A stretch of DNA of 64,000 nt from Rhynchonema sp. JSB1_4 (taxonomy: Eukaryota; Nematoda; Chromadorea; Monhysterida; Xyalidae). A model generated the notes under the pieces. The model was not told the DNA's origin, searched no databases, and worked only from the letters and a program-made list of their open reading frames with translations. The stretch lies in NCBI GenBank assembly GCA_030248065.1, contig JASAMV010002688.1, positions 124,001-188,000 on the forward strand, written 5' to 3'. The translations under genes were made by a program, and so were the position numbers. This document shows positions 1 to 64,000 of the stretch, in pieces (position 1 is the stretch's first letter; every line of letters starts with the position of its first letter).

Positions 1-3000
1 GCGATCTAGTCACCATCGGCGGTCGAAAGTATGCGATCGTAACCCGTCAACATCGATTTCGCGATCAATCAATACTTCATATATCTGATCATATCCAAAG
101 TTGCCGATTTCATCAGTGAACCGATAACAGGTGATCTCACGTGCGAGCGTCGCTTGCGACTGCAAACACATCATCCCGTCGTTCGTCAGAATCTGTGATA
201 AGCGCCTAAAGGGTGGCCGGTACAGTGCGATTGCAAGAAACTGTTGAAAGCAACTTTTGACACACACTCGGATATCTCCGAGCGAGAGACGGCATGGAGA
301 TGGATCCCTTCAATCAGCAGTCAGCTTCGTCATCACACAAACACATTCCTGCAGATATGGTTGGTTCGAGTTGCGGGTGGCTGAAGTCTATGGAAACTGA
401 ATGTCATTGGGGCTGATGGTACAAATGTCGCGGCTGTTCTCCAGCTAGCTAGCAATCTGTGCATCGTTTGGCAGTTATAAGAACTCCGACATATTATGGT
501 ATTCATATGAGCACCGAAACTTCCCAAAAAGACCAGTTAAGAACGTGAAAACCAGTGCAATCACATAGACCTTACATCCAATAAAACTTTTTTTTGTACT
601 GGGCACGTGGAGCAAAAGCTCAGACCAAGCCAGGCTCCCTGGCTAGTCTAGACTAGACGATGTATTGATTTCGCTTGAGATGTCGGTGTCCACAGATTTC
701 AACAACTAGACTGGGCCTCCTCAGATTCGAGCGTAGTGACAATGGCAAATTGAAGACGCCTTAAGGAGTGTGTCCTACGTCGCCAACCCCCTGTTTTGTT
801 GGCTCTTCTGTGAACAACCAATGTGTACAATTGATCCAACACAGATCATAGAACCTATCCATCAGAATTACAGCTGTAATAATTTTGTGCTTGTTATGTT
901 GAATGCTCAGACTGCTGCATGCAAGCAAACCAGAAGTTGAATCGTTTGGAATGAGTTACCAGGTATCATGGCCGCTCTATAGCATTGTGCCATGGTTGGT
1001 AGTGTCCGGCAGGCAGCCGACCGTGGTTTGCGTAACATGCCGTGGTCGTTTTCAACTGGTCACCATACATTTCATTGCGTCTACTTTCGGTGAGCCATGC
1101 GGCAATGGCAGTGTCGCAAAAAACGCATCGATATCGATGACCACCACCGTCCATTATAGTCTTCGTAACTCTGCATCAGGCTTGTATATTCATATCGTCA
1201 ACTCAGACCGTACTGTAATGTCGTCAACTTCGATGGTCGCGGTGTTTGTGCGCTGCGCATATTTTGTCGCTAGTCGTGTATTTCTGTCGCTCATCTGGGG
1301 CTGTAATATTGTCGTGGCTTCAAATGCACGCAAATCTTGTGCATTACGGCCTGTACGCACATTATGGCCTGAATTGACGACCAAAGTTGACGACTTCAGT
1401 TGACGACTAAACTATTAGCCGCAGTGTGTGTTTGTCAGCTGCGTGGCTTGTTCACTGTGTGCTGAGCTTGTTGCCTGCTTTGACTTCGAACAGGAGTTTC
1501 CCTGCGTCTGTAACCAGCCCCCCAGGAAAAAAAGAAACGCGCCTTAAAAATGCATGAGGCAACGAAATTAGAAATTTACTAATATAATGTTGGTGTTTCT
1601 GCATTCAGGACACTTGTCAAAGCATGCATACGTGCAGGGTAACATATTCGTGTTTTGCCGGCTTTCGTTGATTTATCTTTGTCCAAATTGCTGTTCTCAA
1701 AAAACGTCTGCAGGTAGACATGCCAATGCATGATTTAAAAAATGCGAGACAGGTGCTGGATATGCTGTGTTTCATGCCCCAGTTTTTCTCAATGACATCA
1801 GATGAGTTCAAGATCAAATCAGCAGGTTAGAAATCGTACACCGGCGCCTTGTAAGAGCAACGCAAAAACGTCTCTCGCTTTCGTTTCATTGAACTTTCGT
1901 TATCTAAAGGGATGGTCGTCTTTGCATGTATTTTGCATGATACGCACACTGGTTGAGAAATAACAAAACAAGACCTCAACGATCTGAAATGACGATAACC
2001 CATAATGTGCCGTTCTTGTGCGTTGCCGTGTTTCCATCAGTGTGGCCCCAGACAAAGAATTTTGTTCAGATTGACGTCTTCAGATTTTGCTCTCGCGAAT
2101 GAAAGGGAACATTACACTCGACGTAGATTACGCTACGGATCGTTTTTTCAATAAAAAATTCCAGCACTTTAGCAAATCCGTCGGTAATTTTTAATCAGTC
2201 ATTGTTATTGTTAGTGACAGGTGAGTCCTAAAAGTAATTATTCCTGCATTCTAATTATATCCTGAAAACAGTCCTTGTGAGGTCCTTCGTCCGCTGACTG
2301 CCTAATCAATCACAAATGGTCGCTAATCCATAGAATCATGACTTTATTTGCACATAACCCTCAAGGGGCCGTGTTAGTGGTGTGTTTCACTTCAATCTGA
2401 TGTGGGACGTTTTTCTTACACAAATACCCACTTCTTCACAGCTCGTTCGGTTGGGGAAAGTTTATGACGCGCCAATAGCCCGCACAAGCGAACACTAGGC
2501 CAATATGACGAAAAGAAAGACAGCCTTTTCTGACAATGGGGATCTTTCTGCCGATGTGCTCTCCACATGTAATAAAACACGTGTGTGCACAATGTGTCTG
2601 CAATAAAACATCAGCCAGCGATAGGCAGTTGACATTTTATGTTACGTTTTGCCGCAGCACACATACACAAAGATTCAAATGCAAATAAACGCCCACCAGG
2701 TATGCTCGTTCGAAGTCCTTTTGGCTGGTTGTGTATATTATAGTCATATTGTGGGCAATATTTTTATTATTACACGAAGAGTGTGGCCACACAAACTCTG
2801 CCTCAGACCGCCACGGGATCGGGGCTTCATTTGAAGGAAAGGAGGGATCGTTGACTGTGTTCAGATGAGCAGCGATGTTCTGACAAGTCTGATTATTCTC
2901 AAAGCTTCGTATTTGCGTTTGGTGAAAACTAAAAAGGCACGGAATTCTAATGGGCATAACACACTTATACATACTAGCAGCAGACACCAAGGAACATTTT

Positions 3001-4093
3001 ATCTTTATCACCAAAAATTAACACCAATCAGGACAGAACTACATAGATTGTTTATTTGTTTATTTGACAAAGCTAATAGTTGAAATCGACAGGGCTTGTT
3101 GCAGTCCAGCATTCATACAACGGATCACATTTTCAGTGTTTCGTTATGCAAATCTAGTGTCAGTCAGCTGCCTTTTCAATCCGATGAATACTGTCCAAAT
3201 GTACTCGCATTGTACGTAGGCTTGGGTTGATGTTGCCTGACCATACGCCTGCTGAGCAGCTGGGGGGACGTTCCCCGCAACTTTTCCAAATCTGCCCACT
3301 TTTGATAAATCCGCATATCTTTCCTTCAACACACGCTCCACCGGAAATGCACTACGTTTTGCATGTCGTATGTATACATGTAGATCACAATTGTAGTGCA
3401 GTGCACAAACATGCACACCTGCATTTGTATACATGGCCCAACACTTTTGAGTGTTTGCTGTGCACATGCCTATGCATGCCTGTGTGATAACACTACAACC
3501 GAACTAAACTCATTGTAGTGTCAACTACGTAGTACATCTGAACATACAATGTATACCCACCTTAGTACACCACCAGCGAAGCACTCTCTGATTAGAGCGC
3601 TGGGTCGGGGAGTTTGTACAGCATGTGGCCAGTGAACACGCAAGCCTCGCAATATGAAATTTTGGGTACCAACTTTAATATGCTGATCGTTCGGCACATT
3701 ATGCGTACATGCCGTGCACGAACTCAAGCTAGGTACCCGAGAAAACTGAACTTTGAGATCTGCATGCATGCTCAGCCTTCGGCCGCGCACACATTTGCCT
3801 TAGGAAACAGCCATATTTGATTTCCGTATGCCCGCACACACAGATGCACGCACGCAAACGCACAGCGGTGGTACCAAAGTCGCGCAAATGCACTCGCGGG
3901 AGAGGGGTACTGCTGTTTGGGACCCTGGCAGCTGGCTGTCAACTAATAATATGATCTTTTTTGGAAATTAACTGACAGAAAGATGTTGGGCCATTCGCTT
4001 TTCATTCACAAACTTCAGAATGTGATGCCATCGTATGGCAGGGAAATGACAAGACCGGCAAACAACAGAATCGGGGACATACAGTCTAATTTA
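1..4093. other. No supported gene; left intergenic or intronic DNA
   Basis: I find no exon chain here that I can tie to a protein family. The open frames are isolated and lack convincing splice sites. The most coding-like piece is on the minus strand at 10-196. There an acceptor-like TCACAG precedes a frame of about 60 codons ending in TGA, with fairly even codon use and a possible internal donor (GTGAGA). I do not recognise its product. A 166-codon frame at 903-1403 (+) is overlapped by minus-strand frames of similar quality, so it carries little weight. The rest is ordinary AT-rich sequence with short CATGTATGTA-type runs. Confidence 0.4.
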
Positions 4094-4101
4094 CTCAGAA
4101 G

Positions 4102-4829
4102 CAGGGTTGTTTCAAAAAAAAAAAGTGGTTAATTAAAAAATTTTTTTTTTAAAAAAAAAATTTTTTTTTTGAAACTCAGATTTTGCTTTTTTTTTTTAAT
4201 AAAAAAAAGTTGCCCAAAAAGGGCTGAAATGTCCAAAAATGGCCTTTTTCGAGGCCAAAAATTGGCACTTTTTTCCTGTGGACGGGACAATTTTTCCAAA
4301 ATCGCGCCTGCGGCGCCCTGTATTGTCCCCAAATCCGTACAGGGATGCGCGGGGCTGGTCTTTTATAGTGATGTGGCACCGATAATGTACTACTGCATGC
4401 TACTACACATGTATATACATAGGTCTGGTGCAAAACCGGGCGCGCAAAGTCGATCTGACACGCAAGATTTGGGCTGTAATCGATATTTTGATGGTCGTAT
4501 GTCAGATATACGGCATTAGATGCATTAAAATACGTTGTACGGCATGCTACAATACATTAGAGTAACATCGTTAGTCAACATCAACCTCAGACTGGTAGAA
4601 GACCATAGAATCTGCACAATACTACCGGGTGTCACCGCACAAGTTGGGTCTCTGGCGAAAATTTTTCAATTTTTGAAAAATATGTTGGATCGATTTCATT
4701 TGTCCTGAAACGTCGTTTGCAACACCTTTTCTAATAAAAAAAATTTTCGTCAAAAAAAAAATCAAAAAAAAAAAATTTTTTCTTAAAAAAAAAAGCTCGT
4801 TAATAAAAAAATTTTTTTTTTCAACCCTG
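4102..4829. mobile_element. hAT-type non-autonomous element upstream of UBL3
   Basis: This 728-bp element starts CAGGGTTG and ends CAACCCTG, typical hAT inverted termini. It is flanked by a perfect 8-bp target duplication, CTCAGAAG, at 4094-4101 and 4830-4837. The subterminal parts are long A and T runs that are mutually inverted. The interior has no transposase frame, so it is non-autonomous. Its right end lies 94 bp before the UBL3 start codon, so it probably sits in that gene's promoter or 5' leader. Confidence 0.9.
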
Positions 4830-4923
4830 CTCAGAAGTCATGACGTTGCTACCTAGAGACATACCTTGGGTATACCCACCTATACCTGGCTAGAACTGGT
4901 CCACAAGGATCGATCAGGTAGCC

Positions 4924-7082
4924 ATGACAAATGTTGAAGACCAAGAGCCCCGGGTCATCTTGCCAACATCTTGCAAAGTGTCGACTAAGATTAAAAAACC
5001 GGATAAATAAATTACAAAAAAAACTTCAAAATTATTTTATCTCTACAGATCAACCTAAAATTGATTCTGGTCAGCGGTCGTACCAAGGAGTTCCTCTTCT
5101 CACCGACCTCATCTGCGAACGACATTGCTCAGCACGTTTATGATAACTGGCCTGAAGGTTGGCTGATGATGTTTCATTAGGCACGTATGTAGTTGCGATT
5201 TTGCAAGTGCATACTCTCCAGGTTTGGACCGATGCTTTATACTAAAGTGGGATTAGCAGGCTTTGGGCTTTAGTCACCCTGTGTAGCGTGGATGGAATTT
5301 CTTTGCTGATGGTTTTCGAACATGACATTTCAATCATCCTCATATTATGGCGATTCACATTTCGCCTTTCAGAATGGTCAGATGAAAAAGTTGACACTGC
5401 ATCGGTGCTCAAGCTCATCTATCACGGCAGATTTCTGCACGGCAGCGTCACTTTAGGAGGTTGGCATCTGGGTTTCGTATTGCGTGAAATGATTATGGCT
5501 CAATTCGTCTTACAAAGGAGTTACGTGTGGCATGCATGAAATAACTGCTACCGTTTCCCGCGTTCATTGAACGGCCGGCCCTCATTACAACAAAATAATG
5601 GTCGTCGACATTGTCTAACCATATATGCGTCAACTACGTTACAATTAGCCGTTGTGTTGTGCGAAAAAAACATTTTCTGAAGTACTTCATGATAAACGAA
5701 GAATTCGAATTAATTTTCTTAATATCCTTAAAGCGGCCCGCCGCTATTGCTTTTTGGTTTTCGACCTCGGTTATTTCATCGTTTGTTGGCATCGAGATCA
5801 AGAACATTAGTTTTGACGAACTTTACCAAAGTGGCGATTACCCGCCAAGATGGCCTATCGATAACAAAACTGTCCGATACTGACGCACATTTGCACATGG
5901 TGATCAGGAATTACAAAAGAAATTCAAAATCACTGGGGGCAGTGGGTTATAGTAGCCCGATAAAACATTAGATCTTTTGTGAATGACAAATGGACAATGC
6001 TGCTGACCGACACAAAGACACATGACCGACACAGGATTTAACCGAAATTTCAAGGGCGGTAATTTGAAGAATAAATTAAAAAATTATCAAGCGGAGGGAG
6101 TGGGTCAAAGTTGGAAATTCAAGATTTAATGCACATTATCGTGGTGGACAGGGATGGTGGACATTCAGCAACTGTTTCGAAAATGGTGGAGTTTGGATTG
6201 GACAGAGATGGTGGACATTCGACAACTTTTGCGAATCTTCGACGGAGATGGCGCTTCAAAAGTTTATATTCAGTCCATACCGTCGCCATGTGGGCCAACT
6301 GTCTCCAACAGCTTTTCACCGAAACAAGTTTTGAGAATGGTGGACGGAGATACAAGTGTCGAGAATGTTGGACGGAGATGGTGGACATTCGAGAACTTTA
6401 CCGCTCACCTGATGATTCACTCGTTCCGTGCCACTCGGATACAACCCAACTTGAAACAACCCGAATCTGAGTGGAGGAACATGTTTCGAAATTTTTCGAA
6501 AATGTGTCCGGTCCAGCATGTGTCGGTCAACAGCAGCACGCGACAAATGTTTTGTCAACCTACCGTAACGCGCCGCCTATACCACACCTCAGTGATTTGA
6601 ATTTTCCTTTGGAAATCCTGATTTCCACGCTCAGATAGTGCGTCAATATTGGGGTGATTTGTTCCCGAACGGCCATGTTGGTGGATAGATTTTGATGGGT
6701 AAACGTTAGTTTGGTGAAGTTATTGAAGGTTAATGTTCTTCATCCCAGTGCCAACTAACGATTAAAATAAAAAAACTGAGGTCCAAAATCCAAAAAACAA
6801 TAGCGACGGGCCCGGATTAAGTCAGTCACGTGAGCAAGACAATGTTTCAGCCCTGAGTCTGCCGATGGCCAAGACAACCGTGATGCATCTGGTGGCCAGA
6901 GAAAACCTTCCTGAACCAAACTCTCAAGGTACATGCGGGTTCGAAATCATTATCTTCAACAGTGCTTGTTCTCCCGGATATATACAATTCAAATTACCAT
7001 ACGACTTATACTAATTATTTTTTCAGACAACCTGAAAAAATCCAAGTCAAGCTGCTGCCGATGCTGCTGTACAATATCATGA
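4924..7082 (+). CDS. UBL3: Ubiquitin-like protein 3 / membrane-anchored ubiquitin-fold (MUB), complete
   Basis: Five exons are 4924-4953, 5049-5157, 5373-5459, 6851-6928 and 7027-7082. Every junction is GT-AG and the phases agree, giving 119 residues; human UBL3 has 117. The core reads LKLILVSGRTKEFLFSP, then DNWPEG, LIYHGRFLHGSVTLG, and KTTVMHLVARENLPEPNSQ, which is diagnostic of UBL3. The C-terminus has a cysteine cluster (SSCCRCCC) and ends CTIS, a CaaX box with Ser last. Known family members are prenylated at this box and held on membranes, where they act in E2 binding and in protein sorting to extracellular vesicles. The first exon (MTNVEDQEPR) is short and is the least certain part; it was chosen because it restores phase and length. 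Intron 2 carries TGATGTTTCA 9 bases after its donor, and intron 3 ends AATGTTTCAG. A candidate poly(A) signal lies at 7742-7747. Confidence 0.93.
6133..6400. repeat. Imperfect tandem repeat in UBL3 intron 3
   Basis: The phrase GGACGGAGATGGTGGACATTC recurs in whole or in part at about 6140, 6200, 6240, 6340 and 6370, with diverged spacers. The repeat keeps frames open on both strands. I read those frames as a by-product of the repeat, because they bridge no UBL3 exon and match no family I know. Confidence 0.55.
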
Positions 7083-7741
7083 AACATCACCCTGTCTAGC
7101 TGCCACACACGCGCATCGTTTTCCAATTTTCTCTTTCCTTTCTTTTTTGCAATATCTTAACGTGTGAAGAACTCCATTTTCCATATTCTATATTCCATTT
7201 GTTGTCATTTTGAAATTACAACTGACGCTCTATGCTTTCGCCGAATGCTTGCTGCGCGAAGTTAAAATATTGCATCTGAAGCAGGTTGGTTGGCTGAAAC
7301 TTGTTTGGTATTTGTTATCCTCAACAATTGTCTATTAATTCCTCTTTCTTTTTTACAACGTTTTTAATATGCTTCTTGTCATATATGTACAAACTTTGGT
7401 CTTCGAGTTTACAACACTGTTCAGTTTGCCCTTCTCTCTTTCCATGTGATTGGTCATTGAGTGAGACTACTGCGGTATATGATTTCCTTCATCTCGACTA
7501 ATGATAATTATGATTCAAAAGTGGCATTTTTTATTTCTGTTGATTTCACTACTATTGTCGTTCTATAGACTAATGGTATAGTCCATCCACCAGCTCATGG
7601 CACTTTGTGTTGCTGCTGGCTGGTTTGTTCCCTTCCTCCACGTTGTAATGAAAGAGAAATTGAGAGTGTCCGATTTTGCAAACAAACTAAAAAAATAACA
7701 AAATGTGTCGAAAAAGATTGCATTCAATCAAATTTAAAGTT

Positions 7742-7747
7742 AATAAA
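7742..7747 (+). terminator. Candidate poly(A) signal of UBL3
   Basis: AATAAA lies 660 bp after the UBL3 stop in AT-rich DNA. It is the first canonical hexamer I noticed downstream on this strand. No transcript end is visible from sequence alone. Confidence 0.35.
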
Positions 7748-7749
7748 AT

Positions 7750-10700
7750 TAAATTAAAATCAGTAAAACACGTCGATTTCATAAAAACCACAATCTAGGA
7801 TCAAAAATAATTTTTTTCGGAAACTCAATTTCTCTTTCATTAGAACGTGGAGGAAGGGAACAAGTTGGCCAGCAGCATAACAAAGTGACATGAACTGATG
7901 GACGGACTATACAGTGGTCAACTCTCGTCGTCAACTCAAGCAGCCCTAAATGCGTGCCATACACCGGAATGGACGACAAGTATCGACGATCTGAGTGGAC
8001 CACAGTACTATAAGACCACTGTAAGGTAACTTTCATGCTTTTAAAAACTTTCCGGAGGAATTTCCGAGCCACTCGATAAGTGAAAAATAGGTTGCGATGT
8101 GCTGTGCTTCCCTGTTGTACATAACACAAGTCCAACAAAATTTTATATCAAGGCACCGAGTTTTATCTTTGCTGTATATATTTCTGTACAATTTGAAAGT
8201 TTCTTTAACGTCGTTTGTTGTGTATAATTTTAAAGAAAGGAAACAACCAATCTTTCATTGCTTGCTTTACATTATTGTTGCTGTGCGTGTGCGGTATTGA
8301 AAGTTGCCAAAAGATTACGTAATTGGTCCGGTCAGAAACCTGCTACGTTAGGTCAGTCACTTGAGGGCGTTTTCTTTGTTCGCTTTTCTTGATGAAACAT
8401 CAGGCAAGACAGCAAAGGTATCATAATATCCTGCTGCGAATCCATGTTAAAAGTCACAGTACAGGTTATCCTGACCGTAAGTTGTTGATATTTCACTTGC
8501 GAATGTTGCTGTCCAGCCCATCGGTGACATACCTAGTATCTGACCGAACTAATTATCGTGTATCAATACATTGAAATTACGGATCAGCTCACGCCGATCA
8601 GTGAAAAAAAAAATTATCTTTGTTGCTTCGGTAATTCGTTATTGGTCTTTTAATTTCAAATTTCTGGGGCAATTTTGTATGCATTTGAGATATATTGGCA
8701 ACAGAATAAGGTCAATTGGTGAATGATAATAGACGAAAGCTTTTCAACGCAGAATTCGGTTCAAAACACGTTCACAAAGTTGCTTTTTCGGTCATTTTTT
8801 CCTGCAACGCTAGTGCATGTGATACGATTTTTCGAATATTTTGTATAAAGTTTACCATAATTTATGATATTCGAGTTATTTCAATGAAGCCGATTGCTCG
8901 TATTGTGTTTCATTTTGTCATATTATGTTGAGAAATTTAAAGCTGAAATGAAATTTGAGACAAAATAGGAAGCGGACGAAAAAGGCCAATCGTTTGGTCA
9001 ACGCGCGGTTCGAAATAAGAACGTCACACGATTGGTTGACAGACACAGACTTCTGCATAAAAGCAATTTTCACAAACAATCACCCAAAACGAACAATGCG
9101 ATGCTAGCGCATGACATTCTGATGTCAGCGATTGAACACATCATCGTTGTAATAATATGTTACTCAGTGTTTTGTAAACGTGCCAAGTTTTTTGCCCGCG
9201 CTTGTTATGTTGTTGTGTGGTTGCCAGCGCAGGTACAGTACAAACTTGGTTTGTGTTACCGCGTATCGATCTACGGTACATGCAGCTAATGTTGCACTGC
9301 TTCACCGCGTTGTTACTGGCGGCCACACAAAAGCATCCCAAAACACGCACACGCCGCGAGGGCTGAGTTGGGCACAGCCCTGTGAGTGCACAGGGTCTAT
9401 GTGGCCATGTAGGAGCCAGGAGGAACCCACACGCTGCCATGCGCTGTATGTACATACATGTGGCCGGGCAGGGACTATAGCTGCTGCCATAAGCACAAGA
9501 CAGGCAGCAAGATATATGGCCCAGGCCAGAGCACACATAAGGCTGTTGTGTGCAGCAAGACGCCCTATGTATGTGTGTGTGTGTGGCTTCGGTATATGTA
9601 CATACGTGCCTGCCCTGCATCCCTGCACTGCTGCTTGCTTCACGTCTGTGTACACATACACGCAGCAATGTATGTATGTGCTGTAAATGTCCCACATGTA
9701 CATACGCACATCAGAGCGTTCAGAGCTGCTGCTGCTGCTGCTATACGGCCTACATACACTCTGCCGTCTCGACTGGATGTGGGATTGGTTAGGGGGTTAC
9801 TGGGAGACACAGAGCAATGGGCGTGAAGCACGAGCAGAACTTCAGGATGGTCAGACATGATCAGTTTCGGCCTCATATTTGTCTGGCCACGGCTGGCGTT
9901 CCATGCCGTTCAGTGCGAGTCTGTTTTCCTCCACCCATATCTCGACCCCCTCGCGCAATCCCCGTGTCCATCCCAGTCCTATACCCGGGCATATAGCGCA
10001 GATGTGTGCCCGCTCAGCATCAACGACCGAGTGCGCACACACAACACATAGGCCCCCAATGCTTTGCTATGGTCTGTCTATGTATGTGCCCGTTGTGTAC
10101 GTTTCGTGCCGGCCTGTGTTAGCATATGCGTCTATGCGTGCACACATGCTGGCTGCCATAGCTGCTGTATATGTCCGATACATTTGTGTGCTGCTTGATA
10201 GCGCTCCGTGCTTGCTGTATTGGTCACCCGTTTGTTGGGTATAGCACCAACCGTGACCCGCTAGCTTTAGCCATAGCCATATAGCCACAGCTAGAGCTAT
10301 AGATTGCGCACGCACGCATGTACAGTAATACTGGTCTGTATGACCAGGCTGGCACAAGCATTTTTACCGATTTTGTCGATTTTCATAGAAGTTCGCGGAT
10401 TTCTGCCAATTCCATGAGCAACTGGTCTGCGAAATCCAGGAAAAGTCACACGATGTTTAAAACATTAGTGTTGTTGCGACGCACTGACTGCTTTTTGCTT
10501 CCACGCGGCGTGGTCTCTCTCTTCTTTTTGAATTTCGCGCGCTCTGGGTCATCTCGGTCCACTGACGATCCCCCGGGCCGGCCAGAGATTTAAGATCGGC
10601 GGCTGGGGCTGACCAAAACACTGGCCCGTCCCGAGTCTGAGGTCGGCCCGGCACGATGTTGGGGTCAAATCTTTTAATGGTCTGGTGAAAAACCAAAATT

Positions 10701-11217
10701 TTCTTGGGGAAGCACGCGTTAGTTTTTATGAGTCGGTTTCGGTTCTTGTAAACCGGGTCCACAAAAATGTGCATATGAAGTCTGCGCGAAGAGCATTTTT
10801 TGGAGATTTTTGGTCAAAAAAGGCTTTGGCTTGACGTTTGAGCAATTTCGGGCCGGGTCTTGCTTGCCGGCAAGTCCGGCTCGGCTCGGCCCGAACGCCG
10901 AACCTCTAAAAAATCTCCGGCCCGGCTCCGATGCGCTTGCTGTTCCAGCGCATGGTTTCTGCCGCTGTTGCTGCTCAGCTGCATTTGTGCACTCGTTCAT
11001 CGAACGCAAACACTCTTCTGTCTGTTTTCAGCTGTTGAAATTGCAAACAACGATTATACAGCCCGCCAGAGCCAGACGTGTTTAATTAACAACCCCGCCC
11101 CGATTTCTTCTGACATTTGTGCCTGTCGCCTGTGCGGTTCGGTCTTCGGTTACCTATTCTTCACTCCGACCCGTGTGAAGTCCGATCCTCAAAATTCCCC
11201 GTCGCGTTCGTACAACA
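7750..11217. other. Intergenic region between UBL3 and the HMG gene, no gene seen
   Basis: About 3.5 kb without a supportable gene. From about 9.2 to 10.35 kb the sequence is richer in G and C and full of CATGTATGTACATAC-like and GTGTGTG runs. These hold long frames open on both strands, but the predicted peptides are Cys/His/Thr-rich junk. At about 10570-10590 and 10907-10926 there are short inverted GC-rich blocks built on CCGGGCCGG, possibly a decayed element. The 5' leader and promoter of the HMG gene should lie at the right edge, but I cannot place a start site. Confidence 0.5.
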
Positions 11218-14200
11218 ATGGGCCGTGATGGCAAACCCCCGGTGCGCGGCAAGACTTCGCCGTATGGATTTTTTGTCAAGGTATACCTACCTAATCGAGC
11301 ACTGTGTGTGAGGGAATCATTGGGATGCGCACAGTGGTGTCGTTGGGAAATCAAAAAGTCAGGATACCCAAAATCCAAAATCCAAAATTTTTGGATACCG
11401 GATACCCAAAATGAAAAATCTCGGATACCAGGGGGAGGGTTGCTCCCCAAAATAAAAAATCTCGGATACCCAGGGGGGGTTGTTCAAAAAAGGTCAATTT
11501 TTTAGAGGAAAATTGGTGTTGGAAGCGCAAAAAATGGTCATTTTTGAGGTTATGCTTGCGCCAGCAAGCGATTTTGCGCATTTTAGAGGTAAAAATGGGC
11601 GATTTTTACGGTTTTCGGAAAAATTTTAGGGTAGGATACCCCTGGACAAAAAGTCAGGATACCGGATACCCCTGGGTGAAAAAATCAAGATACCGGATAC
11701 TAGGGGGGTAACCCCCCCTTCCCCCCCAACGACACCACTGGATGCGCATAATCATTGCATAGTGCAACGACACACTATTTGTCGCTGTGAAGTGAAACGT
11801 GAACCGAGAGAACAGATTTGAAATGTGAAAATCGATTTGCAGATGTGCTACGAAGAGCACAAGAAGAAGTACCCGAATGAGAATGTACAAGTGACGGAAA
11901 TTTCGAAGAAATGCTCCGAGAAATGGAAGGTAATGACAAAACCGAAATGGAGTTGAGATTTTTACTTTTGCACAACGGCAAAAAAGCAAAAGCATTGACG
12001 TTTCATATTTCTTCGAAATCAGTTTTTTTGCTCACATTGCATTGGCGAAAGAAAAATTTCTGAAAACAATCGAAAACGAAAACGATTTTAACTTTTCCTC
12101 CAGACAATGACTGACGACGAGAAACGCCGATTTTTCGAATTGGCTCAGAAAGATGCCGAACGTTATCAGCAAGAAATGGCGCAATACGGAGGCGAAGATG
12201 CGTTCCGTAAACGCCGAAAGATCAAGAAGGACCCGAATGCGCCGAAGAGAGCGCTGTAAGTTCCAAATTAATTTTGGTTTGCGAAGTGGTTTCGAAATCG
12301 AAACTTATGTTAACAAATTACAAAAAAGCAGCTTTTTCAAGTGTATCTTCGGAGGCATTTTTTAAGATTCATTTCGTCTGAAGAAAGCGACTTTCAGCTC
12401 GGCATTCTTCTTCTTCTCGCAAGTGAAACGACCCGAGATCGTCCAGGCGCATCCCGAATGGAAGGTCGGCCCGGTGGCACAGGAGCTCGGGCGTCTCTGG
12501 AAGGCCATGTCGGACGACGAGAAGAAGATCTACGAAAACATGTCCACAAACGACAAAAGTCGATACGAACACGTGAGTTCTTCAATTGATTAACCACGTG
12601 CACAGTTCAGCCAGGGCCAGGGGTAAAGCGTACAGGATGCTGCAAACGCGTTATCTGCAAATTTGGTTGAATCTGTTGCAGTGGTGTCGTTGGGAAATCA
12701 AAAAGTCATGATGCCGGATACCCAAAATCCAAAATTTTCGGATACCGGATACCCAAAATGAAAAATCTCGGATACCAGGGGGGTTGCTCCCTGAAATAAA
12801 AAATCTCGGATACCCAGGGGGGGTTGTTCAAAAAAGGTCAATTTTTTAAGAGGAAAATCGAGCAAAATCGGTGTTGAAAGCGCAAAAAATGGTCATTTTG
12901 GGGGTTATGTTTGCGCCAGCAAGCGGTTTTGAACATTTTGGAGGTAAAATGGGCGATTTTTACGGTTTTCGAAAAATTTTTAGGGTAGGATACCCCTGGA
13001 CAAAAAGTCAGGATACCGGATACCCCTGGGTGAAAGAATCAAGATACCGGATACTAGGGGGGTAACCCCCCCCTTCCCCTACCCCAACGACACCACTGAT
13101 CTGTTGTCTGAAATTCTGCAATTGGACATCAAAGACCGGGAATTAATCAGCTGATCAAATTAAATGATGTAATCTCTTTTTTATCTTTGGAACCTGACGC
13201 GGTGAACAAGGAAACTTGATTTCCCATCCCATTGTCTTTTCCTGGCTTCATCTCTGTTTCAATGTGTATGAAAAGAACAATCGACCAAAAACTGAACAAC
13301 CAAACCAATAAGTTAACGTGTCGTGTCGTGTGAAACCAGAATTCCACGTGAATGTGCCCAATTCGTTCATTGTGTCGTTATGCGAATGTGCCGAATTGCA
13401 GGAGATGCGTGACTACAAAGCCGGTCGCAAGCCGAATCCGTCAGCTCCAGCGCACGATGGCGCGTTCAACGCGGCCGCCGTCCAGCCACAACAGCTGGTG
13501 GCATCGTCATCCGCCGCCATGCCGCCGCAACGACAAATGACCGCGCCACAGCCGCAGGGCATGCCGCAACAGGTCGGCATGGTGAGCTGCACAACATTTT
13601 TGTCTGCTTCTTGGTTTGCTGTTCTCGTTTTCAGCGTGGGATGGTGAATGCTATTCGTGCATGACGGCAGTGTAGTGCCTGGTCCGGCGGGCAAATTAGT
13701 GTACCTCCCTATTTTTTCGGAGGGGACATTAGTGTACCTCCCTCTGGAGGGGAACGGGGAAGACCCAAATTCAGGAAAAGTCACTTTTTTGAGGTAGAAA
13801 ATTTCACCTGTTTTTTCTCCTTTTTCGAAAACTTCATAAACGACATTTTGGCGGCTTTTGACAACATTGACCTAAAAGTGCCTATTTTAGGCAAAATTGG
13901 GGAAATTAGTGTACCCGCCGGAGGAGAAATTAGTGTACTTTGGTCGGGAAAATTAGTGTATTGATACCTTAGGGGAGGACGCCCAGGAACTACGCTGCAT
14001 GATAGACATTGGGTATTGAAAAAAATATCTCAGAGTCGTGCGACATCATACACAATAAGATAATTCCACATCCATAAATCCAAACAGTACGATTCACATC
14101 ACATACGTGCATGTTCACATGTGTTGTTGGGTGGAATTTTCGAAACGGTGTGAAGGTCAGTTGGGCGTAAAGGTCGGTGTAAAGTTCGGTCGAAAGCTTG

Positions 14201-17200
14201 CTCGGCGTAGCTCGGTGTAAACGTGAAACATTGCCTGTTATTAACGTGGAATGTTTCAAGTTTACACCGAGGTCTATCACACTGAGCTGTCGACCGAGCT
14301 TTCCACCGACCTTTACACCCAACCATACCTGGCCAGATAGCGGTGCGGTCAGTACTTAAGAGCGGTGCGGTCGGTGGAGCGCGATGTGCAACCCCTTTTT
14401 CGGTGGAGCGCGAAGTTTTTTTGTGGAGCGCGAAGTTTACTCGAACCGTTTTTGTGGAGCGCCATGTTTTTTTGTGGAGCGTCATGTTTTTTTGTGGAGC
14501 GCCATGTTTTTTGTGGAGCGCGATGTTTTTTGTGGAGCGCCATGTTTTTTGTGGAGCGCCATGTTTTGTTGTGGAGCGCCATGTTTTTTGTGGAGCGCCA
14601 AGTTTTTCGCGCCAGCGCAAGCTCACAGGGGAGCGCCAAGTTTAAAGAGGCGCGTCAAGTTTGAGAGTACCGCCGAGAGGAGCTCGAAGTTTAGGGAGGA
14701 GCCTCATGTTCATGAGAGGAGCGCCAAGTTCGTTCTCTGGTGTGGAGCGCGAAGTTTTATTGCCTATAGAGACTTTATGTGCTGGCCGAAACATGCGTGG
14801 AGCCCAAAGTTTGACTAAAAGTTGCTGCCGGCAACACGAGAGGCGCCCGATGTGCGCTCGACCAAACTAGTGGAGCGCCAAGTTCGTAATTTCGTAACTC
14901 GCTTAAAAAGGCTTCTTTTGGCATTTTGAAATCAGTTCTGGAACCGACTGGTTCATATGTACCTTGTGTTATTAAACTAGGAGGTATCGCGATACCATTC
15001 CATCGCCGATACGGGAACCCAAAAAGTGACCCTATCAACCGGTGGACACCGACGACCGGGTCACCTTTGGAAGACCACTCCCTATATATACGCAAATGGC
15101 GAAACATTTTTGGCTGTTGTTGTCATTATGTGAATGAATAAAAAATTGCAATTGAGCGATTGCGTGAGAGAATACCGACCGTATCCGGTCGCACCCGTCA
15201 ACAGGAGTCATGTGGGAGGAGCCTGATGTGCACAAACATTGTGGGTGGAGCCTGATGTGCACAGCGTCGTTGTTTGATCAGCACATGGGCCTTCGGCGCA
15301 TTACCCTGCCATTGAGTCAACGAGAGTTTGTCTAGTGGCGCCCAAGGTTGGACCAAAAGTTGCGGCCGGCGAAACGAGAGGCGCCCGACGTACGCTCGAC
15401 CACCTCGGTGGAGCGCCAAGTTCGCAATTACATAACTCGCTTAAAAAGCTCCTTTCATCATTTTGAAATCAGTTCTGGAACCGACTGGTTCATGCGTGCT
15501 TTGTAGTTTCATAGTAAAAGGTATCCCGACGCCATTGCATCGCAAAAACAGTAACCCAAAAAGTGACCCGATCGACCGGCGGACACCGACGACCGGGTCA
15601 CCTTTGGATGACCACCCCTATATATACGCAAATGGCGAAACATTTTTGACTTTTATTGTGATTGAGCGAGTGAATAAAAAAATATAATTGGGCGATTGCG
15701 TGAGAGAATACCGGCTAAACTCGGCCAACGGCAGCCATGTGGGAGGAGCCCGATGTGCACAAACATTGTGGGTGGAGCCTGATGTGAGTATCTTGAGTGA
15801 GTATCTGTGAGTACTAGTAAAACAGGAAGACGTATGTATGTAAAATATGCATGTATATGTATGTATGTGGCCCCCTCCCTCGGTGGCTCGGTTCAATTTT
15901 CACGGGCAGTTCAATTTTGGGTATGCTAACGGGTTTTCGAATAGCCCATGGTGCGCGAGTGCGAAGCATTAGACGGGGCCGTGCCTACGGCCTGAACAAT
16001 AATGTGAAGCCATTTCTGCTGGCTGGCTGGCAGTTGTGTACGTCGCGCTCCACCCGGCTGACGGCAGCAGTCCAATTCTGGTCAAACTACTACGCTGTGC
16101 ACATCAGGCTCCACCCACAATGTTTGTGCACAACGGGCTCCACCCACAATGTTTGTGCACATCAGGCTCCACCCACAATGTTTGTGACCTCGGGCTCCTC
16201 CCACATTTCTGCCGCTGGCCGAATTTAGCCGGTATTCTCTCACGCAATCGCCCAATTATATATTTTTATTCACTCGCTCAATGACAACCAGTGTTCGAAC
16301 GGGATCCCGATCCCGATCCCGGGATCCCGGGCCCTTTTTCTGATCCCGATCCCGATCCCGTCATTTTGAAAAAGTCAATCCCGATCCCGATCCCGCCCAA
16401 AAAAGCACCGGGATCGGGATTAAGGGATTTGAGGGATTTGAGAACAAAAGTAAAAAAATAATGCAGTCATAATTCGCCAAGCTGTTGTAAGGGAGCGGCC
16501 ATGCAAACGCGGCCGCGAGTCGCGGGTCAGAAAAATATTCTATATGTCCAACAACCGCTTCGCGTTTGCATGGCCGCACTTGCGGGTCGCGGTTTGCGGC
16601 CACTTGAAACATTTGTTTGGCTGCAACACACAAAAATTAACCAATCAGCGTCGAGCGAACGTCGCAGACTGCCGTAGCACAGCGCTGATTGGTTCATTTT
16701 TGTGTGTAATGGCTGAATAAATGTTTCAAGTGACCCGCAAACCGCGACCCGCAAGTGCAGCCATGCAAACGCTGGACATTGGACATAGAGTTATTGCTGA
16801 CCGGCGGACCACAACCGTGTTTGCATGGCCGCGCCCCGAAGAGGTGCTCGACGGCTGATTCCAAGCGTGATGAAACCGCAAGCACCACCAATCGCGAACA
16901 CGTCGAGCTAGAACTGAACGGTTACACAAAGTTGCATCGAACGAAGGGACTCAGTTTCGAGGAAATGATGTCATGGTGGGCAACAAATGAGACAAAGTTT
17001 CCGCGACTGGCACGTCTAGCTTCCAAATATCTAAACGCTCCGCCTACGAGCCTGCCTTCTGAACAGCTCTTTTCCAGTGCACCTCATTTGTTTGATGACA
17101 AAAGATACTGCTTGAAACCAGAAAATGGTGAAATGCTTGTCTTTTTGTCAAAGGCTTTGCCATTGATAGACAACAATTAGGATCTTTGAACTTATTATCA

Positions 17201-18298
17201 TCAGCTATTCTCGATTTTCAATCGGCTTTAATCACTATTCCGGGTGTTTATCCATGTGTGATAACCATGTTTCATGGTTGTCTGTGACATTAACTTGCAT
17301 CTTTTGCATATTAACATATGCATATGCATATCAACAGCTATCTTTTGGACTATCTGGTCAATCCCGATCCCGATCCCGGGATCCCGGGTTTTCAAAACCG
17401 GGATCCCGATCCCGATCCCGATCCCGACACTTTCTTGATCCCAATCCCGATCCCGGGATTAAAAATGAATCCCGTTCGAACACTGATGACAACAACAGCC
17501 AAAAATGTTTCGCCATTTGCGTATATATAGGGAGTGGTCTTCTAAAGGTGACCCGGTCGTCGGTGTCCACCGGTTGACAGGGTCACTTTTTGGGTTCCCG
17601 TATCGGCGATGGAATGGCATCGCGATACCTCCTAGTTTGATAATACAAGGTACATATGAACCAGTCGGTTCCAGAACTGATTTCAAAATGCCAAAAGAAG
17701 CCTTTTTAAGCGAGTTACGAAATTACGAACTTGGCGCTCCACTGGTGTGGTCAAGCGCACATCGGGCGCCTCTCGTGTTGCCGGCAGCAACTTTTAGTCA
17801 AACTTTGGGCTCCACGCATGTTTCGGCCAGCACATAAAGTCTCTATAGGCAATAAAACTTCGCGCTCCACACCAGAGAACGAACTTGGAGCTCCTCTCAT
17901 GAACATGAGGCTCCTCCCTAAACTTCGAGCTCCTCTCGGCGGTACTCTCAAACTTGACGCGCCTCTTTAAACTTGGCGCTCCCCTGTGAAAAAACATGGC
18001 GCTCCACAACAAAACATGGCGCTCCACAAAAAAACATGGCGCTCCACAAAAAACATGGCGCTCCACAAAAAAACATGGCGCTCCACAAAAACGGTTCGAG
18101 TAAACTTCGCGCTCCACAAAAAAACTTCGCGCTCCACTGAAAAAGGGGTTGCACATCGCGCTCCACAACCGCACCGCTATCTGGCCAGGTATGCACCCAA
18201 CTGACCTTTACACCGTTTCGAAAATATCACCCGTTGTGTTGCAGCAAATGCCAGCGCAAATGATGCAGCGTATGCCAGCGATGCCGCCTCAACAAATG
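11218..18298 (+). CDS. Two-HMG-box chromatin protein (HMG-1.2 / DSP1 / HMGB type), 3' end not resolved
   Basis: Six exons are 11218-11280, 11843-11929, 12104-12255, 12398-12572, 13402-13581 and 18245-18298, all GT-AG and in phase. The N-terminus reads GRDGKPPVRGKTSPYGFFVK, and box A continues through CYEEHKKKYPNENVQVTEIS. A basic linker (RKRRKIKKDPNAPKRALSAF) leads into box B, FFSQVKRPEIVQAHPEWKVG. The match to C. elegans HMG-1.2 is very close. Such proteins bend DNA and work in the nucleus as transcriptional cofactors. Exons 5 and 6 encode a Gln/Met/Pro-rich tail (MPPQRQM, MMQRMPAMPPQQM) instead of the usual acidic tail. Exon 6 ends ATG before a good donor, GTGAGC. Reading through it reaches a stop at 18349, so exon 6 may be terminal or more exons may follow. 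Introns 1, 4 and 5 hold transposons; intron 5 is 4.7 kb. Confidence 0.92.
11332..11740. mobile_element. hAT MITE, copy 1, in HMG intron 1
   Basis: This 409-bp element starts CAGTGGTGTCGTTGGG and ends with the exact inverse, CCCAACGACACCACTG. The 8-bp target duplication GATGCGCA is perfect at 11324-11331 and 11741-11748. The interior consists of GGATACC-type short repeats and has no transposase. Copy 2 at 12679-13098 shares both ends and most of the interior. Confidence 0.95.
12679..13098. mobile_element. hAT MITE, copy 2, in HMG intron 4
   Basis: This 420-bp sister of the element at 11332-11740 lies in the same orientation with the same 16-base termini. A different but perfect 8-bp target duplication, ATCTGTTG, sits at 12671-12678 and 13099-13106. 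The different duplications show two independent insertions into the same gene rather than a local duplication of the gene. Confidence 0.95.
13668..13997. mobile_element. hAT-like MITE in HMG intron 5
   Basis: This 330-bp element has ends CAGTGTAGTGCCTGG and the near-inverse CCAGGAACTACGCTG. The 8-bp flanks CATGACGG and CATGATAG agree at 6 of 8 bases, fitting an old hAT duplication. The interior repeats AATTAGTGTACCTCC and GGGAAAATTAGTGTA. A relative with the same left end lies at 47411 in a neurobeachin intron. Confidence 0.75.
14440..14610. repeat. Tandem array of a 19-20 bp unit in the foldback left arm
   Basis: About eight head-to-tail units of GTGGAGCGCCATGTTTTTT, with T-run length varying between units. 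The inverted partner array at about 17988-18125 has fewer units, so the arms have changed in copy number since insertion. Confidence 0.85.
16497..16835. mobile_element. Small palindromic element inside the hAT remnant (fourth level)
   Basis: Arms of about 150 bp face each other around 16665. The outer ends are GCGGCCATGCAAAC and its inverse, and inner blocks such as ACACAAAAATTAACCAATCA pair with TGATTGGTTCATTTTTGTGT. It could fold into a long hairpin. I see no clear target duplication. It separates the hAT left end from the surviving transposase code. Confidence 0.7.
16835..17180 (+). pseudogene. hAT transposase C-terminal fragment (dimerisation region)
   Basis: The frame (open from 16755) reads EHVELELNGYTKLH, then FEEMMSWWATNETKFPRLARLA, then TSLPSEQLFSSA, closing with MLVFLSKALPLIDNN and a stop. 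The WW, the PSEQLFS block and the leucine-rich end are marks of the hAT C-terminal dimerisation domain. The BED zinc finger and the catalytic region are absent, and the first residues of the open frame come from the inserted palindrome. It cannot encode an active transposase. Confidence 0.9.
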
Positions 18299-18376
18299 GT
18301 GAGCGCTGTGGCGGGCAGATTGGATCTGGACCGTTTTTCATTCAGTTAAAATTAATGATCAGTTTTTGTAGACCCT

Positions 18377-18998
18377 TAAAGGGATAGTCCCACTCAGACA
18401 TAAATTGGTTTCTCAAAAACTTGCCCTTGATCATGATGGTATGGTACCTGAATCCTGCACACGAACTTCAGGTTATGAGTTATGGAGAACAGAACGCCGA
18501 AGTTCCGGGTCTACTCTCAGTGGTTTGACCATCTGAAAATCAGTCAAAAACAGGGGTGATCTGAAAGAAGTGCAAAAGCGTTGATATTTGATCGTTCTAA
18601 AAATTTAAAAAACTACAGAAGCTCACAAGCTGGTCATATTGAGCTCAAAACTAACAAAAAACTGAGCACTCCAAGTTCCAACCCTGCTTTCAAGCGCACA
18701 ACTGAGATATTAGGAGTGTTTCACACGCTCATATTAAACATGACCAGCAAACATAGTTTTGATGTGTTGAGTTTGTAATTTGCGATCAAATAGCTTGATT
18801 TTTGCACTTTTTTTCAGATTACTTCTTTTTTTGGCTGATTTTCACGTGGACAAGCCGTTTAGCGTTTGTTCGGAACTTCGGCGTTCCACAACTCGTTCCG
18901 GAAGTTTGGGCGCATGGATCAGATACCGTTCCGAGGTCCTCCCTCAAGGGCAACTTTTTGAGACCAACTTGTAACCTGAGTGAGACTACTTTTTGATG
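18377..18998. mobile_element. Long palindromic (foldback) element 3' of the HMG gene
   Basis: Two arms of roughly 300 bp are inverted copies. GATAGTCCCACTCAG at about 18381 pairs with CTGAGTGAGACTAC at about 18978, CTCAAAAACTTGCCCTTGA pairs with TCAAGGGCAACTTTTTGAG, and GATCTGAAAGAAGTGCAAAA has its diverged inverse near 18805. The copies have diverged, so the insertion is old. I could not define a target duplication. If HMG exon 6 is not the last exon, this lies inside an intron. Confidence 0.75.
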
Positions 18999-18999
18999 T

Positions 19000-21900
19000 A
19001 GTTGGGGGTATGTGGGTTAATACACCCACAGAGATACCCGGGTCAGCTATCTATGTCTACCGAGCTGGCCCCTACGGCTATCTATGTCTACCACCCGGAC
19101 CAACTGCATCACTGCGTTAGACTGCCCCTTTTGCTAGCTGGTCAAGGCCTTGTAGTCAGCTTTTATCATGTGTAATCACCACGAAAGGTGGTCTAACATT
19201 TCGTCAATGGCCCGGGGTATCACACTCAACAATTTATTCGTATTTGAAAGTGGCGTAATATGTTGAGGATTTGTGAGCACATATGAGTGTACATACTCAT
19301 TTATCCGTTTTTCTTCAGCCACCACTTTAGTCGCCTATAATTGCAACCTGTGACGTTTTGGGTGACGCAACACGGCAACATCAGCTGTTTTTGTCCGGTT
19401 ATGTTCAACTGTTTAAACAATACCGCTGTTTTAACGGTCTTATGTATGATTGAATGTTTGTACGTACGTACCTTACAATGCTACTTCGCGATTTTAAAAC
19501 TGGAAAACGTGTTTGTTCGTGTGTTCTCTCTCTCTCGTTCGTCCATACATTCTCACTCTTGTGTGCATGTGTATCTGATGTTTCATTTGACAAGTCAATT
19601 TTTGGCAGGACTTGTTAGATTTGTTTGGCTTGGTGTGTTCTTCGTTTTTTCTCAACAAAATACAGTCGTAGCTGTAACTTTATAGATGCAGGTTTTTCGT
19701 CATAGTGAGAATTCACACCTGTTGTTCTAAAAAAACATTAGCGCGCGAAATTTGCGTTTTTTGGTGTCAAAAATGCTTGTTGTTTGTTGCTATTTTACTA
19801 CGCCGAAGTCTAACATGTCACTTCTCCTTTCTTCTTCAGTTTTTTTTTGTCCGGGCATTGGCTGAAAACTAGCAAGTATTCTATGGAATCATTGCCAGTG
19901 ATCAAGATCGTTATGGAGCCAGCCTTGCTGAGTTTTAGATGTGCACATAGCTGCCGAAGAACCAGTTCTTTATATTTTTTGGGGAGAAAAAACGAAAAAC
20001 AAATAAAGAACGGTGGTGTATAAGCTTAAGGAACCCAAACAAGCATTTTGGGGAGTAATTACAGCGGCTTTGACCGTGAGGGATTTTGAAAAGTTTTCCC
20101 CTACTCCGAAAAAAGCCCATCGACCCGCGTCGACTTGGCTTTCATTTCTTTTCCATGCCCTAAGAACGCTGAACAAAAAATTTTTCGGTTTTTGTCTGAA
20201 AACCCGTTTTTTTTCACGCGGCAACTATAGATATGCATATCTCGAACAGCCAGCACAAGTCCGACCGAATATTCCATTGCCCTTTTTAATTGCTAAAACT
20301 GGCAAATGTGACTATCTCTTTTAGTGGAAGCATTTTGTTGTAGACCTCTTCTGCTCCTTTGACGTCTTTGCTTCTTTTTGGCCTCGCATCCCTCTATCTC
20401 TCGACTTTTCACCGATCCAAAAAACTTTACCCCTGAAGCCGTTCATCCAAACTTTAATGTACTTTGTTGTACACAACTTGCTTGAACTTTTGGTCGTTTT
20501 TTACGTACTACGTTTGTTAGACGGGTCTATTGTTATGAATTTGTTTTGTCACCTAGCTGTTTTTTACATTTCATCGCGCAGGAGTTTGTGACAGGAACGT
20601 TTACGCGATGTTCAGTTTTTACAATATGCCTCATTCTGCAAATATATTGTTTTCGATCTTGGAAAATTATCATGCCAGACCTAATCCTGTTAAGACCTGC
20701 TGTCATTAGGTTCCATTCATACGCGGCTGATGTGCAGTCATCGTGAAACATCGGCAAGCCAATTCACACGCTTTGCGTTGAAAATACACGAAATTGTTTA
20801 TTCATGCATTGGTGTCATGATGTGAACTTGGTTCGATGATGTTTCATATTTTTAGCCCCTTGAACGTTATTGGCCAAGAACCTAGGTACCTTGTGAACTT
20901 CATGGCTGCATGAAATTTAACAAAACACTCCGATGTGCTGGTGGTGTGTTGTCCAGCATCAGAAGGCACCGAAGTCAGTGTTGGTCTTCAGCTATTTTTT
21001 TATTCGTTTCTCTGATTTCTGTGCGGGCTCACAGAAAATCAGACCCTCAATTTGCAAACTGGTAGTTACGGACATATGCCTCCCAGTGTGGATAACGTAG
21101 GCACACGTGTTGATACTGGAGGAGGCTACATCCGTAATTCTCAGGTTGTGTCCTGGAACATTGAGCATGCTTACTGTGAACCACCTAACCATTGATGGAG
21201 TTGAAGTTCTGAAAAGCACTCTATTTTGTAGTACCATTCTGTGTTGTCCACTTATGGTTTCGATTCAACCAAACCTGTAATCAACCTATAACTTTCGTAT
21301 CTTTATCGGTTTCAATCGTACCATTGCAACTCAATAATTTCCTTGCATTGTAATCCTTCAACCGATTTGTTTTCCCGGGACCGTTGTGTATGTACCTGTG
21401 TATGGTACGTTTCAGTTCAGCGGTTAACATCGACCTTACGCCGTCTATACAGAAACAATTACATTATGTATGTTACATAACATTTTGTTAGTTTCCGTTC
21501 AATTTGTCCCATTGCATACAAAGTGATTTTGTGCTTTGTTTTGATTATTATTTGCATGTTAAAACTGTGGTCGAAATAAAAAAACGAAAATGATCTGCAT
21601 TTTGGGCTTGTTGTCTGTTAAGAAATCACATTTTTATGATGAAACTACGAATTATACAGTCGTATGTATACACGTACACAAAGGTAGGTAGTGTAAATAT
21701 AATCTCAAAAATAAATTTTTCAAACCGGAAACGCACAATGAGAAGAGATGCCGATATATGTGAAAAATGAAATGGACCGAACAGAAATGGCCCGAACCCT
21801 GATTCAGCAATGGGGGACAGACAGTTGGAACAACTGAGAAGACAGCTGGACAAAAGACAGCTTGTTTCTTGTATACTACGCTTGGACTGGCATATGAAAA

Positions 21901-22013
21901 CTGATTGTTGATATTTTTTAATTTTTGAGGTTTTTGCACAGTTGTGTATTGTTCGTGTTTTCCTCCACAGTCGCTGCAACCGTCACCCCGTCCTTTTACG
22001 TGATTTATTTTGG
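19000..22013. other. No supported gene
   Basis: About 3 kb of AT-rich DNA. Short frames exist but none has family similarity or a coherent exon chain. It could hold the last exon of the HMG gene, but I see no Gln/Met-rich continuation. One exact TGATGTTTCA lies at 20837-20846, and TGAAACATCG at 20744. Confidence 0.4.
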
Positions 22014-22019
22014 CCGGTA
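22014..22019 (-). terminator. Candidate poly(A) signal of the ODR-2-like gene
   Basis: AATAAA on the minus strand, about 200 bp after the ODR-2-like stop codon, at a plausible distance for a 3' UTR. Confidence 0.4.
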
Positions 22020-22220
22020 TCAAAATTGGTGATTGAATCGGACCGAAGATGAGCCGAATTCTTTGTTTCTCAACTGTTTGGGAACAACAACCTTGACCTC
22101 TGGTTGAAATTATCAACAGCACGCCGAGTGCTCAAGAAAACACCACGCAACAATAGCTGATCAGATCCGATCCAATCAACGAGTTTGATTGCGGCGGCGC
22201 AATATCACCGCGAACGGATG

Positions 22221-23920
22221 TTATCTAAGTGCCCATACGCCGATGACATGTGCGATCACAGCAATCACGGCCAAGACCAGCAGCCCGTCACTGCTGGCCA
22301 ACAGTTTCGTCCTGTCCGCCCGTCCGTGAACATTCGCGCCGGCCGACGGAGAGCCGTTGCATTTGTCGGCCAGACACGAACAAACTTCGATCATGTCCTT
22401 CTGCTGATCGACCTCGGGCTTCGGTTCGTTCGAATAGTGTCTTGAAACATCTGGATTGAACAGATGCATCATCTGACGATTGATCACACGACAGAGTTCG
22501 TGCGGCCCGACGGCGGCCATCTCGCGGCGCAGTTCGGCGCCCATGTTGAATAGCAGAAAGCGATCGATGCAACCGCGCATGTAGCGTTTGCTGATCTGTA
22601 CGCCTGCAAACAATGTGATTGAATACGAACGAAGAGGCATGTACACGTTGTATAGTGAATGGGATTGGTGTCCAGCAGCCCGTGCGCGATTTCTGATAAG
22701 ATAATCAATGATTGTGTGTATTCGATGCCTAAATCAAGGCTGGAATGTTCTGTGAACTGTGACATGAAATATTGAAACATCACCATTAGGTCTGACTGAC
22801 TTGGTAGGAAGGACACGCACCATCGTTTGTTCAAGAAACACCCGGGTTGCTGAACAACAATTTGCAGGTATAGGTCGGCAACATTTCATACCTAAGTTGG
22901 TGTTGGCTCAGAAAAAAGGAATTGCATATTCAACACATTTTGGCACAAAACCGCAAAGCACAGCATGTTGATCAGTCTGTTGTGATATGAACAGAGCGCA
23001 ACTCAACCAAATCAAACGAACTGCACACAGTTTGGGTCACACAACATGGGGTTGTAATAAGTGTGGTAGTAACATCAAACAACATTTCATTGGTAGTTTA
23101 GTTGTAAAATGGCCAGCATAAAAATGAGTCGGTTTGTTAATCACACGGCATCATTATAGCTTGCGCTTCAACAAAAGACACCTTTGTAGTGCGATACAAA
23201 ACTCACCACTTTTTCGTCGGTACCACGGCAGATGATCTAAGAATGCGACACACAAACACATTAAATCCACACTTTTTGGGGTCGTAATAGTACAGGGGTG
23301 ATAAACATGGTGTGGGATTAGGTGTATACACGTAACATAGTGGGTTGAACTCGGATAGGAAATGTTCCATCGGCCACAAAAACGAAGAACTAACCGCACC
23401 TGTAGCGTTAGGTGAAGCGCCTACACGAAGAAATGAAGATTTAGCGGCATGGAAATTATATCCAAACGAATTTAGATTGAAGGAACTGGCATGTCGGGGT
23501 GATAACAGTTTTGGTGATCAGTCTTAGAAGCGTCCCTGGGACTTTGATAGAAAAGTTCGAGTAATTTGACGTGAAAAACGTATATGTACAGAGATCTTGC
23601 CTTGTAAGACGGATCATCAAGCATCATCCCGTGATCAATTTCACCCTGACGATGTCCCCTACCTCCGATGGCCACGTTTTCGGTGACCGTCAAACAGGCG
23701 TGCTTGCATCGTTCGGTGGTGACATTGCCGCGGTATTGGTCGGGCGCGTCGCACGCGTCCGTGAAGGACTTTGGCGGATAATAGTGGTAGACGAGCTCGT
23801 GCCACGACAGTAGGTACTGCCGCGACATGCAACTGTAACAGTCGCGTTCGCTGTTTTGTCGCACGAATTTCATCCCGCCGCGGTCCGACGTGTACCGCGA
23901 CTGTTCATTGCTGCCCGACT
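22221..23920 (-). CDS. ODR-2/HOT-like Ly-6 family GPI-anchored protein, 5' exons missing
   Basis: Two exons are 23663-23920 and 22221-22603, GT-AG and in phase. The first carries the family start ERDCYSCMSRQYL, then FTDACDAPD and ERCKHACLTV. The second carries GVQISKRYMRGCIDRFLLF and the closing signature IEVCSCLADKCNGSPS. It ends in a hydrophobic run (LLVLAVIAVIAHVIGVWAL), as expected for a GPI-attachment signal. In C. elegans, ODR-2 and its HOT paralogues are neuronal Ly-6 (three-finger) surface proteins, and ODR-2 is needed for olfaction. The N-terminal signal peptide is not in these exons. A possible one is a Leu-rich stretch (FTALLLLLFIHLAQSG) on the minus strand near 24500, but its donor phase does not fit directly. 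Intron 22604-23662 contains TGATGTTTCA in the sense direction at 22773-22782. Confidence 0.85.
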
Positions 23921-24061
23921 CTGCAAGGAAGCACCCAGTTCGATACTCCGGTGCACTTGTCTTCTGGCTTAGTTCAACGACTGCGATCACTTATAAAGCC
24001 GACAGTTAACGCCACGGTGATCTGACACATATTTTTCTTTGAGTTTGAGAAATGAAGCGTT

Positions 24062-24287
24062 TACCTCATGAGACGAAGTTTGGCTTGTCCAGATCCAATT
24101 ACATATGTTCCGGCTCCACATGTTACGAACTGCTTCGAAAATAAAAGAAGGAGAATCGGCAACACCGAAACATACACAAATTCTTTTTCTTTAGTTTCCG
24201 AAACATTTCGCAACACGTTGGTCATGCCAATTTGAAAATTTTCGTCTCATGTACTCGCGATTGGACTACGCACGAATGGTGCGGTAG
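24062..24287. mobile_element. Diverged MITE related to 42316-42470
   Basis: The block CTCATGAGACGAAGTT at the left and CGTCTCATG plus a GGACTA-type end at the right are imperfect inverses. An internal stretch with CCAATTACATATGTTCCGGC matches, in inverse orientation, the element at 42316-42470. The two copies are diverged and neither encodes a protein. Confidence 0.5.
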
Positions 24288-26519
24288 TCCAACTCTGAGT
24301 GCACCACCCCACACAAACGATGGAGGATAGAATGGTCAAAACATCACTCAGGGGAACTCGGTCAACAAAAAAAATTTAAAGATGAAAATTTGCAAACCAC
24401 GTGCACCCCACATGTGGACATGTGTACCTTGGGCTTTTCTCCTGAAGCTCTCGCTGTATGTACTCCAAGCGCTGGCGGTTGACGCAGCCAGATTGAGCCA
24501 AGTGGATAAATAGTAGAAGTAGCAATGCAGTGAAAGCGCGCCGTGCAGCACACGCATAGCACCGAAGTGTGTTGTACTGGAGTGAAATGGAACTTTGGAT
24601 GTCCAAAATCAATAATCGATCGATATCGATCGATTAATGCACTTTACTTATTGGTGAGTCCATGACATGTTTTGTGCCATCTCAGTGTTGCGCTGATGAT
24701 ATTATGAAGGTTGGCTTGAAAAACTGTCGATTGAGCTTCGTGACATCCGTGAGGTATAAGCAAACGGAGCAATGCCCAAAATGTGATTGGTTGTTGACAG
24801 TTATTTTATTAGTTGCTGCAACGGCGACTACAGCCAAAACACGGCTCTGAAACAACAAATATTTGACACGTTTGAAATTCGCGACACTTGTACAGTCTAA
24901 TGTGATATCATATCATTAGCATGTACATCACTTGGCATGTAGATTTCCTGGACCCAAAATGACCTGAGCCCATTTTCGGGTTCTCCGTTTCTGAAAGCCG
25001 CCGTTACCCAATTTAGCCTATTTGAAGCCTTGATCGTATGAGTCTCTCACACATCAACCTTAACCTAGTGTAGCTACTTTTGGACGACCCCGTACACAGT
25101 TCACAACGGGATAGCGCGAAACATAACAGGCCCCTCCCTACGGGAGCAGGGCGGAAGAAGAATCGACACCTTCAGAATTGGGAAACCTGATCCTTGTGAT
25201 GCAAAATGTGAGTGAAACTTGTCGATTGAAACCTCTGTTCAATATTGAGATAATCTTTCCACATAATGTCGCAATAGCCTACTCGACTCATGTCAAACGA
25301 AAAAACGGCAATCTTCATGGAGGCACTGAAAATTAATCCGCGATTGTGCACTGTTGCCACAAATCAGAACAGTCACCGTCCGGCGGCAGAGATGATAGAC
25401 AAAGCGCAGCGAACAAACACATGCGGCGAGAGTTCCTGGCGTATATACACATATGCATACATAGAGACGTATACAATATTTGGAAAAAACTTTATTTATA
25501 TACATGCTGGGACGAAAGAACAACAAAAAAGTTTCGAAGCGCTTGCGCGCGCGCTCAGATAAAATTTTAATGAAAGCCCGCTGGGGCGCTTGGCATGCGA
25601 TCATGCTACTTGGAGTACAATTTTGGGCCGAGCGCGATTTTGCACCAATAAAGTACAGTTGCAGTGTACTAGCTAAGGGTAGAAAATCAAGCATCGCGTA
25701 CTCTTCTTCCGACAAGTTCAGGTTCCAAGTTGGACCCAAAATTGAGCGTGAGCAGCCTGAGAAAAAACAGTGGCTCAGCAAGTTTCCAAGGATTTGTACC
25801 TTGGCAGGTCATCTATTTTCTGCTGCATCATGCCTTTGACAATGTTTTCAGGCATTTTGGCTGTTTCAAGTCTATCTCATCTAAACAAGTGCTTAATTAC
25901 AGGTGCCAGCTTTGAACTTTTCCCGCGCTGTTTGATCCGGCACAAATAGTACTCATGCGGGACGCTTCCGAATTGGAAATAGGAGCGCCACACAAAACAA
26001 TGCAGCTACATACATACGATGACACATGTACTATAGTTTTTTTAATCAAACTAAAACCTGACATATCCACAAGCAATAACTGCATACCAAAGTCTGATTA
26101 CCAAAGCTATAATCGTTAATAACACTTGTGTGTCGTGTTTTTCCAACGACCATTTTAAGCGGTCTTGTCGCCCTGAAATATTCGCGGCGACTTATAGATG
26201 ATATCCAAATTGCACAATTCGACACTTGCGTGTGGCTCTTTGTGATAACGAGATTTGGTGCCAGTTGACGTCCACAGAAGAAGAATTCAGCCTTTTGCTC
26301 AAAAATGTGGAAGTCTGAACTGTGATTTGCGTAATCAATACTCCATAGTAAAACCTAAACCTTCGCGCCGCAGAATTAGGCCTTATGCCGCCACCCAATG
26401 GCCCTTCAAAATGAAAAGCAGTGCTTTTTGGGAGGAATACGGACAAAACAGCGGTGGGAAAGGCGGTAGCGAAAAAAGCACTGTTTTTTGTTAAGCTTGG
26501 ACGTCCAGTTTGGACTTGG

Positions 26520-26560
26520 GATTAGGCTCGGGCTTTGGACTAGGCTTAGGCTTAGCCGTA
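26520..26560. repeat. Degenerate interstitial TTAGGC repeats
   Basis: TTAGGC, the nematode telomere unit, appears three to four times here, including the tandem TAGGCTTAGGCTTAGCC. Variants such as GGGCTTTGGAC lie between the copies. A related degenerate block on the other strand lies at about 37085-37130, and a cleaner one at 57262-57279. Confidence 0.6.
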
Positions 26561-29500
26561 CGCCTCTTTTGTGGCCGCTGATTTTTTCCCCTGCCGCTTT
26601 TTTGTTTTGTCCGAATTTGAAGATGTCGGCACCAAAACAGTGCCGCTTTGTAACCGGACAACAAAGATTCATAATCCAAAACGGACGCGGACAACTGGCT
26701 AAATGACAGACAAAAGCGAACATGAGGAGCACACTGCTATTTCTGGAACTGTTGTTGTTTCCAGCGATGATTTACTGCGATGCTTGCATGTTCGCAACAT
26801 GAAAACTTTGCCGCTGGTCTTTCTATCATACTACCCACGAGACAAATGGCTAAAGTTGCTGTATAATGCGAACTAGCGTGCTGAATAGCTGATGTTTCAG
26901 TCAACAAAAGTTAACAGTGCTAAGTCATGCATGCCAACATTACAAGCCCAGCACAGGGGCAATGTACCTCCAAGAGCACAGGGGCAATTTGTGGAAAGTT
27001 GCGGCATGCGTCAATCGCGCGCACGACAGAAGCATGTCCGCGGGAGCGGGAGCACCCTTTGTCACACCGCGGCTACATAGGAAAGTTCCTTATGCCAACA
27101 CGCTGCGTCATACGAACAAGTCGCGGACAGCACTTGCAGAAGTGCTAAAATCAGCAAAGCGACCTATCAAATCACAACCTGCTTGTGCTGCTGCAGCACC
27201 GCATATCCCACGTCCGATTTTCACAAATTGAAAGTCACACGAATGCGCACACGCGCACACGAGCTGGCGCCGAATTTGAAACAAAGAAAAATTGTGCGGC
27301 CCATCCGTTCGCACGTGGGTATGGGGTCGGTGACTTTTGCTAAATGTGACTCCATTACTCTTGGTCGCCGCGGGCAGAGAACCTCCAATGTTGATTGGAA
27401 CTGCAGTTGGTCTCTTCCCGCCAACTTTATTAGTTCTTTATCTCAAAATGCTGACGCGCAGATGTTTGAATTTTTTTTTTGAAAACCGAAGGATAACAGC
27501 GCTGGTGAGAATTCTTACAAAAAGCTTGCTTATGCCGTATCAAGATATTTGGGTTTTTAGGGCAGACACACGCCATGAGCAGATTTTTTCAGCTGTAAAG
27601 CCAAAAAAACGGACCAGAGCGCAATATAGGTATATTTTGTCACCCTTGTGTGCGCGTCCACTAAGGCGGAATTAAGCATTTCCTGATTTAAAAGGCACAT
27701 TATGAAAAGCGTGTGCACGCACGGAACCAGGTCACAGACAAAATGTCTACGTTCAATCCTCAGGCATTCAGATTCGGTCTGGGATCGGCGTCCGGTTCAT
27801 CTTGGGCCGTTATGCTCGACAGCCAAGTTTTTGTGAAACATCAGCAAATCAGTTTCATGACTGCACACGGTTGTCCACAACCCACAACGTTTCAGACACT
27901 AATTGTCACTAATCTATTCGTGGGATAAGGCATTCGTTTCAGAACCATACCGATATAACCCGGACATGTTTTTCAGTCCGAAATACACCTGGTGCGAAAC
28001 GCAGAGCGGTCGCAGAATGAGTTCACATGGAATAAGTTGGGACAGGTGAGCTGAGCATAGGGGTTGTTCACAGCAGCGAGCTTTTGGTTGCAAAGGGACC
28101 ACCTGACCCAAGCTGCGTTTGGGAACTGAGCTTGTATACGCTAAATGGGGGTTGGGTTGGGTCGTGGTCGTGGGTAGCGGTCCAGACCCAGCCAGCACAG
28201 AAATTGTGCGAGAGTGTTACAACACATAAATTAAGTCCGGTGTAAAAAGTTTAAGAAGCAAATTTTCTTGGAAAACAAATTTTTGATTCTATATAGCTAC
28301 ATACATACGCCTAGGTTTCAGAAGTTCCCGTTTTTTTAAACTGATCAGGTATAATAGCTACAATAGTATGCACCAGATACTGATGCACTCACTCCGAGCG
28401 CCCTTAAAAAGCACAAATAACCCATCGTATAAACGTTTATTGTGGCAAACGTTTATGCTCGCACACACCACCTGTCTGTCACAACGAAGTTTATGACCGC
28501 GACACAGCACAGATGGATACATTATTGCGCGTAACCGCCTGCGCTCAAGGAAATGGTAGGGTTGAAATTTTCAGATTTCAAAAAGTGTCCAAAGCTCTTG
28601 TCTTAAACAAGCATAAAAAATATTGGTCGAGAATTTTTTCACGGTTCAGGTTTCTCACCCGATGAGGAATGTGAGAATCGCAACTTGGTGCCTTCTTTTT
28701 TCTTTCTTTGTTTCCAGAAAACCAGCGCAGATCATGAGCTTATATGTAGGTATACCACACAACGCAACACGTACTCGAATACAAATCAGCTCATCATCAT
28801 CGCTCGGTGCTCACAAAAACAGGGCACATCGGTCAGCCTTGTCCGGGTCCAACCCTGCACAAAAACAGAGAGCAAGTACCGCCGGATCAAGTGTTAAAAA
28901 AATAGTTCGAGAACCTAGAGAATGTGCAAAAGCGGAAAGCAGAACAAAACATAATGTAGAAAATCAGCCAGTTGGTTTCAGCCACAGTCCAGCAATCCAT
29001 CGTCAAGATATGGGATTTTAGGAACGCGCTCCAAAACGGCCGCGTTACAGTTTGACTTTGGCCAAGCTCCGCACTCTCTGCATATCTGTTTCGGCCATCA
29101 GCGACTCCAAAACAGAATCACTAACTGCGGTTATGGACAACTATAGACAGTCAAGCCTCTGTAAACTTGGATCGGACCCGCCCGTATTTTATTTTCGTTT
29201 CTTGGACGGCAGAAACGTGTTGTGCTAACATTTTAATTAACCGTTGATCAATGAAGGATTTACCGCCAGAGGGTTCATTATAAAGAGGGGTGTTGGTAAA
29301 GCTACATAGTCTGCACGTCACGTACTTTGACTTTTCTCCAGCATTTTCTGACCCACAAGGCAGATGGGAAGAAACGTCACACTGTCCAAATCATGCTCAG
29401 ACAAGCAGGGACAAGCATCGTCAAAGCGTCAGAATTGCGATTCTCAGAAAATGAAATTGAGCTCTAAATGTTATTCAAAATGCCCCCTTGTGAATTGCAT

Positions 29501-30316
29501 ACGCTATATGTGACTGGTTCAAATTGAATCCTGGAAATTCGAAATTCTCAAGTCTGCCACGAAGCTGTCACAATGCTCCCCATTCTCTAGATTAATTCAA
29601 GAAAAAGTAGTGTCAACAAAGATGATTGAGAACAAGTCGTCGCGGGGCACTGCAAACGCAATCAACTGATCAAATGGGCGTTAAAAGAGTGTGTTGCAGT
29701 TGCAAATACGCGTGCGCGGTTTGCAACTCAGACAATGCCGGCTTAATCAAAGCTGATGCGCGTCCCCGCACGAGTGCACGCAAAACACGCAGCGACGCTT
29801 TTTTTTATCCGATCTGCTGCGCTTGCAGTATATGTGCGATCATCATGAGATATCGAAAATAAGCGCTCACACGCGCGCGTGATACGCAACTGGCACACCG
29901 CAACAATGCGCGCGCGTGCGCAAATAATAAAGAAAACTTTTTTGCGCCATTTACCTTCCGATGAGGAAACACAGCCGGGCCGGGGCCAAAATCAGTAACC
30001 CGGACGGCCGGCTGACGCTGACACAACTGACATTCTAATGGCAGAAACCAGAAACTTTCAAATTTGTCGATTTTGTCGGTCTTTTTTCTTTGTCACGTTG
30101 CCATCTGGTGCGTTCGCACTGACGATGACGCATCTGTGAAACATCACGGCAACGAAGAACACACTGCGCTGCACAATCCATAAGATTTCGCCGATCCCAT
30201 ACTGTGTGTTCTATCGTCACTCATATCGTACAGTGCATAAATGTGTGCCGGACTTCAAAAAAAAAGTTACGGTACGCGCGTGTGCGCATGCTCATCACGT
30301 CATGTCAAAGTGAATG

Positions 30317-30320
30317 CTGC

Positions 30321-30351
<31 letters not shown>

Positions 30352-30356
30352 TGTGT
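30317..30356. repeat. Compound microsatellite (CG)n(TG)n
   Basis: About 16 bases of alternating GC followed by about 22 bases of alternating GT. This is a purine-pyrimidine alternation that could adopt left-handed DNA. It has no coding potential. Confidence 0.9.
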
Positions 30357-33302
30357 ACGGTAGTAACTACAACGCGGCGCTCGCGCGTTTTGGCATGAAA
30401 TGAGTGGTCGGCAGGCCAAGTGAGTATATGCATAACTGGACGCATACGTACATACGTATGTACGTCCACTGCAATGCCAGACCGACGTAACAAGAACCAC
30501 CGTAAGAGCCGACCAAGTCGTTTAATAAAAACTCCGCTCGTCAACCGGCCCGTAAAAGCACTTGCTTTCGTCGCCCACTCCGCTGGGCAGGGTCCGAAAA
30601 GTTGTTGTTGTTGTTTGTTGTTGTTTTTGAGCATCTAGTGGTAATAAGGACAGCTGGACACTACACACACACACACACAAAATTGGGCCACGTGGGTGCA
30701 TGTATGTCTGGGGTAAGCGCAGTGTCTGCAGCGCAGTAATTGACACCGGAAAGTTAGTGACACGGAGGTTTGGCAATGCCACTGCGCAAGTTTGAGCATA
30801 AACTTGTGCGCTTACAATTAACAATTATTTCAATTGGTAATAACCATGAATGGCTTTGACAAAATTGTGAGATAACTTTCAAAAGGACCTAAAATGGCAG
30901 CATCCAGCACAACTGCCTGACGAGCTGCAGACAGTCATAGTCAATTTGGTGTCGCATCGAGCCAACGGCAGCTGTCAACGTGTCTGTCATATACTTGTCA
31001 CTCATTGGGTAGTCGTCGTCGTCGCAACAATAAACCAAGTGCGCGCCCTTGCTTCCAAAGGAGGAGTCGACGAGCCCCCGCACAAGCTGGGGGTTGCCAA
31101 ATTTTGCCAGCACGCACGCATAAGGGGCGCCTAAAGTCTTCGCGCGCAAGGGTTGATTGAACTTTCGATAGTCGAGTAAAAGAGCGGCAGAAAAACCGGC
31201 ACATGAACAGCTCGTTCATGAAGCATGAAAGCGTATACCAGTTTGCCATTTTTTCACTTGTTCCTTTTTCATCCGCTGTTCCACCGATTTGAATTTCGGA
31301 CTTTATCTTGCAGTTCTTCACATCAGTTGCATGAGCGCCTCTTTGCGGCTGCCTGATTCACGGTATGAAACCGAGATGATACATACATGTGCAGCTGCAA
31401 CAGCGCATACTCGAACCCCATTTGACTGCCATATCAGCCTAATTCAATCAAACTAAACGCTGCGCACTTGTGAAAACTATATATATACGCGGGGTTGATA
31501 AAGTGCACAAAATAAAGGGTGATAAACGTTTCAACGCACTTTTGGCTGCATTTTCGTGGTCTCTTCATTCAATTTGGCCGGCCACATTATCGTTATCATT
31601 GACTTGACCCAGAGCCAGAACGCTTGTGCGCTAAATTTGGAAAGAAAATGCGCAAGCTACATGGCTGGAAGTTCAAAACGTATCCTTCCATGCTATCCAG
31701 AAAGCTTTGTTTTGGACGGTGGTATACCTATACATGCCGACAAGGAGTAATTCAATATCAAAGTCTATTTGTTTTCTATTTGAAAAAAAATAATTACTGG
31801 GCCACGCCTTCCATTTCACAAAGTATACTCTTAGGCTTCAGGTGCTATTGCTGAGTGAGCTGGTAGCCGGAAAAATCTTACAGTATTATGTATCTGCTAC
31901 ATATATGTATATACATACATACGTATTATATGTACATACATAATAGGTACATAAACTAGCTTTAAAGAAAAAAACGGCATAAATTTTCCGACACTTCGGT
32001 CAATTTAGATTTCTGAAGATATTTTGCGCTATGATACTGTAGTAGTATTATACACAGCAAACAGACCTTGAATGGGACAGTCTAGTGGCCCGCTGCACCC
32101 GAGCACGAAGGGCACTATCGGTGTACGCAATTCCGGCTATTCCGTTAATTTATGCTGCCACCTCGCTTTATGCACTTTACAGCACCGTTCGTACCAACGG
32201 AATTAGCCGCAGATCCTTACGAAAAAACAACAACAACAACAGCACAACCTTTTGGATGTCGGCTCTGAGTTGCTTAGGTGCTAAATTGCTCACGCCTGAC
32301 GCTTGTGTCGGAATATGGGCGAACAAAAATGATCTACGGTCCTTCGTGCGCACACAACCAACTCTCTAAACAAGAGTGGTACTTTTTGTTTCGAGCTAAA
32401 GAAACAGTCCAAACACCATTTTGAATCTGACGTGTCTGCAGTAATGGGGCGAAAAAGACTGACAACAGCACGAAGCACCTCTATCCGTAAACAAATCAAG
32501 CCCAAAACATTTCCTAACAAATGCGCCACATTAGCTAATACATTTACACGCCCTCTTAGCGCGCTATTACGTGTCGTCAAGTGCATATGGGAAAAACGAA
32601 AACGACACCAAATTAATCGTTCAGCGAGCCAGAATCCAAGCTGTCAGAAATTTACTGCAGTTCTTAGGTGCCAGATTGGGTCACTACCTAATACCTATGT
32701 GCCGATTACCGCACACAAAAACTGACTTTTTCAGCTCAAGAAATAGTCAGCTAAAAACCAAGTGTTGCTTGGCCACCACAAGTGGTGATGTATCACCATA
32801 GTAAAAAGGGAAGGCACATCGCTTGAGGATGGTGAGGTACACCAAGTTTGGTATATTTCCGAATGAACAATTGCCGGCCAACTTTTTTCGTCTGAAATCG
32901 CGTAGAAAGAAGAAGTGCCAGAAATTTTTACCAATCCGATAAATTTGCGACTTACGCGCATAACAACTCGTCAAAGTGTGACAACAGAGCATTGCGGTCT
33001 GGACCCACAAGCAAAAACCAGCCAAAAATGCGTGGTTCAATGATTGCAGCTAGTGTAGCAGCGATGATTCAAGCAGCTAGTAAAATATGGGGACCAGGGA
33101 ACGGTACGGATCTGGCTTTGTTATACGATTGTTATGTGAAACATCAATCTACATGGATATTTTAAGTGATGTTCAGGGCTCAGGCCTGATATTCGCAGTT
33201 ATATGCCGTCTGGTTTATATTTCACTTGTATGATAATAATTGCGATGCGACATCTAGCCGAAACCGGCCTCAACCGAAATCTGCTCCACAAGCTTGCGTT
33301 GT

Positions 33303-33829
33303 CAGGGTTGGGCAAAAAAAACGACGGCGTTTTCTCTTAAAAAAACGACGTTTTTTTTAAAAAAACGCTTGGGTCGTTTTTCGTTTTTTTAAATCCTGAA
33401 TTTCCTTGATTTTCCCTGATTTTTCAGGGAAAGTACCCTGATTATCAAGGAAAATCAATTTTTTGTCCCATTTTTTTCAAAAAATTTTCGACCAATTTTT
33501 ACTTTGTCGAGATACGTCGATATACGGAGTTTGACTTTCAGTGATGACCCCGGCCAAAGTTGGTCCCACGATGCGGGTCTGATATGGGATCTTTGCAACT
33601 CGCTAGAAAAGGGTTGAAACCTGTTTATTTTGCCTCAGAACACATAGAATGACTTCATTTAACCACGTTTTCTTCCCAACATGAGCGTTTTCCAATTTTT
33701 TTGGGGGCATATTTTGGTCATCTGGGCGTTTTAAAAAAACGGGGCCCCAAAAAAACTTTTTAAAAAAAAAACGTTTTTTTTAAAAAAACGATTTTTTGAA
33801 AAAAAAAACGTTTTTTGCCCAACCGTACG
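33303..33829. mobile_element. hAT-like element with A/T-run termini
   Basis: The left end CAGGGTTGGGCAAAAAA matches the inverse of the right end TTTTTTGCCCAACC, after which the right terminus has decayed. The 8-bp flanks TGCGTTGT and TACGTTGA agree at 6 of 8. Subterminal runs such as AAAAAAACGTTTTTTT are mutually inverted. It resembles the element at 4102-4829 in its CAGGGTTG ends and in having no coding capacity. Confidence 0.65.
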
Positions 33830-33839
33830 TACGTTGAGG

Positions 33840-36560
33840 CTGGATTGTTTCGGAGCTTCTGCTGGAAAACAACTGCGTCGCCGCAAGTGGGAAGAAATTT
33901 TCCCTCGTGCTGGATAGTGAAATCCGACACGACTTGCTTAGAACAAGCCAGAACAGCATTTTTTGCCGTGAACAAAAAATTCCGAGCATATTCTCACTGA
34001 CACTGACTCACCATAAAACCACACTCGAAGTCAAAACCGCATGTAAACTTTCGGATTCAAATAATATGTACGATAAAGCACATTTGTGTGGCCGAAAACT
34101 AGCACAGATGCAGAACCAACGAAACAAGGATAAACAAAACCACTCAATCTATGCAGCCAGCTAGCGTTTTATACGATTTAGTGCGGTCTTGTCAGATTCA
34201 TTGAATATGTACCAACTGAACAAAATTTAGATAAGTTTGGCATCAAAACAATAAGCTATATTCGCTATAATCGGCGCAGATATTAGCCAAAGTCATAAAA
34301 AGCAACGAGCGGAAGCAATTCCACACTTCACAGCGCGGTTTCGACTTGGCGTCCACAAAAACACAGTACCACGGGGCACGCGAACGCAACGTTTTTTCAG
34401 CTAAAAGCCCCCAAAATGGCGCGTCGGGCGAGAAAATGACGAATGAATGGAGTTCACTGGTTCTGTCAGTCACGAAGTCAAAAAAATGTGGCGTTGTGAA
34501 GGAGATGCAGTGAAATCTCGTTGTGATATTCGGCTGTGATGTCAAAAGTTTCGATGGGCATGATAACAAAGATTACCGCTTAAGCCAGAGTTCCCTTCTG
34601 CAACGATTATGTAGTTTTCAGCACAAATTTCCGAGAAAGTACTTCACTGCATTTTTGAATCACCCGAACGCCGACCAGCCCAACTTTACACTTTTTATTA
34701 TCTGGCTGCCACTTTTACAACCATTTGTTGACTCTGAACGCACGCAGCTCTCTCACTCACTTCAGCGTTTCCAGCGCAGTGTCAGAAGTTTATCTTGAAC
34801 CTTTCGTCTTATTCCACTCTGAGATCAGTCTGTAGTAAGGGAAATGCTCTTGGTGGAAGAAACCAGGGGAAGACATGGTGTGGGTATGTAGCTGGTATGT
34901 TTGGCCAAGTTCTGCTGTTTTGGTATTATACTCTTGGAGTGACCTTTCCTGTCAAATGTCGACCTAAATAAGTCATGGAACTTTTCTCTTGGTTCAGGAG
35001 ATTCTGTGACTTATAACGTACATACCTATCTACCTGTATGATTTGATGCGTGATTGGATTGGGAATAAGTATCTTGCTTTGACCAACGGTTCTGCCAACA
35101 GTAGATACATACCATATTGCACAACTAATGACTATCAACTATTATGGGCCATCTTCAACATTCTTTGCCATAAGTATTTAATGGGTGAACCAAAGCTGTT
35201 GCAAGCTGTATTGTCATTGGCTGACTGGTCGCAGGAACTTTCGTTGCGCGTTACCCCCAGAACCGCACTCAGAAAGCGATAAAGTGACAATTGAAGCTTT
35301 TCACCGTCGGTTGGTTTTATCGGCGCACTTTGGAGCGCAAATGTTATTGTAAACGACGCGTCAGTTTCACATTTTTGCAGCTGGTTTGAGTGAGAGAGAG
35401 AGTGACATGTTGGGAAAACATCTGCACCAGTTCCGCACTTGAATCAAACGCCGTCAAAAGTAAGCATAATGCGGGTGGGAGATTGACGCACTTGAGTTTG
35501 CAAATGGCGCACAATTGATGTGTGACCTGTTGTACGTACAGTACCTGATTCGTGGACTGCCACACAACAATTATGTGGAGACGAAGCGATTAAAACAAAA
35601 CACCAATTCGATGCTACTGTATACCGCAGGATACATTAGGTAGAAAAGTTACGATTCAGTATTTTTTGCACACAGTGTTTCTTACCGTGTAATATTGGTC
35701 GCACAACGACCATATACGAGAATCCATCAAAAAATTTCCTGAATTGACTACCCGCACAATTACATTGCCCTGCGCAACAACCTGCAGATCAAAGCATGCA
35801 GTCAGCGGAATGTTTCAAAGCTGCAGCTCCGCTGGTTTATTTTCAGGTGGAAGAAGTTTTGACATAAATTTTACGAGATGCTAACTTACTGCAATATTTC
35901 ACACTTTGCTCGTGATAAAGGCATTCGAGATTTGCAGTGTCTTAATGTGATGATTGAGTAATTAATTTTATTTTTTCGAATATGGTCAGATTCGTGCTGC
36001 CGGCTTCTCTCTTGGCCACAAGTAGACATACGTGCGCAGAAAGTCAGCTGTTTTTCGTGCGGTTCTGTGCTAAATTGACCATTTTGTGTTTAAGTTCGAA
36101 AAGCAGTTGTGATTGTTGAGCATTTTTACGCATATATCATCCAAGTCACATGAAAATCAATGCAAATCGTTCGTCACCGTTCTCAGCGTCATACCGAATA
36201 TTCTGAAATTACAATTTGGCGCCTCTAAATGTTTCGGGCATGAACGTTCAAGTGAAACAAACACAGCATGATGTGTGAGCAAAATGGTGTACCGCGTCTT
36301 GTTACCATAACGACCACATGAGTACCGTAGGAGGTATATACGTGGAGTACCATGCTGCTATGCACATGACGCAACCCCGTGTTTAACACACGTCTGGGCT
36401 TCAGTCCTCCTGCTTCAACCGTGTTGTGCGCTGACTGAAACAAGCCAAATAGTCGCTTGGTTCAATGATCACTCACCGCTGTCACGAGAGTGCAGGAATG
36501 TGCTGATAAATGCAAAATCATCAACAACCTCACATGATCGTCACCAATCAGTGCATCAAA
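33840..36560. other. No supported gene; includes the ARL6 upstream region
   Basis: About 2.7 kb with no recognisable exon. The right part should contain the ARL6 promoter and 5' leader, but I see no TATA or initiator I would defend. Confidence 0.4.
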
Positions 36561-36565
36561 TCATC

Positions 36566-37518
36566 ATGAGTTTCATCAATAAACTATCGACAGCTTTGGG
36601 TGTTAAGAAACGCGAGGCGCAGATTCTGGTGGTTGGACTGGACAACAGCGGCAAGTCAACGATCATGAACAAGTTGAAACCTGTCGAGCTGCAGGCCACT
36701 GACGTGCAACCCACGGTTGGATTCAACGTCGATCGATTCAGTACCAAATTGTTGAACATCTCGGCCTACGACATGTCCGGACAGGGTCGGTGATGTTTCA
36801 TTGAACAGATATGGCACTCATGTATGAACGCATTTTTGGACGTAAATCCTTCTTCTACTGGATATGGCTGTGTAGCGTTATGTGAGGAAACGAACAGCGA
36901 GTAAACAAAAAGCGGCCCGTTTCTAACAAAGGCGGCGTCTTGGAACCTGGTTTCAGGCCTGCATTTCCAGGACCAAGAGACCAAACGCCTCATTAGGTGC
37001 CGTGATTTTTGTTTTGAAAGAAAACAGCAACTGTGATACCCCACGACCCAACTACCTAGGTACTCCAGTGCTACAGACATAGGCTCGGTTAGGCTGAAAC
37101 CCAAACCTAAGACCAAGCCTAATCCTAAACGTCGACCGCTGATGAGCTTTTGTATACCAGCCCAGGTCGCTACCGTCAACTGTGGGAGCAGTACTACCGC
37201 GACACGAACGGCGTGGTGTTCGTTGTGGACGCGACCGATCGTTTGCGAATGGCCGTGGCCAAGGACGAATTGTGGCAACTGTTGGAGCATCGCGACATGG
37301 CCACCAGACACGTGCCGCTGCTGTTCTTCTCGAACAAAATGGATGAACGCGGCGCGCTGTCGGCGGTGGAAGTGTCGCAGGCACTCGGACTGGAGAAAGT
37401 GCGCGGCAAAGCCTGGCACATTTGTGCGTGCTGCGCCCGGACCGGCGATGGACTGGTGGATGGTATTGAATGGCTGAGTCAGCATGTCAAGGATGTACTC
37501 GAACAGAAGACGTCGTGA
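36566..37518 (+). CDS. ARL6: ARL6 (BBS3) small GTPase, complete
   Basis: Two exons are 36566-36785 and 37166-37518, giving 190 residues; human ARL6 has 186. The P-loop GLDNSGKST is at residues 24-32, the switch II region reads DMSGQGRYRQLWEQYY, the guanine-specificity motif is FFSNKMDERG, and AWHICACCARTGDGL follows. DMSGQGRYR in place of WDxGGQ, together with LEKVRGKAWHIC, identifies ARL6 rather than other ARLs. Known role: GTP-bound ARL6 recruits the BBSome coat to membranes at the base of cilia. The donor is GTCGGT, somewhat weak, with TGATGTTTCA directly after it. Residue 2 is Ser, so there is no myristoylation glycine. The intron's right part (37085-37130) contains degenerate GCCTAA-like repeats. 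A poly(A) signal lies 134 bp after the stop. Confidence 0.95.
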
Positions 37519-37651
37519 TTCATTGACTGATTTACATAAACAATAGTGTCGGAATACACGCTGAAACATCCGGAAATGTTTCGATTCAAATTCAGACCCG
37601 GAAACGTTTCGATCAACTTGTAACGCACGTTGTTTTATTTGTTGTAAGTGG

Positions 37652-37657
37652 AATAAA
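37652..37657 (+). terminator. Poly(A) signal of ARL6
   Basis: AATAAA lies 134 bp after the ARL6 stop and is followed by AT-rich sequence. The convergent synaptotagmin has its own signal about 670 bp to the right, so the two genes end tail to tail. Confidence 0.7.
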
Positions 37658-37798
37658 CATATTATACATTTTATAATACGTAGTATCTCTGATCATGAAC
37701 AGCGGCACACAAGTCATACTATACAAACAAAAAAAACATTGACATAATCTTACAAAACCTTGAATTTAAATAACATATAGCTGACCCCATAAAAATGG

Positions 37799-38256
37799 AA
37801 TTATAGTTGGTCGACGACCTGTTGCGTTCAAACCGTCGTCAAGCGCCCAAATTTTGCGTTGGTTTTGGGCGTCAGGTTGCGTGGTCGTAGCTGGTCGCAA
37901 CGAATAGAAAGAGAAAATGAAAAAATAGAATGGCTATGGCCCCGAGGCCTAGTCAGGCCTGCGGCATGAATTCTGGCAGTTGAGAACGGCTTGTTCTGGT
38001 CAGAAAAATTGTAAAAACTAGAAACTCCGTTACGACTGAAATACCGGCACGGTTTGACAGCCGATGACCACTTGCAAAGTTGAAATTTTTCAACTCGTGG
38101 TCGCGACCACTTTTGGTGGTCGCAGCAGGTCGCAGCCCGAGGTCGTCGACACCCAGTTATAGTTGGTCGCGCTCAACTATAACAGGGTGTTAGCGATCAG
38201 AATGGTCGGCGGGTCGCTGCACCCAAGAATTGTGGTCGTGACCCAACTATAACCCC
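37799..38256. mobile_element. Candidate MITE between the two convergent genes
   Basis: The left end TTATAGTTGGTCG is inverted at the right end as GACCCAACTATAA, and a second TTATAGTTGG/CAACTATAA pair lies inside at about 38157-38185. The interior repeats GGTCG and CGACC words. I could not identify a target duplication, so the boundaries are approximate. Confidence 0.55.
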
Positions 38257-38323
38257 ACCTTAACATTTAAAAATTGAAACAATACCAAAACCATAAGTTA
38301 CAATATGTAGGATTCAAACAAAT

Positions 38324-38329
38324 TTTATT
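38324..38329 (-). terminator. Poly(A) signal of the synaptotagmin
   Basis: AATAAA on the minus strand, 24 bp after the synaptotagmin stop codon. This implies a very short 3' UTR. Confidence 0.6.
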
Positions 38330-38353
38330 GCAAAAAACAGGGTCGTCTTCTTT

Positions 38354-41044
38354 TCATCCGAACCCAAACCATCCTCCGCCCTCCAGCAACCCGTGCTTGT
38401 CTTCGATGAGGGTGTGCCAATTAACAATTGGCCTTTTGCTGGTCAACATCTCCATGTAATGTTTCGCTGCCTCGGTCGTTACGATCTGTCAAGGGGTGGT
38501 GGGCATTTTAAAGACAAAACTGTTGGAGCACCAGCAGGTATAACCAGGGATGAGGATAGTGTACATTTCGTTCAGAAAATAATTGTGAAACATTAGATGT
38601 CGTAATTGCACCACGAACGGGCTATTAATTATTAATTAATCGCAGTTTCTGGCAATAAGATGCCACAGCAAGTTTTGCACCGGTGAATACTATGGTGCGA
38701 CCAAGTCGGCCAGACTTCAAACAATCATCAACAAATGGACAGACCTGAGCGACAGCACTGTACGGGCCACCAAGCACACACAGACCAATAAAGTCATTCG
38801 AGCCCAATTTGTCGTAGTCCCACACGCTCACCACAACGTGCACCTTCTGAAAATGCAGAAATCGAAATGAAGAGAAAATATCGATTATTTGCAAAGATGC
38901 CGTTCCTGAATTCAATTCAGCGACTAACGTCCGACAGCATTTTTGGCACCTTGAACTGGAAGCTCTCGTTGTAGTACGGGTTCATTGTGTTCGTCTTCAC
39001 TGTGGTCTTCTTTTTCATCAGTCGCTTTTTACCGTTGTACAGGTAGATTTTGACGTACGGATCTGACGACACGTTACCATATTTGAGCGAATTTCCACAA
39101 TCACTTTTCGAACAGTATTTATCATCAATAACGTTTTGATTTATGTGATTTCTCTGCCAATGTATATTTCAGATAAATGTACATGCTCTTGTGCTATTCA
39201 CCTTGTTATCGTGCATATTGCCGGTCCATCTGCTACCATTTGCTATCATGCAAACAAAAACCTTAAAATCGACATTCGGCCATCAACTTTGGGAAGCAGC
39301 GATAACAGTGCTACATTCGCACGACCATGATAAATGCACATAGAGCCCTACCGAAGTTTTCAGTTCACCCCGCCCAGCGCTCCGTGCGAAGGGATGTGGA
39401 AAACTGCAGCAAGCCGCGATACCAAATGGCCCATCACACAATCAACCTGTGGATCCAACCACATCCATTCGTTTGAGATTTCGTGCCTCCAACACAGTGA
39501 CGGTCATTGTGCCCGAGCTCTCCCTGTATCGCATCGAAAAGCACAGGTCGCCCAACCGATCCTCTTGCTCCTCCTCCGGCGGATGTACGTTCCTCCACTC
39601 ATCAACCACTTCGCCCAAGTCCACCGATGACAAAGGGACTCGAAGTTGGCCGATTCGATCGTCCTACATGTACGAGTGCCAGACAAAAACAATCGTAAAG
39701 TGATTCAGGCTGTTTGGGGCCTGCGCCTGTAAGGTGCCTGATAGAGGTCAGTGATGCATCTTTTGTGTGGAGCCTGGCTAGCGAGCCTCCAGGCGCTGCA
39801 GGCGCAGGCCTGAAACAGCCTAAAATTGCAGCTATGTACTGTATGTGTATATAAAACGTAGAGCATATACAAAACAAAACTTGATAATGTGGGGCAATGA
39901 TCGAGACAACAAATACAAACCTTTGATAACCGATCGAAATCATAGATGACGAACATGGCGTTCTTCGCACCGGCTTCGTTGAATTGTAACTGCAACAGTT
40001 GGGCACTTGAATAGAGGGACAAATCTAGTTTGGCAGGCAGGTAGTCAGGTCTTGATGACGTTTCTCCGAGAGCTTGGCGCCATATATAGAGGGGTCAAAA
40101 AACATTTTCTTATTTTTTTTCGTCCAAAAATGGGCTTTTCGGAGGTTGTTTTTTTGTCATTTTTCTTAAAATTTAGAAAAATGTTCTTCACGAAATCACT
40201 ATTGGGCCATGGGTACCGAAGATGCCCAAAATGATCCCGTGTTACATGAGACACAGTATGCATGTACCTAGTACGTACATAGGTAGTATTTCTAGGGTGA
40301 TATTTTCGAAACGGTGTAAAGGTCAGTTGGGTGTAAAGGTCGGTGGAAAGCTCGGTTGACAGCTCAGTGTGATAGACCTCGGTGTAAACTTGAAACATTC
40401 CACGTTAATAACAGGCAATGTTTCACCTTTACACCGAGCTACGCCGACCGAGCTTTCGACCGAACTTTACACCGACCTTTACGCCCAACTGACCTTTGCA
40501 CCGTTTCGAAAATTCCATCCTATGTCACACCCCATCGGGGAGCTCGAAATCGGTCAGATACGACCGATTCAGCAAACCTTGTTCAAAAAAACTTCTTTCC
40601 AACCCTGACCGCATTAGTTTGACACTTGTTTACGCAGCGTAGAATGTGAGTGTCCGCCCTTGTCAAAGCGCAACGTGAAACATCAGCCGGCAACTCACAT
40701 CAAACTGGAACGTCTGATTGTAGATCGGATTCAGCGTCTTGGTGCGCACTTTGGTTTCGTATTTTTTCTTTTTATCCGGTTCGAGGTACACCTTGATGTA
40801 GGGGTCCGACGTACCGCCACGGTCTTTGGCCGTTAGGCCATTCGCTTCGACGACGGTCACAAGCAACTGAAACATTTGGTGGTCGTGTGTTCGCTAAAGT
40901 GCAAATTGCAGTTTGTGCGAGTATTCTTGGAACAATCAGTCACAGAACGACACTAACCTTGTTCTGATCAAACTTGTAGTCCAGTTTGAAGTGCAGCCTG
41001 CCGCAGTCCTCATGTTTCGGTTTCTTTTTCTCTTTGGGCTTATC
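38354..41044 (-). CDS. Synaptotagmin, both C2 domains, N-terminal exons missing
   Basis: Seven exons are, in coding order, 40958-41044, 40699-40866, 39921-39989, 39447-39663, 38929-39062, 38745-38846 and 38354-38485. All junctions are in phase. C2A starts [16 protein letters not shown] and holds the loop aspartates in [15 protein letters not shown] and [12 protein letters not shown]2B holds them in [17 protein letters not shown] and [11 protein letters not shown]. All five acidic positions per domain appear present, so Ca2+ binding is expected in both. The end has [10 protein letters not shown], the WHxL motif of C2B used in vesicle docking. Known role: Ca2+ sensor for vesicle fusion. An unusual Gly/Trp/Phe tail (GGGWFGFG) follows. 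The transmembrane exon is not found. A 70-base candidate linker exon at 41604-41673 fits the phase. Introns carry TGATGTTTCA or close variants near splice sites. Confidence 0.94.
40295..40520. mobile_element. Intact palindromic MITE in synaptotagmin intron
   Basis: A 226-bp near-perfect palindrome with ends GGGTGATATTTTCGAAAC and the inverse, flanked by TA on both sides. It is the undisturbed relative of the split element at 14129-18232. Repeated GTAAAGGTCGGTG words fill the arms. Its centre contains TTGAAACATTCC and GGCAATGTTTCACC, so each strand carries an ATGTTTCA word. Confidence 0.85.
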
Positions 41045-41603
41045 CTGAAAATTCGCGACTTTCGTTATTTGAGCCGGATGGAAATCAATTAGGAACTTTT
41101 GCTTCTATTGTAGCAGTGCGGCTTCAAAACCTGAAACCTGCCACGCGCGGTAAATGCTTTTTTGTAAAACTTCCGATCTTTGGAATGGACATGCGTCTGG
41201 TATACGGTAATGGCGCAGCAGAATATCGTGTATACCTGGTGGAAGGGCGAAACCACGGCGATGTTGGGATTGGGTCGGACCAGATTCGAGCCACATTGTT
41301 GTTCATGCAGTTCATAGGTGGAAAGCTGAGAACAGAAAATATGCATAATCGATGATAGAGAAATGATCGATAATGAAGTAAAAAATAAAAAAGGTAATGT
41401 TAAACAAAATATAGGGTACATTGATATTGTGAACTTCACCACAGAATGAGCTGAGTGGCCAAAATCAGAAATACAGCATAGCACACTAGGTTACATACTG
41501 TATGTTCCACCACCAAACCTATATTTTTTCAGATTTTGAAACGCAAAACTGAACGAAAAACTCAATGACCGTCAACAACATTATTTATGGCAAACGAACG
41601 CAC

Positions 41604-41673
41604 ATCGGATCCACTGCCCTTGATCTGTCCAACTTTGTGCTTTTCGACGGAAAGTTGTTCAAACTCGGTGCCT
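41604..41673 (-). CDS. Candidate linker exon of the synaptotagmin
   Basis: Seventy bases between CCAG and GTGCGT. They end in phase 0, as exon 40958-41044 requires. The peptide reads GTEFEQLSVEKHKVGQIKGS, charged and free of structure, as a linker between membrane anchor and C2A would be. There is no family similarity to confirm it. Confidence 0.35.
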
Positions 41674-42246
41674 CTGGAGCCAGAGCCGAGTGACAGAAAT
41701 TTTAATATTCGATTCGACAGCAGCGGACAACACCAGGCCATCTTTTGATATTAAAGCTTGTTTTATGTTATTTATTATTATTATTTGTGGTTTTTACTAA
41801 AACGAGCGTGTTGTTTCGATCTTGTCGCCTATATCAGCCTAATACTTCCTGTCGGTCCAAAACACAAGCAGAGAATGTTTGTAGAAAAGATTAAGTGCGC
41901 TGACGTAATGTACCATTTGCAAAGTTCGTTAAGCTACATGGACATTTTAGATAGTAATCAATGCAACGTGAACAAACTGCCTGAAAGAAACTGTCAAGTC
42001 GAGCAGAAATAATTTGGTGTTACAAGTCGGTAAATGAGATGCAAATCTGAATGTGATTTTTAATCAGGTACTCCTTGTTAGGTATACACCAGTTGGACAA
42101 AGTGCTACATGGTACTGTGTAGATATAGTTCCTTGGACAGGTTAAAAAATCGAAGAATTCAGCTGAACGAACCGAGTAAGACTGTGACAGCACAGCGGGC
42201 GACAGATAATGGTGCTCTATGACTCAGCTGAGACTTGCCATGCCAA

Positions 42247-42290
42247 CAGTGCTCGAAAGAGATCCTGATCCCGATCCCGTTCGAGCACTG
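42247..42290. mobile_element. Minimal hAT remnant: two termini with almost no interior
   Basis: CAGTGCTCGAA and its inverse TTCGAGCACTG enclose only 22 bases with GATCCTGATCCC. These are the ends and subterminal word of the hAT element at 16289-17485. The flanks CATGCCAA and CTTACCAA agree at 6 of 8. It looks like an extreme internal deletion derivative of that family. Confidence 0.75.
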
Positions 42291-42315
42291 CTTACCAACC
42301 GTGACATCCTGCGCG

Positions 42316-42470
42316 TATAGTCCAACCACGAGCTCATGAGACGACTTTTTTTAAAGCTTGCTTGCGTTTCTCTTTCTTTCATTTCCGAAATATGTGGAGC
42401 CGGAACATTATTGGATTCAATCCAGTCAACTTCAAACTAAGTCGTCTCATGAGTTCGTGGTTTGACTATA
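42316..42470. mobile_element. MITE with TATAGTCCAACCACGA ends
   Basis: A 155-bp element whose first 32 bases are inverted at the right end (TCGTGGTTTGACTATA) with few changes. TA at the outer edge suggests a TA target, as in Tc1/mariner-type elements. The middle shares GGAGCCGGAACAT with the copy near 24100. Confidence 0.75.
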
Positions 42471-42479
42471 CAGCACTGT

Positions 42480-44800
42480 GCTGACATGCTGGTTGGATTC
42501 GGTCGGACAGGGGTGCATAATGGGTTGATATCGTGCGATTTCGTTGCTTCTCCATTTTGACCAGTTTAAAGGTTGTTCCCCCGTGAGCTGCGAGGAACTT
42601 TCACGCTGGTCGAAAATGTAGAAGCAACGAAATCGCAAGATGTGACCCAACCGATTTGCACCGCCGACCACCCTCGCTCAAACCGGCATGCCAGACAAGT
42701 GCCGCTGTAGGCTGTGCATTGACAACAAAGTATAAAAAATACGGGAAATTGAAAGAAGATGTGTTTTGAAGACACAACCGTCGCGAACAAAATGCAGCGA
42801 AAACTGATATTGGGATTTTGTACGAAAATTTCATGAATTTGGATTGAATAAGAGGAAACGCAAAAGTGAACAGAATCATTGAAAGCACACAACACCAAAG
42901 CAAATGCACAGGTATTATATAGCAACAAACAGGCACTGATCTCGGCTGGTGCACATCAGTTCCTTTGCGCAGCATTGCATGTAACAACCAGTAACAAACG
43001 CCAAGGTATAGGCTCACGCGCCACTGTATCGCGTGGTTACTTTGTATCACGTGCGACTTTGTATCCTGTATAATTATTTTTTTTAATTGGGACCGCACGT
43101 GAATTAAAACAATTCACAAAACCAGACTAGGTAATGAACACCTTAAACAAGTGATTAGCAACATTATCAGTTACGTTTTGACATTGGGCTATAGTTTGGT
43201 TTAGGTTTCAGTTCAGGATTAAACTATGGGCTCCAGCCAGAAACACAGATCGAAACTTCAATCAGTCTTGCTATCTGGATAGAAAATTGATTAATGTATA
43301 AGAACTATTTTGACTTCTTTTCATTTCGTCATCAGGATCAGACTGATGCACATGCCTTATCACGGCACTGCCGTACATGCATACGGGATGCAATGACTGA
43401 ACGTGATACAAAGTCGCACGGGGCACAAAGTACACGCGCGATACAATGACGCTAACCCAGGTGTACCTTCAGGGTGGCAACATTTTGTAAAAGCGGATCA
43501 TGGCTTGCATGATAGTCCATATCCAGCATACATGAATCTTTTGAGAAAGCTGGCTGAATTGAATGAAGACCGATACAAAAACCAAAGTCGTGTACAGTAG
43601 CTTTGGTTGTGTAGGCGGCTTGGAAGATCATGCTAGGTATTTGTATATGCAATGCAAACGCATGTCTGTACTTGGTTGTTGTTGACAAGAGATGCTGCTG
43701 AATTATCCGGAAATTGACATCTTGGTATTGAAACAAAGACATAATCGTGTACGACGTAAAATCCGGTCATGTACGTTTTCCGGATACTTTTACTGGACAA
43801 TTTCTGCGTCGCAAAGAAATTCCGCCGATGCACGCACTCCTAAAACATTTCCGCCACTGACCAAAAGACTGTTTGTACAGTTGTTAAACCAAAGCAACCT
43901 TAACGTTAGGACTGTTCAGTCGTTTTGCTGTGAGCTTATTGGGTAACACTGGGCAAACCTGTTCCGAAATTAATGTCTGGACCCGACATGATTTTTAAAA
44001 AAACTGCTCTTCGTGCTGTATTATATCCACCTAACATGTTGCGGTGGCCGCTGCAGCTTGTGTTACGCACAGCTAAATTTAGGGCTTGGGTTGTGTGTTT
44101 TGGGTTGTTTTTCAATTCGTTCCAAAATGTGCGTCAGCTTGCATTACAAGACAGGTAATGTATACGTACATACGCATGCATCGGTACTTACTAAGGACTG
44201 CGGCCTGAAGCCGATTTCGCATTGACCTTCATCGGATTTACAAAATCAGTGCAAAACCGTTGCTTTCAGTGCGCAATATGGAAAATATCCATGCGTAGGT
44301 GTCACCATGTTTTCATACGTTGATTATTTCTGGCGCGGTTCTGACGCGCAATGCGTTACTAAATCACGGAGAGGAAAAGCCTGCAAGCAGCCTAATGGTG
44401 GATAACCATATAGGAAAACTACACCAACATGAGCTCGATTTCGCAGCTGGCAGACTAGTGAAACATTCTGACGTGGCTGCTGATTTGGGAAATGTTACAC
44501 GTTGAAGAATACAAGGTGGTGCATGATGATTTTCTCTTTCTATTCGTTTTGAACACACGCCACCTTCGAAATCGGCCCCGTGTTGGTGTAGTTTGCCTTT
44601 ACACCACGGCACACACATGTACAGTGCAATGGTCACACCATGTGCCGAACTGTGCAATTTTGCGCCTCGGCGGGAGAGCAAACGCCAGAAAAACAGCTGA
44701 TTCCGCTTTTTGCATGATCTGCATTCCAGTTGGATGATAAAGGAACACAATGCCTGCGTGAGTCAAGCCGATAAATGAATGAATGAAATGTTTCGTGTTT
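42480..44800. other. No supported gene
   Basis: About 2.3 kb between the synaptotagmin 5' region and the neurobeachin 3' end. The synaptotagmin membrane-anchor exon could lie here on the minus strand, but the one hydrophobic minus-strand frame (42601-43098) lacks the expected Cys-rich juxtamembrane end and plausible splice sites. GTATCACGTGCGACTTTGTATC-like words recur at about 43040 and 43415. Confidence 0.35.
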
Positions 44801-45864
44801 TTTATTCTGACCCAAACCGAACAATGAAAACCACGTCAACAAGGCTAACTGCACTCTGTAAAGTGTATGGCTGGCGACGGTAGATATTCGTGTAAAACTG
44901 ACACCCAAATTATTTCAGTAAAAAAGCCAATCAATCCCAACAAAACAAATCCCGAAGATTAACACAACACAAATGCTTGGATATTTATATGAAATGAACC
45001 ACAAAGCGATCGTGTGGAAGCGAAAAAATAAATACTAATAGTTAAACCTATGAATTAATACACAACTCTCAAGTTAACACAGTGTGAAATCGTGGTAAAT
45101 AAATAACTGTTTAGGATAAAGGAAAACAGGTATCTGAACAAGAAGAATGTCAATCGAAACAACAATCATAACGAAAAACAGTGCAAAACACGGATTAACG
45201 CGACAACAAATTGACACAGTAACGTTGCACAACCGTAGAATATTGGTACATAATTAGAAAAATAATATTGAACATAAATAAAGTATTTTGAAATAAAATC
45301 CGAATGATACAGACAGCTGACAACGAAACTATATAGTTGCAAACTGTCCTGGGATAACAATCAACCAAAAATATGCATGTAGCATTGTGAAAGGGAGTAA
45401 AGACTACTAAACAACAAAATACGAACAGGAAAAAGAATGGAAATAATAATGAGAATTTTTGTCATAGCTCAGGCATTCAAAGCAAAGCATTGTAACCGTG
45501 TGTGTGCGAGTACACAAAATAATTGGACATAGAAGGTTAGACACATGACCCCGCTTGCCATTCACAAATCTTGAGACAAACAAAAAAAATTTTAGACTGG
45601 AGAATAAAAAAAATGATTAAACAGCTGAATTCAGTTCCTTTAATTGCTACATGTCTTTGCATAACACGATAATCAACCAACATAGTAGTGATATTAGCCT
45701 GAAATTAAATAAAAGAACACTTCTGCATAAAAATTAATCATATAAAATAATCACACCAAGATATCAACAGAAACAGCCACCTAGCAGAACACTAGCAACA
45801 AATAGGCCGTACCAGAATAAGTATGTGCGCCAAAAACAACAATTCATTGATAGGCGGTCACCAT
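44801..45864 (-). other. Probable 3' UTR of the neurobeachin gene
   Basis: About 1 kb after the neurobeachin stop. It is strongly A-rich on the plus strand, so U-rich in the transcript, with no coding signal. A minus-strand AATAAA at 44801-44806 could be the poly(A) signal. The extent is inferred from composition and the hexamer only. Confidence 0.4.
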
Positions 45865-56867
<11,003 letters not shown>

Positions 56868-56979
56868 CTGAATATGGTGTTTGGCTGTTGGGTACACCGC
56901 AAGATGGGTATAATGATTTCACATTCGACTGTGCTTGCTTGACGGTTGACGTACATTCGTAATCAGCATTCTTGTTTAA

Positions 56980-57830
56980 AATATTTTGGGGTGGGGTCGA
57001 AAACCCCGAAAAAAACCCCGAAAAAAAAACGCCGAAAAAAACCCCGAAAAATAAAAACCCCGAAAATAAAACCCCGAAAACGAAAAACCCCGAAAAAAAA
57101 ACCCCGAAAACGAAAAACCCCGAAAAACATAAAATGTGTGGAAAACAATTCTTTTGGTTAGAGAAGGGTATTCATGTCGTTCGTGCACCAAAAAATGGGC
57201 ACTGGTACAGTTCGGGCACAAGTTAGGTAATTCTCCTTTGTTCATGTCTTCCTGGCTGGCAGCCTAAGCCTAAGCCTAACCCTGAAAGAAGGCCTATTCC
57301 GTTAAACTTTTGTGGATGTTGTCTTCATGTGGCCAGGTCTTCCTGGCTGGCAGCCTAAGCCTAGTAAGCCTAACCCTGAAGGAAAGCCTGAGCAGTTAGG
57401 TTTTTGTGGAAGTTTTCTTCAAATGGACAGGTCTTCCTGGCTGGCAGCCTAAGCCTAAGCCTAACCCTGAAAGAAAGCCTGTGCAGCTGTACATTTGTGG
57501 ATGTTTCCTTCATATGGACATGTCTTCCTGGCTGGTAGACTAAGCCTAAGCCTATGAACAAGCCTAAGCCCAAGTCTAGGTTCAAGTCTGATCCGAAGCC
57601 AATTTATCAAGTGTGGGGGTGATGTTTCACTCGTGGGTCACGAGCGACATGAATACCCACCTCTAACAAGATTTTTTTTCATCCCTGACATTATTTATTT
57701 TTCGGGCTTTTTCGTTTTCGGGGTTTTATTTTCGGGGTTTTTCATTTTCGGGGTTTTTTTTCGGGGTTTTCCGTTTCGGGTTTTTTTCGGGGTTTTTTTT
57801 TTCGGGGTTTTCGACGGCCACCATATTTTG
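56980..57830. mobile_element. Palindromic element with CCCCGAAAA arms and a minisatellite core
   Basis: The left arm (about 56980-57185) is made of CCCCGAAAA-type units, then TATTCATGTCG. The right arm (about 57640-57830) has the inverse: CGACATGAATA, then CGGGGTTTT units. AAAATAT and GTCGAAAACCCCG lie at the outer edges of both. Between the arms is the tandem array at 57245-57600. The arms could form a long hairpin. It lies in what should be an upstream neurobeachin intron. Confidence 0.8.
57245..57600. repeat. Minisatellite of about 90 bp with embedded (GCCTAA)n
   Basis: Four units share GTCTTCCTGGCTGGCAG, then GCCTAAGCCTAAGCCTAA, then CCCTGAA and GTGGA plus a TTCTTCA-like segment. (GCCTAA)3 is exact at 57262-57279 and 57447-57464, the complement of nematode telomeric TTAGGC. 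The last unit is degraded into CCTAAGCCCAAG. Confidence 0.85.
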
Positions 57831-57839
57831 ATCCAGATC

Positions 57840-60800
57840 ACCCCTCGGTTTTTGATGAGGCTACAGAATTATCCGCCCTAAACGTGCTTCTGTTTTGTTT
57901 CCAGTGACACTGCGCTTGTTTGTGATGCAGTCTCCAAAAGTGATTGGTGTTTCGTGTCGATGAAATTATAAACTGACTGGAGTTGCGCTGACCCCCAGAT
58001 TTTCGTCAATTTTAACATGGTGTCAAGCCACGACAGGCACCAATGATGTATGTACACGCATACCGTTTACATACTGTCTCAAACTGTGTTCCACAAAAAG
58101 AAAACGCAAGAAGAAAAAACTTTGTCCCAAATCTGGTCCGAATGTTTGCAGCCAAGCACCAGGCATATCCGCAATAAAACAGCAATAAAAGTTATTAGCA
58201 ACGCACACACTCGTTACAATACGCTAGCAGATCAGACCGGACCTCCTTGCTGTGCATCCCCCAATCTCTATAGGTCTCTGCCACAAGACAACAGAAATCA
58301 TCGTCGCTAATAAATGAAGTGCAAGTCAGACGGCACAATAATAATTTGATAAACGGTAGCTGTAAACAAACAAGCCGAGAGCGTCTGTTTTCTGCGAGGC
58401 GGAGGAAACTTTTCTCCGAAACAACAGCTGTCTCATTCCAGTCAAATGGTCATTTTATGACCAATCTCGTACATGTATATGTAAGTACATACGTTCGCTC
58501 ACTACGGGTCCTGGCGTTGTGTACACAATAATCCCCTCTAAAGGTCTCCCTTCACTGCTCGTCGCATGGTGAACTTTCATATAACGTGAACAGGACAAGT
58601 CAGCAACGCTAATCATCAGCCGCAATCACGACCGTGCCTTGTGACCTTTGACAGTGCATAAATGTAACGCGATTGTACCCCATGATCTGATGATGATGAT
58701 AACCATCAATGCATTATGCCCGGTCATGGTGGCAGAAGCGCTCGGTCCACCACCCAACACAGTATAATGCTGGACGGAGTGACCTATATCTGTGCATCTG
58801 TCTGACTGTACAAGTGCGGCATAGTTTTTAGACTTTGTATTTTAATTTTTCTCTGTGTGTGTGGCTTTTGGTTACTATTTGCAATTCTTTTTTTGTTGGA
58901 ATTTTTTTTAAACCCAGTTTATAGTAAACACAAAAAATTATGTAGAGCATACACAGATGACATGCCATGTGCACTGTCGCGATCACCAGTGCACGAACGA
59001 CACTTTCACTTGCACTATTCGATGATTAGTAGCCGATACAGTGATAAGATCAGCATCAATCACCAACCACTCACCACCAACAATGTTCAGCCAAGCGTTC
59101 ATCACCACCAAAGCCACGGGTACACGCTTGTCCATGCGCACATAGGGCACCCACGCGTGTCAGACTGGCCACCCACATGCCTGCGTTTGATACCGACTCC
59201 ATCTCAGTAAGTATACATACATACGTTTTTCGACTACTTTTTCACTTACTAGCAGTAGCCACCAATCATCATGTCAATGTCACGTACACAATAAAGTGAA
59301 CATCTATTGTTGTTGGCGCATTCCATTCACCGAGTTCACTATCAAGATCATACACATTTGTTTTGAAAATCGAACGCTGGTGTTTGCGCATGGACGACTC
59401 AACAATCTTGTCATGCACACAATGTTGTAGTGCCTACACACAACATACCTACATTGAATACCATGAGAATGTCGTACGTCCTGTACTTCACTCTCGAGCA
59501 GTGCACATATACCTGTTACAACAATTACTTGCAACCTGAATCCTCTTCATATATTGCACGGCAGTCTCAATTCCCAATGGTCACATTAACAATGTTCCGA
59601 AACGAGCGTACACGGCGCTTCGTCCAGCCAAAAAGAGTTCATTTGACAATGGCTGGCCGACGATGACATGTTTATTACAATTTATGCATATCATATTGCA
59701 ATAATAATCAAAAATGAAAAATGAACGCGCCGCTCCCGGCGTCGTGGCTGCATGCGTGCGTAGTAGGCGCAGTAGGCACAACGTACATACACAGATTTGA
59801 AAAATTCACGGCAATTCATTTATTCCCAAAAATGTATAACTAGCTTGTTGCGGGCGTGTACCACTAACGATTTTGAAACAGGTACACTGTACATACATGC
59901 GTATGTTATGGTTGAACATGCACGTTTGATTTCCCTGATATGAATATCAGGAAACGTACATATGTACACACATACAACAGAAGCCGGGGGCCAACAGATG
60001 CCAGAAATCGGCTTGTCACATCAAATTAGTTCAAAATTAACCCGTACCATATATGTATGTACCTAACACAGCTACTCTCGTGTCAATGTCAATTATAATA
60101 AACTTGTCTCGACACTGCTGCTTTCCCATGCTGCTGTATGCCCACGCACCAATATGTTATTTGAAGAGTACAAGAGTATGACTGAAATTTTTGTCCACTC
60201 GTTACATTATATTTTGTTGTTTTGCAACACGTATTCACAGTCGCAGCAGTTATGCGCTTGTACAATGCTGCATCTCATTTTCTATTATATTCGATCAGTT
60301 TTGCAAACAGATTACCTTGCTTTAAAATTTCTCAACAACACGAGTTTATCATGATTTGGTTCACACTGTCTCCCTGTGCTCCTTAATGACCATTTATTTA
60401 CGAACTTGATCATCAGCATAGCAGCATGCAGTGGCTTATATCACGGTGGTAAACTCAAGTGGTCAAATCACTTCGTCAACTCAAATTGTAGAATCGTCAA
60501 CTCACCAGCGAATGCCATGTACTATTTCTCGCGCTCACCGGCTGCTGTACAGTACAGCTCTGTGTACTCGCCCATACAGTCTGACTATTTTGCATTTTCA
60601 TGATTAGTATAGTACCTATCACTTACTCGTTATTAATACAGTTGCAGTGACAATTACAGTAAACCCTCATTGCATAAACAGCGATCTTCCAGCTGCCAAC
60701 TGTGACAGCAAGTACACAGGGAGCGAAGTAAGTACCCCTCAGTCGGGCAGGACAGTATTTGTGTTGAGCGCGGGTTAATGATGGTGAGCGTGATTTACGA

Positions 60801-61320
60801 ACATGCCATCATTTGGTGGGTGCTCGTAAAACCAGCCGTCGTCGTCGTTGTGCGCATCAGGACGGTGAGCGCGCAAGACGACCATAAAAACACACACAAC
60901 CGGGCGGAACAGGCGACCTTTTATGGCGCACGACCCCTCGATACTCTCTCTCTCCGATCTTTTCATGTTGATTATAAAAATCCATAAAAAGTTGCTAAAG
61001 AGTCGTCAGCCTCGCCTCGATTCACATAAACACACTTTGGTCGGATGTACCGACGGAGATGTGTTATTGCATACGTTTTTTGAGTAACTTTCGACAGCGC
61101 ATGGAGGATAAGAGTGTGGTAAAAGCCAGCACCTTGTTCTGATACCCATACCCCCAGACATGTTACGGATGGAAGTATACGTATTCCGCAAAAATACACC
61201 CGAATATGGCCGACCATTTTGGAAAAACATGCATGCCTGTCCCCACCCCGGGCAGAAGAATGATGGATAGCTTGTATGGCAGGTAACGCTGGCCCCCAGC
61301 CAGCACATGCCCTGCCCACA
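57840..61320. other. No supported exon
   Basis: About 3.5 kb where upstream neurobeachin exons (minus strand) might lie. I searched by eye for the upstream PH sequence and did not find it. The frames are short and Cys/His/Thr-rich, as expected from low-complexity CATACATGTA-type sequence. Confidence 0.35.
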
Positions 61321-61330
61321 GCCAGGAGTC

Positions 61331-61340
61331 GGGGGGGGGG

Positions 61341-61383
<43 letters not shown>

Positions 61384-61445
61384 GAAAAAAAAAAACACAC
61401 CCCCCAAAAACAATAAAAAAAAAAAAAAAAAAAAAACAACACCCC

Positions 61446-61496
<51 letters not shown>

Positions 61497-61524
61497 CCCC
61501 CCCCCCCCCCCCCCCCCCCCCCCC
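61331..61524. repeat. Poly-G/poly-C/poly-A low-complexity tract
   Basis: G14, then a long C run, then an A-rich 50-mer, then a second C run broken by AA and a T. CTGCCCACAGC occurs just outside both ends, as a direct repeat. The tract keeps long glycine and proline frames open that are not genes. It could be a real homopolymer block or a base-calling or gap-closing fault. Confidence 0.9.
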
Positions 61525-63680
61525 TGCCCACAGCAGGTGTACCTATACCTAGTATATGGGGAGTGAATGTGCGCACTTTATCACACATTGATCAGTGTGT
61601 AGATCACCAACGCTCGGCGGGTGGCTCGCTTAAAAGGTAAAGAACGAGGCGCTCCAAACTTGGCGCATACTTGCTGCGCATCGCTGACACTAACTGCCGC
61701 AAATTGATCATCCGCCACTCGCAATTCCGCTGATATATTGCACAGCACGATATTTCTCCAACACTTTGCACATTTTGGCTTGCGCTAACTTCTCATGACA
61801 CTAAAACTTCGTGTACAGCACGCGCAAGATTACGCTGATTTCATTCAACAAAGCACAGGGAAGGTGAACTTGAGCCCCCGGTTGTATTTCTTTGCCATCC
61901 CACCATTTCAACTTTGCACAGAGCCACCGATGTCATGAGCGTGATTAAATACCAATAAGCGTACCACAATCAATCATTCGAGTCACAAAGTACCGAGTGA
62001 CAGGCCCATTTTGCTAAATACGCGCATGAACTGTGCATGTCATAATGCTAGAGACTGACGACAGTATTATCTCACTTATCATCACCACTCTCTGCACAGT
62101 CGCAAAGAGCACGGCACAAATAGGCCATCTGGGAATTGCGTAAGACGGAGTGAATACGGCTTATAGCGCGCGAGTCACTGCTTACATTTTGATACATCAA
62201 GCATCTGGCAGCAGGGCAGTGCAACCCAGCATTATCTTGGCATCTCAAGACACACACACACACACGCAGGCACACATTGGGTGATATGGCTGTGGTGTTG
62301 TATCATGAGAGAGCGCGGAACGATCAAGCTAATGGCCAGATAATAACTACCGGTCGTGGTCGCATACGCACACACAAATAATGGACTGCAGGGCTTAGTC
62401 GTTGACTGGCACTGCCACTTGGGACCATTCAGCAGCTCATATGTCCTACGCGTTCGTGTGGCTGGAATGTCTTGCAAATCGTGAAGCTCTATTCCAACTT
62501 TATTTTCGCAAAAAAACACATGAAAAATGCTGTCATGCAGATTTTCAGCGTTTGGCAAACAACAATCCATCCCCTGACGTGTGCGGGATGGGGGCACACA
62601 GTAGGGTCGCGACCGACGCTCGGACGCATCAACGAGCGCGACATCAAGTCAATAATTCATGTAGCATTTGGACATCGAAGCAGCAGCAGCAGCACCACAG
62701 CTCGCACACACGCACTATCGCCAACCGAGCCAGCCATGTTCCCGTGTACGTGGCTGATTGATGGACTGCATGCTGATTGGCTGCAGCGACGGTCGTTCCG
62801 ACTCCGCCCTCACACTGCACTGCACCGTTCTTGTTGTTGTTGTTGTCGCAAGTCGACAGCGCATCTTTTGGCTGCACACCGAATGCACGTTCAAATATAC
62901 GACAAAACACCAGAACGTGCACGGTTTTCTACCTTTATAGTAACGGTCGTTTAACGGTTAGTCGAACTTCCGAAAGTTGCCACATATACAGGCACAGGCA
63001 GCGGGGCTCGCATTGTAATGTGACTTTCGTTCAGCCAACACCCACCACAACATTTGGTGCCGGCGCGGAAACAAACTTTTGAGTGACAATGGCCAATTGT
63101 GCACTCGCCAATCGTTATTTATCACTGAGCGCAGTTCACCCGTTAAATCTATGTCTTGTGCTGCGAGCGCGCGCGCGCCACCCCGCCACAGCTGGCCATG
63201 GCATCCCAGGCACGGGAGACCATCACAACAATATGCATTATAAGTGCCACAACCGACCTAAACAACTTTAACGCTCAACCAAACCAAGTCACACTGTCTT
63301 CTTTATCTATATCAGGGCGTATACTGTTCTGTCTGTTCCAACATGGTGTTGAGTTGTGAAGCAAAAACTAAGTGAGCGTTGCAGCAGCAGTGGCCAATTG
63401 CGCTCCACTCAATGCGGCACACACACTTGGGCTCGTTATTGCGCAATGCACAACGCCATTACAATTGAATTATTGTACAGACGCGAACCTGCTATTGTTG
63501 TTCTTAGCCATCCTTAAACCTCACGTGTCCGCCTGTTGTTCACGTCTATATTTCTCGACGTATGTAATTTCCGAATCCGACACCAACTTCGGACTTCAGA
63601 ACAACGCGGTTGCAAAGGCGCAATAAAAGTATCGAATAGAATTTGACTGAATCAAATCGAATCTCCACCCACTTGTTGCC
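61525..63680. other. Upstream region of mab-21
   Basis: No exon seen before the mab-21 start. Promoter and 5' leader are expected here, but I see no TATA box or initiator I would defend. CACACACA, GCAGCAGCAGCA and TTGTTGTTGTTG microsatellites are present at 62252-62264, 62681-62694 and 62830-62846. Confidence 0.4.
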
Positions 63681-63875
63681 ATGCTGGGCCAACCGCAACT
63701 GGCATTGTACAACATCACGCACTACTACAACACCAAAGTGGCCGAACGCAAACAGACGATCGCCAAAACCATCCACAGCATATGCAAGATCGTTCAGGAC
63801 ATATTCAAGGAGGTCGAGACGCAGGAGCCCAGGTTCATCAGCACCGTCGTCGAGAACAACGGACGATATGAAGGG
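63681..63875 (+). CDS. mab-21: MAB-21 family protein, first coding exon
   Basis: Sixty-five codons from ATG to a GTACG donor in phase 0; the gene continues beyond the window. The peptide starts MLGQPQLALYNITHYYNTKV, then RKQTIAKTIHSICKIVQD and EVETQEPRFISTVVENNGR, the conserved N-terminus of MAB-21 and MAB21L1/2. The family has a nucleotidyltransferase (cGAS-like) fold and works in cell-fate decisions; in C. elegans mab-21 specifies male tail rays. The start is secure because the family begins at this residue. Its promoter should lie at about 61.5-63.7 kb. Confidence 0.92.
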
Positions 63876-64000
63876 GTACGTGGTGGCGCAGTTTGTGAGC
63901 ATTATAGCATCAGCATCAGTTGCCCTTGGTGAACAACAGCCACCCTTCACTTAATATTTGTGGCTTCCGCTGGATTATATCCAAAAAATAGTTGCCTGGA

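What the first reader, a model, noticed from the sequence alone, without database searches (positions are those of the whole stretch)
5167..57629. A ten-base word, TGATGTTTCA, is strongly enriched and sits at intron edges
I read 15 exact copies. On plus: 5167, 20837, 26890, 36791, 57620. On minus: 7080, 8393, 22773, 27834, 30137, 33137, 40676, 46501, 49846, 50281. Close variants (TAATGTTTCA, CGATGTTTCA) add more. About 0.1 copies are expected in 64 kb on both strands at even composition. In UBL3, ARL6 and synaptotagmin it lies 9, 5 and 13 bases after a donor, sense strand. The core TGTTTCA equals the core of the C. elegans 21U-RNA upstream motif (CTGTTTCA), which recruits SNPC-4 about 40 bases before each piRNA and is common in introns. 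I infer that these may be dispersed piRNA promoters in a nematode with a variant motif, possibly hosted by introns.
Basis: partly seen in the sequence, partly recalled or inferred. Interest (0 to 1): 0.88.

Follow-up and report, generated by a model that had tools for sequence, protein, structure and literature searches.

The report
Worm genome carpeted with mini-promoter words
In this roundworm genome a ten-letter DNA word occurs 37,556 times, about a hundred times more than its backwards control, and the same word lies 45 bases upstream of two of the worm's own U1 RNA genes; the scattered copies likely act as tiny promoters, predicted to make the small piRNAs that guard the germline, although no fixed start site could be found behind them.

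Summary
Position 2 is sharply specified (over reversed words: G 109-fold, A 10.5-fold, T 1.2-fold). On the window's contig 40 of 45 copies lie outside detectable repeats, and copies between exons lie on both strands equally. New here: the word or its one-base variant TTATGTTTCA lies at -44/-45 of 7 of 9 U1 snRNA genes read, and a diverged form at -47/-48 of 6 of 8 U2 genes, so it is the core of this species' snRNA promoter element. The genome is a nematode's (closest ARL6: Plectus sambesii, 66%) and encodes a PIWI-clade Argonaute. Best explanation: dispersed SNAPc-type mini-promoters, likely for piRNAs. Against the piRNA step: no 5'-U/YRNT at a fixed distance; a hint at column 50 in 93 copies failed in 40 fresh ones, leaving at most about 14% of copies. 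'At intron edges' is partly right: 7 of 45 copies lie within 20 nt of a predicted exon edge (4% of control words), but introns are not enriched. Small-RNA sequencing would decide.

The parts
5167..5176 (+). TGATGTTTCA copy, 9 nt after the inferred UBL3 donor, sense
   Evidence: UBL3 exon Pfam Rad60-SLD_2
7080..7089 (-). TGATGTTTCA copy
8393..8402 (-). TGATGTTTCA copy
19576..19585 (+).
20837..20846 (+). TGATGTTTCA copy
22773..22782 (-). TGATGTTTCA copy between two predicted exons of a minus-strand gene (the open frame at 22221-22730 matches Ly-6_related), sense
26890..26899 (+). TGATGTTTCA copy
27834..27843 (-). TGATGTTTCA copy
30137..30146 (-). TGATGTTTCA copy
33137..33146 (-). TGATGTTTCA copy
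36791..36800 (+). TGATGTTTCA copy, 5 nt after the inferred ARL6 donor, sense
40676..40685 (-). TGATGTTTCA copy, 13 nt after the inferred donor of a C2-domain (synaptotagmin-like) exon, sense
46501..46510 (-). TGATGTTTCA copy
49846..49855 (-). TGATGTTTCA copy that itself forms an inferred 3' splice site (TGATGTTTCAG, then a predicted exon; that exon has no Pfam match), sense
50281..50290 (-). TGATGTTTCA copy
57620..57629 (+). TGATGTTTCA copy

Best explanation
TGATGTTTCA is a stand-alone word present 37,556 times in this nematode genome and identical to the element found 45 bases upstream of two of its U1 snRNA genes, and the scattered copies likely work as SNAPc-type mini-promoters that would start short Pol II RNAs, predicted to be piRNAs. 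Shown: the count, the sharp base preference with a weak flank preference (T-N-G-C before, C after), the match in sequence and spacing to U1 and U2 upstream elements, mostly unrelated flanks, equal numbers on both strands of predicted genes, and a PIWI-clade gene. Inferred: that SNAPc or a SNAPc-derived complex binds the copies, that transcription starts some 45-50 bases downstream at no fixed base, and that the products are loaded into PIWI. A G instead of T at the second base separates the scattered class (TG) from the commonest U1 form (TT), so the complex that reads the scattered copies is probably a modified one, as with the specialised piRNA complex of C. elegans.
For: Genome counts with reversed controls. 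U1: 7 of the 9 upstream stretches read have T[TG]ATGTTTCA at -44/-45, two of them exactly TGATGTTTCA; a matrix built only from scattered copies scores these 14.4-18.2 of 20.6 bits, while random window 69-mers (true copies included) reach 7.4 at the 95% and 15.0 at the 99% point; six of the seven exceed the 99% point. U2: 6 of 8 exceed the 95% point at -47/-48. The two U6 genes read, near-copies of each other, have a weaker match at -56 (8.9 bits). PIWI-clade fragment: best PDB matches are Piwi proteins (2.4e-18), Argonautes at best 2.4e-7. Copies in predicted introns: 6 sense and 6 antisense, or 10 and 9 with a wider limit, like P. pacificus piRNA loci, which lie about equally on both strands (PMC6436959, Results parts 1-3 of 4 read). 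Mostly not repeats: 40 of 45 exact copies on C1630 have no match on that contig that spans the word; 74 of 76 distinct flanks are under 60% alike; no conserved partner word within 150 nt of 54 copies.
Against: No start-site signature. YRNT and T columns show no peak at a fixed place in 74, 95, 139 and 93 copies. Column 50 stood out only weakly in 93 copies (12 YRNT; four other columns had 12 or 13), and the test written down beforehand failed in 40 fresh copies (T at +50 in 8 of 40, YRNT in 1 of 40). Pooled T at +50: 44 of 133, p = 0.07. Over 133 copies, 50 YRNT in columns 48-52 against 46.4 expected, a rough bound of about 14% of copies. No low-melting stretch downstream. The commonest U1 form TTATGTTTCA and the U2 form TGATGTGACA are not enriched genome-wide, so plain SNAPc binding alone does not explain the carpet. 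No 5' half of a bipartite motif was seen, unlike Plectus. No small-RNA data. Two of nine U1 genes lack the element, and several U1 and U2 upstream stretches are near-copies of each other, so the independent cases are fewer.
Confidence: 0.5

Rival explanations
1. The words are SNAPc-derived binding sites with another job: promoters of other short non-coding RNAs, or sites that organise chromatin, pausing or insulation, and are not piRNA promoters.
For: Same match to U1/U2 elements; the missing 5'-U/YRNT anchor; enrichment close to predicted exon edges in both orientations.
Against: PIWI is present, and in the nematodes of PMC6436959 GTTTC-type motifs scattered through the genome serve piRNAs; no Rfam family over threshold in the window or in 140 kb of the same contig.
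Confidence: 0.25
2. It is a binding site of an unrelated sequence-specific DNA factor (transcription, meiosis or chromosome structure), and the likeness to the snRNA element is shared ancestry or accident.
For: Position-2 preference (G far above A above T) differs from the commonest U1 form; no start signature.
Against: The flank preferences T(-4), G(-2), C(-1), C(+10) of the scattered copies recur in several U1/U2 elements, and the distance to the RNA start is nearly constant there.
Confidence: 0.13
3. It is an RNA-level splicing element or splice-site sequence.
For: 7 of 45 copies lie within 20 nt of predicted exon edges; some ATGTTTCAG words are themselves the inferred acceptor.
Against: Copies in predicted introns are as often antisense as sense (6/6, 10/9); 32 of 45 copies are not between neighbouring same-strand exons; 38 of 45 are not edge-proximal.
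Confidence: 0.06
4. It is the end or a remnant of a transposable element or dispersed repeat.
For: Some ATGTTTCA words (prefix CA or GA) lie inside a repeat family (C1630 4209/4234, 17046/17071, 138224/138249); 5 of 45 exact copies on C1630 lie in repeats that span the word.
Against: 40 of 45 exact copies on C1630 have no such match on that contig (only this contig was compared); 74 of 76 distinct flanks are under 60% alike; no conserved neighbour word.
Confidence: 0.04

Closest known systems
Ruby motif (CTGTTTCA) of C. elegans type I piRNA (21U-RNA) genes
   Same: TGTTTCA core; thousands of short words with unrelated flanks; PIWI in the genome; relation to the snRNA promoter element.
   Different: A instead of C before the core and a TG prefix; scattered instead of two chromosome-IV clusters; no AT-rich surroundings; no fixed downstream YRNT.
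Dispersed (P-type) piRNA loci of Pristionchus pacificus
   Same: Dispersed, both strands of host genes about equally.
   Different: No overall intron enrichment here; no pausing-type low-melting stretch; no expression data.
Bipartite piRNA motif of Plectus sambesii and P. murrayi
   Same: Piwi outside clade V; motif nearly the same as the snRNA SNAPc motif.
   Different: No 5' half seen at the scattered copies; 37,556 exact words against 3,082 sites scanned in P. murrayi, 39 of them then removed (PMC6436959); the ARL6 protein is only 66% identical to that of P. sambesii.
snRNA proximal sequence element bound by SNAPc
   Same: Identical word at -45 of two U1 genes, same spacing class.
   Different: Five of the seven U1 elements use TT where scattered copies use TG, and TT is not dispersed.

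Membership tests
Nematode Ruby-motif piRNA promoter | Word with a GTTTC core, strongly over-represented and mostly single-copy | tested here: met
Nematode Ruby-motif piRNA promoter | Word related to the species' own snRNA promoter element | tested here: met
   7 of 9 U1 and 6 of 8 U2 upstream stretches
Nematode Ruby-motif piRNA promoter | PIWI-clade Argonaute in the genome | tested here: met
   (fragment of the gene on C1663)
Nematode Ruby-motif piRNA promoter | 5'-U with YRNT start at a fixed distance (about 42 nt in PMC6436959) | tested here: not met
   rough bound of about 14% of copies in columns 48-52
Nematode Ruby-motif piRNA promoter | Low-melting (pausing) stretch downstream | tested here: not met
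   flat AT content to +140 in 93 copies; small sample, AT content used instead of melting temperature
Nematode Ruby-motif piRNA promoter | 21-nt 5'-U RNAs bound to PIWI | not testable with these tools
   No small-RNA data held
Nematode Ruby-motif piRNA promoter | SNPC-4, PRDE-1, TOFU-4, TOFU-5 present and bound | not tested
   No search made
P-type (Pristionchus-like) organisation | Dispersed, both strands of host genes | tested here: met
   6 sense and 6 antisense; mild unevenness over the 17 contigs of known length (chi2 35.8, df 16)
P-type (Pristionchus-like) organisation | Concentrated in introns of active genes | tested here: not met
   12 of 45 against about 31% of random places (ab initio exon calls, incomplete; gene activity not known)
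Plectus bipartite motif | Conserved 5' half upstream of GTTTC | tested here: not met
   clear information only at -4, -2, -1 and +10

The most novel reading that the evidence does not exclude
A nematode outside clade V has carpeted its genome with some 40,000 monopartite snRNA-type mini-promoters. [quoted passage not shown]
Probability: 0.3. Interest if true: 0.8.

Novelty: new variant of a known kind. Interest (0 to 1): 0.62.

Why it matters
How tens of thousands of tiny piRNA genes arise and are kept is an open question in nematodes (raised in the discussion passages of PMC9683057). A genome in which the snRNA element and the scattered word differ by one base, with about 109-fold enrichment, would let one test directly how a promoter complex changed its target and how such a carpet is maintained. 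It would also add a species to the two plectids in which PMC6436959 found Piwi outside clade V, if this worm indeed lies outside clade V (its best ARL6 match and the missing SL1 suggest so; no tree was built).

Tried and rejected
Fixed-distance 21U start: searched in 74, 139, 95 and 93 copies. Sense-strand RNA element: suggested by six sense cases, rejected by the strand count. Repeat origin: rejected for most TG copies on C1630. Partner element: none found. A downstream GAATGAC box seen at several U1 and U2 genes is not enriched behind the scattered copies. First iterated exon model: contaminated by low-complexity sequence, redone with a filter. SNAPc sites in general: rejected as the whole story, since TTATGTTTCA and TGATGTGACA are not enriched. 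Literature: a search for the word itself (48 papers hold it, 20 listed, listing only) showed nothing relevant among those listed; some searches gave the piRNA papers, of which PMC6436959 was read in outline, in section 30, in parts 1-3 of 4 of Results, and in passages, and PMC9683057 in passages. No claim is made that this word is absent from print.

Rows dropped or not seen: 88 occurrences in overlapping loci gave 76 distinct flanks, of which 2 near-identical ones were dropped. The 93 copies include TA, CG and CA prefixes besides TG. One of the two C9 duplicate pairs was left out of the fresh sample. U1: 9 of 10 matches read; U2: 8 of 9; U6: 2 of 9. C1630: 220,876 of 224,876 bases read. The unevenness test left out contigs whose length was unknown, among them C1 and C8, which list no copy. 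In one search, 4 of 20 stretches did not exist.

Full report
Observation. TGATGTTTCA occurs 16 times in the window (6 plus, 10 minus). Dinucleotide shuffles give a mean of 0.34 and never more than 2 in 100. In the 203.9 Mb assembly that holds the window (contig C1630, 124001-188000) the word occurs 37,556 times, against 345 for the same word read backwards. Contig C1630 (220,876 of 224,876 bases read) has 45. Spread over the 17 contigs of known length is slightly uneven (chi-square 35.8, df 16, p = 0.003, driven by contig C7; contigs of unknown length left out) but not clustered in the C. elegans sense.

What the motif is. On C1630 every single-base change drops the count from 45 to 0-8, except position 2 G to A (17). 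Genome-wide: TGATGTTTCA 109-fold over its reversed word, TAATGTTTCA 10.5-fold (6,526 against 620), TTATGTTTCA 1.2-fold (2,024 against 1,728), TGATGTGACA below its control (810 against 1,950). In 74 non-redundant copies weak preferences extend it to T(-4) N G(-2) C(-1) TGATGTTTCA C(+10). 40 of the 45 exact copies on C1630 have no match elsewhere on that contig that spans the word; 5 lie in repeats. No conserved partner word lies within 150 nt (54 copies). Some ATGTTTCA words with other prefixes are part of a repeat family, so the count of 118 ATGTTTCA on C1630 mixes classes.

Link to snRNA promoters. The genome was searched for U1, U2 and U6 and the upstream letters of 9 of 10, 8 of 9 and 2 of 9 matches were read. 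A matrix made only from scattered copies was run over 69 upstream bases. Seven of nine U1 genes score 14.4-18.2 bits at -44 or -45: TGATGTTTCA itself in two (L080, L083) and TTATGTTTCA in five, two of which (L076, L077) are near-copies. Two U1 genes with identical upstream letters have nothing. Random 69-mers of the window, which include true copies, reach 7.4 bits at the 95% and 15.0 at the 99% point. Of eight U2 genes, six exceed the 95% point at -47/-48; five of the eight are near-copies of each other, and two (L047, L054) fall short. The two U6 genes have a weaker form at -56. So the word is the core of this species' snRNA promoter element. That nematode snRNA elements of this kind are bound by SNAPc, and that the nematode piRNA (Ruby) motif descends from the 3' half of that element, is published (PMC6436959, read in part). 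That SNAPc binds the scattered copies here is inference.

Organism and PIWI. 57 hits to the nematode cuticle-collagen N-terminal family and an ARL6 protein whose best match is Plectus sambesii at 66% make this a nematode that is not P. sambesii. No canonical SL1 sequence was found (with three mismatches two hits against two control hits). 54 Piwi-domain matches were found. The gene on C1663 has PIWI-clade residues, and its two pieces match solved Piwi proteins (2.4e-18) far better than Argonautes (2.4e-7). Contigs C4595 and C3368 have hits with nearly the same domain coordinates, but their letters were not read.

Gene context. A codon model trained on 3.3 kb of homology-backed exons and then extended with its own best calls gave 117 exon segments on C1630 at score 9 or more; before overlaps were removed there were 149, where the reversed sequence gives 22. 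Of 45 copies, 12 lie between neighbouring same-strand exons within 2.5 kb, 6 sense and 6 antisense (10 and 9 within 4 kb), 1 in a predicted exon, and 32 elsewhere; random places give about 31% intron and 8% exon. So there is no strand bias and no intron enrichment on this contig. It concerns donors and acceptors and both orientations; the next band, 20-100 nt, is not enriched (2 of 45 against 96 of 1011). Some ATGTTTCAG words are themselves the inferred acceptor, several with the TA prefix. UBL3, ARL6 and a synaptotagmin-like C2 exon are confirmed.

Test of the piRNA start. From U2 spacing and the published rule that transcription starts 2 nt before the 5' U, a T was predicted at column 50 with YRNT. 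93 held copies (TG, TA, CG and CA prefixes) gave T in 39% and 12 YRNT (mean of all columns 6.5, sd 2.5; four other columns reached 12 or 13). The prediction was noted and 40 fresh exact copies were read: T in 8 of 40, YRNT in 1 of 40. Pooled T at column 50 is 44 of 133 (p = 0.07). Pooled, columns 48-52 have 50 YRNT against 46.4 expected, a rough upper bound of about 14% of copies. There is no AT-rich stretch downstream. This counts against the simple Ruby picture, unless starts are flexible or only a minority of copies fire (in P. [quoted passage not shown] PMC6436959).

Verdict. Observation confirmed and enlarged. The most likely mechanism is a carpet of snRNA-derived, SNAPc-type mini-promoters, probably for piRNAs, in a PIWI-bearing nematode that probably lies outside the well-studied groups. 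It works like a Ruby-type element but fails one defining test (fixed start), so it is not filed as a proven member. The position-2 switch and the copy number are the new points.

Noticed in passing
L047-L054, about 110-125 nt upstream of U2 genes: A shared CTAACGT(T)A-like box in the U2 upstream regions (read by eye), a possible distal promoter element.
   Followed up: no
window 14224-14258 and 40391-40425; C1630 4209-4243, 17046-17080: A repeat family with inverted TGAAACAT...ATGTTTCA words 25 nt apart and 'tttacaccgagc' flanks; it inflates counts of the shorter core.
   Followed up: partly
L038 (contig C4344) and L039 (contig C2124): Two diverged Argonaute gene copies keep the word just after the corresponding donor (TGATGTTTCG against TGATGTTTCA, matched by eye) while the introns around it no longer align well.
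   Followed up: partly
C1630 39653, 171904, 195045, 208047: TAATGTTTCA words that form or directly precede inferred 3' splice sites, so the TA variant may partly be a splice-site word.
   Followed up: partly
window 36786 and 5158: ARL6 and UBL3 introns start with unusual inferred donors (GTCGGT, GTTGGC) directly before the word.
   Followed up: no
window 14775-15122 (-) and 17490-17837 (+): Near-identical open frames in inverted orientation, with a hAT dimerisation-domain frame at 16734-17180 nearby, look like transposon parts.
   Followed up: no
C1630 about 91400-92500: Array of GTGCATTAGGGCCCA-like units with copies of the word beside it.
   Followed up: no
whole assembly: No canonical nematode SL1 spliced-leader sequence.
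   Followed up: partly
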